From Mucilaginibacter phyllosphaerae (GTDB lineage: Bacteria > Bacteroidota > Bacteroidia > Sphingobacteriales > Sphingobacteriaceae), in NCBI RefSeq assembly GCF_004378255.1, contig NZ_SNQG01000007.1:186001-250000 (forward strand): a DNA stretch of 64,000 nucleotides, in the 5' to 3' direction. The first letter of the stretch is position 1. Every line of letters starts with the position of its first letter. A program made the position numbers and the translations under genes. The notes under the pieces were generated by a model. The model was not told the origin of the DNA and did no database searches. It was given only the letters and a program-made list of their open reading frames with translations. Below are positions 1-64,000 of this stretch, piece after piece.

Positions 1-1044
1 AAGCAAAAACAACAGCAGTTATTAAACCTGCCTTTGTTTGCTACCACAACTATTGGCTCATTCCCGCAAACTGCAGAGGTACGTAGCTGGCGTGCGCAGT
101 TAAAAAAAGGCGCTATAACCCAGGAACAATATAACACCTGCATAGCCGAAGAAACCCAAAAAGCCGTTAAATGGCAGGAAGAAATTGACTTAGACGTTTT
201 AGTGCACGGCGAGTTTGAACGTAACGACATGGTGGAGTACTTTGGCGAACAACTGCAGGGTTTTACTTTTACGCAAAACGGTTGGGTACAAAGCTATGGC
301 AGCCGCTGTGTAAAACCACCTATTATTTATGGCGATGTATCACGCCCAACAGCTATAACGGTTAAATGGTCGGCCTACGCACAGTCTTTAACGGATAAGT
401 GGATGAAGGGAATGCTGACCGGGCCGGTAACCATTCTGCAATGGTCTTTCGTACGGAACGACCAGCCAAGGTCTGAAACCTGTACGCAGATTGCACTGGC
501 CATTCGCGATGAAGTTTGCGACCTGGAACAGGCAGGTATCAAGATTATCCAGATAGATGAGCCTGCCATCCGCGAAGGCCTGCCTTTACGCAAGGCCGAC
601 CACACAGCATACCTGGATTGGGCGGTAAAAGCATTCCGGATTTCGGCAAGTGGCGTACAGGATGATACGCAGATCCATACGCACATGTGCTATTCTGAGT
701 TTAATGATATTATACAGAATATAGCGGCTATGGATGCCGATGTGATCACTATCGAAACCTCGCGTTCGCAAATGGAGTTATTGGATGTGTTTGCCGATTT
801 TAAGTACCCTAACGAGATTGGCCCGGGAGTATATGATATCCATTCGCCACGTGTGCCAAATAAGGATGAAATGACCCACCTGCTTAAAAAAGCCCGGGCG
901 GTGATACCTGATAAGCAACTTTGGGTAAACCCGGATTGCGGCCTTAAAACCCGCGGATGGGATGAAACTAAAAAGGCACTGATAGAAATGGTAGCCGCTG
1001 CCAAAGAAATGCGCGCCACGGTAGAAGAACCTTTAACAATATAA
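1..1044 (+). CDS. metE: Cobalamin-independent methionine synthase, C-terminal part (cut by window start)
   Basis: The reading frame is open from base 1, so the gene begins outside the window and only the C-terminal catalytic barrel (about 347 residues) is visible. MetE transfers the methyl group of 5-methyltetrahydrofolate-triglutamate to homocysteine, the last step of methionine synthesis, in the cytoplasm. The hallmark start of the C-terminal domain, [10 protein letters not shown], lies about 15 residues in. Later come the [10 protein letters not shown] loop, [22 protein letters not shown] (His-x-Cys zinc ligands), and [11 protein letters not shown] with the second zinc cysteine. All catalytic zinc ligands expected in this half are therefore present. 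A palindrome follows the stop. An internal TTG at 34 could be miscalled as a start but lies inside the conserved domain boundary. Confidence 0.96.
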
Positions 1045-1064
1045 TTTAAACAAATGCCAAACTT

Positions 1065-1096
1065 AAAGCCCTCTCCATTGGAGAGGGTTTGGGTGA
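1065..1096. repeat. CCCTCTCC/GGAGAGGG palindrome, probable metE terminator
   Basis: Perfect 8-bp arms at 1069-1076 and 1080-1087 with a 3-nt loop, followed by TTTGGGTGAGG. The same kind of hairpin is, from memory, a dispersed intergenic repeat in Sphingobacteriaceae. It sits between metE and the thioesterase gene on the same strand and could end the metE transcript, although the T-run is only three bases. Confidence 0.5.
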
Positions 1097-1117
1097 GGCT
1101 GTATATTTACCACAGAT

Positions 1118-1504
1118 ATGACATCAGACGAAAGAATACAAGCATCAGAAACGCGCATTTTTAAAGCCGTTTTCCCTAACACCACCAACCACTACGATAC
1201 CCTTTTTGGCGGCACCGCCATGCACATGATGGATGAGGTTGCCTTTATTACGGCCACCCGTTTTAGCAGGCAGGTAATGGTAACCGTTAGCAGCGATAAA
1301 ATAGATTTTAAGAAACCCATTCCAGCCGGTACCATTGTAGAATTGATTGGCAGGGTTAGCCATGTAGGTAATACCAGCCTGAAAGTTGATGTAGAAATTT
1401 ATGTAGAACAAATGTATGCCGAAGGCCGCGAACTGGCCATACATGGCAGCTTTACCTTTGTAGCGATAGATGACCATAAGAAACCGGTAAGGATAATTAA
1501 GTAG
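1118..1504 (+). CDS. Acyl-CoA thioesterase, hotdog fold (YciA/BFIT-like)
   Basis: 128 residues, the normal length for a single-hotdog acyl-CoA hydrolase. It should cleave acyl-CoA to free acid and CoA in the cytoplasm. The N-terminal part carries the family pattern F-P-x(3)-N-x-Y-x-T-L-F-G-G (about residues 19-31) followed by MHMMDEVAFITATRFS, where the Asp/Glu after the helix start is the usual catalytic residue. VSSDKIDFKKPIPAGTIVEL forms the central strands and is very typical of the 4HBT family. Substrate chain length cannot be read from sequence. The helicase gene follows after only 25 bases on the same strand, but that gene seems to have its own promoter. Confidence 0.9.
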   Translation: MTSDERIQASETRIFKAVFPNTTNHYDTLFGGTAMHMMDEVAFITATRFSRQVMVTVSSDKIDFKKPIPAGTIVELIGRVSHVGNTSLKVDVEIYVEQMYAEGRELAIHGSFTFVAIDDHKKPVRIIK

Positions 1505-1515
1505 CAGCTTTAGCG

Positions 1516-1523
1516 TATCTTTG
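1516..1523 (+). promoter_or_regulatory. -7 promoter element (TATCTTTG) of the helicase gene
   Basis: TATCTTTG fits the Bacteroidota -7 consensus TAnnTTTG exactly and ends 6 nt before the ATG at 1530, so transcription would start at or next to the start codon. No clear TTG -33 box was found at the expected distance. Confidence 0.45.
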
Positions 1524-1529
1524 CCCCTT

Positions 1530-2831
1530 ATGATACAGCAAGCGCTACAAAACTTAAAGATAACAGCCCTTAACCCAATGCAGCAGGCGGCCATAGCCGC
1601 CGCAAAAAAAGGCGACGTAATACTATTGTCGCCTACTGGTTCTGGTAAAACTTTAGGTTTTTTATTGCCCTTGCTGGATCTGCTTGATAATAAAATCAAT
1701 ACTGTACAGGTAATGATACTGGTGCCTTCGCGCGAATTGGCATTACAGATTGAGCAGGTATTTCGCAACATGGGCAGCGGCTTTAAGGTAAACTGTTTTT
1801 ACGGCGGTCATCCGCTTAAAATAGAGTTGAACAGCCTGTCGCAGCCGCCCGCTGTAATTGTGGGCACGCCGGGCCGTATTGGCCACCACATGCGCCGCTT
1901 AACCTTTGATACATCAACGGTTACCACATTAATACTAGATGAGTTTGATAAATCATTAGAGTTTGGTTTTAAGGAGGATATGGCTTACATCATCAAGCAA
2001 CTATCTAACCTGAAAAAGCGGATCCTTACCTCGGCTACGCAGATGGATAGTATCCCTTCATTTACCGGCATTAACCGCCCCGCAAAGTTAGATTATCTGA
2101 GTAATGCGGCATCAACCCCGGATCTTAAACAAAAAGTAGTGATATGCGAACCTGCCGACCGCCTGGACGCATTGTTTGCCCTAATCTGTAAGATAAGCGA
2201 TAAGCCTACCCTGGTATTCTGCAACCATCGCGAAGCTGTAGACCGTATCAGCGATCTGTTGTATGACATGGGCTTGCCCCATGATATTTTTCATGGCGGC
2301 ATGGAGCAGGACGACCGCGAACGCGCACTGCTCAAATTCCGGAATGGCAGCCACCATATTTTAATAACTACAGATCTGGCCTCGCGCGGATTAGATATCC
2401 CCGAGATAGAACATGTGGTGCATTACCAGCTGCCGCATAACCAGGAAGCATTTATACACCGCAACGGCCGCACGGCAAGGATGCAGGCAACTGGTACCTC
2501 CTACCTGCTATTATCCCCCGGCGAAAAGCCTGCCTATATAGATGAGATGCCGGAAGAAGAGATATTGCCTCAAAAAACGCTTATACCGTCCCTATCGCCC
2601 TGGGCAACGGTGTACATCGCCGCAGGCAAAAAAGATAAAATAAACAAAGTAGATATTGTAGGCCTGCTGCTTAAAAAAGGCGAATTGGCTAAAGAAGATC
2701 TTGGTCTGATTGAAGTGTTGGATCATTCCTCGTACGCCGCCGTAAAACGCAATTTAATAGAGCGCACGGTTGCTTTGGTAAAGAACGAAAAAATTAAAGG
2801 GCGTAAAATTAAGATAGACATATCAAGGTAG
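1530..2831 (+). CDS. DEAD-box RNA helicase with C-terminal DbpA-type RNA-binding domain
   Basis: 433 residues. ATP-dependent RNA helicase, probably in ribosome assembly. Motifs in order: Q-motif region NPMQQAA (about 15-21), Walker A SPTGSGKT (34-41), PSREL (Ia), TPGR (Ib), DEFD in place of DEAD (137-140), SAT (about 171-173), and ASRGLDIPEIEHVVHYQLP and HRNGRTAR in the second RecA domain. The last ~80 residues (WATVYIAAGKKDKINKVDIVG...) match the DbpA RNA-binding domain, which in E. coli DbpA recognises 23S rRNA hairpin 92; a DbpA-like role in 50S assembly is inferred. The ATG at 1530 was chosen over a TTG at 1521, which overlaps the -7 promoter element. Confidence 0.92.
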   Translation: MIQQALQNLKITALNPMQQAAIAAAKKGDVILLSPTGSGKTLGFLLPLLDLLDNKINTVQVMILVPSRELALQIEQVFRNMGSGFKVNCFYGGHPLKIELNSLSQPPAVIVGTPGRIGHHMRRLTFDTSTVTTLILDEFDKSLEFGFKEDMAYIIKQLSNLKKRILTSATQMDSIPSFTGINRPAKLDYLSNAASTPDLKQKVVICEPADRLDALFALICKISDKPTLVFCNHREAVDRISDLLYDMGLPHDIFHGGMEQDDRERALLKFRNGSHHILITTDLASRGLDIPEIEHVVHYQLPHNQEAFIHRNGRTARMQATGTSYLLLSPGEKPAYIDEMPEEEILPQKTLIPSLSPWATVYIAAGKKDKINKVDIVGLLLKKGELAKEDLGLIEVLDHSSYAAVKRNLIERTVALVKNEKIKGRKIKIDISR

Positions 2832-2848
2832 CTATTATCCTCCTAAAC

Positions 2849-2944
2849 TGTCATCCTGAGCGATAGCGAAAGATCTATTAGTGAATTGTCAATTACAACA
2901 ATGCATGGTGGCCAATAGATGCTTCACTACCTTTCAGCACGACA
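2849..2944. repeat. Imperfect inverted repeat of a dispersed intergenic family
   Basis: A 31-nt left arm (2849-2879, beginning TGTCATCCTGAGCGATAGCG) and a 31-nt right arm (2914-2944) match in inverted orientation at 23 of 31 positions. It occupies most of the gap between the convergent helicase and lipoprotein genes. Elements beginning TGTCATCCTGAGCG... are, from memory, widespread in Sphingobacteriaceae intergenic DNA; transcript-end or mRNA-stability roles are possible. Confidence 0.6.
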
Positions 2945-2957
2945 AGTATATTCGATA

Positions 2958-3608
2958 TTAATTAGCCTTCTCTAAAACAGTTAGCTTACCGCTTTCTTCG
3001 TTCATCAGCGTCATTTGGATCCAGATCTGTTTGGTTTTGGTGCGAATAACGTAAGTTTTAATATCATCCAGCAGATTGTAGTCGATAGAATAACCGTATT
3101 TTTTGTCAACCAGTTCATTATTCCCTACGCTATCTATCTGGGTTTTGGGTACGGCAACATGGTTTACCTGCACACCGCCTAAAGCTTTAATGGCTTCATT
3201 GTAATATTTGCTTACCACCATGCTGCTAAACTTGCCTTCGGCATTGGGCAACTCAATATGAGTTTTAAAAGTTTTGCCTTCCTGCGGTATTAGTTTGCCA
3301 TTTACAGCAAAGTACTCTTTATCCATATTGTTGATGCTGGCGGCGCTGGCTTCTTTATGATAATCAAAAGTGTACTTATCCGGCAAACCCAAATACGGGA
3401 ATTTGCCCGGGTCTTTATCAGTAACCGGGATACTATTAATATCAAAAGGCGCTATGGCAACAGGCGTATTATTCGCAACTGCATCCGGCGATGTTTTACT
3501 TACCTCGGCTTTGTTAATTGCTGTATCGGCTTGTGTTGCATTGTTAGTTTTGCTTTTGCATGATGCTAACGCAGCAAGTATCATTAGTTGGTAAGCTGTC
3601 TTTTTCAT
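2958..3608 (-). CDS. Lipoprotein resembling the domain found N-terminal to OmpA in some envelope proteins
   Basis: 216 residues. A type II signal peptide is visible: MKKTAYQL, hydrophobic stretch, then lipobox ALASC with Cys17; a Thr/Ala/Asn-rich linker follows. Residues about 50-75 read FDINSIPVTDKDPGKFPYLGLP, and around 140 YYNEAIKALGGVQVN. From memory these two patterns occur together in envelope proteins where the region precedes an OmpA peptidoglycan-binding domain; here no OmpA domain follows. The start lies 1 base after the stop of the upstream secreted-protein gene, so the two are an operon. Function unknown; the family resemblance is an inference from pattern memory. Confidence 0.8.
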   Translation of the reverse strand: MKKTAYQLMILAALASCKSKTNNATQADTAINKAEVSKTSPDAVANNTPVAIAPFDINSIPVTDKDPGKFPYLGLPDKYTFDYHKEASAASINNMDKEYFAVNGKLIPQEGKTFKTHIELPNAEGKFSSMVVSKYYNEAIKALGGVQVNHVAVPKTQIDSVGNNELVDKKYGYSIDYNLLDDIKTYVIRTKTKQIWIQMTLMNEESGKLTVLEKAN

Positions 3609-3609
3609 A

Positions 3610-4191
3610 TTAGTTAAGGTTGGTTAATGCAGTTTTTAGTTGTGTAGCCACAGTAATTATTTCTTTAGATAAGATTTTGCCATTGGTGGCCGCATCTTCA
3701 TCATCATAACGCAGGTATTTCCAGGTGTTATTAGTGTATTTGTCTTTAATGGCCAATAGGTATTGCGTGCCCTTCATTCGCAATTTATTAGCGCCAAGTT
3801 TTTCTATCCTTGTATCCTTCATCTTTGTTTTAGCCATCATATCAACCAACGATGGGTTCTTAAATTCTAAAACCAGGCTTTGATTGTATTTACCAAGGCA
3901 AACAGTTGCATCCTTTAACTTCTTAACAGGGCTCAATTTCAGCATCAGCGGCACTTCTTCAAATATGGTTTTAATCCCCATGCCATCTAAGGCGCCGTTA
4001 GCCATCGCTTTCATCTGGGCTTTGGGCATCACTTTAAATATTTGCGGATAGGTCATATCAATCACCTTATCCATATTTTTTTGATGTGTATAGGCTACGA
4101 TGGCTTCAAAATCTTTCTTGATTATTTGAGCATCCTGGGCCACGGCGCCCCCCGCAAATAATATCAAAAGGCAAAAAAGAATTTTTTTCAT
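3610..4191 (-). CDS. Secreted protein of unknown function
   Basis: 193 residues from the ATG at 4191. This start gives a clean Sec signal peptide (MKKILFCLLILFAGGAVAQ, cleavage after AQ near residue 19); an upstream in-frame start at 4236 would put 15 polar residues in front of it. The mature part is mixed alpha/beta, Lys-rich, with no Cys in catalytic context and no recognised domain; residues 20-60 (KKDFEAIVAYTHQKNMDKVIDMTYP) resemble the opening helix of small NTF2-like or DUF secreted proteins, but this is weak. First gene of a two-gene operon with the lipoprotein that follows after 1 base. Divergent from the DinB-family gene. Confidence 0.8.
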   Translation of the reverse strand: MKKILFCLLILFAGGAVAQDAQIIKKDFEAIVAYTHQKNMDKVIDMTYPQIFKVMPKAQMKAMANGALDGMGIKTIFEEVPLMLKLSPVKKLKDATVCLGKYNQSLVLEFKNPSLVDMMAKTKMKDTRIEKLGANKLRMKGTQYLLAIKDKYTNNTWKYLRYDDEDAATNGKILSKEIITVATQLKTALTNLN

Positions 4192-4269
4192 AAAAAACGG
4201 ATTGATATTCGGACTTGATGAGTTTGCAATTAACAACTCTTCGGAGTGATGGTTTTAATTTTATAAGAG

Positions 4270-4302
4270 TTTGGCAGCTAAAATTTAAAAAAAGTATATT
4301 TG
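4270..4302 (+). promoter_or_regulatory. Bacteroidota promoter for the DinB-family gene
   Basis: TTTG at 4270-4273, 21-nt spacer, TATATTTG at 4295-4302, matching TTG-N19..21-TAnnTTTG. The ATG is 24 nt downstream of the -7 box. Confidence 0.65.
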
Positions 4303-4325
4303 ATATAAACTAAATTAACCTTGTT

Positions 4326-4850
4326 ATGAAAAAATTATCCTTTTTGCTGGTGATGTTCACCTTCGCCTGTTCAACCGTTTTTGCACAGATGACCAAAGAC
4401 CAGATTGTTGGCGAATGGCAGCGTGCTAAAAAGTACACCAAAGCTTATTTGGATGCCATGCCTGATGATGGTTACACCCTTAAAGCAACCCCGCAGGTAA
4501 AAACATTTGCCGAGCAGATGCTGCACATTGGCGATGCTAACTACTTCTTTTTATCTACGATCAGCGGCAAAGCAAGTCCGCTTGGTAAAACGTCTTTAGA
4601 AAAAACAGTTGCCCAAAACAAAGAAGCCGTTACCAAAGCCGTAATGGATAGCTACGATTTTGCGATTACAGCCATACAAGGTATGACTGAGGCGCAATTT
4701 CAGGAAGAAGTATCTATGGGTAAAGATATGAAGGTAAAAAAAGGCGCGTTGCTGGCAAAAGCATTTGAGCATCAAACCCATCACCGCGGCCAAACAACTA
4801 TTTACATCCGTTTAAAAGGTGTAACTCCGCCAAACGAAATGTTGTTTTAA
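4326..4850 (+). CDS. Exported DinB/YfiT-like four-helix-bundle protein
   Basis: 174 residues. Signal peptide MKKLSFLLVMFTFACSTVFAQ (cleavage near residue 20), then the DinB/DUF664 four-helix fold. The three metal-ligand histidines of the family are visible in the usual places: His in AEQMLHIGDANYFF (helix 2) and two in KAFEHQTHHRGQTTIYIRLKG (last helices). Family members bind a divalent metal and some are thiol-dependent transferases; the reaction here is unknown. Despite the name this is unrelated to the DNA polymerase DinB encoded next door. The cysteine at position 15 lies in the signal peptide without a proper lipobox. Followed by a good terminator. Confidence 0.85.
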   Translation: MKKLSFLLVMFTFACSTVFAQMTKDQIVGEWQRAKKYTKAYLDAMPDDGYTLKATPQVKTFAEQMLHIGDANYFFLSTISGKASPLGKTSLEKTVAQNKEAVTKAVMDSYDFAITAIQGMTEAQFQEEVSMGKDMKVKKGALLAKAFEHQTHHRGQTTIYIRLKGVTPPNEMLF

Positions 4851-4870
4851 CCCGGATTTTAACTCGTATA

Positions 4871-4899
4871 AAGCCATTCTTAATTAGAGTGGCTTTTTT
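4871..4899 (+). terminator. Rho-independent terminator after the DinB-family gene
   Basis: 10-bp stem (4871-4880 with 4886-4895, one G.U pair), 5-nt loop, then TTTTTT. Confidence 0.8.
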
Positions 4900-4910
4900 G
4901 TTAACAAACA

Positions 4911-4941
4911 TTTGAATTTGCTAAAATAATTAGCAAATTTG
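4911..4941 (+). promoter_or_regulatory. Promoter of the Y-family polymerase gene
   Basis: TTTG at 4911-4914, 19-nt spacer, CAAATTTG at 4934-4941 (7 of 8 to TAnnTTTG). It ends 5 nt before the GTG at 4947, which supports that GTG as the start and predicts an almost leaderless mRNA. No LexA-like site could be named. Confidence 0.6.
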
Positions 4942-4946
4942 TAATT

Positions 4947-6227
4947 GTGAACCAAAATAAAATAGAGATAAAGGTAGAGGCGCGGGTATTGTTCATAGAT
5001 ATGAACAGTTATTTTGCCCGTTGCGAGCAGCAGGCAAACTATTGGCTGCGAGGCCGCCCGGTGGGGGTTTGTGTGTACACCGGTAAATACGGCTGCGTTA
5101 TCTCTTTATCTACCGAGGCTAAAGAGCGTGGCCTTAAAGCTGGGATGCGCCTTAACGATGCCATTGTGCAATGCCCGGAACTTATCCCGGTTGAAAGCAA
5201 CCCTGCCCGTTACCGGCAGTATCACACCAAAATTATAAATGTAATGCGCGAGTACTGCAACGATGTGGTACCCAAAAGTATAGACGAGGCTATTTTAAAC
5301 TTTAGCAATTATGAGAATGTTGACCCCATGCAAATGGCCATTAGCATCAAACGGGATATTTTGAGCAAGGTGGGCGACTGGCTTACCTGCTCTGTTGGTA
5401 TTGCGCCTAATGCATTTTTAGCCAAGCTGGCATCTGTACGCGGTAAAAAACGGGATGGATTGATGATGATAACCCCGCAAAATATTGATGCCGTTTTGGG
5501 CGAATTAAAATTGGGCGACCTGCCGGGCATCGGTGCAAACATGTCATACAGGCTGGAGCGGGCCGGGGTTAAAACGCCCCTGGAAATGCGTTACACCCCT
5601 CCCGAACGCTTACGTAGTATTTTTAAAAGTATTGACGGCGTTTACTGGCATTATCGCCTGAATTTCATCGAAACTAATATTGTAGCGCATGAATACAAAG
5701 GCATGCAGGCCATGCGGCAGATCTCGGCAGAGAAAAGGCAGCATATCAATTACATCGACCAATTATTTATGACACTTTGCCTGACGCTGGAGAAACGCAT
5801 GGTACATCATAAATTTTATTGCAAATCGGTAGGCTTTACCGTGCGCTATACCGATGATACCCGCTGGGATGATGCCTTTACCATTAGCACCCCCGTGCAG
5901 GATGCCATCAGCCTGATGCGCATGATCCGCATCCGGATGGCAAAATTTGAAGAAGCAGCAAAATGCGGGCCTATCTTAAATACCCAAATAAGCCAGATGC
6001 GGGTTGCCGTAACCAATTTTGTAAATAACGGCAATATGCTTTACAGCCTGTTTGAAGACATGGATAAACAGGAAACTGCGCTGAAAACCATGCACCAGAT
6101 AAAAGATAAATTTGGATCTGACAAGCTGATACGCGCCGTGGAGATGACTGATGGAAAAGTAATAAAGGACGTAATAGGTTTTGGCTCGGTAAAAGACCTT
6201 ACCGACCTGGATTACAAAACCACCTGA
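4947..6227 (+). CDS. Y-family (translesion) DNA polymerase
   Basis: 426 residues. DinB/UmuC superfamily polymerase that copies damaged templates. Palm residues are intact: D18 in VLFIDMNSYFARCEQ, YGCVISLSTEAKERGLKAGM (fingers, about 48-67), and SIDEA (111-115) with the catalytic Asp113-Glu114. The helix-hairpin-helix region LGDLPGIGANMSYRLERAGV (about 187-206) follows, then a little-finger domain. Translation begins at GTG: the first ATG (5001) would delete the catalytic aspartate, and the promoter fits the GTG. A DUF72 gene follows 66 bases later on the same strand. Whether it is a Pol IV- or Pol V-like enzyme is not decided by sequence; no UmuD-like gene is adjacent. Confidence 0.9.
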   Translation: MNQNKIEIKVEARVLFIDMNSYFARCEQQANYWLRGRPVGVCVYTGKYGCVISLSTEAKERGLKAGMRLNDAIVQCPELIPVESNPARYRQYHTKIINVMREYCNDVVPKSIDEAILNFSNYENVDPMQMAISIKRDILSKVGDWLTCSVGIAPNAFLAKLASVRGKKRDGLMMITPQNIDAVLGELKLGDLPGIGANMSYRLERAGVKTPLEMRYTPPERLRSIFKSIDGVYWHYRLNFIETNIVAHEYKGMQAMRQISAEKRQHINYIDQLFMTLCLTLEKRMVHHKFYCKSVGFTVRYTDDTRWDDAFTISTPVQDAISLMRMIRIRMAKFEEAAKCGPILNTQISQMRVAVTNFVNNGNMLYSLFEDMDKQETALKTMHQIKDKFGSDKLIRAVEMTDGKVIKDVIGFGSVKDLTDLDYKTT

Positions 6228-6293
6228 TCTGCATCATATATCTGATTATCTGTTTCAATAAAACAAATTACACCTGCTGGCTTTTATAATACT

Positions 6294-7034
6294 ATGGATT
6301 GGCATATCGGCTGTTCGGGTTTTTATTATAAACACTGGCGGGGCACATTTTACCCCCAAAAGCTGGCTATGGCCAGGTGGTTTGATTTTTACTGCCGGCA
6401 CTTTAGTACGCTTGAGCTAAACGTTACATTTTATCGTTTCCCGCAGGTTGCATTCCTGCAAAACTGGTATGCTAAAAGCCCGCCCGAATTTAGGTTTGCC
6501 GTAAAAGCGCCAAGGGCCATTACACATTATAAAAAATTTAATGATACCGCTGATCTGTTAAACAGTTTTTACGATACCATAAACAACGGTTTAAAAAACA
6601 AGCTTGGCCCGGTGCTGTTTCAGATCCCCCCAAACTATAATTATACCGAAGAGAAATTAGAAAAAATAATTAAAGCACTTAACCCTGTTTTTAGTAATGT
6701 GCTGGAACCAAGGCATCCCAGTTGGTGGCAGGAAGATGTATATCAAAAACTTGCCGAACATGGTATCGCTTTTTGCGGGATGAGCCACCCTACCCTGCCT
6801 GATGAAGTAATATCAAATACACCTGTTGTATATTACCGTTTTCATGGCGTGCCTGATCTTTACCGTTCCTGCTATACTGAAGTATATCTGCAAAATATAG
6901 CAGACACGCTTATTGCAAACCCCAAAATTAAACAAGCCTGGCTGTATTTTAATAATGATGTAGAAACCCATGCCATACACAATGCTAAAACAATGATGCT
7001 TATGGCAGGTTTAACTATGCCTCTATCTGATTGA
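6294..7034 (+). CDS. DUF72 family protein (TIM-barrel, UPF0759/YecE-like)
   Basis: 246 residues. DUF72 signature is clear: IGCSGFYYKHWRGTFYP at the N-terminus (residues 4-20), FSTLELNVTFYRFP (about 37-50), FRFAVKAPRAITH (about 66-78), LGPVLFQIPPNY, VLEPRHPSWW, and YYRFHGVPDLYRSCY with YFNNDVETHAIHNA near the C-terminus. The biochemical function of the family is not settled; a TIM-barrel enzyme is assumed. It follows the Y-family polymerase on the same strand, but with a 66-base gap, so co-transcription is only possible. Its last 20 bases overlap the 3' end of the small gene on the other strand. Confidence 0.92.
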   Translation: MDWHIGCSGFYYKHWRGTFYPQKLAMARWFDFYCRHFSTLELNVTFYRFPQVAFLQNWYAKSPPEFRFAVKAPRAITHYKKFNDTADLLNSFYDTINNGLKNKLGPVLFQIPPNYNYTEEKLEKIIKALNPVFSNVLEPRHPSWWQEDVYQKLAEHGIAFCGMSHPTLPDEVISNTPVVYYRFHGVPDLYRSCYTEVYLQNIADTLIANPKIKQAWLYFNNDVETHAIHNAKTMMLMAGLTMPLSD

Positions 7035-7302
7035 TCAGGAGCGCCAGGCCAGTTTTAACTTTTTTGATCAGCAAAGCAAGCTCCTCCGGCGAAAGATCCT
7101 GGTGCAGGTCGTCTTCATTAATATCGTTCATTTTTTCGAGTACCTGGTCTAAACCCAGGTCGTGTTCGGCGTTCAGATTATCGCCATCCAACTCCAGCAC
7201 CACAAAAAGGCTTGCCAGGCGCTGGTAATAAGTTTCTGTGTTCAACGTATGCAGTGTATGGTATTCCAGTTTAAGGCGGTACAAAAAATCTTCTAATATC
7301 AT
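7015..7302 (-). CDS. Small acidic protein of unknown function
   Basis: 95 residues, acidic and Leu-rich, predicted all-helical, no signal peptide and no membrane segment. Residues 50-78 (LGLDQVLEKMNDINEDDLHQDLSPEELALLIKK) look amphipathic. Not recognised. The 3' end overlaps that of the DUF72 gene by 20 bases in tail-to-tail arrangement. The start ATG at 7302 follows the terminator that closes the neighbouring lipoprotein gene, so this gene probably has its own promoter inside or beside that 65-base gap. Coding potential is supported by length and composition only. Confidence 0.65.
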   Translation of the reverse strand: MILEDFLYRLKLEYHTLHTLNTETYYQRLASLFVVLELDGDNLNAEHDLGLDQVLEKMNDINEDDLHQDLSPEELALLIKKVKTGLALLINQIEA

Positions 7303-7308
7303 TTACTT

Positions 7309-7346
7309 AAATTAAAACAGGTGGCTTAGTTATACCAAACCACCTG
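7309..7346 (-). terminator. Terminator after the hexosaminidase-lipoprotein operon
   Basis: CAGGTGG (7318-7324) pairs with CCACCTG (7340-7346); on the minus strand the stem is followed by TTTTAATTT. It lies 21 bases past the lipoprotein stop codon. Confidence 0.65.
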
Positions 7347-7366
7347 CTATGAATGTATAGTTATTA

Positions 7367-8107
7367 CTACCCCCTGCGCCTGCGTCGCTTCTTTTTAGTT
7401 TCGGTATGCTTACGTTTTTTAGAACTGCTAACAGATCTTTTCTTCTCGGGTGCGTCTTGTTTTATAACTTGTTTGTCGTTTTTAACCGATGCAGAATCCT
7501 TACTTAGCTGCGTAACCGTAAAGCTGTTGCTGCGCAGGCCATATTCTAACAAGCGTTTTGCACCGGTAGGTTTTGCGGTAGAATCATTACTGTTATATAT
7601 CGGAAACTCACGAATAAGCTTTCCATCCCTGATATAAAAATTATCATTGCCCCGGTAACCTTTTTTTTGCTGCCTGGTTAACTTCGGGAAATCAAGCTTA
7701 TTAACATTGTTGTTATTAAACTCAAAGGCATAAATTTTAGCATAGTTAACCGTGTCTTTCCCTTTCGACTGGATCAATATCTCGGGGTTACCATCAAGAT
7801 CCATATCAGCATTAAAAACATCGCTTATCGTACCATCCAGGTCGCCGGTGGTTGTATTATATTTCATCGCGGCCGAATCTGAATGCAGTATGGCAAACGC
7901 CCCTGTTTGGGTTGATCCCCTGCCCCAGCTTACCACATCATAGGTTTGCCCCGGCGATACCTCAATAGCTTTATGAAAGCGGAACGGCTGCATCACAGCC
8001 GGCCGGGCAGCAACGCTTTTACCGGCAGCCGGTTTATTATCCTTACTACCACAGCCGGTAATTAATAAGCCAAGCACAGTTACGAATAAATAATTCCTTA
8101 AATTCAT
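7367..8107 (-). CDS. Lipoprotein with Arg/Lys-rich C-terminal tail, unknown function
   Basis: 246 residues. Signal peptide with lipobox LITGC (Cys19). Residues about 40-190 form a beta-rich domain with FNADMDLDGNPEILIQSKG, an FG-GAP/EF-loop-like D-x-D-x-D segment that also appears in proteins that report a stored quantity; the whole resembles PliI/VCBS-type envelope domains only loosely. The last ~40 residues are strongly basic (KKRSVSSSKKRKHTETKKKRRRRRG), unusual for an exported lipoprotein; such a tail could hold polyanions such as LPS, DNA or teichoic-like polymers. It follows the hexosaminidase stop by 11 bases and shares its transcript. Confidence 0.8.
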   Translation of the reverse strand: MNLRNYLFVTVLGLLITGCGSKDNKPAAGKSVAARPAVMQPFRFHKAIEVSPGQTYDVVSWGRGSTQTGAFAILHSDSAAMKYNTTTGDLDGTISDVFNADMDLDGNPEILIQSKGKDTVNYAKIYAFEFNNNNVNKLDFPKLTRQQKKGYRGNDNFYIRDGKLIREFPIYNSNDSTAKPTGAKRLLEYGLRSNSFTVTQLSKDSASVKNDKQVIKQDAPEKKRSVSSSKKRKHTETKKKRRRRRG

Positions 8108-8118
8108 TATGTGAATAG

Positions 8119-10434
8119 TTAATTAAACATCATGTCTGGCGATACTTCTCCTTTGGGTTTACCCGGTATGGTCATGTAAACACGCAGGCCGCTGCCTGAT
8201 GAATTGGCATCAACATATTTTATAGTGATCTTATGATATCCCTTTAATAAAGGTACAACACCCTGTTGCTCTACCGAGCCGGTTCTGCCATCGTTATCTA
8301 CAATCGGTACATCATCAATCAATAACACCGAACCATTTGACGATGCGGTAGAAAAGCCGTAATTGCCATCAACATCGGCCCTTAAATAACCGTTAAACAC
8401 CACACCATATTTATTAAACGCTTTTTTAAACGCACTTAACGCCGTACTAAAGCTTTTTGCCACACCTGTATCAATAACTGCTGCCGGGTTTACCTGTGTA
8501 GTATTAATATAAGTACCTGCCGATACCTGGTATTTTAAACCGGGCGTATTGCCTGTAAATTGTACGGGGGCTAACGGCGCCTTATTAAATACTTTAGCAG
8601 CAGTGATAATGCTTCGCTTGCCGGATGGGGTTACCACAATGGTTTTAAGATCGCGGTACTCATTTAGCGGAATTTGGTAAGTTACGGGTTTAGTGTACAA
8701 TAATTCGGTTTCGCGCGGGGTGTAACCATCTATGGTGTAATAGATCTTCGCCCCCTTTACCGGCGATTTAAGGTTAACCGTCATGCTGCTGCCTATCATG
8801 GTAGTATCTGTTGCGCCGATGGCTTGCGGTACACGGTAGTTGTAGCCGTTTTCGTCAAACCAGGCCAAATGTTCCGGCAGGCGGGTTTCTGCAAAATCTT
8901 TATAGTTTTTGTTCGCAACCGGTGTCCATGCTACTTCAGATAAGGCCAGCATACGGGGCAGTATCATGTACTCCACTTTGTTCTCGGTAGTGATATATTC
9001 TGTCCACAGGTTGGCTTGTACCCCTATAATATGTTTTTGCTGTTCGGGCGTTAAAGCTGCAGGCGTTGGGTTATAAGCATAAGTTTTTTGTATGGGTGCA
9101 TTACCGCCAATACCTACCGGTTCCTGGTTTAATTTACCCTGCGTATGGTCAAAATATAAAGCCTGGCTGCTTGGCGTCATAATCACATCGTGGTTTTGTT
9201 TGGCTGCTTGTATGCCGCCCTCTTCGCCACGCCAGCTCATTACGGTAGCATTTGGTGCAAGGCCGCCTTCCAGTATCTCGTCCCAACCAATAATACTACG
9301 CCCCTTGCTGTTCACAAATTTTTCTATACGCTGTACAAAATAGCTTTGCAGGCCATGCTCGTTTTTTAGCTTTAAGCGTTTGATCAGCGCCTGGCAAAAT
9401 GCAGACTGTTTCCATACTTCTTTTGGGGCTTCATCCCCACCGATATGAATATACTTGCCCGGAAAAAGATCTATTACCTCCGTTAAAACATCCTGCAAAA
9501 AGCTAAACGTTTTTTCTGAGGGACAAAAGATATTGTTGAACACCCCCCATTTACCGGATACCTCATAGGTTTGGCTTGGGTCGCAGCTTAATTCCGGATA
9601 GGCAGATAAAGCAGCTAAGGCATGTCCGGGCATTTCAATTTCTGGCACTATCGTAATATAGCGGTCTGCAGCATATTTGATCACCTCGCGAATCTGGTCT
9701 TGTGTGTAGTAACCCGATACTGGTACACCATCGTATTGCAGCGGTGTACGGTCTTTAAAATTACCGATAACACTTTCCTTACGTGTGCTGCCTATTGAAG
9801 TAAGCCTTGGGTATTTTTTGATCTCGATGCGCCAGCCCTGGTCATCAGTCAGGTGCCAGTGAAAGGTGTTTAATTTGTAAGCAGCCATCAGGTCGATGTA
9901 ACGCTTAACAAACTCTACCGAAAAAAAGTGGCGGCAAACATCCAGCATCATCCCCCTGTAACCAAAACGCGGGTAATCTTCAATAACCAACGCAGGTAAT
10001 TTTGCTGTTGCGGCCCTTTCAAGCGGCATTAATTGTATCAAAGTTTGAATGCCGTAAAATAAACCTGCGCCTTTACCTGCAACTGTAATTTGCTGCGGCG
10101 TAATGGTAAGGCGATAACCTTCTGCAGGCAGATTTTCTGCACCTGCTGATGTTAAATATATGGTAGTAGTGCTTACACGGGCGTTTCTTAAGCCTACCTG
10201 TTTGTTATAGGCCATATTATTGGATAAAAAAGCCGAGAAGAATTGTACAGCCTTGTTATTGGTGGTATCGGCCTGTATAACGGTTTCCTGGCTTAAAATA
10301 AACTCGCCGGCTGATTTTTTTACAGATACAGGGGCAGGAATAATACCAGCATAAGGGCCGGTACCCTCCACCTGGGCCATCACCGAGGTGGTTATTAAAA
10401 CGATGAGTAATACCGCAGTTATCCTTAAATACAT
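8119..10434 (-). CDS. Beta-N-acetylhexosaminidase, GH20, with C-terminal PA14-like domain
   Basis: 771 residues from the ATG at 10434, chosen because it starts a Sec signal peptide (MYLRITAVLLIVLITTSVMAQ); the longer frame to 10497 adds 21 residues encoded by a terminator hairpin. GH20b domain about 25-150, catalytic GH20 barrel about 155-525 with YRGMMLDVCRHFF, FHWHLTDDQGWRIEI, EIEMPGHA and the catalytic pair Asp334-Glu335 in HIGGDEAPKEVW. A chitobiase/CBM-like beta domain (about 570-640) and a PA14-like domain (about 680-765: GYLRADVDGNYGFSTASSNGS) follow. It removes terminal GlcNAc/GalNAc from glycans in the periplasm or at the surface. Downstream lipoprotein gene is 11 bases away. Confidence 0.95.
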   Translation of the reverse strand: MYLRITAVLLIVLITTSVMAQVEGTGPYAGIIPAPVSVKKSAGEFILSQETVIQADTTNNKAVQFFSAFLSNNMAYNKQVGLRNARVSTTTIYLTSAGAENLPAEGYRLTITPQQITVAGKGAGLFYGIQTLIQLMPLERAATAKLPALVIEDYPRFGYRGMMLDVCRHFFSVEFVKRYIDLMAAYKLNTFHWHLTDDQGWRIEIKKYPRLTSIGSTRKESVIGNFKDRTPLQYDGVPVSGYYTQDQIREVIKYAADRYITIVPEIEMPGHALAALSAYPELSCDPSQTYEVSGKWGVFNNIFCPSEKTFSFLQDVLTEVIDLFPGKYIHIGGDEAPKEVWKQSAFCQALIKRLKLKNEHGLQSYFVQRIEKFVNSKGRSIIGWDEILEGGLAPNATVMSWRGEEGGIQAAKQNHDVIMTPSSQALYFDHTQGKLNQEPVGIGGNAPIQKTYAYNPTPAALTPEQQKHIIGVQANLWTEYITTENKVEYMILPRMLALSEVAWTPVANKNYKDFAETRLPEHLAWFDENGYNYRVPQAIGATDTTMIGSSMTVNLKSPVKGAKIYYTIDGYTPRETELLYTKPVTYQIPLNEYRDLKTIVVTPSGKRSIITAAKVFNKAPLAPVQFTGNTPGLKYQVSAGTYINTTQVNPAAVIDTGVAKSFSTALSAFKKAFNKYGVVFNGYLRADVDGNYGFSTASSNGSVLLIDDVPIVDNDGRTGSVEQQGVVPLLKGYHKITIKYVDANSSGSGLRVYMTIPGKPKGEVSPDMMFN

Positions 10435-10478
10435 AGCAAAAACAAAATCAGGTAAATAACGAGGCCGTAATTTAGCAT

Positions 10479-10529
10479 TATAAAAGTAAAAGGCCAATTC
10501 TTTACAAGAATTGGCCTTTTACTTTTATA
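10479..10529. terminator. 22-bp perfect palindrome, terminator of trxB
   Basis: Arms 10479-10500 and 10508-10529 are perfectly complementary with a 7-nt loop (TTTACAA). AT-rich ends give a T-run on either strand. It lies 104 bases downstream of the trxB stop on the minus strand and 45 bases before the hexosaminidase start. Confidence 0.8.
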
Positions 10530-10632
10530 GAGATTAGTGATCAAAGATTACAGATTAGTACTCTAAACCAATTGCTAAGAATAAATAAAAAAACTAATTT
10601 CTAATTAACTGGCCTCAAATCACAAAAGACAA
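10530..10632. other. trxB 3' region, low-complexity AGAGATTAGTGAT-type sequence
   Basis: Contains variants of the filler sequence AGATTAGTGATCAAAGATTACAGATTAG. Similar TTAGAGATTAG-type text recurs near 16.4 kb and 29.2 kb. No gene seen. Confidence 0.4.
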
Positions 10633-11589
10633 TTACGCAGTAACAACGTGCTCTTTAGCAGCCAAATAGCGCTCGGCATCTATAGCAGCCATACAACCTG
10701 TGCCCGCAGCAGTTACCGCCTGGCGATAGATATGATCTTGTGCGTCACCGCAGCAAAACACGCCCTCTATATTTGTTTCTGTAGAACCGGGACGAGTGAT
10801 GATGTAACCCGTCTCATCCATATTGATCGTTCCACGGAAGATATCTGTATTGGGCTTGTGGCCGATAGCTACAAAGAAACCGGTAACATCCAGCACGCGG
10901 TCTTCGTTAGTTACGTTATTACATACCTTAACCGCATTAACACTTTGCCCGTCGCCTAAAATTTCTTTAGTATCAGTATTATATAAGATCTCGATATTAG
11001 GGGTGTTTAGCACGCGGTGTACCATTGCTTTAGAAGCGCGGAACTCATCGCGGCGAACAATCATGTAAACCTTTCGGGCCAGTTTAGCCAGGTAGGTCGC
11101 TTCTTCGGCAGCAGTATCACCGGCGCCTACTATAGCTACATCCTGCCCTTTAAAGAAAAATCCGTCGCAAACGGCACAGGCAGAAACCCCAAAACCGCTG
11201 TATTTTTGCTCGGATTTCAAACCTAACCATTTTGCTGATGCACCGGTAGAAATGATCACTGTATCTGCCAGGATAGTTTTGCTTTCGTCAACCGTTACTT
11301 TGTGGGGCAACGAACTAAAATCAACCGAACTTACATAGCCAAAACGAATATCGGTACCCAGGCGCTCGGCCTGTTTACGAAAATCTTCCATCATCTCCGG
11401 CCCCATGATCCCCTCCGGGTAACCCGGGAAATTTTCTACATCTGTAGTTTGGGTAAGCTGCCCGCCGGCCAGCATCCCTGTGTACATTACCGGGTGCAGA
11501 TCGGCGCGTGAAGCATATATTGCTGCGGTATATCCCGCCGGGCCAGAACCTATAATTAAACATTTAACGTGTTCGATATCTTGTGACAT
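10633..11589 (-). CDS. trxB: Thioredoxin-disulfide reductase
   Basis: 318 residues, normal for low-molecular-weight thioredoxin reductase. NADPH-dependent reduction of thioredoxin in the cytoplasm. FAD-binding GSGPAGYTAAIYASRA (residues 14-29), the redox dithiol C138-A-V-C141 followed by DGFFF, the NADPH-binding GAGDTAAEEATYLAKLA (about 155-171), and the FAD-closing CCGDAQDHIYRQAVTAAGTGCMAAIDAE (about 277-304) are all present. Monocistronic: flanked by gaps of 85 bases upstream and a long palindromic terminator downstream. Confidence 0.97.
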   Translation of the reverse strand: MSQDIEHVKCLIIGSGPAGYTAAIYASRADLHPVMYTGMLAGGQLTQTTDVENFPGYPEGIMGPEMMEDFRKQAERLGTDIRFGYVSSVDFSSLPHKVTVDESKTILADTVIISTGASAKWLGLKSEQKYSGFGVSACAVCDGFFFKGQDVAIVGAGDTAAEEATYLAKLARKVYMIVRRDEFRASKAMVHRVLNTPNIEILYNTDTKEILGDGQSVNAVKVCNNVTNEDRVLDVTGFFVAIGHKPNTDIFRGTINMDETGYIITRPGSTETNIEGVFCCGDAQDHIYRQAVTAAGTGCMAAIDAERYLAAKEHVVTA

Positions 11590-11674
11590 TTGTATCTGTT
11601 ATATGACGCGAATTTACTATTAATACATCATTATGCCAATAGGTAATAGTCAACACACTGCCATACCTTAATGA

Positions 11675-12850
11675 CTATTTACCAACATTAGCCTTTAAAA
11701 CCCTTATAAAATTGCCACCTAAAATTTTATCAATATCCTTTTCGCTATAATTTAGCTTGAGCAGTTCGGCAGTAATTTTAGGATAATCAAGTACGCTATC
11801 CAAACCTAAGGGATATGATTCGGCACCGTCAAAATCAGAGCCGATACCCACATGGTCGGCACCTATCATCTTCACCATATAATCGATATGTTTGATGAGC
11901 ATACTTAATGGCGGGCGAAACTGGTCGGCTTCTGTTTTGTTGATGGCATTCAGGCGGATACTGGCCAGATCATAGTCGTTATATACCTTGATGAGCGAAT
12001 CCATTTCCGGCTTATGGCGGGCCAGGTAAGCTTCGTGCCTGTTGTTATACGTACTATCTATAAAGCCGCTATAAAAGTTAAGGAATACCACACCCTCATT
12101 TTTAGCAATGGCTTTTAACTGGTAATCTTTAAGATTACGGCGGTGCGGGTTTAAGGCATAAACGCAGCTATGCGATGCGATAACCGGCTTGGTGGTCAAT
12201 GCCATTACATCTTTAAAGGTTTGTTCGCCGGGGTGCGACAGGTCGATCATTACGCCAAGTTTGTTGAGGCGCTGTACTACCTGCTTACCCAAATCTGTAA
12301 GCCCTTTGTGCGGTAAAGAATCGCTGTGCAAGGTTTCGTCGCGGGCAGATGTTGCCCAGCTGGTGCTGTTGTTCCAGGTTAAAGTAAGGTAACTCATGCC
12401 GCGTTTAGCCAGGCTATCTATATAATCCAGCCTGTCCTCTATCATATGGCCGCCCTCAACACCTATCATGGCTGCCAGTTTTTTTTGTGTTACGGTTTTT
12501 CGCAGATCTGCTGCCGTACGCACTAATTGTATTTTAGCAGGGTAACGTTTAATGAGCGCGTATAAAGAATCTATCTCGCGGTTAGCGTAGGCATAAGCGT
12601 TGCCATTGCCGTATTGGTCGCCACACCAAACCGAAAAAACCTGTACATCAAGCCCGCCTTGCCTGGCACGTGGCAAATCAAAATTACCTTCGGTTTGCCT
12701 TTTACCCAAGTCAACTTTGGTGATGAGTTGGTTAGATAAGGCATCGTTGTGGGTATCTATTAAAATTGCACGCTGATGAATTTGCTTAACGTTTTGTGCG
12801 GAAGCGGCAAGGGTTGAAAAAAGAAATAGTGGCAGTAGAAGTTTTTTCAT
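11675..12850 (-). CDS. Exported membrane dipeptidase, peptidase family M19
   Basis: 391 residues from the ATG at 12850, which opens a signal peptide (MKKLLLPLFLFSTLAASAQ); an in-frame start at 12880 would only add ten residues. Renal-dipeptidase fold with two zinc ions: LIDTHNDAL (His-x-Asp ligands, about 30-38), GVEGGHMIEDRL (Glu ligand), MIDLSHPGEQTF (His), ASHSCVYALNPHRRN (His), and GIGSDFDGAESYPLGL (Asp) near the C-terminus. It should hydrolyse dipeptides, including those with D-residues, in the periplasm. A single-gene unit between trxB and the carboxylase gene. Confidence 0.94.
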   Translation of the reverse strand: MKKLLLPLFLFSTLAASAQNVKQIHQRAILIDTHNDALSNQLITKVDLGKRQTEGNFDLPRARQGGLDVQVFSVWCGDQYGNGNAYAYANREIDSLYALIKRYPAKIQLVRTAADLRKTVTQKKLAAMIGVEGGHMIEDRLDYIDSLAKRGMSYLTLTWNNSTSWATSARDETLHSDSLPHKGLTDLGKQVVQRLNKLGVMIDLSHPGEQTFKDVMALTTKPVIASHSCVYALNPHRRNLKDYQLKAIAKNEGVVFLNFYSGFIDSTYNNRHEAYLARHKPEMDSLIKVYNDYDLASIRLNAINKTEADQFRPPLSMLIKHIDYMVKMIGADHVGIGSDFDGAESYPLGLDSVLDYPKITAELLKLNYSEKDIDKILGGNFIRVLKANVGK

Positions 12851-12881
12851 TTGGGAAGATAAGAAAAGTTTTAAAAACACA

Positions 12882-12975
12882 TCATTACGAGCGATAGCGT
12901 GGCAATCTTTTTAAGCAAATCTATCACGCATAGTGTATAACTATCCTAAAGAGATTGCTTCGTACCTCGCAATGA
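12882..12975. repeat. Inverted repeat of the GCGAGGTACGAAGCAATC type
   Basis: Left arm 12882-12909 (tcattacgagcgatagcg...) and right arm 12951-12975 (gagattgcttcgtacctcgc...) are imperfect inverted copies. The sequence belongs to a palindromic repeat that, from memory, is scattered in Sphingobacteriaceae genomes. It fills the 175-base gap upstream of the M19 gene and downstream of the carboxylase gene. Confidence 0.55.
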
Positions 12976-13025
12976 AGTGGTGGGTAGAAAACAAAGTCCA
13001 CCTATGTTCACCGCTCATTATCCCC

Positions 13026-14654
13026 CTACGTCTGTATGATGCCTACGTTAAATTGCTTTTCTATAGGTGCATGGTTAGCCGCCTCTATCCCCATAGAGAT
13101 CACTTTACGGGTTTCTAATGGGTCTATGATGCCATCTACCCAAAGCCTGGCTGCGGCATAGTACGGCGTGGTTTGTGCGTTGTACCTGTCGGTAGTTTGT
13201 TTAAGCAGTTCGGCTTCTTTTACCTCGTCTACTTCTTCGCCTTTTGCTTTTAAACCTGCCGCCTGCATTTGTACCAAAACTTTGGCTGCCTGTGCACCAC
13301 CCATTACGGCAATTTTTGCAGATGGCCAGGCGTATATCAACCTGGGGTCGTAAGCTTTGCCACACATTGCATAGTTACCGGCGCCGTAAGAGTTACCCAC
13401 TACTATGGTAAATTTGGGCACAACAGAGTTGGAAACCGCATTCACCATTTTAGCACCATCTTTGATGATACCGCCGTGTTCGCTGCGGCTGCCTACCATA
13501 AAACCGGTAACATCCTGCAAGAAAACCAGTGGAATCTTCTTTTGATTACAATTCATGATAAAGCGGGTTGCCTTATCGGCCGAATCGGAATAAATGACCC
13601 CGCCAAACTGCATCTCGCCTTTTTTTGATTTGATTACCTTGCGCTGGTTAGCCACAATGCCAACAGCCCAGCCATCTATACGGGCAAGCCCACATATGAT
13701 AGATTGCCCGTACCCTGCCTTGTATTCCTCCAGCTCCGAATCATCTACCAGTCGTTTGATGATCTCGTACATGTCATAGGCTTTATCCCGCGTATCCGGC
13801 AGGATACCGTAAATTTCTTTCTCGTTAAGTTTTGGTGCTGATGGTTTGATACGGTCGAAACCGGCCTTGTTATAATCGCCCACCTTACTCATGATGTTAC
13901 GGATAGCATCCAGGCAGGCCTTATCATTAGGGTGCTTGTAATCGGTAACACCGGATATCTCGCATTGGGTAGTTGCACCGCCAAGGGTTTCGTTATCCAC
14001 ATCTTCGCCTATGGCGGATTTTACCAGATACGAACCTGCAAGAAATACCGAACCTGTACCTTCTACAATCATGGCTTCATCACTCATGATAGGTAAATAA
14101 GCACCACCGGCCACGCACGAACCCATAATAGCAGCGATCTGGATAATACCCATGCTGCTCATTTGTGCGTTATTCCTAAAAATGCGCCCAAAATGTTCTT
14201 TATCCGGGAAGATCTCATCCTGTAGAGGCAAATACACTCCGGCAGAGTCTACCAGGTAAATAATAGGCAGGCGGTTCTCCATCGCAATCTCTTGTGCGCG
14301 CAGGTTTTTCCTGGCAGTTATAGGGAACCAGGCACCGGCTTTTACGGTGGCATCATTAGCTACAATTACACATTGCCTGCCGCTTATATAACCAATACCG
14401 CAAACCACGCCACCGCTTGGGCAGCCGCCATGTTCTGCGTACATACCATCAGCCGTAAAGGCGCCAACTTCCAGCCAGGGCTTATCATCGTCTATCAGGT
14501 AAGCAATACGCTCGCGGGCAAGCATTTTGCCTTTTTCTTTTTGTTTGGCAGCAGCCTTATCGCCACCACCCAGAAATATTTTTTTAAGCCTGGTGTTAAA
14601 TTCGTAAACTAACTGTTTGTTAACATCCTCATTCTTATTGAATTCCAGATCCAT
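13026..14654 (-). CDS. Acyl-CoA carboxylase carboxyltransferase (beta) subunit, methylcrotonyl-CoA carboxylase type
   Basis: 542 residues, typical of the MccB/PccB family. Transfers carboxyl from biotin to an acyl-CoA. Two crotonase-like halves: N-terminal half with AEHGGCPSGGVVCGIGYISG (about 75-94) and VDSAGVYLPLQDEIFPD (about 136-152), C-terminal half with VFLQDVTGFMVGSRSEHGGIIKDGAKM and SYGAGNYAMCGKAYDPRLIYAWPSAKIAVMGG. The SAGVYLPLQDEIFPD segment is that of methylcrotonyl-CoA carboxylase rather than propionyl-CoA carboxylase, which points to leucine degradation. No biotin-carrying alpha subunit is adjacent, which is unusual because these subunits are normally clustered. Confidence 0.9.
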   Translation of the reverse strand: MDLEFNKNEDVNKQLVYEFNTRLKKIFLGGGDKAAAKQKEKGKMLARERIAYLIDDDKPWLEVGAFTADGMYAEHGGCPSGGVVCGIGYISGRQCVIVANDATVKAGAWFPITARKNLRAQEIAMENRLPIIYLVDSAGVYLPLQDEIFPDKEHFGRIFRNNAQMSSMGIIQIAAIMGSCVAGGAYLPIMSDEAMIVEGTGSVFLAGSYLVKSAIGEDVDNETLGGATTQCEISGVTDYKHPNDKACLDAIRNIMSKVGDYNKAGFDRIKPSAPKLNEKEIYGILPDTRDKAYDMYEIIKRLVDDSELEEYKAGYGQSIICGLARIDGWAVGIVANQRKVIKSKKGEMQFGGVIYSDSADKATRFIMNCNQKKIPLVFLQDVTGFMVGSRSEHGGIIKDGAKMVNAVSNSVVPKFTIVVGNSYGAGNYAMCGKAYDPRLIYAWPSAKIAVMGGAQAAKVLVQMQAAGLKAKGEEVDEVKEAELLKQTTDRYNAQTTPYYAAARLWVDGIIDPLETRKVISMGIEAANHAPIEKQFNVGIIQT

Positions 14655-14801
14655 GTACGTGTTTATAATAGGTTATGTAATTTTAAGTAAATAAATCATA
14701 AAATCCCCTATCAACAGCTAATTTATTATGCATGCATAATAATAACTAAAGGTTAAATAAAACTATTAGTTAATTACGGCGTTATAAAATAAAAGTTTAT
14801 T
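14655..14801. other. Divergent intergenic region before the lipoprotein-Tae4 pair
   Basis: AT-rich (TTATTATGCATGCATAATAATAAC is a palindromic centre around 14725-14748). It separates the carboxylase gene (minus) from the lipoprotein gene (plus) and must contain both promoters; no convincing TTG/TAnnTTTG pair was found. Confidence 0.4.
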
Positions 14802-15263
14802 ATGCAGATACGATCGATAGTTCTTATCACAACTTTGTTTTTAAGTGCTTGCTCAAACCCCACAAAAACCCCGGTAGCCAAATCACCGGATACCGTTGCA
14901 GTTAAAACCAATTCTGTAAAATTCAATGAAGCATACGTACAAAGCCTGTACGCTAAATCTGACCTTGTTGCCAGGATTAAGGTTACCGGCGCAGTAAAGC
15001 ATCAGGAGATTTACGTTATAGATGCCCGTTTAATTGAAGTTTACAAGGGTAAAACAGAAAAACAACCTCATATTAAGTATGAAGCCTTTTTAGAAGAGGG
15101 TGATTACAAAGAGTTTATAGGAAAGGAGCTGATTATGTTTCTTACCTCTAATAAACAAGATAAGAAACTTTACAACGAAGGTGTGCATTGGAGCCGTACA
15201 GAGCCTAATGTTGAATTTGCTTTTGATAACGATCTTAAAAATTACTTGCTAAACCTTAAATAA
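14802..15263 (+). CDS. Lipoprotein, candidate immunity partner of the Tae4-like amidase
   Basis: 153 residues. Signal peptide with lipobox LSAC (Cys17). The mature part has a beta-rich pattern (DLVARIKVTGAVKHQ..., VIDARLIEVYKGKTEKQ..., FIGKELIMFLTSN) that looks like an OB-fold/netrin-like small domain of the kind 'adlVv..kV......vlevyKG......G.e.lvFL'. It ends 1 base before the amidase gene, so both are made from one mRNA. Known Tae4 immunity proteins (Tai4) are periplasmic; a periplasm-facing lipoprotein fits that place, but no sequence resemblance to Tai4 is claimed. Both genes look more AT-rich than their neighbours. Confidence 0.75.
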   Translation: MQIRSIVLITTLFLSACSNPTKTPVAKSPDTVAVKTNSVKFNEAYVQSLYAKSDLVARIKVTGAVKHQEIYVIDARLIEVYKGKTEKQPHIKYEAFLEEGDYKEFIGKELIMFLTSNKQDKKLYNEGVHWSRTEPNVEFAFDNDLKNYLLNLK

Positions 15264-15264
15264 C

Positions 15265-15759
15265 ATGATATTACCTACTTATGAAAGTTTGATAAAGAAC
15301 TATCCTGACAGCGCTTACAGCTCTTTTCAGGTTAGGGAATTAATAAAAGGTGAGATTGAAAGCCATTCCCCAAGTTTTAGTAATACCTGCGTTATAAGAA
15401 TGAGCCGCGCATTTAACTATGCTAACAGCGGCAAATTGTTTGACATACCTAAAGCATACCCCGGCATGGTAACATTTTTGGGTGGAGATAAACTTAATTA
15501 TGCCATCAGGGTAAAGGAGTTCGACAAGTATTTGAGGCATCATTATCATGACCCTACGGTATCGTTAACCAGGAAAAACGGTGAGTTTGATCTTAAAAAG
15601 ATCAATGGTGTATCTGGTATAATTCGTTTTGAAGTAAGTGGCTGGAGCGATGCAACCGGTCATTTTACCTTTTGGAACGGATCATCTTGTGTGTATTGTG
15701 GCGATCATAACTATTTCGCCATGAAACAAACTACTTCCATAGCATTTTGGAAATGTTAA
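15265..15759 (+). CDS. Tae4-family peptidoglycan amidase (type VI effector-like)
   Basis: 164 residues. Matches the T6SS amidase effector Tae4 family, NlpC/P60-like D,L-endopeptidases that cut the D-Glu-mDAP bond. SNTCVIRMSRAFNY (Cys42) and WSDATGHFTFWNG (His133) give the Cys-His catalytic pair in the family's own sequence context, followed by Cys142 and Cys145 and a closing TTSIAFW. There is no signal peptide, as expected for a protein that must be delivered by a secretion apparatus or an antibacterial toxin. No T6SS structural gene, VgrG, PAAR or Rhs protein is in the window. Start ATG is 1 base after the lipoprotein stop. Confidence 0.85.
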   Translation: MILPTYESLIKNYPDSAYSSFQVRELIKGEIESHSPSFSNTCVIRMSRAFNYANSGKLFDIPKAYPGMVTFLGGDKLNYAIRVKEFDKYLRHHYHDPTVSLTRKNGEFDLKKINGVSGIIRFEVSGWSDATGHFTFWNGSSCVYCGDHNYFAMKQTTSIAFWKC

Positions 15760-15774
15760 CCGTTGATTATTCTG

Positions 15775-16359
15775 TTAAGTCAGGTTTCTGTCTCTAAACC
15801 AAACTTCATCGGGTTTTATGTCAATATTTTCCATCTGATTAACCAGTTGTATGGGGTCGGTAGACGTTAATACCAGTTCGCGGTTGGCAGGTTTCAGGTA
15901 ACGCTGCTGTACCATTACATCCATTTGTGTGAGCAAGGCATCATAAAAACCATTGATGTTTAAAATACCCACAGGGTGGTTATGCAAACCTAACTGTAGC
16001 CAGGTAAGTACTTCAAAAAATTCTTCGAGCGTGCCAAAGCCACCGGGCAGCATAATAATGCCATCGCAAAGGTCATTCATCATTTGTTTGCGCTGGTGCA
16101 TATTATCAACAATATGCAACTTGGTAATACCCTTGTGCCCAACTTCCTTATCCATCAAAAACTGCGGAATAACACCGATCACCTCTCCGCCCCTGCTTAG
16201 TACCGCATCAGCCAGTAAACCCATTACGCCAACATTGCCGCCACCGTAAACCAAACTGATGTTTTTAACAACCATCACATCAGCCAGTAATTCAACAGTT
16301 TGTTTTAAAACAGGGTCGCCGTTAAAATTGGCACCGCAGAATACGCAAATGCTACGCAT
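15775..16359 (-). CDS. LOG-family protein (TIGR00730), nucleotide phosphoribohydrolase
   Basis: 194 residues. Rossmann-like fold with the LOG motif PGGFGTLEEFFEVLTWLQLGLHNHP (residues about 105-129) and YGGGNVGVMG (about 38-47). Relatives release free cytokinin-type bases from nucleoside monophosphates, or act on AMP-like nucleotides in bacteria with no cytokinins. Its stop lies 15 bases from the Tae4 gene stop, convergent. The substrate is not known. Alone on its strand; guaB upstream is 105 bases away. Confidence 0.92.
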   Translation of the reverse strand: MRSICVFCGANFNGDPVLKQTVELLADVMVVKNISLVYGGGNVGVMGLLADAVLSRGGEVIGVIPQFLMDKEVGHKGITKLHIVDNMHQRKQMMNDLCDGIIMLPGGFGTLEEFFEVLTWLQLGLHNHPVGILNINGFYDALLTQMDVMVQQRYLKPANRELVLTSTDPIQLVNQMENIDIKPDEVWFRDRNLT

Positions 16360-16407
16360 AGAGGTAAGAGATGAGTTAATTAGAAATCAGGAATGCCTGT
16401 TTTTAGG

Positions 16408-16455
16408 ATTTAGAGGTTAGAATTTAGAACTTCATCCTAATCTCTAACCTCCAGT
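16408..16455 (-). terminator. Imperfect hairpin after guaB
   Basis: GAGGTTAGA (minus strand, from 16454 downward) can pair with TCTAACCTC (complement near 16410-16420), followed by AAATCCTAAAAA. Weak T-run; the sequence belongs to the TTAGAGGTTAGA-type filler repeats. Confidence 0.35.
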
Positions 16456-16464
16456 CTTTAATCA

Positions 16465-17964
<1,500 letters not shown>

Positions 17965-18061
17965 CGGGCAAAGCTAACAAAATTTATGGAACTTGCGAAA
18001 CAGATTTAAGAATAGAACGCCAGGCCCACTAATTTTACATTACGAAGAAATATCTACAGCT

Positions 18062-18098
18062 ATCAGATGTAAGTGTGCGATCCGCCCTTACATCTGAT
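18062..18098. terminator. 12-bp perfect hairpin downstream of rlmB
   Basis: ATCAGATGTAAG (18062-18073) pairs with CTTACATCTGAT (18087-18098), 13-nt loop. It lies 11 bases after the rlmB stop codon (minus strand), the position of a terminator, though the T-run on that strand is poor. Confidence 0.5.
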
Positions 18099-18109
18099 TT
18101 TCTGCAAAC

Positions 18110-18880
18110 CTATTTTAACACTTCGCGTTGCCTTATAGCTTCATATAAAATAACCGCGGTTGATACCGATACGTTAAGCGATTCTATTTCACCAAACATC
18201 GGGATCTTGGCCAGATGGTCGCTGATGCGGATGATCTCGTTGCGGATACCATCTTCTTCAGAACCCATAATGATGGCCGTTGGCGCGGTATAATCCGGTT
18301 TATAAATATAGTCGTTGGTTTTTTCGGTACAGCAAACCAGTTGCAGGCCCGATTCCTGCAAAAACTTAACGGTTTGCATAAAGTTATCATGGCGGCAAAC
18401 CGGTATTTTATATAAGGCCCCTGCCGATGTTTTTATGGCATCCGGGTTTATCTGTGCCGAACCTTTTGCCGGAATAACAATAGCATGCACTCCGGCGCAT
18501 TCTGCCGTGCGGGCTATGGCGCCCATGTTGCGTACATCGGTAATATTATCCAGCACTAATATCAGGGGCACTTCGCCCCGTTCAAAAACCTCGGGAATAA
18601 TGTTCTCTATTTTTTGATAGATAATAGGCGAAATAAACGCAATGGCACCCTGATGATTTTTCATGGTGATGCGGTTTAACTTTTCTACCGGTACTTGCTG
18701 CGCTGTAATATGGTATTCGTTCAAAACCTCCTTCAGTTCGTTAAGTAACTGCCCGCCCAAACCGCGCTGCAGGTATAAAGCCTCAATTTCTTTACCGGCC
18801 AGTATTGCCTCAATTACTGCTCTGATACCAAAAACCATCTGGTTGCCTTCGCGTGGCGGTGGTTTAGAATTATATGCCAT
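18110..18880 (-). CDS. rlmB: 23S rRNA (guanosine-2'-O)-methyltransferase, SpoU family
   Basis: 256 residues from the ATG at 18880. RlmB methylates the 2'-OH of G2251 in 23S rRNA. N-terminal substrate-binding domain (QMVFGIRAVIEAILAGKEIEALYLQRG, about 14-40) with L30e-like fold, then the SPOUT knot: LDNITDVRNMGAIARTAECAGVHAIVIP, the AIIMGSEEDGIRNEII motif, and IPMFGEIESLNVSVSTAVILYEAIRQR. The alternative TTG at 18904 lacks support. Closest named family is RlmB; the plausible substrate is inferred from family. Confidence 0.93.
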   Translation of the reverse strand: MAYNSKPPPREGNQMVFGIRAVIEAILAGKEIEALYLQRGLGGQLLNELKEVLNEYHITAQQVPVEKLNRITMKNHQGAIAFISPIIYQKIENIIPEVFERGEVPLILVLDNITDVRNMGAIARTAECAGVHAIVIPAKGSAQINPDAIKTSAGALYKIPVCRHDNFMQTVKFLQESGLQLVCCTEKTNDYIYKPDYTAPTAIIMGSEEDGIRNEIIRISDHLAKIPMFGEIESLNVSVSTAVILYEAIRQREVLK

Positions 18881-19158
18881 TTCAACTAAAGTTATTTTCG
18901 CCAAAAGTAGCTATATTAACTCATTTTGCGGTTATTGAACTACATCGAACTTTAGACTTTTTATTTTAGTTAACAATTCTAAAAATTATACACAAATACT
19001 TCAACTTATTAATAATCAATACAACACAAGAATTTCATTTACGTTATTAACATTAGAGTGTTAATAGATATAAAAAATTATCTTAATGTCTATCATCACT
19101 TTAACTGGTTAAAAACAGTTATCAACCTGCCGCAAAATATTAGGAAACATATTTTATA

Positions 19159-19166
19159 TATTTTTG
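19159..19166 (+). promoter_or_regulatory. -7 promoter element (TATTTTTG) of dnaB
   Basis: TATTTTTG fits TAnnTTTG and ends 6 nt before the ATG at 19173, predicting a leaderless or nearly leaderless dnaB message. The 292-base gap 18881-19172 contains AT-rich sequence and no other gene-like feature. Confidence 0.45.
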
Positions 19167-19172
19167 TTCGTC

Positions 19173-20738
19173 ATGAATTTTGAGAACGATTCCCCTAATT
19201 ACAAGCAAAACACCGACCGGAGAAGCCGGATCACTAACCCACAATCTTACCTTGGGAATGGTAAGTTACAGCCCCAGGCTTTAGACCTTGAGGAGGCCGT
19301 ACTTGGTGCGCTGATGCTGGAAAAAGATGCCCTGTCATCTGTTATTGATGTATTGAAACCCGAGGTTTTTTACGAGGTTAAGCACCAAAAAATATTTGAT
19401 GCCATACGCATCCTTTTCGAGAAAACATCTCCTGTAGATATTCTTACTGTTACCGCACAGCTACGCCAGCAGGGCGAGCTGGAAATGATAGGCGGCGCAT
19501 ACTATATAACAGAGCTAACCAACCGCGTAGCATCTGCGGCCAACATTGAGTATCACTCGCGTATCATTATCCAAAAGTTTATTCAGCGCGAACTTATACG
19601 GATCTCGACCGATGTGATCAACTCTGCTTATGAAGATACCAGCGACGTACTGGAAATGCTGGATAAGGCTGAAAAAAACCTGTTTGAGATAGCCCAGAAC
19701 AACCTCCGCCGTGATTCGCGTAAGATGGATGACCTGGTGCACGAGGCTTTAAAAGATATTGAGGCGCTGAAAGATAAAAAAGACGGCTTAACGGGTGTTG
19801 CATCCGGTTTTACCGATCTGGACCGGATGACCTCGGGCTGGCAAAAATCAGATCTGGTAATTATAGCTGCCCGCCCCGCCATGGGTAAAACGGCCTTTGT
19901 ATTAAGCTGCGCCCGTAATGCCGCAGTTGATTTTGATAAACCGGTTGTGGTATTCTCGCTGGAGATGTCGTCTGTACAGTTGGTTAACCGTTTAATATCC
20001 GGCGAAACTGAAATAGAGCAGGAAAAGATCCGTAAAGGCACTTTAGAAGAATGGGAATGGCAGCAGATCCACTCTAAGATTGGCCGTTTAGAAGCTGCCC
20101 CTTTAATTATAGACGATACACCTTCGCTGAATATATTTGAATTCCGTGCCAAATGCCGCCGATTAAAATCGCAGCATGATATCCAGCTGATCATTATCGA
20201 TTACCTGCAGCTGATGCAGGGCAAGGCCGATGGTAAAGGCGGTGGTAACCGCGAACAGGAAATTGGCAGTATTTCCCGTGCCCTTAAAACGGTAGCTAAA
20301 GAGTTGAACGTACCTGTTATTGCACTATCGCAGTTAAGCCGTGCGGTAGAGAACAGGCCGGGTGGCTCTAAAAGGCCAATGCTATCAGATCTTCGTGAAT
20401 CGGGCTCTATCGAGCAGGATGCGGATATGGTATTGTTCCTTTACAGACCAGAATACTACGGTTTAGATGTGGATGAGGATAATAACCCTACCCAGGGCGT
20501 TGGTGAGGTGATCATCGCCAAACACCGTAACGGCGAAACCGGCCGCGTAAGATTAAAATTCGTAGGTAAATATGTAAAATTCCAGGATCTTGACCAGGGG
20601 ATGGACAGCTTTGGTGCGCCCGGTGCAGCAAATGCATTTGCCGGCCTAAGCCCCTCACAAGATTTTGACAGTAAGCCAAGCAACTTCATTATCCGCCCAT
20701 CCAGAATGGATGATATAGATGATGAGCCGCCTTTTTAA
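19173..20738 (+). CDS. dnaB: Replicative DNA helicase
   Basis: 521 residues. Hexameric 5'-3' helicase that opens the replication fork. N-terminal DnaB domain about 34-140 (ALDLEEAVLGALMLEKDALSSV). RecA-like ATPase core with Walker A ARPAMGKT (233-240), EMSS (H1a), Walker B IQLIIIDYLQLM, ALSQLSRAVE (arginine-finger region) and RPMLSDLRESGSIEQDADMVLFLYRP. C-terminal 55 residues (FVGKYVKFQDLDQGMD...) are Gly/Ser/Asp-rich and look disordered; such tails are usual in Bacteroidota. A TTG nine bases upstream of the ATG overlaps the -7 box and was not used. No intein. Confidence 0.98.
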   Translation: MNFENDSPNYKQNTDRRSRITNPQSYLGNGKLQPQALDLEEAVLGALMLEKDALSSVIDVLKPEVFYEVKHQKIFDAIRILFEKTSPVDILTVTAQLRQQGELEMIGGAYYITELTNRVASAANIEYHSRIIIQKFIQRELIRISTDVINSAYEDTSDVLEMLDKAEKNLFEIAQNNLRRDSRKMDDLVHEALKDIEALKDKKDGLTGVASGFTDLDRMTSGWQKSDLVIIAARPAMGKTAFVLSCARNAAVDFDKPVVVFSLEMSSVQLVNRLISGETEIEQEKIRKGTLEEWEWQQIHSKIGRLEAAPLIIDDTPSLNIFEFRAKCRRLKSQHDIQLIIIDYLQLMQGKADGKGGGNREQEIGSISRALKTVAKELNVPVIALSQLSRAVENRPGGSKRPMLSDLRESGSIEQDADMVLFLYRPEYYGLDVDEDNNPTQGVGEVIIAKHRNGETGRVRLKFVGKYVKFQDLDQGMDSFGAPGAANAFAGLSPSQDFDSKPSNFIIRPSRMDDIDDEPPF

Positions 20739-20770
20739 AAGACACAGGATATTAAGACCCTAAGAACAAA

Positions 20771-20803
20771 GATAAAAGCCGTTTCATTTAAACGGCCTTT
20801 ATC
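20771..20803. terminator. Bidirectional terminator between dnaB and the TPR gene
   Basis: 14-bp arms (20771-20784 and 20790-20803, one mismatch that is G.U on the minus strand) with 5-nt loop, between convergent stops at 20738 and 20846. Confidence 0.75.
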
Positions 20804-20845
20804 TTATCTGTCCTGACTGTTGATTCTTACTATCTTAATGCTCTC

Positions 20846-21190
20846 CTAATAATCCTCGTCATCATCTTCCTCAAAGCCTTTGGCAGAGCGGTAAACAGAC
20901 TGCAATTCGCTAAAAGCGTGCATATCGCGCTTGCTTTTGGTTATTTCCATGCCCTTTTCGTAGGTGGTAATTGCGTCGTCTTTACGGTTAAGGGCTTCAT
21001 ATAATTTACCCAGGTGATAATAAGTACCGGTGTAACCCGGGTGGTTATTTACCAGGTCCTCATAATAGCTCAACGCTTTATCTGTATCGTTAAGTCGCAG
21101 GTATTCAGTAGCCAGCGCATATTTTAAAAACTCATCTTCGGGCTCGTTCTGTAAAAACGCCAACAGCTTATCTAATCTGCTTGTATCCAT
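20846..21190 (-). CDS. Small TPR-repeat protein
   Basis: 114 residues. About three tetratricopeptide units: EDEFLKYALATEYLRLNDTDKALSYYEDLVNNHPGYTGTYYHLGKLYEALNRKDDAITTYEKGMEITKSKRDMHAFSELQ follows the W/L-G-Y-A-P spacing of TPRs. No signal peptide, so cytoplasmic; ends in an acidic tail (EEDDDEDY). Acts presumably as an adaptor for protein-protein contacts; partner unknown. Divergent from etfB. Confidence 0.85.
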   Translation of the reverse strand: MDTSRLDKLLAFLQNEPEDEFLKYALATEYLRLNDTDKALSYYEDLVNNHPGYTGTYYHLGKLYEALNRKDDAITTYEKGMEITKSKRDMHAFSELQSVYRSAKGFEEDDDEDY

Positions 21191-21212
21191 TTTAAACTCT
21201 CTCTTTTTTAAC

Positions 21213-21220
21213 TAAATTTG
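21213..21220 (+). promoter_or_regulatory. Possible -7 element (TAAATTTG) for etfB
   Basis: TAAATTTG lies 48 nt before the etfB ATG in the divergent gap; no TTG was seen at the proper distance upstream. Confidence 0.3.
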
Positions 21221-21268
21221 TGGTGTCCTTTAAATTACAAATACCTGTAAAAACATAAACCAATTATA

Positions 21269-22009
21269 ATGAGTAAAATACTGGTAGGTATCAGCAATGT
21301 TCCGGATACCACTACAAAAATAACTTTTACAGATAACAACACCCAATTTAATACAAACGGTGTACAGTTCATTTTAAACCCTTATGATGAAATAGCCCTG
21401 GCACGCGCTATCGAACTAACAGATGGCGGCAAGGGCAGCGTAACCGTTATTAATGTTGGCGAAGCCAATACCGAAGCCACCATCCGTAAGGCGCTGGCTA
21501 TTGGTGCCACCGATGCCGTGCGTATCAATGCCAAAGCACACGATGCCTGGTATGTGGCTTATCAGATTGCTGAATATGCCAAGGCAAACCCGTTTGACCT
21601 GATCCTGACCGGCCGCGAATCGATCGATTACAATGGCTCTAAAGTTGCCGGCATGCTGGGCGAATTGCTTGATATTCCGTCGGTATCCATCATTAAAAAA
21701 CTGGATGCTACCGAAACTGAAGCTACTGTTGAGCGGGAGATAGAAGGTGGTAAAGAAGTACTGACTGTCCCATTCCCATTTGTGGCCGGTTGTGCCGAGG
21801 GTGTGGCCGAGCCTAAAATACCCAATATGCGCGGTATTATGGGTGCGCGTACCAAACCATTAAATGTGGTTGAACCGGTTGAAGTGGAAACTTTATCAGA
21901 GATCATCAGTTATGAAACCCCTGCCCCGCGCGGACAGGTAAATTTGATTTCGGCAGATGATACCGCTAAACTGGTTAACCTGTTGCATACCGAGGCAAAA
22001 GTTATATAA
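21269..22009 (+). CDS. etfB: Electron transfer flavoprotein beta subunit
   Basis: 246 residues. Small ETF subunit that binds AMP and joins EtfA to carry electrons from acyl-CoA dehydrogenases. MSKILVGISNVPDTTTKITF at the N-terminus, NPYDEIALARAIELTDGG (about 38-55), IRKALAIGATDAVRI, LTGRESIDYNGSKVAGMLGELLDIPSVSII and the family signature VPFPFVAGCAEGVAEPKIPNMRGIMGARTKPL (about 165-196). The following etfA starts 28 bases after the stop, so the pair is one operon. Length and motifs are those of canonical EtfB. Confidence 0.97.
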   Translation: MSKILVGISNVPDTTTKITFTDNNTQFNTNGVQFILNPYDEIALARAIELTDGGKGSVTVINVGEANTEATIRKALAIGATDAVRINAKAHDAWYVAYQIAEYAKANPFDLILTGRESIDYNGSKVAGMLGELLDIPSVSIIKKLDATETEATVEREIEGGKEVLTVPFPFVAGCAEGVAEPKIPNMRGIMGARTKPLNVVEPVEVETLSEIISYETPAPRGQVNLISADDTAKLVNLLHTEAKVI

Positions 22010-22037
22010 TTAAGGTTTTAACGATTAACATTATAAT

Positions 22038-23015
22038 ATGTCAGTTTTAATATATGCGGAAAATGCGGACGGCAAATTCAAAAAATCAACTTTTGAAGCT
22101 GTATCCTATGCCAAAGCAATAGCCGCCCAAAATAACACCAGCCTTATCGCCATATCTATTGGGGATGTTGCCAAAGATGACCTGGCCGCATTAGGTAAAT
22201 ATGGTGCCGAAAAAGTTTTAAATGTAAGTAACGATAAACTAAAGAATTTTTTGAACCAGGCTTATGCATCGGTTATTGCCGAGGCTGCTAAAGCCAATGG
22301 TGCAGATGTGGTGGTGCTATCAAACTCTTTTAGTGGCCGCGGCCTTGCCCCCCGTTTGGGTGTTAAACTGCAAGCCGGTGTTGCCGATGGCGCAGTGGCA
22401 CTGCCTGTGCAGGATGGCGGCAAGTTTACGGTTAAAAAAACGGCCTTTTCCGGCAAAGCCTTTGCCGTGGTTGAGCTGACTTCTGTTAACAAGGTTATTG
22501 CACTTACGCCAAATTCCTATAAAGTGGTTGAAAGCGGCGCTGAAGCACCTGTAGAAGATTTTACTACAGAAGCAAAAGCGTCTGATTTTAAAGAAATGAT
22601 CAAAGACATCCTTCGTTCTACAGACAAGGTATCTTTGCCGGATGCCGAGATCGTGGTATCTGCCGGCCGTGGCTTAAAAGGGCCCGAGAACTGGGGAATG
22701 GTTGAAGAACTGGCCGACCTGTTAGGTGCTGCTACAGCCTGCTCAAAGCCGGTATCTGACGCCGGATGGCGCCCGCATAGCGAACACGTTGGCCAAACGG
22801 GAATAGCCGTAAGCCCTAATTTATATATTGCTATAGGCATTTCTGGCGCTATACAGCACCTGGCCGGTATCAGTTCATCAAAAGTTATTGTTGTGATAAA
22901 CAAAGATGCCGAAGCGCCGTTCTTTAAAGTAGCAGATTATGGCATTGTTGGCGATGCATTTGAAGTATTGCCAAAATTAATTGCCGCAGTAAAAGAATAC
23001 AAAGCATCAGCTTAA
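22038..23015 (+). CDS. etfA: Electron transfer flavoprotein alpha subunit
   Basis: 325 residues. Carries FAD and, with EtfB, delivers electrons to ETF-quinone oxidoreductase. The N-terminal ETF domain has SAKGLAPRL-like SFSGRGLAPRLGVKLQAGVADGAVAL (about 95-120). The C-terminal FAD domain shows VVSAGRGLKGPENWGMVEELADLLGAATACSKPVSDAGWRPHSEHVGQTGIAVSPNLYIAIGISGAIQHLAGI (about 210-275), which includes the conserved R-x(3)-D-x-G-W and VGQTG motifs. Ends 19-34 bases before the bifunctional nuclease gene, probably co-transcribed. Confidence 0.97.
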   Translation: MSVLIYAENADGKFKKSTFEAVSYAKAIAAQNNTSLIAISIGDVAKDDLAALGKYGAEKVLNVSNDKLKNFLNQAYASVIAEAAKANGADVVVLSNSFSGRGLAPRLGVKLQAGVADGAVALPVQDGGKFTVKKTAFSGKAFAVVELTSVNKVIALTPNSYKVVESGAEAPVEDFTTEAKASDFKEMIKDILRSTDKVSLPDAEIVVSAGRGLKGPENWGMVEELADLLGAATACSKPVSDAGWRPHSEHVGQTGIAVSPNLYIAIGISGAIQHLAGISSSKVIVVINKDAEAPFFKVADYGIVGDAFEVLPKLIAAVKEYKASA

Positions 23016-23048
23016 AACATATAATATATCGCCGTGATGGGGAATGAC

Positions 23049-23648
23049 ATGAAAAAGATCAAGCTGGATATTGTAGGATTATCTTACAGCCAAACACAAT
23101 CCGGCGCTTATGCTTTGGTATTGGGCGAGGTAAGCGGCCGGCGCAGGCTGCCTATTATTATAGGTAGTTTTGAGGCGCAGGCCATAGCCATAGAGATAGA
23201 AAAAATGACGCCAAGCCGCCCACTAACCCACGATTTGTTTAAAAGTTTGGGGCAGGCATTTAATATTACCGTGCAGGAGGTTATTATTTACAACCTGGTT
23301 GACGGGATCTTTTACTCCAAACTGATTTGCTACGACGGCAAAAAAACTGTAGAGATAGATGCGCGCACCTCAGATGCTATTGCCGTATCCGTAAGGTTTG
23401 AGTGCCCGATCTATACTTATGAGTTTATCCTTTCTACGGCGGGTATTGTGATAGAGGGCAACGATTTTGTTTACCTGGAAAACATTAACGAAACACCCGA
23501 AGAGAAAACGCATTCATCGGCAGCGGGTAGTTTTACATCCTTAAGCGAGGATGAATTAAAAACCAGGTTACAGCAGGCACTCGCCGAAGAAGCTTATGAA
23601 AAAGCAGCTAAGATCAGAGATGAATTAAACAAGCGCAAATCATCCTGA
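23049..23648 (+). CDS. Bifunctional nuclease-family protein (DUF151) with C-terminal UVR motif
   Basis: 199 residues from the ATG at 23049; a GTG at 23034 and an ATG at 23037 are also possible. DUF151/BFN domain residues 1-130: KIKLDIVGLSYSQTQSGAYALVLGE, RRRLPIIIGSFEAQAIAIEIEK, RPLTHDLFKSLGQAFN, DARTSDAIAVSVRFECPIYTYE. A UvrB/C-type UVR motif at the end (DELKTRLQQALAEEAYEKAAKIRDELNKR, about 165-195) is the usual Bacteroidota arrangement. BFN relatives have DNase/RNase activity. Third gene after etfBA (34 bases). The cellular role here is unknown. Confidence 0.9.
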   Translation: MKKIKLDIVGLSYSQTQSGAYALVLGEVSGRRRLPIIIGSFEAQAIAIEIEKMTPSRPLTHDLFKSLGQAFNITVQEVIIYNLVDGIFYSKLICYDGKKTVEIDARTSDAIAVSVRFECPIYTYEFILSTAGIVIEGNDFVYLENINETPEEKTHSSAAGSFTSLSEDELKTRLQQALAEEAYEKAAKIRDELNKRKSS

Positions 23649-23677
23649 CCGGATAAATTCATGAGATAATATTTAAC

Positions 23678-23712
23678 AAAAAACGGAATAAGCTAATTAT
23701 TCCGTTTTTTTT
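23678..23712 (+). terminator. Terminator after the etfBA-BFN operon
   Basis: AAAAAACGGAATAA (23678-23691) and TTATTCCGTTTTTT (from 23697) form a 14-bp stem with a run of eight T at 23705-23712. Confidence 0.85.
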
Positions 23713-23801
23713 GAACTGGATTTTGCAGTTTCCCCATATCGCTTTATTTCACTATTTTCAGCCTTTATTTTTTAACTATTAATTGTTTAAACCAGTGCTG
23801 T

Positions 23802-25061
23802 ATGAATATTAAGTTTCGCTTAATACTGATGAATTTTATGCAATTTTTTATATGGGGGGCCTGGCTACTCACCATTGGTGCATACTGGTTTCAAAATAAA
23901 CAATGGTCGGCCACCAACTTTGCTGCAATTTTTTCAACCATGGGCATTGCATCTATCTTCACCCCGGCCATTTCGGGTATAATTTCAGACAGATTTATTA
24001 ATGCCGAAAAGTTATACGGCATCATGCACATACTGGGTGCTGTAACTTTATTTTGTTTACCACTGGTAGAAAATCCGGTTACATTTTTTTGGGTATTACT
24101 GCTTAACATGATGTTTTACATGCCTACCCTATCCTTATCAATTACCGTGGCGTATTCTGCATTAAAAAACAGCAACATTGATATTGTTAAAGAGTACCCG
24201 CCTATTCGTATATGGGGAACAATAGGCTTTATTGTAGCCTTGTGGACGGTAAGCTTAACACATAACGAAACTTCATCAAATCAATTTTATATCGCATCGG
24301 CAGTATCCCTTTGTTTGGGTGTTTATGCCTTTACGCTGCCTAAATGCAGGCCTTTCGCCGTGCGCACGGGTAATAAATCATTCACCAACCTGTTAGGCTT
24401 AAATGCATTTGCCCTTTTTAAAACGCCAAGATTTGCCATCTTCTTCGCATTCTCGTTACTGTTGGGTGCAGCCTTACAGTTAACCAATGCCTATGGCGAT
24501 ACCTACATTCACGATTTTGCCAAGGTTGCTGCTTATAAAAACCTGGTGCCTGTGCGGTACCCGGCTATCATTATGTCTATCTCACAGATATCCGAAACCT
24601 TGTTTATTTTGGCTATCCCTTTCTTTCTGCGCAGATTCGGGATCAAATATGTAATGTTATTTAGCATGCTGGCCTGGGTGCTGCGTTTTGGCCTTTTTGC
24701 CTTTGGCGACCCTGCCAACGGCCTTTGGATGATCGTATTATCGTGCATCGTTTATGGTATGGCCTTCGATTTCTTTAACATCTCGGGCTCATTATTTGTT
24801 GAAACACAAACCACGCCAGAGATAAGGGGCAGCGCACAGGGTTTGTTTATGATGATGGTGAACGGTTTTGGTGCTTTGTTTGGCAGCTTTGCAAGCGGTT
24901 ACATTATTGATAAATATTTTACCCTGGCAGACCATAGTAAGAACTGGCATGGCATCTGGCTAACCTTTGCAGGCTACGCCCTGGCTATTGCTATTGTGTT
25001 TCCCTTTATATTTAAGTACAAACATAATGCTGCGTTAAAACAAGCTATAGAGAACGCTTAA
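23802..25061 (+). CDS. Nucleoside:H+ symporter, NupG-type MFS permease
   Basis: 419 residues, twelve predicted membrane helices. NupG/XapB-like: MNIKFRLILMNFMQFFIWGAWLLTIGAYWF, WSATNFAAIFSTMGIASIFTPAISGIISDRF (between TM1-3), YPPIRIWGTIGFIVALW, and FVETQTTPEIRGSAQGLFMMMVNGFGALFGSFASGYI in the C-terminal half. Imports purine or pyrimidine nucleosides across the inner membrane. Gap of 153 bases from the preceding terminator; the DUF3667 gene follows after 18 bases on the same strand. Confidence 0.88.
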   Translation: MNIKFRLILMNFMQFFIWGAWLLTIGAYWFQNKQWSATNFAAIFSTMGIASIFTPAISGIISDRFINAEKLYGIMHILGAVTLFCLPLVENPVTFFWVLLLNMMFYMPTLSLSITVAYSALKNSNIDIVKEYPPIRIWGTIGFIVALWTVSLTHNETSSNQFYIASAVSLCLGVYAFTLPKCRPFAVRTGNKSFTNLLGLNAFALFKTPRFAIFFAFSLLLGAALQLTNAYGDTYIHDFAKVAAYKNLVPVRYPAIIMSISQISETLFILAIPFFLRRFGIKYVMLFSMLAWVLRFGLFAFGDPANGLWMIVLSCIVYGMAFDFFNISGSLFVETQTTPEIRGSAQGLFMMMVNGFGALFGSFASGYIIDKYFTLADHSKNWHGIWLTFAGYALAIAIVFPFIFKYKHNAALKQAIENA

Positions 25062-25079
25062 TACACCTAACCCTAAACC

Positions 25080-26189
25080 ATGAAAAAGCATTACCGTATA
25101 GAGAACGATTGCCTCAATTGCGGGACTATATTAGCAGGTAAATTTTGCCACAACTGCGGGCAGGAAAACCTGGAGATGAAAGAAAGCTTTGGCCACATGC
25201 TCAACCATGCCGTAAGCGATTACTTCCATTTCGATTATCAGTTTTTTCATACACTTAGGCCGCTTTTTTTAAAGCCCGGCCATCTTACCACTGAATATCT
25301 TGCCGGCCGCCGTGCGCAATATCTGCACCCTGTTAAAATGTATATTTTTATAAGTTTGGTGTTTTTTGTGTTCTTTTTAAGCGGAAGTAATCATAACGCA
25401 AAAAGCGGCAAACAGGAACATGCTAAAGAAACAACATCTACAGATACTGTAAAAAAGAATATCGGAAAGGCTATTAATGCAGACAAAAATTTAACTAAAG
25501 AACAAAAAAAGGTTTTAGCAGAAAAAGTAGATGCCTGGATACCCGATAAAATTGCCAAAGAAATAGAACATGATAGAAATAAAGATAAGGCCCAACTGAA
25601 GGTAGATAATGATGACGGCGGTGGTTTTGTAGTATATGGCGATGATAAGCTAAATAAATTTAAAAACTATGATGCATATCTTGCCGACCAGCAAAAGCTA
25701 CCCGAAGCTAAACGGGATAATTTTATTTGGAGATATATTACAAAAAAAGGCTTTGATTGGAAAAACCAGGGTAAAAATGCTAAAGAGGTTTTATTTGAAG
25801 GACTGAAGCATAATGCACCAAAGGTGATGTTTTTGCTTTTACCCCTGTTTGCCCTGATATTAAAAGTGGCATTCTGGAAAAATCACAAACTTTATGTAGA
25901 GCACATCATCTATGCTATCCACCTGCATTGTTTTTTATTTTTGTTTTTAACCATTACCATACTGGTTAAAATAATTATACCCGATAACTGGGAAACCCTG
26001 ATCAGCATCATACAGGCCGCAGCAACCCTTAGTATTATTTGGTATATCTACCGGTCTTTACGTTTGGTTTATAACCGTACACGCTGGCGCACGGTTAGTA
26101 AAATGGTTGGTGTGTCGTTTATGTATTCTATGGTGTTTGGCCTGTCGGTATTTATAATATTAGTTATAACAGCTTTAACATCAGTATAA
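25080..26189 (+). CDS. DUF3667 membrane protein with N-terminal zinc ribbon
   Basis: 369 residues. N-terminal C-x2-C...C-x2-C zinc ribbon (CLNCGTILAGKFCHNCGQ, residues 11-28), then the DUF3667 core (SFGHMLNHAVSDYFHFDYQFFHTLRPLFLKPGHLTTEYLAGRRAQYLHPVKMYIFISLVFFVFFLSG, about 36-102). A charged Lys/Asp loop of about 140 residues is followed by four hydrophobic segments (about 250-369). Inner-membrane protein of unknown function, common in Bacteroidota. Likely co-transcribed with the nucleoside permease; that does not by itself indicate a joint role. Confidence 0.88.
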   Translation: MKKHYRIENDCLNCGTILAGKFCHNCGQENLEMKESFGHMLNHAVSDYFHFDYQFFHTLRPLFLKPGHLTTEYLAGRRAQYLHPVKMYIFISLVFFVFFLSGSNHNAKSGKQEHAKETTSTDTVKKNIGKAINADKNLTKEQKKVLAEKVDAWIPDKIAKEIEHDRNKDKAQLKVDNDDGGGFVVYGDDKLNKFKNYDAYLADQQKLPEAKRDNFIWRYITKKGFDWKNQGKNAKEVLFEGLKHNAPKVMFLLLPLFALILKVAFWKNHKLYVEHIIYAIHLHCFLFLFLTITILVKIIIPDNWETLISIIQAAATLSIIWYIYRSLRLVYNRTRWRTVSKMVGVSFMYSMVFGLSVFIILVITALTSV

Positions 26190-26195
26190 AACGCA

Positions 26196-26246
26196 TTAAA
26201 ACAACAAGGCCTGCAAATTTACATGGCAGGCCTTGTTGTTTTAATG
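26196..26246. terminator. 20-bp perfect bidirectional terminator
   Basis: Arms 26196-26215 and 26227-26246, loop AAATTTACATG, between the convergent DUF3667 and barrel genes; ends in TTTTAAT both ways. Confidence 0.9.
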
Positions 26247-26254
26247 TTTAGCTA

Positions 26255-26857
26255 TTATAAAAAAGCGTAACCTAAACTCAGGTTAAATAAGCTTACGCGG
26301 GTTTTGTAATTTGTAGAGCCGTCATAATAATTCTGTTTAGATAAGCCTGCCTCATAACGTAAATCAATTGAAAATTTACGGATATCTACGCCGGCACCTG
26401 CCGTAATAGCAAAATTCGAATCTTTGTAATCAAAACGGGAAGCGCTTGCAACCGCCGTACCAAAGTTATTATCTTTATTAATGGCAAATGATAATAGCGG
26501 GCCGGCATAAAACCTGCCGCCTAAACCAAATGCACCAATTTTACCACCTAAAAGCAAGGGTACATCAATACTTGTGAATTTTGCAGAACCAATTTTTACG
26601 TTGCTGTTATTGATATCAACATTTTTGCTGGTGATATACAACTCCGGCTGGAAATTAAAACCTAAAGCGCCAAATCTGGCCCAAAAACCACCCAGATAAC
26701 CCGCACGGTTATCGCTGCTGAAAGTACCGTTTGAGTTTGATAAGCTTGATAAATTTACACCTCCCTTAACACCAAATTGCACTTTGGGGAGTATTTGTGC
26801 CTGGGTTGCTGTAGCTGCGGCTATAAATAAGCCAAACGCAAGTATTAGTTTTTTCAT
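26255..26857 (-). CDS. Outer-membrane beta-barrel protein (PorT-like)
   Basis: 200 residues. Signal peptide MKKLILAFGLFIAAATATQA. The mature part is an alternating beta-strand pattern with ends such as GGVNLSSLSNSNG, GYLGGFWARFGALGFNFQPELYITSK, FTSIDVPLLLGGKIGAFGLGGRFYAGPLLS, AITAGAGVDIRKFSIDLRYEAGL and final VSLFNLSLGYAFL. This is the small outer membrane beta-barrel family 13/PorT-type. Role unknown; predicted in the outer membrane. TolC-type gene upstream is 113 bases away. Confidence 0.85.
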   Translation of the reverse strand: MKKLILAFGLFIAAATATQAQILPKVQFGVKGGVNLSSLSNSNGTFSSDNRAGYLGGFWARFGALGFNFQPELYITSKNVDINNSNVKIGSAKFTSIDVPLLLGGKIGAFGLGGRFYAGPLLSFAINKDNNFGTAVASASRFDYKDSNFAITAGAGVDIRKFSIDLRYEAGLSKQNYYDGSTNYKTRVSLFNLSLGYAFL

Positions 26858-26910
26858 GGTTTAATGATTTTTACCTTTAAACGTGCTAAGTTAACATTTG
26901 TTTTAAAAGC

Positions 26911-26947
26911 AAATATCCAGCTGCCCTGTTTATGGCGCCGGATATTT
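26911..26947 (-). terminator. Weak hairpin after the TolC-type gene
   Basis: AAATATCC (26911-26918) pairs with GGATATTT (26940-26947), followed on the minus strand by GCTTTTAAAAC. Might end the ATPase-TolC transcript. Confidence 0.35.
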
Positions 26948-26970
26948 GGGCATTACAAATGCATAGCAAT

Positions 26971-28308
26971 TTAGAGTGATAAGCGGCCCTGGTAATAATC
27001 TAATATTTTGTTGTAGATAAAGCAATCGTAACGGGCGTTGATAAGGTTTAGGTTTGCCCTGTCCATATAGTTTTTAGCCAATACAAAGTCTACAGAAGTT
27101 AAAACACCGGCATTGAAACGGATCTCGGCAATCCTGAAAGATTCGGCATAAGCTTTAACCTGGTCTTGTAAGGCAGCGTAACGTTCAAGCGCATTGCTCA
27201 TGTTTAGATAAGCCTGTTCTACATTCTGGCGCAGCTGGATCCGGGTATTTTCTTCAACATATTTATAGTTCTGAAGATCTATTTTGGCTAAGGTTACCTT
27301 ATTGCGGTTTTGGAAATAGTTTAAGATCGGGATCCTGACGGTTACACCAAACTGGTTGTAAAAGTTGTTTTTAAACTGATCCCAGTAAGGTATGGTTGCA
27401 CTATTTACCTGTGCTGCGCTTGAATAATTGGTATTTAAACCGCCAAACAGCGATAGCGTTGGCGATAAAGCACCCTTAGCTGCCGATACGCCTTTTTCTG
27501 CGCTTTGGCGGCGTAGTGTTGCTGCCTTAACATAAGCCAGTTGTTGCAGTGCTGTTTGATAGATCTGGTCTGACGTACCGTTTTGCGGTAAGATCTCGTT
27601 CCCCACAATTTTTTCAAACCTTATTTCCGGCCGGTAAGGGATATTCAATATCTGTAATAAGTTCAGTTTAGATGTTTGCAGCGTAGCTTTTGCATTCACA
27701 TAACTTACCTGGTTATCGGCATAAATGCCTTTAAGATCTGTCAGGTCATTTGGTTGTTTATTGGCACCTTGTTTTTCCAGTATGTTCAGCCTGTCTACCT
27801 GTTGTTTTGAAACCTGCAGCTGGTTTAACACCTGCGACAGTGATTCGGTATTATTAAGCACCTGTAAATAAGCCGTAATGGTGTTAATGGTTACCAGGTC
27901 CTTTGCTTGCTGCAGGTCCATCTCGCCCGCTTTATAGGCCAGGGATGTTTGTTTTATCCTGTTCAGGTTTTGCAGGCCGCTAAATAAGGTAAGATCGGCG
28001 CTGGCACTGTAGCTGGCAAATTTAGTTGAAGCGTTAACGTAGGTATAATCTACCTGGTTAAGGCTACGCCCGTTGCTGATACCGTGGTCAATCTGCCCGT
28101 TGATAGAGGGCAGCAGGTTTTCTTTTGCCTGGTTTTTATCAACCTTAGCAGTTTGTAACAGCAACTCGCTTTTTCTTACGTCGAGATTATTTTTTACAGC
28201 TATATCAATACATTGCTGCAGGTTAAGTACGCTATCAACAGCCTGGCTGTGTGCCAAAACCGGCGCAAGGGTTATTAAGCTAAAAAGTATAAATTTAAAG
28301 TATCGCAT
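26971..28308 (-). CDS. TolC-family outer-membrane efflux protein
   Basis: 445 residues. Signal peptide MRYFKFILFSLITLAPVLAHSQA, then two OEP repeats: LNLQQCIDIAVKNNLDVRKSELLLQTAKVDKNQAKENLLPSINGQ (about 27-70) and, in the second half, VTLAKIDLQNYKYVEENTRIQLRQNVEQAYLNMSNALERYAALQDQVKAYAESFRIAEIRFNAG. Long coiled-coil helices are the expected periplasmic tunnel. Its start lies 13 bases after the ATPase stop, so the two are one operon and belong with the seven permeases upstream. It would form the outer-membrane exit if the array is an exporter. Confidence 0.94.
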   Translation of the reverse strand: MRYFKFILFSLITLAPVLAHSQAVDSVLNLQQCIDIAVKNNLDVRKSELLLQTAKVDKNQAKENLLPSINGQIDHGISNGRSLNQVDYTYVNASTKFASYSASADLTLFSGLQNLNRIKQTSLAYKAGEMDLQQAKDLVTINTITAYLQVLNNTESLSQVLNQLQVSKQQVDRLNILEKQGANKQPNDLTDLKGIYADNQVSYVNAKATLQTSKLNLLQILNIPYRPEIRFEKIVGNEILPQNGTSDQIYQTALQQLAYVKAATLRRQSAEKGVSAAKGALSPTLSLFGGLNTNYSSAAQVNSATIPYWDQFKNNFYNQFGVTVRIPILNYFQNRNKVTLAKIDLQNYKYVEENTRIQLRQNVEQAYLNMSNALERYAALQDQVKAYAESFRIAEIRFNAGVLTSVDFVLAKNYMDRANLNLINARYDCFIYNKILDYYQGRLSL

Positions 28309-28321
28309 TTTGTGTTATTGT

Positions 28322-28999
28322 TCAGAATTTCCTCGAAGATTCTACCCTTCCATCCAACAGGTTAATAATCCGCGAACCATACTCCGCGTTTTTTTCAGAG
28401 TGCGTTACCTGGATGATGGTAACACCGTCTTCTTTGTTCAGCTTACGAAAAAGCTCCATGATCTCCTCCCCTTGTTTAGAATTAAGGTTACCTGTAGGTT
28501 CATCAGCCAGTAATAGTTTTGGTTTGGCAATAAGCGCACGGGCTATTCCTACCAGTTGCTGCTGGCCGCCCGATAGCTGCGCCGGAAATAAATCCTTTTT
28601 ACCTACGATCTGGAAACGATCCAGCATATCGGCTACCATCGCCTTACGCTCAGAACCCTTTACATCCTGGTAGATGAGTGGTGTTTCGATGTTTTCGTAA
28701 ACGGTAAGTTCGTCTATCAAATGGTAAGCCTGAAAAACAAAACCGATATACTGCTTGTACAAAGCGGCACGTTGTTTTTCTTTAAGCTGATGAACGGGCT
28801 GATTAACAAAATAGTGGTAACCGTCGTTCGGTTCATCAAGCATCCCGATGATATTTAGTAATGTTGATTTGCCCGACCCGGACGGCCCCATGATCGAAAC
28901 AAATTCACCCTCGTCTACATCGAGGCTAATATCGTTTACAACAAAGTTTTTGTTCCCGCCTACCTGGTAATACTTAGAAATATGCTGAAGTGATAACAT
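28322..28999 (-). CDS. ABC transporter ATP-binding protein, MacB/LolD type
   Basis: 225 residues. Complete ATPase: Walker A GPSGSGKST (about 39-47), Q-loop FQAYHLID, ABC signature LSGGQQQLVGIARAL (about 142-156), Walker B LLLADEPTGNLN, H-loop VTHSEKN. Single cassette of the lipoprotein/MacB family; LNLV-type ending. It is the only ATPase in the 20-kb permease region and would have to energise all seven permeases unless others come from elsewhere. The upstream 292 bases carry a palindrome and the GTTCGGT block repeated upstream of the first permease. Confidence 0.95.
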   Translation of the reverse strand: MLSLQHISKYYQVGGNKNFVVNDISLDVDEGEFVSIMGPSGSGKSTLLNIIGMLDEPNDGYHYFVNQPVHQLKEKQRAALYKQYIGFVFQAYHLIDELTVYENIETPLIYQDVKGSERKAMVADMLDRFQIVGKKDLFPAQLSGGQQQLVGIARALIAKPKLLLADEPTGNLNSKQGEEIMELFRKLNKEDGVTIIQVTHSEKNAEYGSRIINLLDGRVESSRKF

Positions 29000-29291
29000 G
29001 TTTAATTGTTAGGTTAATGAATTACTGTTTATTTTTTTGCAATTTCTTAAACTGATTTTGGTATTGAAGTATGAATAATATACCAAACTTATAAGTTACT
29101 ACGTATCAGATATTTATAATTAATTTAAAAGTAAAAACTGTACGCTTATGTACAGCGTGCGTTCGGTAATGATACAGTTGTTAGAGAGATGGAGATTGGT
29201 GATTAGCGATAAGAGATCAGAAAGGCATATATACAATTAGAGGTCAGAATATTCGATTCTAACCTCTAATCACCAATCTCTGATGCTGATA
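29000..29291. other. Gap before the ATPase gene: regulatory sites plus a long inverted repeat
   Basis: 292 bases without a gene. It holds the two-part operator (29138-29178) and, on the permease side, an inverted repeat: GAGATTGGTGATTAG (near 29190) against CTAATCACCAATCTC (near 29268), enclosing ATTAGAGGTCAGAAT and ATTCTAACCTCTAAT. The inverted repeat directly follows the last permease stop and may terminate the permease transcript. Confidence 0.6.
29138..29178 (-). promoter_or_regulatory. Two-part operator upstream of ATPase-TolC
   Basis: CTGTAC-N6-GTACAG palindrome (29138-29155) and the 18-nt block GTTCGGTAATGATACAGT (29161-29178), 5 nt apart. The block recurs with one mismatch at 46651-46668 upstream of the first permease, next to a GCGTAC-N5-GTACGC palindrome 16 nt away; the change of 11 nt between the two arrangements is about one helical turn. 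Confidence 0.65.
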
Positions 29292-31712
29292 CTATTCGCT
29301 TCTTAAACTTTTTACCGGGTTGGCTAAAGCCGCCTTTACAGATTGCAGGCTAATGGTAAAAAAGGAGATAAGCACGGCTGCAGCGCCGGCTATACCAAAT
29401 AGCCACCATTGTATATGGGTTCGGTAAGCATAATTTTGCAGCCATTTATCCATAAAATACCAGGCAACTGGTGTGGCTATTATAAAAGCTATCATAACCA
29501 GCCACAAATAATCTTTTGATATCAGTGCAACAATATCGCTTACATTAGCCCCCAGTACCTTGCGGATGCCAATTTCTTTTACGCGTTGTTCTGCCGTAAA
29601 ACTTACCAGGCCAAATAAACCCAGGCAGGCCAAAAAAACTATCAGCAGGCTAAAGCAAGTAAACAATTGCTGTAATTTAGCTTCTGCTTTATATTGCTTA
29701 TCTACCAGTTCGTTTACCCAATTATATTCAAATGGTTTATTATCCGGATAGTATTGCTTGTACAACCTGTTTAAACCTGTCAATACAGCCCTTTCGGTGC
29801 CGGGGATAACCCTGATCAGCATAGCGCCGTATCGTGGGTTAGACAACGCTTGCAGCACCGTAGGCTTAATTTTGTTATGGAGCGATTCGCTGTAGAAATC
29901 TTTTACTATACCTACGGTAGTACCTTCAAACTTAACATTGCTTTGATTTACCTTCAGGTTAAGCAGTTTAGCGGTGTAAGCCGTTACCAGCATGGGTTGG
30001 TTTTGTATCAAAGCCTTTGTTTTAGCTGTGGCCCCTCCTCCCATTAATGTGTCCTGATCTATAGCATCAGTACTAACGTTAGGGTTAAAGATGCGGCCCG
30101 AATTTACTTTAAGTTTTAATACACCCGGCAAATCGGCATCGGCCTGTATAAAGTGCAAGGTCAGTTTTTCATTACCCACCTTTACGGTTCTCGACATATT
30201 GCCCGATCCGGAAGATGGGTACCAATTAGTTATACTTGCCCCTGCAACGCCCGGCATCCGCATCAACTCCGTTTTAAATGACTGCCCGCTTTTGCCCCAA
30301 TCGCTAAAATCAATATTAACCAAATTGTTTTTATCAAACCCCAGATCTTTATGGCTCATGAAATTAAGCTGATTATGCACTACCAGCGTTATTATAATAA
30401 TAGTTACAGATATCGCAAACTGGCCAACTACTAAAGCTTTTTTCAAAAAATTAAGCCCCACGTCTGATGCTATTTTATCCCGCAAAATAACCGCGGGTTT
30501 TGGGCGTGATAGATACCAGGCCGGATAAAGCCCCGTTGCTATACTGATGAGCAATACCCCAATTATTGTTACCAGTAAAAAAACAGAGCTATATAAATTA
30601 ACAACTAACTTATGATCCAGATAGGTTTCAACAGGTTTTAATAAAAAGGGATAAAGTATGATAGCCAGCGAAAAAGATATTGCAAAAAACAGTACCGACT
30701 CTGAAAGGAAACGTATAATTAACTGGCTGTTACCGGCACCTAAAACCTTGCGCACGCCTGTTTCTTTGGCGCGGTTAAATATCCGGGATATTGTTAAATT
30801 AATAAAATTGATACAGGCAATCAGCAATAGTAAGGCAGCAACACCGGCAAATATGTAAACGTTGCGCATGCTGCCATGTACATCTTGCACAGCCGCAAAA
30901 TCCGATTTTAAATACACATCTTTTATAGGTTGGAACGTAAACAGATAATCTACTTTCCTTCCGTTTAATTGTTGTTTATACCAATTATTTACCTTTTGCG
31001 TAAAAGCCTTAACATCTGTACCGGGTTTAAGTAAAACATACTGCGACTGAAAGGTATAGCTCTCACCTGTTATCGGTACTTTGTTATCAATTGCCCTGTA
31101 TTCAGATAGCGCCATCACATCTGCCCGCAAATGGGTGTTCTGTGGCAAATTATCTACAACGCCTGTTATCAAATATTTTTGTGGTTCGCCAAAATCTGGT
31201 AGCGTAGTAACTATCGTACCAATTACATCTTTGCCTTTAAAGTATTGCTGCTGCGTTTTTTTTGTAATTATCAGGTTGGTATATCCCTTTACAAATCTAC
31301 GTGGATTGCCTTGTACTATCTTAAAATCAAGTATATTCCAAACCGTAGCTTCGGCACGTAACATATTAAAACTTACAGCATCTTTACTTTCATCAAAACG
31401 CAAGCGGTTTTTAACTACATCCATCCGGCAGTAATTTTGCACCTCGGGAAGGTCTTTTTTTAGTGAAGGCCCAAGTCCCGAGAAAGCTGCGGGCATCAAT
31501 TCTTCACCCTTAACTTCCTTGTATGCAGATAAAATACGATAAATATTATCAGCCTTAGCCCATTGCTTATCGTAGGATAATTCATCAATTACCACAGTGG
31601 CTACAATAAGGCAGGCGGTTAGCCCCACACTTAGCCCAATAATATTTATTAATGAGTATGCTTTGTGTTTTAACAAGCTACGCCAGGCAATTTTAAGGTT
31701 GGTTTTAAGCAT
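29292..31712 (-). CDS. MacB/FtsX-type ABC permease 7 (last of the array)
   Basis: 806 residues. N-terminal MLKTNLKIAWRSLLKHKAYSLINIIGLSVGLTACLIV (first membrane helix ~18-40), periplasmic MacB_PCD domain, first FtsX domain with FINLTISRIFNRAKETGVRKVLGAGNSQLI (about 300-330), TM5 about 425, second periplasmic domain, last FtsX domain (about 680-806) with LACLGLFGLVSFTAEQRVKEIGIRKVLGA and ending NPVKSLRSE. The usual YP-x(3)-LS-x-F-x-P loop reads LYPAWYLSRPKPAVILRD, the most divergent of the seven. Adjacent to the ATPase gene on its 3' side but separated by the 292-base gap. Confidence 0.94.
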   Translation of the reverse strand: MLKTNLKIAWRSLLKHKAYSLINIIGLSVGLTACLIVATVVIDELSYDKQWAKADNIYRILSAYKEVKGEELMPAAFSGLGPSLKKDLPEVQNYCRMDVVKNRLRFDESKDAVSFNMLRAEATVWNILDFKIVQGNPRRFVKGYTNLIITKKTQQQYFKGKDVIGTIVTTLPDFGEPQKYLITGVVDNLPQNTHLRADVMALSEYRAIDNKVPITGESYTFQSQYVLLKPGTDVKAFTQKVNNWYKQQLNGRKVDYLFTFQPIKDVYLKSDFAAVQDVHGSMRNVYIFAGVAALLLLIACINFINLTISRIFNRAKETGVRKVLGAGNSQLIIRFLSESVLFFAISFSLAIILYPFLLKPVETYLDHKLVVNLYSSVFLLVTIIGVLLISIATGLYPAWYLSRPKPAVILRDKIASDVGLNFLKKALVVGQFAISVTIIIITLVVHNQLNFMSHKDLGFDKNNLVNIDFSDWGKSGQSFKTELMRMPGVAGASITNWYPSSGSGNMSRTVKVGNEKLTLHFIQADADLPGVLKLKVNSGRIFNPNVSTDAIDQDTLMGGGATAKTKALIQNQPMLVTAYTAKLLNLKVNQSNVKFEGTTVGIVKDFYSESLHNKIKPTVLQALSNPRYGAMLIRVIPGTERAVLTGLNRLYKQYYPDNKPFEYNWVNELVDKQYKAEAKLQQLFTCFSLLIVFLACLGLFGLVSFTAEQRVKEIGIRKVLGANVSDIVALISKDYLWLVMIAFIIATPVAWYFMDKWLQNYAYRTHIQWWLFGIAGAAAVLISFFTISLQSVKAALANPVKSLRSE

Positions 31713-31766
31713 GATTTATTAACTCTAAATTCTGATAACTGAATCTTAAATATGATGTAATTGCCG

Positions 31767-34172
31767 TTATTCGCTGCGCAAGCTTTTAACCGGGTTGGAT
31801 AGCGCCGCCTTAATAGACTGGTAACCAACGGTTAAAAATGCGATCAGCGCGGCCATACCGCCGGCAAGCACAAAAACCCACCATTGTATGCTTACGCGGA
31901 ATGCAAAATCCTGCAGCCATTTATTCATGGCAAACCAGGCCAACGGGGATGATATCACAATGGCTATCAGCACCAGCTTAATAAAATCAAAGGATATGAG
32001 GCCTGCAATGCTTGCCACGCCCGCACCCAGTACCTTGCGGATCCCTATTTCTTTGATACGCTGGCGGGTAGAGAACACTGCCAAACCAAATAAGCCCAGG
32101 CAAGATATCAATATAGTTACTACGGTAAATGCAGTAAGTATGCCCCCCGTACGCTGGTCGGTTTTATACATGGCATCAAACTCCTGGTCAAGAAAATGGT
32201 ATTCGAAGGGCGAATTAGGGTAAAATTTATGCCATTTAGAGGCGATAGCGGCTATGGTATTAGCTGTATTTTTACCCGATGTTTTAACCAGCAGCTTGCC
32301 AAACCAATCATATTCCGGAAACATCACTATAGGTGTGATTTCTTCGTGCAGGGATGCAAAGTTAAAATCCTTTGCCACGGCCTTAATAGTTCCCATACGG
32401 CCGTTTAAGCCTATTTTTTTGCCAATAGCCTGCTCTGGCTTCCACCCCATTCCCTTTACGGCGGCCTCGTTCAGGATGAAGCTGTAGCGCCTTTTGTCAG
32501 CGCTGGTATCCATCACCTGCTGCTCGTCGCCAAGGTCCAGGTCGTTGCCGGCTATCAATTTGATGCCCAGCGTTTTGGTAAAGCTTTTCTCCACAGGGAT
32601 GGCCGTTACCGAAAGGTTAAAATCGGCATTTTTACCTTCGGCGGTATTAATGGAGTAACCACCGCCCACATTAACCGGCGAATCGTAGCTTGCCGTAGAC
32701 CCTAAAACGCCTGTTTGCTGCCCTATTTCGCCCTTAAATGACTCTATTTGATTGTATCCCATACCACCCAGATCCAACACCAAAACCTGATCCCGGTTGA
32801 TACCTGTATTTAAACTTTGGATGTAACGCAACTGGTTACCGGCAATGATGGTACTGATAATAAAGAATACCGATACCACAAACTGAAACACCACCAACGA
32901 TTTTCTTAACATATTACCGCCCGCCTGCATGGATGACCCACCCTTTAGGGTTACAATCGGTTTAAAGGCCGACAGGTATAACGACGGATAAGTACCGGCT
33001 AACAGCGTAACCACAACAAACAGGGTAACCAATGCCAAAATCAGCCATTCGGGGTTCCAGGTTTGCAGGGAGAGCTGCTGCCCCGTAAAGTTGCTGAATA
33101 CCGGTAACAATGCCGATAACAACAATACCCCCGCTATTAACGAAAACAAGGTAATTATCCCCGCCTCTGCAATAAATTGCACAAATAACTGGCCGCGCAT
33201 AGCCCCCATTACTTTACGTACGCCAATCTCTTTGGCACGTTCTGCCGAGCGCGCCGTAACCAGGTTTAAGAAATTTACGCAGGCCAGCACCAACAATACG
33301 ATAGCTACAAAGCCTAAAATATAAACGTACTTGATATTACCCGACGGCTCTAAACCCTTACCTGCGGTACTGTACAAATGCACACGGGTAAGCGGCTCTA
33401 AACCAAACCACATTTTACCGCCCGATGCAGGCCTGTCTTTATTGATATAGTCGGTCATTTGTTTGGCAACCGCTTCCCTGTTTGCGCCAGGTTTTAAAAG
33501 GATGTAAGAATAATCGTTTGATGAACTCCAGGCCAGATTCAATGATCTGGGCATCATAGCGTAGCTGCCCATCATATCAAACTTTATCTGCGAATATTCG
33601 GGCACGTCCTCAATCACGCCGGTAACGATCATACTGTTCTTCTGGTCTACCTTTAAGATCTTACCCATGGCATCCTCATCACCAAAGTATTTTTCAGCCG
33701 TTGATGCTGTAAGTACGATAGAGGTTGAATTAGCCAACGCCGTTGCCGGGTTACCGGAGAGAAACTTGAAGGTAAAGATCTTGAAAAAAGATGCATCTGC
33801 TACCAGCATCTTTTTCTCTTTAAACAATTTATCGCCAAACTGCACAACGGCAGCACGCATGTTAGAGTAGTTTACAACCCTTACGCCATCTTCAATATCA
33901 GCCAGTTGCTGCTTAAAAACAGGCACGGGGGCAGTAGGCGTTAAAGCGGTGGTATTTACCTCTTTATCGTCGGCAGATTTGTAGCTGAACGTTAAACGGC
34001 TGATCCTGCCGGCATTGGTATTAAACCTGTCATACCGCAATTCGTTAGTAAGGTAAGTTGCCAGCAGCAAAAAGCTGCATATTCCTACCGCAAGCCCGGC
34101 CATGCTGATGAATGATGTAGTTTTGTTTTGAACAAGGTTGCGCCACGCCGTTTTTAAATAGTTCCTGATCAT
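31767..34172 (-). CDS. MacB/FtsX-type ABC permease 6
   Basis: 801 residues. Opens MIRNYLKTAWRNLVQNKTTSFISMAGLAVGICSFLLLATYL (TM1). First FtsX domain with RSAERAKEIGVRKVMGAMRGQLFVQFIAE, loop TYPSLYLSAFKPIVTLKG, second FtsX with LISCLGLFGLAVFSTRQRIKEIGIRKVLGAGVASIAGLISFDFIKL and the C-terminal NPVKSLRSE. The last 120 residues include WVFVLAGGMAALIAFLTVGYQSIKAAL. 54 bases separate it from permease 7 downstream. Substrate is unknown; by family it either exports a peptide/lipoprotein-like compound or works as a mechanotransmission machine. Confidence 0.94.
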   Translation of the reverse strand: MIRNYLKTAWRNLVQNKTTSFISMAGLAVGICSFLLLATYLTNELRYDRFNTNAGRISRLTFSYKSADDKEVNTTALTPTAPVPVFKQQLADIEDGVRVVNYSNMRAAVVQFGDKLFKEKKMLVADASFFKIFTFKFLSGNPATALANSTSIVLTASTAEKYFGDEDAMGKILKVDQKNSMIVTGVIEDVPEYSQIKFDMMGSYAMMPRSLNLAWSSSNDYSYILLKPGANREAVAKQMTDYINKDRPASGGKMWFGLEPLTRVHLYSTAGKGLEPSGNIKYVYILGFVAIVLLVLACVNFLNLVTARSAERAKEIGVRKVMGAMRGQLFVQFIAEAGIITLFSLIAGVLLLSALLPVFSNFTGQQLSLQTWNPEWLILALVTLFVVVTLLAGTYPSLYLSAFKPIVTLKGGSSMQAGGNMLRKSLVVFQFVVSVFFIISTIIAGNQLRYIQSLNTGINRDQVLVLDLGGMGYNQIESFKGEIGQQTGVLGSTASYDSPVNVGGGYSINTAEGKNADFNLSVTAIPVEKSFTKTLGIKLIAGNDLDLGDEQQVMDTSADKRRYSFILNEAAVKGMGWKPEQAIGKKIGLNGRMGTIKAVAKDFNFASLHEEITPIVMFPEYDWFGKLLVKTSGKNTANTIAAIASKWHKFYPNSPFEYHFLDQEFDAMYKTDQRTGGILTAFTVVTILISCLGLFGLAVFSTRQRIKEIGIRKVLGAGVASIAGLISFDFIKLVLIAIVISSPLAWFAMNKWLQDFAFRVSIQWWVFVLAGGMAALIAFLTVGYQSIKAALSNPVKSLRSE

Positions 34173-34210
34173 GCTTTGTAGTTTATGAGTATTTTGTTTT
34201 TATGCCTTTA

Positions 34211-36664
34211 TTATTCTGAACGTAAACTTTTTACAGGGTTTGCCAGCGCGGCCTTTAATGCCTGCGAACAAATGGTTATCAGCCCAATAAGGATGGCAAT
34301 GCCCCCTGTTAAAGCAAATATCGTCCAGTCTATTTCCCTACGGTAAGAAAATCCCTGCAGCCATTTATTCATCAGCCACCAGGCGATGGGCGATGCTACA
34401 ACGATAGAGGCCACAATAAGCTTTAAAAAATCTATCGATAATAAAGATACGATGGTTTTTACACTCGCCCCCAACACTTTGCGCACGCCTATTTCTTTAG
34501 TGCGCTGCTCGGCACTAAAGGCAGCCAAACCAAACAGTCCCAGGCAGGATATCACTATGGCTACAACTGTAAAGTAGCTTACAATGGCTGCAAGGCGCGT
34601 ATCTGCCTTGTAGTTTTTATTAAAGTCCTCGTCCAGGAAACTATAATCGAACGGATCGCTGGTATCATACTTTTTCCAGCTGGTTTCAATGGTTTTTAGC
34701 ACCGCGGCCATGTTGCCCGGTTTGGCGTGTATCACCATGTAATTAAAGCCCGATGTGTTCAAAAAGAAACCGTAAGGGGTTACCGGCAAATGCAGGTCTT
34801 CGTAATGAAAATCTTTCACCACCCCAATAATGGTAAAGGTGGAGGTATTGTCCTGATACTTATTGTACAGCTTTTTGTTGATGGCATTCTGCGCGGTGCC
34901 AAAGCCATATTCCTGCACGGCTTTTTCGTTGATGATGATATTATTGTTGGTATCTGAATGAAACTCGGGGCTAAACAAGCGCCCTGCTACCGGGCGGATA
35001 TTTAAGGTTTGCAAAAAGTTATCATCAACAAAATTCATACGCGTGCGCCGCCCTTCTGCAGAGGTTTGCCCATCCTTGTAAACCAGGTTATCGCTCGGGT
35101 TAAAAATACCCGGATAATAGGCCGAGCCGCCAATAGATGCTATGCTGCTGTTCTCCTCCAATACGGTTTTTAAAGCGGTGTAGGCTGCCTTGGCTGCGCC
35201 GGTACGCAGGGGCACGATAATTTGCTGATCTTTGGCAAAGCCCAGATCAGCCGTGCGCATGTAATTCATTTGCCTTGCAATAACCACCGATGCCACAATA
35301 AGCACTACCGAGATGATAAACTGGAATACCACCAGGCCTTTACGCACAGCCACTACGGCAAGCGAGTTGGTTAGTTTGCCTTTTAAAACTTTTACCGGGT
35401 TAAACGATGACAGATAAAATGCCGGGTAACTGCCTGCTAAAATTCCTGTAATTAAGGCCATTAGCAAAAATTCAAAAAACATCACTAAGTCCCTCGAAAA
35501 CGACAGTGTTATTGCCCTGCCGGATACCTGGTTAAACAGCGGCAGCAGTATCAGCGTTAGCGCTATGGCAAACACGAATGCAATAAGCGTCATCAAAATA
35601 GATTCGCCCAAAAATTGTTTGATCAGGGTTGATTTTTCTGCTCCCAATACTTTACGCACACCCACCTCGGACGAGCGTTTAGATGAGCGAGCGGTAGAAA
35701 GGTTCATGAAGTTGATACAGGCAATTATCAGTGTAAATACCGCTATCGAGAACAGCACATACAAATAAGTTTTGCTGGCAGGCGGGGTAACATTGCTATC
35801 TACCTCGCTGGTTAAATGTATATCGCGCAGGGCCAAAAGCGATTGCTCTTTACGGAAACCTATATTTTTAAGGTCCTTACTGGCATACTTATTTATAAAG
35901 GCCGGCAGTTTAGCTTGTAATTTGGCTGCATCCGTACCGGGCTTTAGCAGCAAGTAGGTAAAAAACAGATTATTGCTGGCAAAATCGTTTTGCTGCCTTT
36001 TAATAAAGCCTTCCATGTTACCGCCGTTAACCGACAGGAAAAAGTTGGCATCGATGTGTGATGGTGTTTTACCGGCTTCAAATACGCCGGTAACGGTGTA
36101 ATCCTGCTCGCCGTTGGTGTTGCTGTTTACATGTATCACTTTATTAAGCGCCGGCTGGCTGCCAAACAGTTTATTAGCCAGTTGCTGTGAAATTACAACC
36201 GTGCGTGGGTTTGCCAGTGCATTAACCGGGCTCCCTTCGGTAAACTGATAGGTAAAGATCTTAAAAAAAGAGTTATCCGCTAAAAAGCCCCGTTGCTCAA
36301 GAAATGATCGCCTTTCGCCCTGTGCCGGATTGTACTGCACAATGGTTTTATCTTCGGTAAACAAGCTCAGTAACCTTGCTGTCTCCACAATCTCGGGGTA
36401 CTCCCGTTTTAAGGCAGCAGCCATCGGCGCCGGCGTGTTAGGCAGTGCCATGCGCTTGCTGCCGCTTTGTATAAATGCAGTTACTACCTGGTAAATGTTT
36501 GGCGCGTTTTTATGCTGGCTATCATAGCTGGTTTCATAGTTAAGGTACAGCGCTATCAGAATGCAGCATGCTAAACCTACCGACAAACCAAATATGTTGA
36601 TGAATGAGAAGAACTTGTTCTTCATCATGTTACGCCATCCTATTTTAAAATAATTTTTTATCAT
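34211..36664 (-). CDS. MacB/FtsX-type ABC permease 5
   Basis: 817 residues, longest member. MIKNYFKIGWRNMMKNKFFSFINIFGLSVGLACCILIALYL (TM1), RSSKRSSEVGVRKVLGAEKSTLIKQFLGE in the first FtsX domain, SYPAFYLSSFNPVKVLKG loop, and ISCLGLFGLAAFSAEQRTKEIGVRKVLGA before the last helices; ends NPVKSLRSE. The first periplasmic domain carries KLFGSQPALNKVIHVNSNTNGEQDYTVTGVFE. 38 bases separate it from permease 6. The gap upstream (36665-36754) is nearly identical in part to the one before permease 2, see the repeat entry. Confidence 0.94.
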   Translation of the reverse strand: MIKNYFKIGWRNMMKNKFFSFINIFGLSVGLACCILIALYLNYETSYDSQHKNAPNIYQVVTAFIQSGSKRMALPNTPAPMAAALKREYPEIVETARLLSLFTEDKTIVQYNPAQGERRSFLEQRGFLADNSFFKIFTYQFTEGSPVNALANPRTVVISQQLANKLFGSQPALNKVIHVNSNTNGEQDYTVTGVFEAGKTPSHIDANFFLSVNGGNMEGFIKRQQNDFASNNLFFTYLLLKPGTDAAKLQAKLPAFINKYASKDLKNIGFRKEQSLLALRDIHLTSEVDSNVTPPASKTYLYVLFSIAVFTLIIACINFMNLSTARSSKRSSEVGVRKVLGAEKSTLIKQFLGESILMTLIAFVFAIALTLILLPLFNQVSGRAITLSFSRDLVMFFEFLLMALITGILAGSYPAFYLSSFNPVKVLKGKLTNSLAVVAVRKGLVVFQFIISVVLIVASVVIARQMNYMRTADLGFAKDQQIIVPLRTGAAKAAYTALKTVLEENSSIASIGGSAYYPGIFNPSDNLVYKDGQTSAEGRRTRMNFVDDNFLQTLNIRPVAGRLFSPEFHSDTNNNIIINEKAVQEYGFGTAQNAINKKLYNKYQDNTSTFTIIGVVKDFHYEDLHLPVTPYGFFLNTSGFNYMVIHAKPGNMAAVLKTIETSWKKYDTSDPFDYSFLDEDFNKNYKADTRLAAIVSYFTVVAIVISCLGLFGLAAFSAEQRTKEIGVRKVLGASVKTIVSLLSIDFLKLIVASIVVASPIAWWLMNKWLQGFSYRREIDWTIFALTGGIAILIGLITICSQALKAALANPVKSLRSE

Positions 36665-36667
36665 AAT

Positions 36668-36744
36668 TTTGAAGATGAAATTCTAAAAAGCTAAATCTTA
36701 AACTCTAAGGTAGCTCTGTCTGATCTTTAATAAACTAATGTCTG
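36668..36744. repeat. Intergenic spacer copy A, duplicated near permease 2
   Basis: Between permeases 4 and 5. The 36-nt segment starting CTAAGGTAGCTCTGTCTGAT (36704 on) matches CTAAAGTAGCTCTGTTTAAT (44054 on) at 33 of 36 positions, and shorter AAATTCTAAA-type text flanks both. Confidence 0.7.
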
Positions 36745-36754
36745 ATCCCTAAAC

Positions 36755-39124
36755 CTATTCGCTTCTTAAACTTTTTACGGGATTAGCAAGTGCCGCTTTT
36801 ATGGACTGAAAACTAATAGTTAAAAGCGTTATAGTTACTGCTATTATTGCCGATATTACAAATACACCCGGCCCTATGGTAATACGGTAGGTGTATTGAT
36901 TAAGCCAGTTTTGTAAAAAGTAAAAAGCAACGGGCGATGCAATAAGGCAGCTTAACACTACCAGTACAACAAAGTCTTTAGATAGCAAAATCCAAACCTG
37001 GGCTACCGTAGCACCCAGTACTTTTCTTACCCCTATCTCTTTGGTGCGCTGTTCTGCAACGTATGCAGCAAGCCCAAACAAGCCCAGGCACGATATAAAT
37101 ATAGCCAGCGCCGCAAATATGCCGGCCAGTTTACCTACTAACAGTTCCAGGTTAAATTTTTGGTTGTAATCATCATCCACAAAACGGTAAGTAAACGGGT
37201 TAGCCGGGCTGTACTTGTTAAAAATGGCGCTTACCTTTTCAATAGCTTCATGCGGATTAATGTTAGGCGATAGGCGATAAATGATATTGCTGCCGCCATC
37301 AAAGAAAAACATGCTGGGGTCTGCCGCCTGGAATGGCGAATCCATCAGGGCATCTTTCACAACACCCACAATGTGCATTTGCCTGCCAAATTTACGGATG
37401 GTTTGGCCCAAAGGGTTGGTTAGTCTTAAGCGTTTTACGGCAGCTTCGTTTAAAATTACGCTGTTGCTATCAGCTTTAGCGTTCCCCACAAAGTCGTGCC
37501 CCCCTTTTAGCTGCATGCCCAGGGTTTTAAAGTAATTTTCTGAGATGAGGATGGTACCCATTTCTACCGTTTCGCCGGGGTTTTTACCCGGAAACTCTTC
37601 CACATCGCTATGCCAGTCTACCCGGGTTGCAGGGCTTGATGAGGTAGTGATGGATGACACGGCGCCGCTTTGCAGCAGCTCATTTTTTAGGGCAACTGCA
37701 TTTGCATTGATATCATCGTTGGTTGTGGTGGTAACCAGCCTGTTTATCGCATAGCCGGTCGGCCTGTCTTTAGCATGTTGTATCTGCTGGTAAATAATAA
37801 CTGTACTGATAATAAGCACGATAGAACAACTAAATTGAAGTACAACTAACGCCTTACGGGATACAGAGGCAGACCGGGCTGTTTGTATTGTGCCCTTTAA
37901 TACCAGCACCGGGTTAAATGACGACAGATAGAAAGCCGGCCTGCTACCCGCTAATATGGCTGTAAGCAATGTACAGCTTAGGGTTATCAGCCAAAAAATT
38001 GCGCTGCTGTAGGGTATGGTAACAGATGTACCGGCGAGTATATTAAATGATGGCAAGGCCAGTTGTACCATTACAACGGCAAATAAAAAGGCCACAAAGG
38101 TAACCAGCACACTTTCTGTTAAAAATTGCAGTATCAATTGCTGGCGCTGCGAGCCTATGGCTTTGCGGATGCCTACCTCGCGGGCGCGCTTTTCCGACCG
38201 GGCTGTAGTCAGGTTTATAAAGTTGATACAGGCGATCAAGAGCACCAATATACCAATGATACTGAAGATGCGGACATACTCTATAAAACCACCCAGCGCT
38301 TTACCGTTGGTGTAGGTGCCATAGAGGTGCCAGTCCTGTATGGGCTGCATGATCACGTCGGAGTTTTTGGCATTAAGGTTATCCTCATAATGCTCCAGGT
38401 TTTTGATCTTGGGGGCAACCTGGCTATACTTGATGCCATCTTTAAGCTTGGCAAAAAGTTCAAATCCGTTGCTGCCAAAATTCTGTTTGCGCGATTCTTT
38501 TACCCCCGGGTCGGTAATCTCAAAATAGCTGAAGGGGATAATATAACTAAAATGTAAGGATGAATTGGCAGGGAGATCTTTGATAATGCCGGTCACCTTC
38601 AGGTTATCCTTATTATCCACCTTTACCATTTGGTTGATGGCGCTTTTATTACCAAACAACGCCTTGGCCGTGGCCTCGGTCAGTACAATAGAATACGGGT
38701 CTTTCAGGGCATCCGCGTTACCTTGCACAAACGGAAATTGAAAGATCTTAAAAAAATCGGCACCTGCCTGTTTACCATCTAAGTTTAATTTGGTGTTGCC
38801 CGCCATTAAACCATGGCTGCGGCCGCCGTCTGTTTCTGCAACGTACGCTATTTCGGGGTAGTTGCTACGCAGGGCATCTGCCAGTTTTAATGATGTACTG
38901 CTAAAGGTTAGCGTATCGCCGTTACTGTTAAAATTGCGCCTTACCTGGTAGGCCTGCCCGTAATTGGGCAAAAACCTGTCATAAGCATATTGGTAGCTAA
39001 CCCAAAGGCCAATCAGCAAAGCAACGGCCATACCTACAGCAAGGCCCATTACATTTAATATACTATATACCTTGTTGCGGGTAAGGTTCCGCCACGCAAT
39101 TTTTAAATTGGTTTTCAGCATCAT
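36755..39124 (-). CDS. MacB/FtsX-type ABC permease 4
   Basis: 789 residues, shortest member; two start ATGs in a row (39124 or 39121). MLKTNLKIAWRNLTRNKVYSILNVMGLAVGMAVALLIGLWV (TM1), RSEKRAREVGIRKAIGSQRQQLILQFLTE, SRPAFYLSSFNPVLVLKG (Tyr of the usual YPA replaced by Arg), LFISCLGLFGLAAYVAEQRTKEIGVRKVLGATVAQVWILLSKDFVVL; ends NPVKSLRSE. Starts 18 bases after the stop of permease 3, the tightest junction of the array, so these two are certainly co-transcribed. Confidence 0.94.
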   Translation of the reverse strand: MMLKTNLKIAWRNLTRNKVYSILNVMGLAVGMAVALLIGLWVSYQYAYDRFLPNYGQAYQVRRNFNSNGDTLTFSSTSLKLADALRSNYPEIAYVAETDGGRSHGLMAGNTKLNLDGKQAGADFFKIFQFPFVQGNADALKDPYSIVLTEATAKALFGNKSAINQMVKVDNKDNLKVTGIIKDLPANSSLHFSYIIPFSYFEITDPGVKESRKQNFGSNGFELFAKLKDGIKYSQVAPKIKNLEHYEDNLNAKNSDVIMQPIQDWHLYGTYTNGKALGGFIEYVRIFSIIGILVLLIACINFINLTTARSEKRAREVGIRKAIGSQRQQLILQFLTESVLVTFVAFLFAVVMVQLALPSFNILAGTSVTIPYSSAIFWLITLSCTLLTAILAGSRPAFYLSSFNPVLVLKGTIQTARSASVSRKALVVLQFSCSIVLIISTVIIYQQIQHAKDRPTGYAINRLVTTTTNDDINANAVALKNELLQSGAVSSITTSSSPATRVDWHSDVEEFPGKNPGETVEMGTILISENYFKTLGMQLKGGHDFVGNAKADSNSVILNEAAVKRLRLTNPLGQTIRKFGRQMHIVGVVKDALMDSPFQAADPSMFFFDGGSNIIYRLSPNINPHEAIEKVSAIFNKYSPANPFTYRFVDDDYNQKFNLELLVGKLAGIFAALAIFISCLGLFGLAAYVAEQRTKEIGVRKVLGATVAQVWILLSKDFVVLVVLSCLIASPVAFYFLQNWLNQYTYRITIGPGVFVISAIIAVTITLLTISFQSIKAALANPVKSLRSE

Positions 39125-39142
39125 AATTAATTTAAAGGGTAC

Positions 39143-41527
39143 TTACTCGCTTCGTAAACTTTTAACCGGGTTGGCAATGGCAGCCCTGATAGCCTGGAAG
39201 CTGATGGTGGTAAGCGCCACAACCATGGCTAAAACGCCGGCCACTGCAAACACCCACCATTGTATATCAATTCTATAAGCAAAATCTTGCAGCCATTTAT
39301 GCATAAAATACCAGGCAATTGGCGAGGCGATCAAAAATGAGATGCCCACCAGTTTCATAAAATCTGACGAAAGCATATTTACGATACCCGGTGTAGATGC
39401 CCCTAATACCTTGCGGATGCCAATTTCGCGGGTGCGCTGATAAGTGCTGTAGGAGGCCAGGCCTAACAAACCAAGGCATGATATAGCGATGGCCAGTATG
39501 GCAAAGTTGAAGAACAGTTTACCAAAACGCTGCTCGGTGCGGTATTGCCTGTCAAAAAATTCGTCTAAAAAGTAATAGCTGTATGGCCTGTTTGGGATCA
39601 GTTCCTTCCATTTGCTTTCTATAGCTGCTAAGGTTGCCGTTAAATTTTTAGCATCCACCTTTGCCGATACCAGATTAAGGTTGTTCAATTCCACCCGCAT
39701 ACTTAGCGGTTTTATTTTTTCTTGTAAAGAGCGGAAGTGAAAATCCTTCATCACCCCTACTATTTTACCTTCGCGGCCCCATTGCTTAAAGCGTTTACCA
39801 ATTGCCTGCTGCGGCGAACTATAGCCGAATAGTTTTACCGCTTCCTCGTTCAGGATCATAGCTTGCGCCGTATCGGTGCTCATGAAATCCCGTGAAAAAG
39901 GCCTGCCTGCAACTATCTTTATTTTAAACTGGTTCAGGTAATCAAAATCAACAAAATATAGGTCGAGATTGGCTATCTGCAGATCTCCTTTGTTGTTCTC
40001 AATTTCAGAATAGGCGCCGCTGTTACCGCCACCGGGCACGCTTGATGATAAAGCGGTTGATTTAACACCGGGGATCTCTTTAATGGCCTGCTGAAAAGCC
40101 TGTTTGGCCGGGTCGCCGTTGCTATCCATTACCAGCATCTGATCTTTTGTAAATCCCAGGTCGCGGTTGCGCATAAAATCCATCTGGTTATAAACGATGA
40201 TGGTGCCTATGATGAGCGCAATAGAAATACTGAATTGTGCTACCACCAGGCTTTTGCGGAGGAAGTTCCCTTTTGTGCCCGAGGAGAACCTGCCCTTTAA
40301 CACCATCACCGGCTTAAATGAGGAAAGCACCAATGCCGGATAGATACCGGCCAATAAACCGATTAGCACAGATATGCCAAACAATATGGCAACGTATGAT
40401 ACATTTGAAAATATCCCCGGACTGATGATTTTACCTGATAACTGGTTAAACATTGGCAGAAAAACGACCGATAGTATTACGGTCACAAAAAACGCTATGA
40501 TACACAGCACCACCGATTCGCCGATGAACTGGCCGGCCAACTCGCCTTTAGCGGCGCCAACTACTTTACGGATACCCACCTCTTTAGCGCGTTCTACCGA
40601 GCGGGCCGTAGTTAAATTGATGAAGTTGATACAGGCAATAAGCAGGATAAATACAGCCACAATACTAAAAATGTAAACATTGCTGATGCTGCCAACTTCC
40701 TGCCCGCCCCGTTTGGAGTGCAGGTAAATATCTTTGAGTGGTTCCAACATCAGGGTTGCCGACATCTGGCGCTTGCGGCTTTCTTCGCCGTTACGTTTCT
40801 CTATAAAAGCCGGAAACTTTGATTGCAGTACTTTAGCGTTTACGCCAGGCTTCAACAACAAGTAAGTGGTAGCACCATAATTGCCCCATTGCTCATCAAT
40901 CCCCTTATTGAATTTTTGGGTGAGGGTAGTCATCGATAAGATCATATCTGCCTTGATCTGCGAATTTTCGGGCATGTCTTTAATGATACCGGTAACCATG
41001 GCGGGCATTGCCTCGCCGGATAACAGCACCGTTTGCCCGATGGGATTAGTGTTGCCAAAATATTTTTTAGCCGCCTTTTGGCTGAAGATAACGCTGGCCG
41101 GTGCAATTAAAGCGGTGTTGGGGTTACCCTTTAACATTTTAAAATCAAACACTTTAAAAAAAGCCGAATCAGCAAACAGGGTGTTATCTTCCTGAAATTT
41201 AACGTTGCCTTTTCTAACCAAAAAACTGCCGCCGCTAACCCGCACAAATGATTGTATCTCCGGAAAATCTAACTTAAGGTTAGGTGCGAATGCCCAGGAG
41301 GTAACATCCGTTTTAATGGTTTCCGACGGGGTTTTAATATCCGTAACCACCCTGTAGATCCTGTCGGCCTTGGTGTGGAATTTATCGTAGCTTAATTCAA
41401 AAGCCACATACATGGATATAAAAAAGCAGGCCGTAATACCTACAGATAAGCCGGTGATATTAATAAATGAAAATACCCGGTGCCTCCAAAGGTTGCGTAA
41501 GGCTATTTTAAAATGATTTTTTAACAT
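39143..41527 (-). CDS. MacB/FtsX-type ABC permease 3
   Basis: 794 residues from the ATG at 41527 (MLKNHFKIALRNLWRHRVFSFINITGLSVGITACFFISMYVAFE); a longer frame to 41584 would add 19 non-membrane residues without promoter or family support. RSVERAKEVGIRKVVGAAKGELAGQFIGE and ILLIACINFINLTTA form the first FtsX core; YPALVLSSFKPVMVLKG loop; last domain AISCLGLLGLASYSTYQRTREIGIRKVLGASTPGIVNMLSSDFMKL; ends NPVKSLRSE. 63 bases from permease 2 upstream. Confidence 0.94.
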   Translation of the reverse strand: MLKNHFKIALRNLWRHRVFSFINITGLSVGITACFFISMYVAFELSYDKFHTKADRIYRVVTDIKTPSETIKTDVTSWAFAPNLKLDFPEIQSFVRVSGGSFLVRKGNVKFQEDNTLFADSAFFKVFDFKMLKGNPNTALIAPASVIFSQKAAKKYFGNTNPIGQTVLLSGEAMPAMVTGIIKDMPENSQIKADMILSMTTLTQKFNKGIDEQWGNYGATTYLLLKPGVNAKVLQSKFPAFIEKRNGEESRKRQMSATLMLEPLKDIYLHSKRGGQEVGSISNVYIFSIVAVFILLIACINFINLTTARSVERAKEVGIRKVVGAAKGELAGQFIGESVVLCIIAFFVTVILSVVFLPMFNQLSGKIISPGIFSNVSYVAILFGISVLIGLLAGIYPALVLSSFKPVMVLKGRFSSGTKGNFLRKSLVVAQFSISIALIIGTIIVYNQMDFMRNRDLGFTKDQMLVMDSNGDPAKQAFQQAIKEIPGVKSTALSSSVPGGGNSGAYSEIENNKGDLQIANLDLYFVDFDYLNQFKIKIVAGRPFSRDFMSTDTAQAMILNEEAVKLFGYSSPQQAIGKRFKQWGREGKIVGVMKDFHFRSLQEKIKPLSMRVELNNLNLVSAKVDAKNLTATLAAIESKWKELIPNRPYSYYFLDEFFDRQYRTEQRFGKLFFNFAILAIAISCLGLLGLASYSTYQRTREIGIRKVLGASTPGIVNMLSSDFMKLVGISFLIASPIAWYFMHKWLQDFAYRIDIQWWVFAVAGVLAMVVALTTISFQAIRAAIANPVKSLRSE

Positions 41528-41590
41528 AATATGAAAGATGAAAATTCTAAATCCAATTCTGTAATAACTCTGATCTCGGGTCACTAACCC

Positions 41591-43987
41591 CTACTCGCTT
41601 CTTAAACTTTTAACCGGGTTAGCAATTGCTGCTTTAACCGATTGAAAACTGATGGTAATAAGCGCTATAAAAACAGATAACAAAGCCACAAAAACAAATG
41701 TGCCCAGGGTAATATCTATATGGAAGGCAAAATCGCGCAGCCAGCGGTTCATGGCATACCAGGCCAGCGGCCAGGCTATCATGTTTGATATGACAACCAG
41801 TTTAACAAAATGGCCGGATAACAACAGCACAATGTTTTGCACCGATGCACCCAATACCTTGCGCACACCAATTTCCTTGATCCGTTTTTCGGCAGAGAAG
41901 GATGCCAGGCCGAACAAGCCCAGGCAGGATATCAGGATAGCCAAACCAGCCAGGATCCCAACAATTTTACTCACCTGGTTATCTGCCCGGTACACTTCGG
42001 CAAAATGGTCGTCAAGAAACTCATATTCAAAGGGGTAACCGGGATTAACATCTGTCCAGGTGGTTTTTATAAAGTTGATAGCCTGTGCCGAACTGCCGGG
42101 TTTTATTTTTACAGATACCGTACGGAACCCCCACTCGCTTTGGTTAACGATAAACAAATTCTCTACCTTGTAATGCAGTGAATTAAAATTAAAGTTTTTT
42201 ACGATCCCGGTAATCACCCCAAGCGAATCATAACCAAAGCGTTGCCCCAATAAGGTTTCTATCCTGGCACCCTGATGATCTTTCAAAAGCTCCTTAGCCA
42301 TAGATTCATTCACGATGTATTCGCGCCCGTTGGCGGTTCTTTCCGTCGAAAAATTCTTACCCGCGGCCAGTTTAATGTTATAAACCGACAGGTAATCATG
42401 GTCTACAACAAGTTGTGTGGCAGCAAGCTCCCTTACGGCATCGTTATTATATTTAAAGTTTACACCCGATTGATCCAGGTGGCTGCCCAACTGATCTTGC
42501 GAAGCGGTAACACCGGCAATTAAAGTATTGCCCGATAACTGCTGTTTAAACAATTCGTATTTTTTGCCCGAAATATTGTCCAGCGGTATGGTAACCACCT
42601 GTTCGCGGGTAAAGCCGGGGTCTTTTTCCTGCATAAATTTTAGCTGCTTTACTACAAACACGGTAGCGATCATCAAAAACACAGCGCTGGTAAATTGCCC
42701 TATCACCAGCACATTACGCAGCATGCCTTTATTTTTACCGGATTCTACTGCTCCCTTTAACACCTTAACCGGCTGAAAAGACGACAGGAACAACGCCGGA
42801 TAGATGCCCGAAACAAGCCCCACCAGCACCGTACCCAACAAAATGAGGATTAAAAAGGATGGCTTGCTGAATATAGGCATACTCATATTGCGCAAGCTAA
42901 GGTTGTTTACATAAGGTAATACCAATTCTACCAATATTAAGGCAAGCACCAGGGCGAGTAACGATAGCAGGATAGTTTCGCCTAAAAACTGAAACGCCAG
43001 CTGTGGCCGGTTAGCACCGATAGATTTGCGGATGCCCACTTCTTTAGCCCTGTCTGCCGAGCGCGCGGTAGACAGGTTCATGAAGTTAACGCAGGCGATG
43101 ATCAGCACGATGAATGCGATAATGGCGAAAAGATTAGTTGACTTTTGATCGAATTTCTGGAAGTTCAAATAATCCAGCCCTATATCTGTAGCGCCCGCAT
43201 GCACATCTTTAAGCGGCAGGTAAAATAATTCGTAGTAGGAAGTATATTCTGGCTTAAGGTGTTTTTTGAGGAAGGCGGGCATCTTGGCTTCAAAAGCTTT
43301 CAGATCTGTACCCGGCGCTAATTTTAAATAGGTATTAAGCCAGTTGCCGCCCCAGCTGTCCATCCATTTTTGCTGGATACCGGGTAACGAATAAATAGCA
43401 TCAAACTGTAGCTGCGAATTTTTTGGCGCATTTTCCATTACAGCGGTCACGGTAAACTTTACAGTATCGCCGCCATAATGATTGATCACTTTACCAATAG
43501 GGTCTTCGGTGCCAAACAGCTTTTCGGCAGTTTCTTTGGTGATGGCTATACTGTTTGGTTTATTAACGGCGCTTTGGGCGTCGCCTTTTAGTGTTTTAAA
43601 GGTAAATATCTTTAAAAAATCAGGGTCAACGGCAAATACCTGTGGCACAAATACACGTTTCTCGCCATAGGTCATCTGGTATTTCTGGTCCCACTTTATG
43701 CGGGTAAAGCTTTTTACCTCGGGGTATTCTGCCTTTAACGCAGGCCCCATCGGGAACATAGATAAGCCTACCTTTTGTGAGGCGGCCATCCCCGGGAATT
43801 TTTGCACCTCGTTCAATCGTACAATATCATTACCGTGGAAACTGTCGAAACTACGTTCGTAGGTTACAAACAGCATAATTACAATACATGCCGCCATACC
43901 AATAGCTAAACCTACTATGTTTATGGCCGATGACACCTTGTTTTTCCAAAGGTTGCGCCAGGCAATTTTAAAGTAATTCTTTATCAT
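41591..43987 (-). CDS. MacB/FtsX-type ABC permease 2
   Basis: 798 residues. MIKNYFKIAWRNLWKNKVSSAINIVGLAIGMAACIVIMLFVTYE (TM1). RSADRAKEVGIRKSIGANRPQLAFQFLGE, YPALFLSSFQPVKVLKG and LISCLGLFGLASFSAEKRIKEIGVRKVLGASVQNIVLLLSGHFVKL are the FtsX landmarks; ends NPVKSLRSE. The second periplasmic region includes YLSVYNIKLAAGKNFSTERTANGREYIVNESMAKELL, the MacB_PCD repeat core. 116 bases from permease 1, spacer partly duplicated at 36.7 kb. Confidence 0.94.
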   Translation of the reverse strand: MIKNYFKIAWRNLWKNKVSSAINIVGLAIGMAACIVIMLFVTYERSFDSFHGNDIVRLNEVQKFPGMAASQKVGLSMFPMGPALKAEYPEVKSFTRIKWDQKYQMTYGEKRVFVPQVFAVDPDFLKIFTFKTLKGDAQSAVNKPNSIAITKETAEKLFGTEDPIGKVINHYGGDTVKFTVTAVMENAPKNSQLQFDAIYSLPGIQQKWMDSWGGNWLNTYLKLAPGTDLKAFEAKMPAFLKKHLKPEYTSYYELFYLPLKDVHAGATDIGLDYLNFQKFDQKSTNLFAIIAFIVLIIACVNFMNLSTARSADRAKEVGIRKSIGANRPQLAFQFLGETILLSLLALVLALILVELVLPYVNNLSLRNMSMPIFSKPSFLILILLGTVLVGLVSGIYPALFLSSFQPVKVLKGAVESGKNKGMLRNVLVIGQFTSAVFLMIATVFVVKQLKFMQEKDPGFTREQVVTIPLDNISGKKYELFKQQLSGNTLIAGVTASQDQLGSHLDQSGVNFKYNNDAVRELAATQLVVDHDYLSVYNIKLAAGKNFSTERTANGREYIVNESMAKELLKDHQGARIETLLGQRFGYDSLGVITGIVKNFNFNSLHYKVENLFIVNQSEWGFRTVSVKIKPGSSAQAINFIKTTWTDVNPGYPFEYEFLDDHFAEVYRADNQVSKIVGILAGLAILISCLGLFGLASFSAEKRIKEIGVRKVLGASVQNIVLLLSGHFVKLVVISNMIAWPLAWYAMNRWLRDFAFHIDITLGTFVFVALLSVFIALITISFQSVKAAIANPVKSLRSE

Positions 43988-43994
43988 AATGCTG

Positions 43995-44090
43995 AAGGTG
44001 AAATTCTAAACTTTAAATACTAAATTCTAAAAGCTAACTCTAAAAACTAAATCCTAAAGTAGCTCTGTTTAATCTTTAATAAACTAATGC
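43995..44090. repeat. Intergenic spacer copy B, duplicated near permease 5
   Basis: Between permeases 1 and 2; the segment beginning at 44054 matches copy A (36704 on), see that entry. Also shares the preceding AAATTCTAAA text. Confidence 0.65.
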
Positions 44091-44103
44091 GTGTTCTTTA
44101 AAG

Positions 44104-46533
44104 CTACTCGCTTCTTAAACTTTTTACCGGGTTAACCAGCGCCGCTTTGATTGCTTTGTAGCCAACCGTTAAACAGGCTATGGCCAATGATGACGCTATA
44201 GCCAGAACAAACACCCCGGCTGTTAAATTGATACGATAGGCGAAGTTTTGCAGCCAGCCCGACATGAGGTACCAGGCCGCAGGCATTGCTAACACAAATG
44301 CAATGGCTATCAGGATCATAAATTCCTTAGAGAACAGCAATACGATATTAAATACCGATGCACCCAATACTTTACGTACACCCACCTCTTTAGTGCGCTG
44401 TACTGCCATAAAAGATACCAGGCCGTATAAGCCCAGGCATGATATAAAGATGGCTATAAAGGCAAATATCTTGTAAACCAGTGCCAGCTGGTTTTCCTGC
44501 TTATAAAACTGCGCAATGTTCTCATCCAGAAAATAGCCGTTGTAAGCATATTCCGGGTAAGTGCTTTCCCAAAGTTTTTGGATGGATGCTACCGTATTGG
44601 TCAGGTTTTTTGTTTGAATCTTAACCGCCGCAACCGACTCGAACTTTTTAAGCGGTGATATAACTATCGGCTTAACAGCATCACGTAAAGAATTGGTCTT
44701 AAAATCTTCTACCACGCCTGTAATAGGCGCCCAGGTGCCCCTGGCACCCATACGCACGGCTTTGCCAATGGCATCCCCGGCTTTTTTAATGCCCAGCTTA
44801 TGTATAAAAGTTTCATTCACTACCAATTGGCGAATGGTATCGCTTGGGTCGTACCCTTTGCCGGCTGCAAACCTTAATTCAAACGTTTTAAAATAATCGG
44901 CATCGCCGTATTTAAGAAAGGCATTAAATTGCGGGTCTTTCTCAGAATGGTCGTAGTAAAAGTTTTGCCCCCAGTTGTTTTCTGATGAGGGTGCATCTGA
45001 TGCAAAACTTACCGATTTAACTTCGGGCTTTAGCAGAAGCTGTTGCTTAAACGCCTGCATTTTACTTAGGCTAAGGCTATCTGCAGAACCCGGAATGATC
45101 AATACTGCATTTTTATTAAAGCCCAGGTCGGCCTCGTTCACAAAGTTCATTTGGTTTACGGCCACTATAGTGCCTATAATAAGCAGTTGTGCAATGGCAA
45201 ACTGCGCCACCACCAGCGCCCTGCGCAGCGGTATGCCGCCGATGGATGCGGCCGTAATTTTATTTTTTAATGCCTGCACAGGTTTAAAGCCCGATACCAC
45301 CAAAGCAGGATAAATACCCGATAATAGTATCACAACAATGGTTATAACTATTAAAAACAAAACCGTGCCTGTGCTGAATAAAGCAATTTCATCCGGCACG
45401 CTGGCAATATTTTTTAGATAAGGCAAGGCAATTTTTGCTATGGCCACAGCCAGTAATACCGATACCATAATTACCAGTGTGGTTTCGCCTATTACCTGGG
45501 CAATAAGCTGTTTACGCGTGCTACCCAAAACCTTGCGGATACCTACTTCTTTAGACCTGCCTACAGATTGTGCCGTAGATAAATTAATAAAGTTGATAGA
45601 CGCCATAATGATGATGAGCACGGCTATAAATGTCAGCGTGTTCAGGGTGGCCCTGCTGGTGATATGATCGCCGACGGTATTGCCTACCCTGGTATCAAAA
45701 TGCAATTCGCTTAACGGCTGCAACAAGTGTATGCGCGATTGCTTTTGCTGGTTTAAATCGCTTTGTTTGTTTGTAAAACCTACCAGTTGTTTGGTAAAAT
45801 TATCGGGGTTTACATTTGCCGGCAATTCTGTAAAGATCTGGTGATTGCTGCTCAGGGAATGCCAGTCGTTCCTGAAACCATAGGTATTTGCATTTTGCTT
45901 TAAAGTGATGTAAGATACCATTACCCTTAAAGGAAAATCGCTGTTATCCGGGGCATTATCTACTACACCAGCCACGCGCAGGGATAGCAGGTTATCCATT
46001 TTAAGGTTTTTACCTGTGGCTTTTTTCCAATCGCCAAAGTACTTGGTGGCCGTTCTTTTATCTAAAACAACCATATTGGGTTCGGCCAAAAACTTTTTGT
46101 CGCCCTCTAACCAGGTAGAATGAAAAATATCAAAAAACTGCGGCTCTATAAAAAACACGCCAAAGCCTTCGGTAAATTTCTTATCGGCGGTACCGTTATT
46201 GCCGCTATTATCCGGCACGGTTATTTGGCTGCCATAACTTGTATTTAATGCCGCAAATTTATATTGCGGAAAATCGGTACGCAAAGCATCAATTGCCGGT
46301 ACAGATACGCCGGGATTATAAAAGATCCCTTCATCTGCAACCTGCTTTGTTATAATATGGTAGATGTTTTTGTAATTGGCATAAGAAGTGTTGAAACTGC
46401 GCTCGAATTGCAGGATAACAAATATAAGCAGGCAGGCTGCTACACCTACGCTTAAACCCGAAATATTGATAATAGAGTGTGCCTTGTGGCGTACAACATT
46501 TCTCCAGGCTATTTTAAAGTAGTTTTTTAACAT
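44104..46533 (-). CDS. MacB/FtsX-type ABC permease 1 (first of the array)
   Basis: 809 residues from the ATG at 46533 (MLKNYFKIAWRNVVRHKAHSIINISGLSVGVAACLLIFVIL, TM1); the in-frame extension to 46569 adds twelve residues that look unlike any family start. FINLSTAQSVGRSKEVGIRKVLGSTRKQLIAQVIGE, YPALVVSGFKPVQALKN, FISCLGLYGLVSFMAVQRTKEVGVRKVLGASVFNIVLLFSKEFMIL; ends NPVKSLRSE. It opens the permease transcript: the region from 46534 to 46744 has the operator at 46618-46668. A substitution pattern distinct from permeases 2-7 makes it the most divergent along with permease 7. Confidence 0.94.
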   Translation of the reverse strand: MLKNYFKIAWRNVVRHKAHSIINISGLSVGVAACLLIFVILQFERSFNTSYANYKNIYHIITKQVADEGIFYNPGVSVPAIDALRTDFPQYKFAALNTSYGSQITVPDNSGNNGTADKKFTEGFGVFFIEPQFFDIFHSTWLEGDKKFLAEPNMVVLDKRTATKYFGDWKKATGKNLKMDNLLSLRVAGVVDNAPDNSDFPLRVMVSYITLKQNANTYGFRNDWHSLSSNHQIFTELPANVNPDNFTKQLVGFTNKQSDLNQQKQSRIHLLQPLSELHFDTRVGNTVGDHITSRATLNTLTFIAVLIIIMASINFINLSTAQSVGRSKEVGIRKVLGSTRKQLIAQVIGETTLVIMVSVLLAVAIAKIALPYLKNIASVPDEIALFSTGTVLFLIVITIVVILLSGIYPALVVSGFKPVQALKNKITAASIGGIPLRRALVVAQFAIAQLLIIGTIVAVNQMNFVNEADLGFNKNAVLIIPGSADSLSLSKMQAFKQQLLLKPEVKSVSFASDAPSSENNWGQNFYYDHSEKDPQFNAFLKYGDADYFKTFELRFAAGKGYDPSDTIRQLVVNETFIHKLGIKKAGDAIGKAVRMGARGTWAPITGVVEDFKTNSLRDAVKPIVISPLKKFESVAAVKIQTKNLTNTVASIQKLWESTYPEYAYNGYFLDENIAQFYKQENQLALVYKIFAFIAIFISCLGLYGLVSFMAVQRTKEVGVRKVLGASVFNIVLLFSKEFMILIAIAFVLAMPAAWYLMSGWLQNFAYRINLTAGVFVLAIASSLAIACLTVGYKAIKAALVNPVKSLRSE

Positions 46534-46617
46534 TTGTAATGATATTTGCTTACATAGATTAAAACACATACCAAAACAACAACTAATTCATTATCAATAC
46601 TTTAATAAAATAAAAAA

Positions 46618-46668
46618 GCGTACGCTATGTACGCCTGTGTAACACCCTGTGTTCGGTTATGATACAGT
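46618..46668 (-). promoter_or_regulatory. Two-part operator upstream of the permease array
   Basis: GCGTAC-N5-GTACGC palindrome (46618-46634) and GTTCGGTTATGATACAGT (46651-46668), 16 nt apart. The second part differs at a single base from the block at 29161-29178. Located 84 nt upstream of the permease 1 start on the minus strand. Confidence 0.65.
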
Positions 46669-46699
46669 AGGTGGTAATGATGGAGGGCTGATGATCGAG

Positions 46700-46732
46700 A
46701 GAGACCGGGCAGGTCTGCCCTACCCGGTCTCT
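46700..46732 (-). terminator. Hairpin after trpB
   Basis: AGAGACCGGG-type arm (46700-46709) pairs with CCCGGTCTCT (46723-46732); an inner GGGCA/TGCCC alternative exists. Positioned 13 bases past the trpB stop (minus strand); weak T-run. Confidence 0.5.
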
Positions 46733-46744
46733 TTAATCGCGAAC

Positions 46745-47926
46745 TTAAAAGCCAAAGTGTTTGATATAGGTACTCAGGTCCTTATCTCCCCTGCCCGACA
46801 GGCAGATCACCACGTTATCATTTTTTTGGAAAGTCATTTTCTCCAGGTAAGCCAAAGCATGCGCGGTCTCTATCGCGGGGATAATACCTTCCATTTGCGA
46901 GCATAGCAGGCCGGCGTTTAAAGCTTCATCATCGGTAATGCTTACGTATGTGGCACGGTTAATTTTGTACAGGTGTGCATGCTGCGGGCCTATCCCCGGA
47001 TAATCTAACCCGGCCGAGATAGAATATGGTTCTACAACCTGCCCGTCGTCGCTTTGCATCAGTATGGTACGGCTGCCGTGCAGTACCCCTTCGCGGCCCA
47101 AAAAGGTAGTTGCTGCCGAGTGGCCGCTGTTTACACCCTTGCCTGCTGCCTCAACAGCAACCAGTTTTACCTCCTCATCATCTAAAAAATGATAGAACAT
47201 CCCCATGGCGTTGCTGCCGCCGCCCACGCAAGCCATTACATACTGCGGCAATTCACTGCCCGTTTGTTCCAAAAGCTGCTTTTTAGTTTCGGCAGATATA
47301 ATTGCCTGGAACCTGGCAACCATATCCGGATAAGGGTACGGGCCCACTACCGAGCCGATAATGTAATGTGTATCAACCGGGTTGCCAATCCAGTCGCGCA
47401 GGGCCTCGTTAGTGGCATCCTTAAGCGTTTTACTGCCCGATGTTGCCGGCACTACCGTAGCGCCCAGCATTTTCATACGGGCTACGTTTGGTGCCTGGCG
47501 CTCCATATCTATCTCGCCCATGTAAACTATACATTCAATGCCCATTAAGGCGCAAACAGTAGCTGTGGCTACCCCGTGCTGGCCGGCGCCTGTTTCGGCA
47601 ATAATGCGTTTTTTACCCAGTCGTTTGGCTAACAGTATCTGCCCGATGGCATTATTTATTTTATGTGAGCCGGTATGGTTCAAATCTTCGCGTTTAAAGA
47701 AGATATTGGCACCATATTTTTCTGAATATCTTTTGGCATGATATAAAGGCGAAGGCCTGCCCACATAATCTTTCAACAGCTGGTCAAACTCAGCCTTAAA
47801 CTCGGGGTCGCTTAATATCTTGATGTATTCTGCCCTTAGTTCTTCTACATTGGGGTATAGCATTTCGGGTATATATGCACCACCAAAATCACCATAATAG
47901 CCTTGTTCGTTAACTCCGTACTTCAT
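46745..47926 (-). CDS. trpB: Tryptophan synthase beta chain
   Basis: 393 residues. PLP enzyme that joins indole and serine to tryptophan. Start region [20 protein letters not shown]; the PLP lysine lies in [11 protein letters not shown] (Lys89), followed by [14 protein letters not shown] (about 107-120), [10 protein letters not shown] (phosphate-binding loop, about 233-242), and the closing [12 protein letters not shown]. Complete and canonical. Third gene of the trpD-trpF-trpB operon; the usual partner trpA does not follow and is not in the window. Confidence 0.97.
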
Positions 47927-47976
47927 CCGAAAATAATTATTGATTTAATGGATCAGTGATTTAAAAAAGCAAATCA

Positions 47977-48597
47977 CTACTCCGCTTTTACCTTATTAAA
48001 TGCCTTTGTTAATTTATCCGTATCCTTTAATGCGGGTGACAGCTCGAATTTACTGTTCAGATCTACGCCGTAAAACGCCGGGTGGGTTATTTTTTTTATC
48101 TCCTCCAGGTTATCCAAACTTAAACCGCCCGATAAAAAAAAAGGTACATGCAGCTTATATTGATCTAAAATATCCCAGTTAAATGTTACGCCCGAGCCGC
48201 CGTGCACCGGCGTTTTAGTATCGAACAGGAAATAATCTGCGCTATTCCTGTAAGCTTCCAGTTGTGCAAAATCAAAGTTTTCATCAACGCCAAAAGCTTT
48301 AATAACCTGCACCTCGTGCCGGTACATATCGCAAAACTCCGGGCTTTCGCTGCCATGCAGCTGTATCGCATCAAACTTGTATTTATAGATCATCTTACTG
48401 ATGCTGTCGGCATCTTCGTTCACAAAAACGCCTACCTTAATAATATCTGTAGGGATATTTACCAACTCGTCGTCAGCCATCCCGCCAATAAAACGCGGCG
48501 ATTGTGCATAACAGATAAAACCCATATAATCTGGCGCCAAAGCTTCAACAGCTTTAATATTATCCCTATATTTTAATCCGCAAACCTTAATTTTCAT
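47977..48597 (-). CDS. trpF: Phosphoribosylanthranilate isomerase
   Basis: 206 residues, normal. Converts phosphoribosylanthranilate to CdRP. TIM barrel with N-terminal KIKVCGLKYRDN (catalytic Cys7), GVFVNEDADSI (about 57-67), QLHGSESPEFC, FLFDTKTPVHGGSGVTFNWDILDQ (catalytic Asp126 region) and PFFLSGGLSLDNLEEI. Its start is 1 base after trpD's stop and it ends 50 bases before the trpB start; tight operon. Confidence 0.96.
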   Translation of the reverse strand: MKIKVCGLKYRDNIKAVEALAPDYMGFICYAQSPRFIGGMADDELVNIPTDIIKVGVFVNEDADSISKMIYKYKFDAIQLHGSESPEFCDMYRHEVQVIKAFGVDENFDFAQLEAYRNSADYFLFDTKTPVHGGSGVTFNWDILDQYKLHVPFFLSGGLSLDNLEEIKKITHPAFYGVDLNSKFELSPALKDTDKLTKAFNKVKAE

Positions 48598-48598
48598 G

Positions 48599-49588
48599 TT
48601 AACCGGCTATCAAAGTTTTAAAACTGTTAAGCGCCTTTTTGGCCACCAACGATTCTTCGGCCTCGTAAAAGCAATCTGCAAAGCTTTTTTGGGGGTGGAT
48701 GGTTTTAATGGCCATTGCTGCATTGCTTAACACCACGCTGATCTGTGCTGCACTTGCTTCATGCTGCAATACTTTCATAAATATTTCTGCCGAATCACCT
48801 ACGGTATGGCCGCCGGTTATCTGGTCTTCATTTAGTTTATCAAAGCCCAGGCTTTCTATACTGTTTATTTTTTCGCCTTCGGACGAAAAGGTTTTAAAAT
48901 CGCAGGTAAGCGAGATCTCGTCGTACCCATCCAATGCATTCAGTATTGTGTATTTTACGTTTGATTTTTGGTACAGGTAGGCATAGATCCTCGCCAGTTC
49001 CAAATTAAAAACGCCAACCATCTGGTTTTGGGGCTTGGCGGGGTTTACCAGCGGGCCCAGCATATTAAAAAAGGTTTTTACGCCCAGTTCCCTGCGGATG
49101 GGTGCCACGGTTTTCATGGCCGGGTGGAATAAGGGGGCATGTAAAAAGCAGATGTTTGCCTTATCTACACTACGTTTAAGCGCATCGGTGTTATTGGTAA
49201 AAGTATAACCCAGGTGTTCCATTACGTTAGATGAACCACAGCCCGATGATACGCCGTAGTTGCCATGCTTGGCCACCTTGTAACCCGCCCCGGCAACCAC
49301 AAACGATGCCAGGGTAGAGATATTGAAGGTATCCTTACCATCACCGCCGGTGCCGCAAAGGTCAATCAGTTCGCCGTTCTGCAAGTCAACCGGCAGGCAA
49401 AGTTCCAGCATGGCATCACGGAAACCTTCCAGTTCATTCACGGTGATGCTGCGCATGCAATAGGCCGTCATAAAGGCTGCCATTTGCGAATTGTTGAACT
49501 TACCCAGTGCAATATCCTTCAGGATATCTTTAGATTGTTGGCGGGTAAAAGTTTTATGTTCAAAAAGATGATTAAGTATCTGTTTCAT
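48599..49588 (-). CDS. trpD: Anthranilate phosphoribosyltransferase
   Basis: 329 residues from the ATG at 49588 (MKQILNHLFEHKTFTRQQSKDIL); an in-frame ATG at 49642 lies inside the attenuator terminator and was rejected. Transfers phosphoribose from PRPP to anthranilate. LIDLCGTGGDGKDTFNISTLASFVVAGAGYKVAKHGNYGVSSGCGSSNVMEHLG (about 74-127), HPAMKTVAPIRRELGVKTFFNMLGPLVNPA (about 156-185) and DEISLTCDF are canonical. First structural gene of the trpDFB operon. Confidence 0.96.
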   Translation of the reverse strand: MKQILNHLFEHKTFTRQQSKDILKDIALGKFNNSQMAAFMTAYCMRSITVNELEGFRDAMLELCLPVDLQNGELIDLCGTGGDGKDTFNISTLASFVVAGAGYKVAKHGNYGVSSGCGSSNVMEHLGYTFTNNTDALKRSVDKANICFLHAPLFHPAMKTVAPIRRELGVKTFFNMLGPLVNPAKPQNQMVGVFNLELARIYAYLYQKSNVKYTILNALDGYDEISLTCDFKTFSSEGEKINSIESLGFDKLNEDQITGGHTVGDSAEIFMKVLQHEASAAQISVVLSNAAMAIKTIHPQKSFADCFYEAEESLVAKKALNSFKTLIAG

Positions 49589-49598
49589 AACCGGGCAT

Positions 49599-49627
49599 AA
49601 AAAAAGGGTTACCATGTGGCAACCCTT
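49599..49627 (-). terminator. trp attenuator terminator
   Basis: On the minus strand: AAGGGTTGCC / ACAT loop / GGTAACCCTT (10-bp stem 49604-49613 with 49618-49627, one G.U pair), followed by seven U (49599-49605). It lies 11 bases before the trpD ATG. Its 5' arm can alternatively pair with GGCAGCC at 49655-49661. Confidence 0.9.
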
Positions 49628-49654
49628 CTGTATATTTATCAAAACAAAAAATGA

Positions 49655-49661
49655 GGCTGCC
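49655..49661 (-). promoter_or_regulatory. Antiterminator segment of the trp leader
   Basis: GGCAGCC on the minus strand pairs over seven positions (one G.U) with GGTTGCC of the terminator 5' arm, so the two structures exclude each other. A competing upstream hairpin GGCU-UA-ACGA / UCGU-AAGGC-AGCC overlaps the end of the leader peptide. Confidence 0.75.
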
Positions 49662-49715
49662 TTACGAATTCTCGTTAAGCCACCACCAATTGTTGTTTAA
49701 TATTTGCGCTTTCAT
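49662..49715 (-). CDS. trpL: Trp leader peptide (MKAQILNNNWWWLNENS)
   Basis: 17 codons, ATG at 49715 to TAA at 49662 (minus strand), with three consecutive tryptophan codons (49680-49688). It ends immediately before the antiterminator segment and starts 11 nt after a recognisable -7 box. Position of the Trp codons 19-27 bases before the stop is that of classic ribosome-mediated attenuation, as in the E. coli trp operon. Low charged Trp-tRNA stalls the ribosome on WWW, releases GGCAGCC for antitermination and lets trpD-trpF-trpB be transcribed. Confidence 0.9.
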   Translation of the reverse strand: MKAQILNNNWWWLNENS

Positions 49716-49726
49716 ATTATTGTTAG

Positions 49727-49757
49727 CAAATATGGAAATTGTTTTCACTAAATGCAA
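49727..49757 (-). promoter_or_regulatory. trp promoter
   Basis: On the minus strand: TTG (49755-49757), 20-nt spacer, CATATTTG (49727-49734), 7 of 8 to TAnnTTTG. Leader peptide start is 11 nt downstream. Confidence 0.7.
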
Positions 49758-49881
49758 GCATTATAATATTTTTACAGGGAGCAATTATTGATTTAGCCAT
49801 TTATTAAATAACTGATTTTACGAACCCGGCACATATCTTTAATTTACAGATCGCTAAATCAAACTCATCACATTGTAATTA

Positions 49882-50826
49882 ATGGCTATACATACCCAGC
49901 AAACCAATCCCGAAAAAGACCTTGGCTTTGGCCCGCAGCCGGTGATCAAAAACCAACCGCTGATCAATAAAGATGGTTCGGTAAATGTGAAACGCAAGGG
50001 CCTCTCGCGCTTTAATACAGCCGATAACTATCACACCCTTATTAAAATGAGCTGGGGAAAGTTTTGGGTGGTGGTACTAAGCGGTTACCTGGTTGCTAAC
50101 CTTTTATTTGCCTCTGTATATGTTTTAATAGGCATGGATAGCCTTGAAGGTGCATCCGGCGATACCACGGGCAGCCATTTTCTGGATGCTTTCTTTTTTT
50201 CGGCGCAAACCATATCAACGGTGGGTTACGGGCATATCAGCCCGCATGGCGTGGTGGCCAACAGCGTAGCTGCTTTTGAATCGATGATAGGTTTACTGGC
50301 CTTCGCACTGGCAACAGGCTTGCTTTACGGCCGTTTCTCCAAACCATCTGCCAAAATTGTTTACAGCGAGAACTTACTGGTTGCCCCCTACCGGGATAAC
50401 AGCCGTGGGCTGATGTTCAGGCTGGCAAACATCCGTAAGAATGTACTGATAGACCTGGATATCGAGATCATATTTTCTTATAACGAATTTGTGGATGGCA
50501 AACCTATCCGCCGTTTTTTCCCGCTGGAACTCGAACGTAAATATGTAAGCCTGCTTACCCTGAACTGGACGATAGTGCACCCTTTAAATGCCGGCAGCCC
50601 GCTGATAGAAATGACCAACGAAGACCTGGAATCCTCCCAGGCAAGTTTTTCGGTTTTATTAAAAGCATTTGACGATACCTTCTCGCAAACGGTGCATTCG
50701 CGCACATCCTACGTAGCACAGGATATGGTTTGGAACGCCAGATTTATACCGATGTTTGACCGGGAGGATGACGGAAGAATAGCCTTGGATATGAGCAAAA
50801 TAAGTGCTTATCATTTACTTACATAG
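49882..50826 (+). CDS. Inward-rectifier-type potassium channel (KirBac-like)
   Basis: 314 residues. Slide-helix/TM1 about 57-84, pore helix and selectivity filter TISTVGYG (110-117), TM2 with AFESMIGLLAFALATGLLYGRFSKPSAK (about 131-158) and a C-terminal IRK cytoplasmic beta domain (about 160-310: NLLVAPYRDNSRGLMFRLANIRKNVLIDLDIEIIFSY...). Gates K+ flux across the inner membrane. N-terminal ~45 residues are hydrophilic. Divergent from the trp operon; not linked to it in function as far as sequence shows. Confidence 0.92.
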   Translation: MAIHTQQTNPEKDLGFGPQPVIKNQPLINKDGSVNVKRKGLSRFNTADNYHTLIKMSWGKFWVVVLSGYLVANLLFASVYVLIGMDSLEGASGDTTGSHFLDAFFFSAQTISTVGYGHISPHGVVANSVAAFESMIGLLAFALATGLLYGRFSKPSAKIVYSENLLVAPYRDNSRGLMFRLANIRKNVLIDLDIEIIFSYNEFVDGKPIRRFFPLELERKYVSLLTLNWTIVHPLNAGSPLIEMTNEDLESSQASFSVLLKAFDDTFSQTVHSRTSYVAQDMVWNARFIPMFDREDDGRIALDMSKISAYHLLT

Positions 50827-50890
50827 TTGTAAAGCCTGCCGTTTTAAGCAGAAAGTATCCCATAAATTCTCATCACCTGATTCGGCCTGT

Positions 50891-51904
50891 TTAAAAGCCT
50901 TTTAAAGTATTTACCACATATTCTACCTGTTCGGCATGCACATCTAAATGGGTTACAAAACGGATGCGGTGTGTATCGGTACTGCCGGCTTTAATACCTT
51001 TGGCCTGCAGCCTGGCTAAAACCGTATCGGCAGGTTCGGTGGTATCAAATAAAACAATGTTAGTTTCTACCGGTAACACGCTGCTTACCCAATTGCACCG
51101 GGCAAGTTCTTCGCCTAAAATGCGGGCATGTGCGTGGTCTATCTTTAAACGTTCTACATGATGATCAAGCGCGTAGATCCCGGCGGCAGCCAGGAAACCC
51201 GCCTGCCGCATACCTCCGCCCAAAACCTTACGGATGCGGCGGGCATACTTAATAGTTGCTTTATCTGCCAGTAAAACAGAGCCTACAGGGGCACCAAGGC
51301 CTTTAGACAGGCAAACCGATATCCCGTCGAAACAAGTGCCATAGCCGGCTGCATTATCGCCGGTATGGGCAAGTGCATTAAATATACGGGCCCCGTCTAA
51401 ATGCAGCTTTAACCCGCGTTGTTTACACAATTCGGCAATGGGTTTAATCTGCTCCAGCGTGTAACAGCTGCCGCCGCCTTTGTTAACTGTGTTTTCTAAC
51501 ACCACCAGGCTGGTATGCGGGTAATGGATGTTATCTGCGTTTATCTCCGGCGCTATCATTTCTGCTGTTAGTATGCCACGGTAACCGTTTAACAAACGGG
51601 TAGATACGCCGGAGTTAAAGGCAATGCCCCCACCCTCGTACCGGTAAACGTGTGCGGTTTGGTCGGCTATCAGTTCGTCCAGCGGCTGGGTAAAGCATTT
51701 GATGGCTATCTGGTTGGTCATCGTGCCTGATGGGCAATAAATGGCGGCTTCCATTCCAAACATGGCGGCAGCCTTTTCTTCCAGCGCGTTAACGGTTTCA
51801 TCCTCGCCAAAAACATCATCGCCCACCTTGGCGCTCCACATGGCATCAAGCATTCCCGGCGTAGGTTTGGTTACGGTATCGCTGCGCAGATCTACTGTTA
51901 TCAT
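50891..51904 (-). CDS. ltaE: Low-specificity L-threonine aldolase
   Basis: 337 residues. PLP enzyme cleaving (allo)threonine to glycine and acetaldehyde. LRSDTVTKPTPGMLDAMWSAKVGDDVFGEDETVNALEEKAA (about 6-46), YCPSGTMTNQIA (56-67), HLDGARIFNA (168-177), and the PLP lysine Lys201 in VCLSKGLGAPVGSVL. Active-site residues complete. Its start is separated by 43 bases from the divergent first paralog gene. Family naming is secure; allo-specificity cannot be judged. Confidence 0.95.
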   Translation of the reverse strand: MITVDLRSDTVTKPTPGMLDAMWSAKVGDDVFGEDETVNALEEKAAAMFGMEAAIYCPSGTMTNQIAIKCFTQPLDELIADQTAHVYRYEGGGIAFNSGVSTRLLNGYRGILTAEMIAPEINADNIHYPHTSLVVLENTVNKGGGSCYTLEQIKPIAELCKQRGLKLHLDGARIFNALAHTGDNAAGYGTCFDGISVCLSKGLGAPVGSVLLADKATIKYARRIRKVLGGGMRQAGFLAAAGIYALDHHVERLKIDHAHARILGEELARCNWVSSVLPVETNIVLFDTTEPADTVLARLQAKGIKAGSTDTHRIRFVTHLDVHAEQVEYVVNTLKGF

Positions 51905-51920
51905 GTCAAAAAAAATCTAT

Positions 51921-51928
51921 TATATTTG
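51921..51928 (+). promoter_or_regulatory. Possible -7 element (TATATTTG) for the secreted-paralog operon
   Basis: TATATTTG lies 19 nt before the ATG at 51948; no clear TTG box upstream. Confidence 0.4.
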
Positions 51929-51947
51929 GTTTCAAATCTAAACCATT

Positions 51948-52589
51948 ATGCGCAAAATTTTACTGCTGCTTTGTATTTTAAGTATTACACTAACAGCCAA
52001 AGCACAGCTATTTAGCAAAAACTGGATAGAAGGATGTTATTACGATACGGCCGGGGTTAAGCACCAAGGGTTAATAGCCTGGGACCCGCCGTCTGCAAAT
52101 AACCTTTTTAAAGGTAAAGGGGATAATATATTTTACAAAAACGGTAAAAAGGGCGAAAAAATAAAGTTAAAGAATAGCGAGATAAGATCCTTTTTATTAA
52201 AAAACGATAATACGATGCTTGATAGCTTTGTTGTAACCAAAAATAAAGATTTCCAGAAAAAACCCTTTTTAATGGTATTGTTTAACAATGATACCAAAAT
52301 ATACGTTTCTTACGTAAATAATTCAAGCCCTAATATGGCTCCCAACGCTGCCGGCTTAATGATGTTTTCACCCGGATATAGCGGCAATATTATAAAATAT
52401 TATTATGGTACTAATCCGGATAGTTTAACCGTTTTAAATAAGAAAAATTTTGTGGAAATAATGAGCTGCTTACTTGCAGGCAAACCCAATGTGGTTGCCA
52501 AAATAAAAGACAAAACTTTTAAAATAAGTAAGTTAGAAGAACTGTTGTATTTCTATAGAACAGACCAATACCCTAAATCAATGTTATAA
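51948..52589 (+). CDS. Secreted protein, tandem paralog 1 of 3
   Basis: 213 residues. Signal peptide MRKILLLLCILSITLTAKA. Shares with the two genes that follow it the order W-x-EG/PG-x-Y...G (NWIEGCYYDTAGVKHQGLIAWDP), a DSFVVTKN segment, and the C-terminal core YYGTNPDSLTVLNKKNFVEIMSCLLAGKPNVVAKIKDKTFKISKLEELLYFYR. No catalytic motif or known domain found. Looks more AT-rich and Lys-rich than copies 2 and 3, so the three are not recent copies. Next gene begins 1 base after the stop. Confidence 0.85.
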   Translation: MRKILLLLCILSITLTAKAQLFSKNWIEGCYYDTAGVKHQGLIAWDPPSANNLFKGKGDNIFYKNGKKGEKIKLKNSEIRSFLLKNDNTMLDSFVVTKNKDFQKKPFLMVLFNNDTKIYVSYVNNSSPNMAPNAAGLMMFSPGYSGNIIKYYYGTNPDSLTVLNKKNFVEIMSCLLAGKPNVVAKIKDKTFKISKLEELLYFYRTDQYPKSML

Positions 52590-52590
52590 A

Positions 52591-53244
52591 ATGCGTAAAA
52601 CGCTGTTCATAATTTTCCTACTTGCAGGTGCGTTTACGGCCCGTGCACAAAACCCCGATAACCGCAAATGGTTTGAAGGACGCGTTTACCATACCAGCGG
52701 CGAAGTTTTCGACGGCCTGGTATCATGGACACCGCCGCGTAAAGGCGAATATGAGGACGGCGACCGCATATTTTACTGTGCCGATGAAAAAGCCGAAGTA
52801 TTCCCTATCCCCTATTACAAGATCAATTCTTTTGTAATGGGCGATGACAGCATTGTGGTATCGCACAACGTGCAATTTAAAAACAGCCCGTTTATGACGG
52901 TACTGTTGGATAACCCTACCAAGCTATATGCAAACCAGATCCTGAAGAACGGTTTTCCGCTCATCATCAATACCGGCGGCTTTTCTGGCAATGTGGGCAT
53001 GGGTATCGGTGTAGGTACATCTATTGGCGGCGGTGTAAAAACTACTTATTACTATGGTACCAATGCCGATAAGCTAACCAAGTTGGATAAAAAGCAATTT
53101 ATGGAGGTAATGAGCGGCATGATGGCTGATAAGCCCGAAGTAGTTGCTAAAATTAAAGATAAAACTTTCCGTTACGGTGATATGCAGGACCTGCTAACTT
53201 ATTACTTTACAGGCCAGATGCCCAAAAGATCTTATGACCGCTAA
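52591..53244 (+). CDS. Secreted protein, tandem paralog 2 of 3
   Basis: 217 residues. Signal peptide MRKTLFIIFLLAGAFTARAQ. Same layout: KWFEGRVYHTSGEVFDGLVSWTPPRKGEYEDGDRIFYC, DSIVVSHNVQFKNSPFM, a Gly-rich loop (TGGFSGNVGMGIGVGTSIGGGVK) absent from the first copy, and the shared C-terminal block YYGTNADKLTKLDKKQFMEVMSGMMADKPEVVAKIKDKTFRYGDMQDLLTYYFTGQ. Its end overlaps the third gene by 11 bases. Unknown function; a surface or periplasmic protein. Confidence 0.85.
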   Translation: MRKTLFIIFLLAGAFTARAQNPDNRKWFEGRVYHTSGEVFDGLVSWTPPRKGEYEDGDRIFYCADEKAEVFPIPYYKINSFVMGDDSIVVSHNVQFKNSPFMTVLLDNPTKLYANQILKNGFPLIINTGGFSGNVGMGIGVGTSIGGGVKTTYYYGTNADKLTKLDKKQFMEVMSGMMADKPEVVAKIKDKTFRYGDMQDLLTYYFTGQMPKRSYDR

Positions 53245-53944
53245 TTATAAAAACTATTTGCCTTTACCGGCCCTGGCGCTATTATTTATGATGTTAACCG
53301 GCCAGGCAGCAACCGCACAAAAATGGCTGCCCGGATATTTTATTGATGTTAAAGGTGTAAAAACCGAAGGCTATATTTATCCTAACCCGGGCGGCAGCGG
53401 GCCTTTTAAAAACGAAGGCTTTATTTCATTCAGGGATGAAGAAAAATCTACCCCGTATTATTTAAGCACCAGCGATCTGCAATGCTTTGTAGCCGGCCGC
53501 GATAGTTTTGTGGTAGCCCATGCCCCCGGTAACGAAACCTGGGCAAAAAAGGAGTTTGATTTTGTGCGTGTTGCTGTAAACAGCGACATGAAAATATATG
53601 CCACCCGCGGCGCAGACAGTGGCGGCGGTGGTGGTAAAAAGGTGCAGGTAGCACCCGCAGTAGGTATTGGCACAGGCACCTATGGCACCGCTTATGGCGG
53701 CGGCCTGGGTATAAGTATAGGCGGCGGTGGCGGCAGTAACAAATCTAAACTAAGCTATTACTATGGCACCAATACTGCCAATATGAAACACCTTACCGGC
53801 GAAAATTTCATTGATGTAATGAGCGAAGCCATGGCCGACGAGCCCGAGGTTGTAGAACAGATCCGTAACCATAATTTCGGTATTGGTAATGTAGAAAAAC
53901 TGATAGCCTATTTCAATAAGGTTAAAGCTTCGCATTCAAATTAA
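53234..53944 (+). CDS. Secreted protein, tandem paralog 3 of 3
   Basis: 236 residues. Signal peptide MTANYKNYLPLPALALLFMMLTGQAATAQ, then KWLPGYFIDVKGVKTEGYIYPNPGGSGPFKNEGFISFRD, DSFVVAHAPGNETWAKKEF, an expanded Gly-rich loop (about 120-165) and the shared C-terminal block YYGTNTANMKHLTGENFIDVMSEAMADEPEVVEQIRNHNFGIGNVEKLIAYFNK. Translated with an 11-base overlap from gene 2, suggesting translational coupling. No function recognised. Confidence 0.85.
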   Translation: MTANYKNYLPLPALALLFMMLTGQAATAQKWLPGYFIDVKGVKTEGYIYPNPGGSGPFKNEGFISFRDEEKSTPYYLSTSDLQCFVAGRDSFVVAHAPGNETWAKKEFDFVRVAVNSDMKIYATRGADSGGGGGKKVQVAPAVGIGTGTYGTAYGGGLGISIGGGGGSNKSKLSYYYGTNTANMKHLTGENFIDVMSEAMADEPEVVEQIRNHNFGIGNVEKLIAYFNKVKASHSN

Positions 53945-54015
53945 TTACACCGGCCGATTTTTCTTAAAACAAAAATTTAAGTTTTAGTATTTAATAATTA
54001 TAAACTTAAATAGGC

Positions 54016-55329
54016 TTGTTAAAAAAATTACCGGTACTTAAAGAGAGCGCCCAGCTGCGGTATTTTACGTTTTTCTATCTCTATATTATGCAGGGCATCC
54101 CATCGGGTTTTGCCTTAACTGCTGTAGCAAACTATTTGGCTGCAAAGGGCGTTTCATCCCATGCTATTGGTACTTTTGTAGCTATTGTAGGCATCCCTTG
54201 GATCATCCAGTTCATTTGGGGGCCAATTATAGATCGTTACCAGTTTTCGGTAATAGGCCATCGTAAACATTGGGTAGTACTTACACAGGTAATGGCCTTT
54301 TTCGCATCCTTAAGCTTATTATTGGTTCATGATCCGGTTAGCCAGTTAACCTTAATGTCGGTAGTGTTTTTTATTCACAGCAATTTTGCCAGCGTGCAGG
54401 ATGCCAGTGTAGATGCTATCGCCATATCTATTGTACCGGATGCCGAGCGTGGCCGGGTAAATGCCTTTATGCGTGGCGGATATTTAATGGGGATTGCCGT
54501 TGGTTCGGCGGGGCTATCTACCGTGCTGCATTATTACGGCTTTTTTTACGCGGCGTTGGTACAGTCGGCCCTGCTGCTTATCCTAACAGCGCTAACATTC
54601 CTCATCCGGCTGGATAGTACAGATGGCTACATTCCATCCTTCAGGTTTCGTAAAAGTGTAAAAGCAGAACATGAAATGCTCGGCAACCCCAAACTAAAAT
54701 GGCTTTTTAAACAATTATACACCGGTATTACAGCAAATCAAAGCTTACAAACCTTTGGGGCCATAGCGCTGGTTTATACTTGCCTAAGCATATTCATCCG
54801 GTCGTTTTCTTTTCACCTCATCCATAACCTGCATTGGGCAGATAATGCCGTATCTGTGCTGCAGGGCGGCTGGGGTACTTTTGCCACCCTGATAGTTACC
54901 ATAGGCGGCGGCGTAATTGCCGATAAAATGGGGCCTGCAAAGCTGCAGCTGCGGGTTATGCTGGGTATTTGTTTATTCCTGGTGTTGTTTAATAGTTTTG
55001 GCGCGATGTGGTTCCATAAGGTATTCACTATCAGCGGCCTGCTGCTTTGGAATTTTGCCGACCCGATGTTTAGCGTGGCTGCTATGCCGGTTTTAATGGC
55101 ACTTTGCCTTAAAAAGGTGGAAGGATCGCAATTTACGGCTTATATGGCCATGGTAAACTTTTGCGATGTGATGGGTTCTTACCTATCCGGCTGGGCCATG
55201 ACCTACACTACCGCACCGGTGATTGGCGTAACCTGCGGCTGTTTAATATTTTTAGTGGTGTTTGTTAAGATCTTAAACATGCCCCGCGAAGCCAAACCCA
55301 GCATGCTTTACAAATTCAGAGGAATCTAA
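54016..55329 (+). CDS. MFS transporter (AmpG-like/PAT type)
   Basis: 437 residues, about twelve membrane helices. Starts at TTG (LKKLPVLKESAQLRYFTFFYLYIMQGIPSGFALTAVANYL...); no in-frame ATG lies upstream before a stop codon. MQGIPSGFALTAVANYLAAKGVSSHAIGTFVAIVGIPWIIQFIWGPIIDRYQF resembles the AmpG/acetyl-CoA transporter (PAT) branch of the MFS, with the DRY-like conserved loop between TM2 and TM3. A muropeptide or related substrate is possible; there is no ampD or lactamase nearby. Assigned from the first two helices; substrate open. Confidence 0.8.
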   Translation: MLKKLPVLKESAQLRYFTFFYLYIMQGIPSGFALTAVANYLAAKGVSSHAIGTFVAIVGIPWIIQFIWGPIIDRYQFSVIGHRKHWVVLTQVMAFFASLSLLLVHDPVSQLTLMSVVFFIHSNFASVQDASVDAIAISIVPDAERGRVNAFMRGGYLMGIAVGSAGLSTVLHYYGFFYAALVQSALLLILTALTFLIRLDSTDGYIPSFRFRKSVKAEHEMLGNPKLKWLFKQLYTGITANQSLQTFGAIALVYTCLSIFIRSFSFHLIHNLHWADNAVSVLQGGWGTFATLIVTIGGGVIADKMGPAKLQLRVMLGICLFLVLFNSFGAMWFHKVFTISGLLLWNFADPMFSVAAMPVLMALCLKKVEGSQFTAYMAMVNFCDVMGSYLSGWAMTYTTAPVIGVTCGCLIFLVVFVKILNMPREAKPSMLYKFRGI

Positions 55330-55334
55330 CCAAC

Positions 55335-55367
55335 AAAAAAAGGCCCGCCATTACCGGCAGACCTTTT
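55335..55367 (-). terminator. Terminator after isocitrate dehydrogenase
   Basis: 12-bp arms (55338-55349 with 55356-55367, two G.U pairs on the minus strand) with 6-nt loop, followed by a run of seven T on the minus strand. Confidence 0.8.
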
Positions 55368-55392
55368 GAATTTTTATTTTTAAATTTTGACT

Positions 55393-56850
55393 TTATTGCC
55401 CTTGTGCCAGCGTGTAGCCTATTTTACCGTCAAACTTCATCAGGAACTCTACCGAGCACACTTTCAGGTCTTCAGATAACTCGGCGGCTATTTGCAATAT
55501 TTCTTTCTGGGTGATCTCGGTACCGTCCTTTTTCTCAAAACGGATACGGTATTCGTTCACCAGCTCGGTAAAAATAGAGCCAGTAGGCCAAACCTGGGTA
55601 CCCCGGTTAGATATCATCACCAATTTAAAAATATCCGTTTGTTTGCTTTGGGCTATCTCAGCAAGTTCATTAGGTTGCTTGCTGGATTCTACAAACACAT
55701 CCACGCCTACCATTTCTTCGGTAGTGGTAGTGCTGGTAACGGTCAGTTTATTTTTCAGAGGATGATCATGATTGGCTTTCACTTCCATATCCGGCTGTGC
55801 AATAACTTCGCCTTTAGCAGGCACCTGGCCAAGGTTAGCGATCACCGCATCAGCAAAAGTTTCTGTATTAACAGATGCTACCGCTTTATCACCAAAATCG
55901 CCGGTGTGTATGCCTTGCTCCAAAGTGTATAATAAGGAGTTTTCGATATTGGCAGCAGCGGTAGTAAAGCCCAGGTAACGCAACATCAGGATGCCTGATA
56001 GCAATAACGCAGTTGGGTTGGCAATACCACGGCCGGCAATATCCGGTGCGGTACCATGTACAGCCTCAAAAATAGAAATGTTATCGCCAATGTTTGCAGA
56101 TGGCGCAAAACCCAGGCCGCCTACTAAACCGGCACAAAGGTCAGATACGATATCCCCCTGCAAATTGGTTAACACAATCGCCTGGAAGATCTCCGGGCGC
56201 GATACCAGTTTCATACACAGATCATCCACAATGATATCAGATGATTCGATATCCGGGTATTCCATTGCTATTTCGTAAAACGTTTCCAGGAATAATCCGT
56301 CGGTTAGTTTCATGATATTGGCTTTGTGGCCGCATGCCAGTTTGGTATAACCCTTGCGGCGGGCCATCTCAAAAGCATAACGGATCACCTGGGCCGAGCC
56401 CGGTCGGGTAATAATACGGCGGCCAACGGCAACGTCGTTAGTTAACAAGTGCTCGATGCCTCCGTAGGTATCTTCAATATTTTCACGAACGATGGTCAGG
56501 TTGATCGGGATGCCGGCTTTTGAAAATACGGTGTCCACACCATTCAATGATCTGAAATCGCGTTGATTAGCATAAGTATTCCAAACTTTACGGGCAGTAA
56601 CGTTGATGCTTTTTACGCCTTTGCCCTTTGGGGTTTCCATTGGGCCTTTAAAAAGCAGGCCCAAACGCTCGATGGTTTCTTTGGCTGCGGCGGTCATCCC
56701 GGTAGAGTGGCCTGCATCAAAATAAGATTTGCCCATTTCTACGTACTCGTAATCAAGCGGTACGTTTGCTGCTTCGAAAATGCGGAGCACGGCGGCCATA
56801 ATTTCCGGGCCGATACCGTCGCCTTTTGCTACTGCTATTTTAGTTTTCAT
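55393..56850 (-). CDS. icd: NADP-dependent isocitrate dehydrogenase
   Basis: 485 residues. Isocitrate to 2-oxoglutarate + CO2 in the TCA cycle. Beta-decarboxylating dehydrogenase fold with VAKGDGIGPEIMAAVLRI (about 7-24), RENIEDTYGGIEHL (about 121-134), THGTAPDIAG-type AVHGTAPDIAGRGIANPTALLLSGILMLRYLGF (about 263-295), and a ~130-residue C-terminal extension (HDHPLKNKLTVTST... to the end) that marks the long-form type known from Thermus and many Bacteroidota. A 3-isopropylmalate dehydrogenase is ruled out by this length and the extension. Monocistronic; divergent from purK. Confidence 0.92.
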   Translation of the reverse strand: MKTKIAVAKGDGIGPEIMAAVLRIFEAANVPLDYEYVEMGKSYFDAGHSTGMTAAAKETIERLGLLFKGPMETPKGKGVKSINVTARKVWNTYANQRDFRSLNGVDTVFSKAGIPINLTIVRENIEDTYGGIEHLLTNDVAVGRRIITRPGSAQVIRYAFEMARRKGYTKLACGHKANIMKLTDGLFLETFYEIAMEYPDIESSDIIVDDLCMKLVSRPEIFQAIVLTNLQGDIVSDLCAGLVGGLGFAPSANIGDNISIFEAVHGTAPDIAGRGIANPTALLLSGILMLRYLGFTTAAANIENSLLYTLEQGIHTGDFGDKAVASVNTETFADAVIANLGQVPAKGEVIAQPDMEVKANHDHPLKNKLTVTSTTTTEEMVGVDVFVESSKQPNELAEIAQSKQTDIFKLVMISNRGTQVWPTGSIFTELVNEYRIRFEKKDGTEITQKEILQIAAELSEDLKVCSVEFLMKFDGKIGYTLAQGQ

Positions 56851-57000
56851 GGATGATAATATGAGGTGTGTAAAAACGCTGCAAAGGTAGGCTTTTTGGG
56901 GGTGATTTGAAAGCGTTTTAAAGTCATTTATGTGCTGAATATGACGTTTAAAATGCCCGCAAACACATTTTTTTCATAACATCTCAACAACAAATAATTC

Positions 57001-57034
57001 TTGGGCCGCTATTTAAAAGATTTAGGTAAATTTG
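57001..57034 (+). promoter_or_regulatory. Promoter of the purK-purE unit
   Basis: TTG (57001-57003), 23-nt spacer, TAAATTTG (57027-57034); purK ATG is 11 nt downstream. Confidence 0.5.
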
Positions 57035-57044
57035 CACCCTATAC

Positions 57045-58184
57045 ATGAAAGCATTTTACGGCGATTTAAAATTAGGAATATTAGGCGGCGGCCAGCTGGG
57101 GCGCATGCTGATACAACAGGCAATAAACTATAACGTTACCGTAAAGGTACTCGACCCGGATCGTGAGGCACCCTGCCGCAGGCTTTGCAACGAGTTTGTT
57201 GTAGGTTCGTTAAGCGATTACGAAACCGTTTACAACTTTGGTAAAAAGGTTGACCTGCTCACCATCGAAATAGAAAAGGTAAACGTGGATGCCCTGGAGC
57301 AGTTGGAAAAAGAGGGCGTTGCAGTTTACCCGCAATCGCGCATCATCCGCCTGATACAGGATAAAGGCCTGCAAAAACAATTTTTCAAGGAAAATGAGAT
57401 CCCAACTGCCGAGTTCCAGGTGATCGCATCGCCCGAGCAATTGAGGGCAAGCCATATCCCCTTTCCCTACATACAAAAGCTGCGCAGGGATGGTTACGAC
57501 GGCAAAGGCGTGTACAAAGTGGTTGACGAAAGTTACCTGGCCAACGCCTTTACCGAGCCCAGCCTTGTGGAGCGCCTGATTGATTTTGAAAAAGAGATTG
57601 GCGTAATTGTGGCCCGTAACGAAAGCGGTGAAGTGAAAACCTTCCCGATGGTGGAGATGGAGTTTAACCCGGAAGCTAACCTGGTGGAGTTTTTGATCTC
57701 GCCCTCTACCCTGCCCTTCGAGGTACAGATGGAGGCTGAGAATATTGCCAAGCGCATCGCATCAACCTTAAATATTGTTGGCATACTGGCGGTAGAGATG
57801 TTCCTGACCAAAGACGGGCAGATCCTGGTGAACGAACTGGCCCCGCGCCCTCACAACAGCGGACATCAAACCATAGAAGGTAACGTTGTGTCGCAATTTG
57901 AGCAGCACTTGCGCGCCATTTTTGACCAGCCTTTAGGTGATACCGCCTGCCTGAGCAATGCCATTATGGTAAACATTTTAGGCGAAGCCGGTTACGAAGG
58001 CCCCGCAGTTTACCAGGGGATAGAAAAAATATTAAAATGCCACGGTGTTTATGTACACCTGTACGGCAAGGCTTTAACCAAACCTTTCCGCAAGATGGGG
58101 CATGTTACTATTATAGATAACGACAGGGAAAAAGCCATAGAAAAAGCACGTTATGTGCAGCAAACGTTGAAGGTGATCGCGTAG
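57045..58184 (+). CDS. purK: 5-(carboxyamino)imidazole ribonucleotide synthase
   Basis: 379 residues. ATP-grasp enzyme: AIR + HCO3- + ATP to N5-CAIR in purine synthesis. LGILGGGQLGRMLIQQA at the N-terminus (residues 11-27), PYIQKLRRDGYDGKGVYKV (about 141-159), EKEIGVIVARNESGEVKTFP, LVNELAPRPHNSGHQTIEG (about 264-282). Normal length. Followed after a repeat-rich gap by purE, the enzyme for the next step, so this pair is a functional unit. Confidence 0.96.
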   Translation: MKAFYGDLKLGILGGGQLGRMLIQQAINYNVTVKVLDPDREAPCRRLCNEFVVGSLSDYETVYNFGKKVDLLTIEIEKVNVDALEQLEKEGVAVYPQSRIIRLIQDKGLQKQFFKENEIPTAEFQVIASPEQLRASHIPFPYIQKLRRDGYDGKGVYKVVDESYLANAFTEPSLVERLIDFEKEIGVIVARNESGEVKTFPMVEMEFNPEANLVEFLISPSTLPFEVQMEAENIAKRIASTLNIVGILAVEMFLTKDGQILVNELAPRPHNSGHQTIEGNVVSQFEQHLRAIFDQPLGDTACLSNAIMVNILGEAGYEGPAVYQGIEKILKCHGVYVHLYGKALTKPFRKMGHVTIIDNDREKAIEKARYVQQTLKVIA

Positions 58185-58185
58185 A

Positions 58186-58263
58186 GTAGTCCATGGTCTA
58201 TGGTCAATAGTCCATAGATCAATTAAATAAAACAAACACTATGGGCGATGGTCCATGGTCTAT
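58186..58263. repeat. purK-purE spacer with direct and palindromic CCATGG repeats
   Basis: GTCCATGGTCTAT occurs at 58189-58201 and again at 58251-58263 in the same direction; CCATGG is itself a palindrome and CTATGG/CCATAG near 58200-58216 forms a hairpin. A filler element of the GTCCATGGTC type. Confidence 0.55.
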
Positions 58264-58273
58264 TAACAAAATT

Positions 58274-58768
58274 ATGAGCCAACCAAAGATCGCCATTATA
58301 ATGGGCAGCAAATCAGATTTAAACATTATGCAGGATGCTGCTGATGTTTTAAAAGAACTGGGTGTTGATTACGAAATAACCGTTGTATCGGCACACCGCA
58401 CACCCGACAGGATGTTTAGCTACGCCCGTGCCGCTGCCGACCGTGGCATCAAGGTAATTATTGCAGGCGCCGGCGGCGCGGCGCATTTACCGGGCATGGT
58501 GGCATCATTAACACATTTACCTGTTATTGGTGTACCTGTAAAATCAAGCAATTCTATTGATGGGTGGGATTCTATTCTTTCTATCCTGCAGATGCCTAAT
58601 GGCATTCCGGTGGCTACAGTAGCTTTAAACGCAGCTAAAAATGCGGGGATCCTTGCTGCACAGATCTTATCTACAGCCGATGAGTATCTTGTTGCCAACC
58701 TTATCGCCTTTAAAGAAAAATTAAAACAGGTAGTAGAAGCATCGGCTGCCGAGATGGAAGGAAAATAA
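58274..58768 (+). CDS. purE: 5-(carboxyamino)imidazole ribonucleotide mutase
   Basis: 164 residues from ATG at 58274; the 11-codon upstream extension (58241) translates the spacer repeats and is not part of the family. Moves the carboxyl of N5-CAIR to give [17 protein letters not shown] (about 7-19), [11 protein letters not shown] (catalytic His at about 49), [28 protein letters not shown] (about 76-103), [22 protein letters not shown] (about 121-142). Canonical class I PurE. Confidence 0.97.
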
Positions 58769-58841
58769 ATATCTTTATCTTAAAACCTTTCCTACCAATA
58801 CCACGTATCTATTCATAACAACCAAATATTAATTAAAAATC

Positions 58842-58994
58842 ATGGGAGCACCAGAAATAATTTTAATCATCATTGCTATTTTACTATTGTTTGGCGGTAA
58901 AAAAATACCACAACTTATGCGCGGCCTTGGTGAAGGCGTAAAATCTTTTAAAGATGCCAAAGGCGATGCTGAAACCACCACTGTAAAAGAATAA
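58842..58994 (+). CDS. tatA: Twin-arginine translocase subunit TatA/TatE
   Basis: 50 residues, too short for most gene finders: [50 protein letters not shown]. One N-terminal membrane helix (about 4-18), the [16 protein letters not shown] hinge and amphipathic helix of the TatA family, short Lys/Asp tail. TatA oligomers open the membrane for folded proteins. Only the gene for this subunit is here; tatC lies elsewhere. The ATG stands 73 bases after purE; its own stop is followed by a good terminator. Confidence 0.92.
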
Positions 58995-59020
58995 TAAGCC
59001 GATACAATCTGATACTAAGA

Positions 59021-59057
59021 AAGGCCTGTAGCTAAGATAAGTTACAGGCCTTTTTTT
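59021..59057. terminator. Terminator between tatA and the AlgH-family gene
   Basis: AAGGCCTGTA (59021-59030) pairs perfectly with TACAGGCCTT (59043-59052), then TTTTTT on the plus strand. Stops are at 58994 (plus) and 59075 (minus), so it could serve both. Confidence 0.8.
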
Positions 59058-59074
59058 AGATACAGATATTCCTG

Positions 59075-59635
59075 TCAGTTCAGCATCGGGTTCTCGGGGA
59101 AATTAGCGATATGCGCATATCGCTGGCCCAGGCTTATCACCACCTCTTTCCAAAGGTTGTTTTCGTTACTGAAGATATTATCGGCCTCAAATTTATTAGA
59201 TGCTATCCAGGCATCCTCGCGCAGCTCTTCATCCAGTTGCCCCGGTGTCCAGCCGGAGTAACCTGTAAAAAATTTAATCTCATCCTCGGTAAGCTGATAA
59301 TTGGTGATCAGCTGTTTGATCTGTTCAAAATCTCCGCCCCAGTAAATACCGCCCCATATCTCAATGCCTCCCTGTATTTTTTCGGGGCAGCGGTGTATAT
59401 AATGCAGCGTATTCTCGGCCACCGGCCCGCCCATGTAAACAGGGATCTCTGAATACGACAGATCGGGAAGGATATCGCCCAGCATCATTTCGGTTTGATG
59501 ATTAAGGATAAAACCCATTGCGCCCGCTTCAGAATATTCGGTAAGCAGGATAACCGACCGCTTAAAGTTAGGGTCGGGCATAAATGGTTCTGATATTAAT
59601 AAACGGCCTGCCGCGGCTGAAATTGGACTTAGCAT
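59075..59635 (-). CDS. UPF0301 (YqgE/AlgH) family protein
   Basis: 186 residues from the ATG at 59635 (MLSPISAAAGRLLISEPFMPDPNFKRSVILLTEYSEAGAMGFILNHQT). Family signature GRLLISEPFM-x-D-x-NF-x-R-x-VILL and YMGGPVAENTLHYIHR (about 69-85), ITNYQLTEDEIKFFTGYSGWTPGQLDEEL (about 117-145). Cytoplasmic, no known enzyme activity. The in-frame ATG at 59662 would add nine residues outside the family. Convergent to tatA. Confidence 0.93.
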   Translation of the reverse strand: MLSPISAAAGRLLISEPFMPDPNFKRSVILLTEYSEAGAMGFILNHQTEMMLGDILPDLSYSEIPVYMGGPVAENTLHYIHRCPEKIQGGIEIWGGIYWGGDFEQIKQLITNYQLTEDEIKFFTGYSGWTPGQLDEELREDAWIASNKFEADNIFSNENNLWKEVVISLGQRYAHIANFPENPMLN

Positions 59636-59732
59636 AGGTGCAAAATTATATATCAATAACAATTAATGTAAAAATATGTTCATTAATGATTAAAATGAAT
59701 GGTGCACTGATATGTACGGTATAATTAATTTG

Positions 59733-59740
59733 TAAGTTTG
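59733..59740 (+). promoter_or_regulatory. -7 promoter element (TAAGTTTG) of pdxH
   Basis: TAAGTTTG fits TAnnTTTG exactly and ends 5 nt before the pdxH ATG, predicting an almost leaderless mRNA. No good TTG box seen. Confidence 0.45.
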
Positions 59741-59745
59741 CGATA

Positions 59746-60393
59746 ATGGACCAAAAAGATATAGAAAATTTAAGGCAGGATTACAGCGCCGCTTCGTTAA
59801 ACGAAACCGATGTAGATGCCAACCCCATGCGCCAGTTTGATAAATGGTTTAATGAAGCCATTAACGCCAGGGTGCACGAGCCTAATGCCATGACCCTGGC
59901 TACCGCTACCAACGATGGCCGCCCGTCTGCCAGGATAGTTTTATTAAAGGGATTTAGTGACGATGGCTTTAAATTTTACACCAACTACCTGAGCCGAAAA
60001 GGGAAAGAAATTGCTAAAAACCCATTGGGGGCGCTGATATTTTTTTGGGGCGATATGGAGCGGCAGATCCGTATTGAGGGCACCATAGAAAAACTTGATA
60101 AGCACTATTCTGAAAAATACTTTCACTCGCGCCCAAAACTGAGCCAGATAGGCGCTATGGCTTCGCCGCAAAGCCAGGAAATATCCGGCCGCCAGGATTT
60201 GGAAGAGCGTATGGCTAAACTGGAGGCAGAATATGCCGAAACGGAAGTGCCCAAACCATCTTACTGGGGCGGATATGTACTAAAGCCGCGCTTGATAGAG
60301 TTTTGGCAGGGCCGCCGCAGCCGCCTGCATGACAGGATTGTTTATAAAAAAACCGATAATAAAGCCTGGAAGATCGTTCGCCTTGCGCCATGA
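59746..60393 (+). CDS. pdxH: Pyridoxamine 5'-phosphate oxidase
   Basis: 215 residues. FMN enzyme of PLP synthesis and salvage, oxidising PNP/PMP to [74 protein letters not shown] (about 45-115), [10 protein letters not shown] (about 143-152), [32 protein letters not shown], which is the C-terminal FMN/PLP-binding part. Overlaps the start of nuoCD by 4 bases (ATGA), so the two are translationally coupled although their pathways are unrelated. Confidence 0.96.
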
Positions 60394-62138
60394 GTTTTGA
60401 TGATATTAAAATATTGCTTATCCAAAAGTTTGGTGAGGATGTAATAATTGGTGAAGAGCGCACCGGCCTGCAACCTGCCCTGCTTATAAACCCCGATCAT
60501 ATTGTTGAGGTTTGTATGGAATTACGCAATAACCCAAAAACATATTTCGACTTTCTTAACTGCATTAGCGGGGTAGATTATGGTGTGGAAGCCGGCCGTT
60601 TTGGCGTGGTATATCAACTATCATCCATCCCATATAATTTACTGCTTACCTTAAAAGTTAGCCGCGATAATGACCGTAACGAGCAAAATCTGCCATCTTT
60701 CCAGAGTTTAACCCCGGTTTACCAAACAGCCGACTGGCATGAACGGGAAACTTATGACCTGGTAGGCATTTTTTTTGAAAACCACCCGGATCTGCGCAGG
60801 ATTTTATTACCCGATGATTGGGAAGGATATCCGTTAAGAAAAGATTATGTAGCTGCCGAATATTATAAAGGCATCCGGATAGATTATCCGGTGCAACCCG
60901 ATGATAAAGCCTTACAGGTAAACTACAAGCAACCGCAGCCTAAAAACCCTGAATATACCGGGGCATTAGATCGCTATCACAAAAAAATAGCTGATGCCGC
61001 TGTAGAGGATATGGTGTTAAATATGGGGCCTCAGCATCCATCTACCCATGGCGTTTTACGGCTGGAACTCATCACCGATGGCGAGATCGTAAAAGAAGTT
61101 ATCCCGCATGTGGGTTACCTGCACCGCTGCTTTGAAAAACATGCCGAAAACCTTACCTACCAGCAAACCATCCCGTTTACAGACAGGATGGATTACCTGG
61201 CAGCCATGACCAACGCCCATGCGTGGGTTATGGGCGTTGAGCGGATGCTGGGTATTGATAAAGAAATTCCTAAACGGATAGAATACATCCGGGTGCTGGT
61301 TTGCGAACTTAACCGTATCGCATCCCACCTGATAGCCATAGGTACCTATGGTATTGATATTGGCGCCTTTACCCCTTTTTTATGGTGCTTTCGCGATCGC
61401 GAGCATATTATGGGGATGTTGGAATGGGCGTCGGGCTCGCGCATGCTGTATAATTATATATGGGTTGGCGGTTTGTTTTACGATTTGCCAGTTGGCTTTG
61501 AAGAACGCTGCCGCGAATTTGTAGATTATTTTAAGCCCAAAATGGTTGAGCTTAACCAGCTTTTAACCGATAACCAGATCTTCATCAGCCGTACGGCAAA
61601 TGTAGGCGTATTGCCATTGGATGTAGCTATAAATTATGGCTGCACCGGCCCCGTGTTACGTGGATCGGGCTTAAGGTACGATCTGCGCCGCATAGACAAT
61701 TATTCTGCCTACCCCGAACTGGATTTTGAAATACCGATTGGCACGGGCGCAATGGGCACCGTTGGCGATTGCTGGGACAGATACAAAGTGAGGGTTGACG
61801 AAATAGAACAATCGTTACGGATGATTGAACAATGCCTGGACAGGTTGCAAAAAGAATTAAAACGCACCCCCGATTTTGACCCGCGTGCAAAATTGCCGCG
61901 CAAACTTACGCCTAAACCGCAAGATTATTACATGCGTGCCGAAGGCTCAAAGGGCGAACTGGGTTTTTACTTTATTCATGATAACGAACGGTCCGAGATC
62001 CCGTTTCGTGCCAAAGCACGAGGGCCAAGCTACAACAACCTGTCTGTAGTGCCGGCCATTACCAAAGGTGTGATGATAGCCGATGTTATTGCAATCATCG
62101 GCTCTATTGACTTTGTGCTGGGTGAAGTGGATAGATAA
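60390..62138 (+). CDS. nuoCD: NADH-quinone oxidoreductase fused subunit C/D
   Basis: 582 residues: NuoC-like domain about 30-165 ([81 protein letters not shown]) and NuoD about 195-582 ([93 protein letters not shown], closing KAPSYNN-type [40 protein letters not shown]). Part of the complex I peripheral arm, quinone site. Start ATG lies inside the end of pdxH. No other nuo gene is nearby, unlike the normal 11-14 gene cluster. Confidence 0.95.
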
Positions 62139-62163
62139 GGTATTAGAGCGTAATTGTAAATCC

Positions 62164-62857
62164 CTGTCAAACCATTAACCGCTTTGCTAAGTCTTTGGCA
62201 AACTCAAACGGACATAATGCAGATGTCCTGGTGAGCCTGCCGAACCATGAGCCGCTTTGCTAAGTCTTCGACAAGCTCAGACTGACATGATGGGATTGTC
62301 ATGATGAACCTGTCGAACCATTGGCCGCTTTGACAAGTCTTCAACAAGCTCAAACGGACATAATGCAGATGTCCTGGTGAGCCTGTCGAACCATGAGCCG
62401 CTTTGCTAAGTCTTCGACAAGCTCAGACTGACATGATGGGATTGTCATGATGAACCCGTCGAACCATTGGCCGCTTTGACAAGTCTTCGACAAGCTCAAA
62501 CGGACATAATGCAGATGTCATGGTGAGCCTGTCGAACCATTAGCCGCTTTGCTAAATCTTCGACAAGCTCAAACGGACATAATGCAGATGTCATGATGAA
62601 CCCGTCGAACCATTAGCCGCTTTGACAAGTCTTCGACAAGCTCAGACTGACATGATGGGATTGTCATGGTGAGCCTGTCGAACCATGAGCCGCTTTGCTA
62701 AGTCTTTGGCAAACTCAAACGGACATAATGCAGATGTCCTGGTGAGCCTGTCGAGCCATTAGCCGCTTTGCTAAGTCTTCGACAAGCTCAAACGGACATA
62801 ATGCAGATGTCATGGTGAGCCTGTCGAACCATTAGCCGCTTTGACAAGTCTTCGAAT
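62164..62857. repeat. Tandem array with exact 73-bp period
   Basis: GCTTTG anchors occur at 62181, 62254, 62327, 62400, 62473, 62546, 62619, 62692, 62765 and 62838, every 73 bases without indels. Each unit contains TTCGACAAGCTCA ... TGAGCCTGTCGAA in inverted orientation, so each unit can fold into a long hairpin. Two core variants exist, GGACATAATGCAGATGTC (A) and GACTGACATGATGGGATTGTC (B), in order A B A B A A B A A. The array fills the space between convergent nuoCD and the S41 peptidase, ending 5 bases before the latter's stop. Confidence 0.9.
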
Positions 62858-62861
62858 GACC

Positions 62862-63890
62862 TTATTTGCCTTTTAACCATTTTAAGGCAGCTATTATTTT
62901 TTCGTCCTTAGTAAAATCATTAAAATTATCGCCGGCAATAACATCCTGGTCGGGCGGTACATTTTTGTAATAGATGTTGCCGTTTCTGTCAGCCTCGGCA
63001 GCCTGTGCCATAATAAACTCAACCCCGTAATACCCAAAAGACTCGTTTGCCGTGGTATATCCTGCTGTAGTATCACCAATAATGCGGGCATTTTTTTGGC
63101 CTTTAAAAGTAATGACCGTTGCCTCGCCGGAGCTGGCCGTGTATGGTGATGTCAATACGGCTATTTTTATCTTCGGGTTTACTTTGGCCAAGGCCTTTAT
63201 CGTGCATACTTTTGTAGTATCCGAATAGATGCTGGTATCCTTTACCAGCCACGATTCATTTTTAGATGCATCGGGATATATAAAATATCCCAGCTTACCT
63301 TTACTTACCAGGTTACCTACTCCTAATATCATTGGCCACATATTACCGCCGGTGTTTAATCTTAGATCTATAACAATACCCTTAAGTTTTGACGGATTAA
63401 GTTTAGCAAGTGAATCTTGTATCTGCGAAGCTATCTTCTGTATCTCGCCTGGTTGGGTGGGGTTGTTTCCGGGTATCAATAAATAACCATACCCATTTTC
63501 CAGCATAGTGGTTTCTATAGCCGGTTTACCTTTTTTAAATTTAGCAAACAATTCCTTATAAAGCACTTTATCTGCCTTTACAATTGTGGTATTCCACTTA
63601 TATTTTTTGCCATTATATAAAGCCATGCCATGAAAATCGCCCAACATCTCATACATTAATGCTACTGCGGGCATAGCTTCGGTAATGCTGTTGGCAGCCG
63701 CGCTACGCTTAAGTACAGAATCATTTAGTACAGCCCAGTTTATTTTGTCGCGGTATATGGAATTTTGTTTAGCGTAAGACAAGGCCGTATCTATAAGCTT
63801 GCGGGCACTATCGGCGCCGGTTAATTGCTTTTGAGCTAAACCTACAAACGGAAGTATAAAAAGGCAAATAAGTAGTTTAAATTTCATCAT
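62862..63890 (-). CDS. S41-family (C-terminal processing) peptidase, exported
   Basis: 342 residues from ATG at 63890 (or 63887, MKFKLLICLFILPFVGLAQ: signal peptide). N-terminal helical region about 25-110 without a recognisable PDZ domain, then the S41 core: LKGIVIDLRLNTGGNMWPM (about 165-183), IAVLTSPYTASSGEATVI with nucleophile Ser (about 247-264), and GYTTANESFGYYG. A Lys general base typical of CPPs lies about 25 residues later (GQKNARIIGD). Likely periplasmic protease. The end is abutted by the repeat array. Confidence 0.88.
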   Translation of the reverse strand: MMKFKLLICLFILPFVGLAQKQLTGADSARKLIDTALSYAKQNSIYRDKINWAVLNDSVLKRSAAANSITEAMPAVALMYEMLGDFHGMALYNGKKYKWNTTIVKADKVLYKELFAKFKKGKPAIETTMLENGYGYLLIPGNNPTQPGEIQKIASQIQDSLAKLNPSKLKGIVIDLRLNTGGNMWPMILGVGNLVSKGKLGYFIYPDASKNESWLVKDTSIYSDTTKVCTIKALAKVNPKIKIAVLTSPYTASSGEATVITFKGQKNARIIGDTTAGYTTANESFGYYGVEFIMAQAAEADRNGNIYYKNVPPDQDVIAGDNFNDFTKDEKIIAALKWLKGK

Positions 63891-63950
63891 ACAAATCAAT
63901 AGTACTGTTTAATTAAGACGATAGAGAAGATAATTAGTTACTGTTTCCCC

Positions 63951-63980
63951 AAAAAAAAGGGACGCAATTTCTTGCATCCC
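63951..63980 (-). terminator. Terminator of a gene beyond the right edge
   Basis: On the minus strand: GGGATGCAA, GAAA loop, TTGCGTCCC (one G.U pair), then eight T. It belongs to a minus-strand transcript entering from the right. Confidence 0.8.
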
Positions 63981-64000
63981 TCTTAGCTATATTAATTGTT

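Follow-up and report, generated by a model that had tools for sequence, protein, structure and literature searches.

A conserved, apparently co-regulated array of swappable MacB/FtsX-type permeases between two ATPase genes in Mucilaginibacter and its relatives

How can seven permease genes in a row be served when a single ATPase gene stands beside them? The question is raised by a locus of Mucilaginibacter phyllosphaerae in which seven tandem genes for MacB/FtsX-type permeases (P1-P7) are followed, on the minus strand, by one gene for an ABC ATPase (A1) and one for a TolC-family outer-membrane channel (Table 1). The window, by which we mean the whole stretch of DNA that was analysed, is a 64-kb part of contig C22 in a genome of 4.42 Mb. 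A sequence-only reading had described seven full-length permeases with their lengths, gaps and shared NPVKSLRSE ends, all of which was confirmed by the open reading frames (ORFs), Pfam and the C-termini, and the one ATPase gene and one TolC-family gene that it placed after the permeases are indeed the only ones to follow them within the window. Going from P7 to P1, the intergenic gaps in the row are 54, 38, 90, 18, 63 and 116 bases. MacB_PCD and FtsX exceeded the Pfam cut-off in all seven proteins. FtsX is found twice in each, as is MacB_PCD in all but P6 and P7, which have it once, and the seven thus belong to the Type VII (MacB/FtsX) ABC superfamily (by Pfam in 7/7, by fold for P3 only).

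Table 1. Features of the permease locus and its counterpart (window positions, except where contig C22 is named; permease lengths counted from the ATG)
Feature	Position	Strand	Length	Remarks
TolC-family outer-membrane channel	26971..28308	-		PF02321
A1, ABC ATPase	28322..28999	-	225 aa	D-loop TGNLN, LSGGQQQLVG
Two-half regulator-like site before A1-TolC	29138..29176	-		21-bp spacing; TGGYA box at 29085
P7, permease	29292..31712	-	806 aa
P6, permease	31767..34172	-	801 aa
P5, permease	34211..36664	-	817 aa
P4, permease	36755..39124	-	789 aa
P3, permease	39143..41527	-	794 aa	ORF opens at 41584; folded
P2, permease	41591..43987	-	798 aa
P1, fused MacB/FtsX-type permease	44104..46533	-	809 aa	ORF opens at 46569
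Two-half regulator-like site before P1	46628..46666	-		TGGYA box at 46573
Q1-Q5, five permeases	C22:120641-135210	-		MacB_PCD family search

All seven reading frames are uninterrupted and full length, which rules out the idea that P1-P7 are dead genes, and the two or more pseudogenes that had been named as possible counter-evidence are not to be found among them. Recent tandem duplication was also rejected, since pairwise identity within the row is 30-41% and, in a tree of 218 permeases, each of the seven clusters first with genes of relatives (support at least 0.97 except for P6, where it is 0.71 but reaches 0.999 at the next node up). One of the orphan permeases of this genome, C19, belongs to the P4 clade (support 0.993). 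The tail NPVKSLRSE closes all seven proteins, and the five permeases of a second array (Q1-Q5) end in NPVKSLRSE, NPVNSLRSE or DPVKSLRSE; a tail of this type is a family feature, not one private to P1-P7. Directly upstream of P1 lie genes that we read as trpB, trpF and trpD (window 46745-49642; the first is PF00291 by Pfam), and the TolC gene is followed by one for a 200-aa outer-membrane beta-barrel protein, OMP_b-brl_2 (window 26255-26857). An ORF of about 200 aa, matched by position and size only, also comes after TolC in many of the named loci.

The claim that the row has a single ATPase and no membrane-fusion protein (MFP) stood inside the window but not genome-wide. A family search gave 36 MacB_PCD matches in the genome, and the array Q1-Q5 has upstream of it a second ATPase gene, A2, and a gene for a HlyD-type MFP, which is the kind of protein that the sequence-only reading had proposed to look for. 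The genes for A1 and A2 are about 80 kb from each other, and their products are 55% identical. A system without a fusion protein is thus rejected, given the MFP found about 80 kb away and in relatives' loci, and the appearance of one motor and no fusion protein is a product of the window edge and of the split locus. Among the NCBIfam models, only the general RND_mfp reached its cut-off, and it did so with the MFP. Divergent from MFP-A2-Q1-Q5 are the genes for an NtrC-class regulator and a kinase, the regulator having PF00158 (E 8.6e-66), that is, a sigma-54 activator domain, together with PF00072 and HTH_8. The genome has 17 permeases of the array type: the two arrays account for 12, and the other 5 are orphans that no ATPase gene adjoins. 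A DUF4097 (Toastrack) protein is encoded between Q4 and Q5 (C22:123373-124401; L031), and unmatched genes of about 341-367 aa recur inside the arrays of relatives, the Pfam scan having covered this genome's DUF4097 only.

A1 carries the Walker A, Q-loop, signature, Walker B and H-loop motifs. Its D-loop N is found in 101 of 103 rows and the L after LSGGQQQ in 103 of 103, at positions where A2 has D and R in 24 of 24, some genomes being present twice in these rows. A1 had seemed extremely conserved, but its mean identity of 90% is only modestly above the 86% of a dedicated ATPase used as control (14 genomes).

We then turn to the locus in relatives. An A1 ortholog (83-96% identity) is present in 21 other genomes of the genus, or 22 of 25 counting this one, and the named loci nearest in A1 identity (96%) are from Mucilaginibacter. 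Twenty of the 22 loci were mapped, leaving out G006 and G012, which have short contigs; genes were called as the longest non-overlapping ORFs and named by their best match to the proteins of this genome. The order MFP-A2-[permeases]-A1-TolC runs as one stretch, with few other genes at most, in 11 of the 20 mapped genomes (G019, G002, G011, G016, G001, G003, G023, G008, G013, G017 and G022), and these joined loci contain 4 to 21 full-length permeases, so that there is nothing special about seven. A gene block like that after Q5 and before P1 here (recR-like, trp-like; the likeness was judged by length and order, not by sequence) interrupts the arrays of G004 and G021. The A1-TolC end is separate from A2 in G010, G014 and G020, and the loci of G005, G015 and G018 were followed from one end only. 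G130, a 21st genome of the genus, has both ATPase genes on one contig, in separate arrays. The arrays of G021 and G013 each include one permease split into two ORFs (352+464 aa and 414+377 aa, one in each), which suggests gene death.

Outside the genus, A2-[permeases]-A1 forms one stretch in five other genera of three families (G126, G100, G062, G113 and G159; 2, 4, 7, 8 and 9 permeases), and in three of them A1 is followed by TolC. Separate contigs carry A1 and A2 in G025, G038 and G169; G079, G081 and G098 have groups of MFP, A2 and permeases without A1; and G074 gave no clear order. From the locus order across relatives we infer that the joined form MFP-A2-[permeases]-A1-TolC is probably ancestral and that the split in this genome is derived. 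TolC directly follows A1 in 79 of 80 named loci, the remaining one ending at a contig edge. Of the 78 loci with a gene upstream of A1, 64 have a permease in that position; 9 of the remaining 14 show no permease in the stretch fetched upstream of A1. Across both data sets, A1-TolC was seen as a two-gene unit, with no upstream permease in the fetched stretch, in G014, G020, L102, L104, L111, L146, L148-L151 and L156, as if the motor-channel pair served permeases elsewhere.

The two halves of the system have the same kind of upstream site. A two-half element emerged when 79 sequences from upstream of A1 were aligned (the window and 78 named loci), and relatives have it before MFP as well. In this genome the exact half-site TGTATCAWWACCGNAC occurs in five copies, before P1, A1, MFP, Q4 and Q5, with two extra copies elsewhere at one mismatch (reversed control, 1 and 1), and the full site with up to three mismatches occurs three times, always at this system (reversed control, 0). 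The distance from site to TGGYA box at the five sites is 91, 91, 93, 93 and 93 bp. Among 18 genus genomes, 14 contain 23 exact full sites, 22 of which lie before MFP or A1 by position (that of G010 being assigned from A2 alone); the sole other one is G023:C14:149475-149513. No exact full site was found in G007 and G024, which have no A1/A2 orthologs, nor in G001 and G002, where the whole locus is present. An NtrC-class regulator is compatible with a layout of site and promoter box of this kind, and the regulator encoded beside MFP may act through the two-half sites. The TGGYA box is without a canonical sigma-54 -12 element, and a strict, hand-entered sigma-54 consensus with one mismatch allowed had no match at the sites.

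Sigma-70 promoters were rejected as a signal in the region, where 34 matches stood against 45.3 expected in shuffles; some minus-strand sigma-70-like matches lie between P1 and P2 and between P4 and P5. The row P1-P7 was likewise judged free of intrinsic terminators, none being found on the minus strand in the six gaps. The region as a whole has 41 terminator-like matches, against 23.5 in shuffles, and the ones ahead of P1 and A1 share bases with the regulator-like sites. Separate promoters and conditions of expression for individual permeases had been named as evidence that would count against a shared system. This applies in part, in that P1-P7 and A1-TolC have their own regulator-like sites, but these sites are of the same kind.

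We also surveyed 149 genomes of the class for permeases (E<=1e-55) and A1/A2-type ATPases (E<=1e-60), with cut-offs set after the results for genus A1/A2 orthologs and permeases were known. Permeases were found in 24 genomes, the ATPases in 25 and both in 24 (Fisher p 8e-27, kinship ignored), a co-occurrence that is partly trivial because the genes share an operon in some genomes. One genome, G093, has an A1/A2-type ATPase without a permease match. The genus genomes G007 and G024 have no such permease at E<=1e-40, and the ATPase-negative G026 and G033 have one half-length permease match each at 1e-40. Genomes with A1 proper (n=10) are richer in permeases than those with the A2 type only (n=15; p 0.00014), where the grouping was post hoc and the permease counts are lower bounds, with at most 6 permease and 19 ATPase candidates scored per genome; all ten A1-proper genomes of this sample also have an A2-type ATPase.

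The model of P3 (mean pLDDT 82.3, pTM 0.75) contains eight long membrane-type helices; large domains follow helices 1 and 5, and the predicted architecture is one of two MacB units back to back. By hydropathy there are eight segments in six of the seven permeases and seven in P3. The best solved match to the fold is YbbP (Z 24.1, 652 aligned, rmsd 10.7), followed by a P. gingivalis permease domain (Z 23.6), BceB (20.9) and MacB (19.0). The available text on YbbAP-TesA describes two ATPases, one permease, one TesA and two coupling helices (PMC12646458). If two ATPases sit in this way on one fused YbbP-type permease, each array permease should by analogy be a complete transporter alone, with two ATPase chains. 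In a structure alignment (P1-P7 together with 73 of the 177 candidates that the named loci supplied), identity within P1-P7 is 60 and 64% in the coupling loops and 84% in the tail, against 25% in the periplasmic domains. Among all 12 array permeases the loops are 60 and 65% and the periplasmic domains 26% identical. The array permeases share 58 and 61% of loop positions with the 5 orphans but 10 and 27% with the permease of a dedicated ATPase (one control permease), and the conservation of these loops is partly a general trait of the FtsX family.

We consider it reasonably probable that P1-P7 are one half of a split, co-regulated export system, made up of separate exporters that share their motors, adaptor and channel. 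Each permease, as a fused pseudo-dimer, would bind two ATPase subunits and form its own transporter, and all would draw on two ATPases (A1, A2), one adaptor (the MFP) and one TolC channel, assembled in tripartite form and working in the direction of export. The periplasmic domains differ and, because they do, the substrates presumably differ too; by likeness to DarBCD and MacAB-TolC, these may be peptides or hydrophobic toxins. The NtrC-class regulator and the kinase beside MFP would probably activate every unit by way of the shared sites. Adaptor and TolC are encoded with the permeases in relatives' loci and are split in this genome; A2 and MFP belong to the same locus in 11 of the 20 mapped genus genomes, and have the same kind of site here. 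The earlier proposal of a multi-substrate exporter with a shared motor fits this evidence, except in its premise of one motor and no MFP, given that A2 and MFP exist.

The fold of P3 admits a different function. With YbbP and BceB among its closest matches, and with extraction of hydrophobic compounds ascribed to YbbAP-TesA in the text available (PMC12646458), the permeases could be lipid extractors or flippases, or could sense envelope-targeting toxins and shed them, in the manner of YbbAP-TesA or BceAB, MFP and TolC serving only some of them. The regulator-kinase pair adjoining MFP and the 9 of 78 named loci without a permease in the stretch fetched upstream of A1 would suit such a role, which we nonetheless think unlikely, as 11 of the 20 mapped genomes of the genus have the array flanked by MFP and TolC and the best named families of adaptor and ATPases, below cut-off, are DarC and DarD. 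The two motors might instead be an obligate heterodimer of A1 and A2, one for each half of the fused permease. Consistent changes of A1 in two ABC motifs where A2 has D and R, and the presence of an A2-type ATPase in every A1-proper genome of the class sample, point that way; against it, the catalytic motifs of A1 are all present, the two coupling loops within a permease hardly differ, and A2-type ATPases stand beside permeases without A1 in G079, G081 and G098, which makes an obligate pair distinctly improbable. As for the mixed oligomers suggested by the sequence-only reading, in which permeases would pair with one another on one motor, many diverged copies do adjoin one ATPase. Such pairing is unneeded: every permease already contains two FtsX cores, two MacB-like units can be seen in the model of P3, and YbbAP-TesA is described in the text available as operating with one permease chain (PMC12646458). 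We give mixed oligomers hardly any credence.

Sharing of motors by separate exporters, the reading that we prefer, could extend further. Tentatively, we envisage a universal-motor exporter, in which a co-regulated set made up of the motors (A1 and A2 together, perhaps heterodimeric), the adaptor and the channel would drive an open-ended range of plug-in fused permeases including the orphans, although the orphans could use another ATPase. In that case the substrate range would change by gain or loss of a single gene, and the missing motor of the duplicated orphan permeases in this class would have a name; we know of no ATPase identified so far as driving such permeases, of which some genomes have dozens. 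The locus offers a testable answer, as the arrays of relatives, with 4-21 permeases, lie between two ATPases and under a single kind of regulator-like site. Should the motors be shared, deletion of two genes would silence a whole transporter family, and the substrate of each permease could be tested in one common background. One machine may thus handle many substrates.

Several known systems resemble parts of this one. Likeness to MacAB-TolC lies in the periplasmic core domain, the FtsX core, the adaptor and TolC; MacB, however, is a half-size permease fused to its ATPase, whereas the permeases here are double-size and the ATPase genes separate. A shared ATPase is also known from MsmK/MsiK, where one ATPase serves several ABC transporters, but those are sugar importers of another class. 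YbbAP-TesA of Escherichia coli is the closest solved fold over the whole permease and likewise combines a fused permease with a separate ATPase; YbbP, according to the text available, has 10 transmembrane helices and a hydrolase partner (PMC12646458), in contrast to 8 transmembrane helices, MFP and TolC here. No title or abstract opening describing such permease arrays was found in the literature covered, which was incomplete.

In an NCBIfam scan of five of the seven window permeases, the best full-length match of all five was ADOP, the duplicated orphan permeases (TIGR03434), at 237-327 bits, below the curated cut-off of 622.3, which no permease exceeded in any of the 149 class genomes. To our knowledge, ADOP genes are said to lack ATPase neighbours, unlike the array here, which in relatives stands between two ATPases; five orphans of this genome are without one. 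In the accessible text of the sources, ADOP copy numbers of 28 and 33 are given for two Dyadobacter by RAST annotation and genes of the type are called 'of unknown function' (PMC11573002), and 102 ADOP genes are reported from an acidobacterial MAG (PMC10564751).

DarBCD (NF038008, NF038010, NF038007) likewise consists of a full-length permease, an adaptor and a separate ATPase. The best family match of the adaptor is DarC and that of both ATPases DarD, while the permeases match ADOP and then DarB, all below cut-off (DarD 252 for A1 and 304 for A2 against 375; DarC 146 against 450; DarB 119-175 against 700). As far as the available text of PMC9055067 goes, DarBCD has one permease in a peptide gene cluster and is dispensable for darobactin production in E. 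coli, whereas the present system has 12 permeases, two arrays and two ATPases. Of the sets characterised so far, DarBCD comes nearest to this conserved array, in which swappable permeases are flanked by two motors and regulation appears to be shared.
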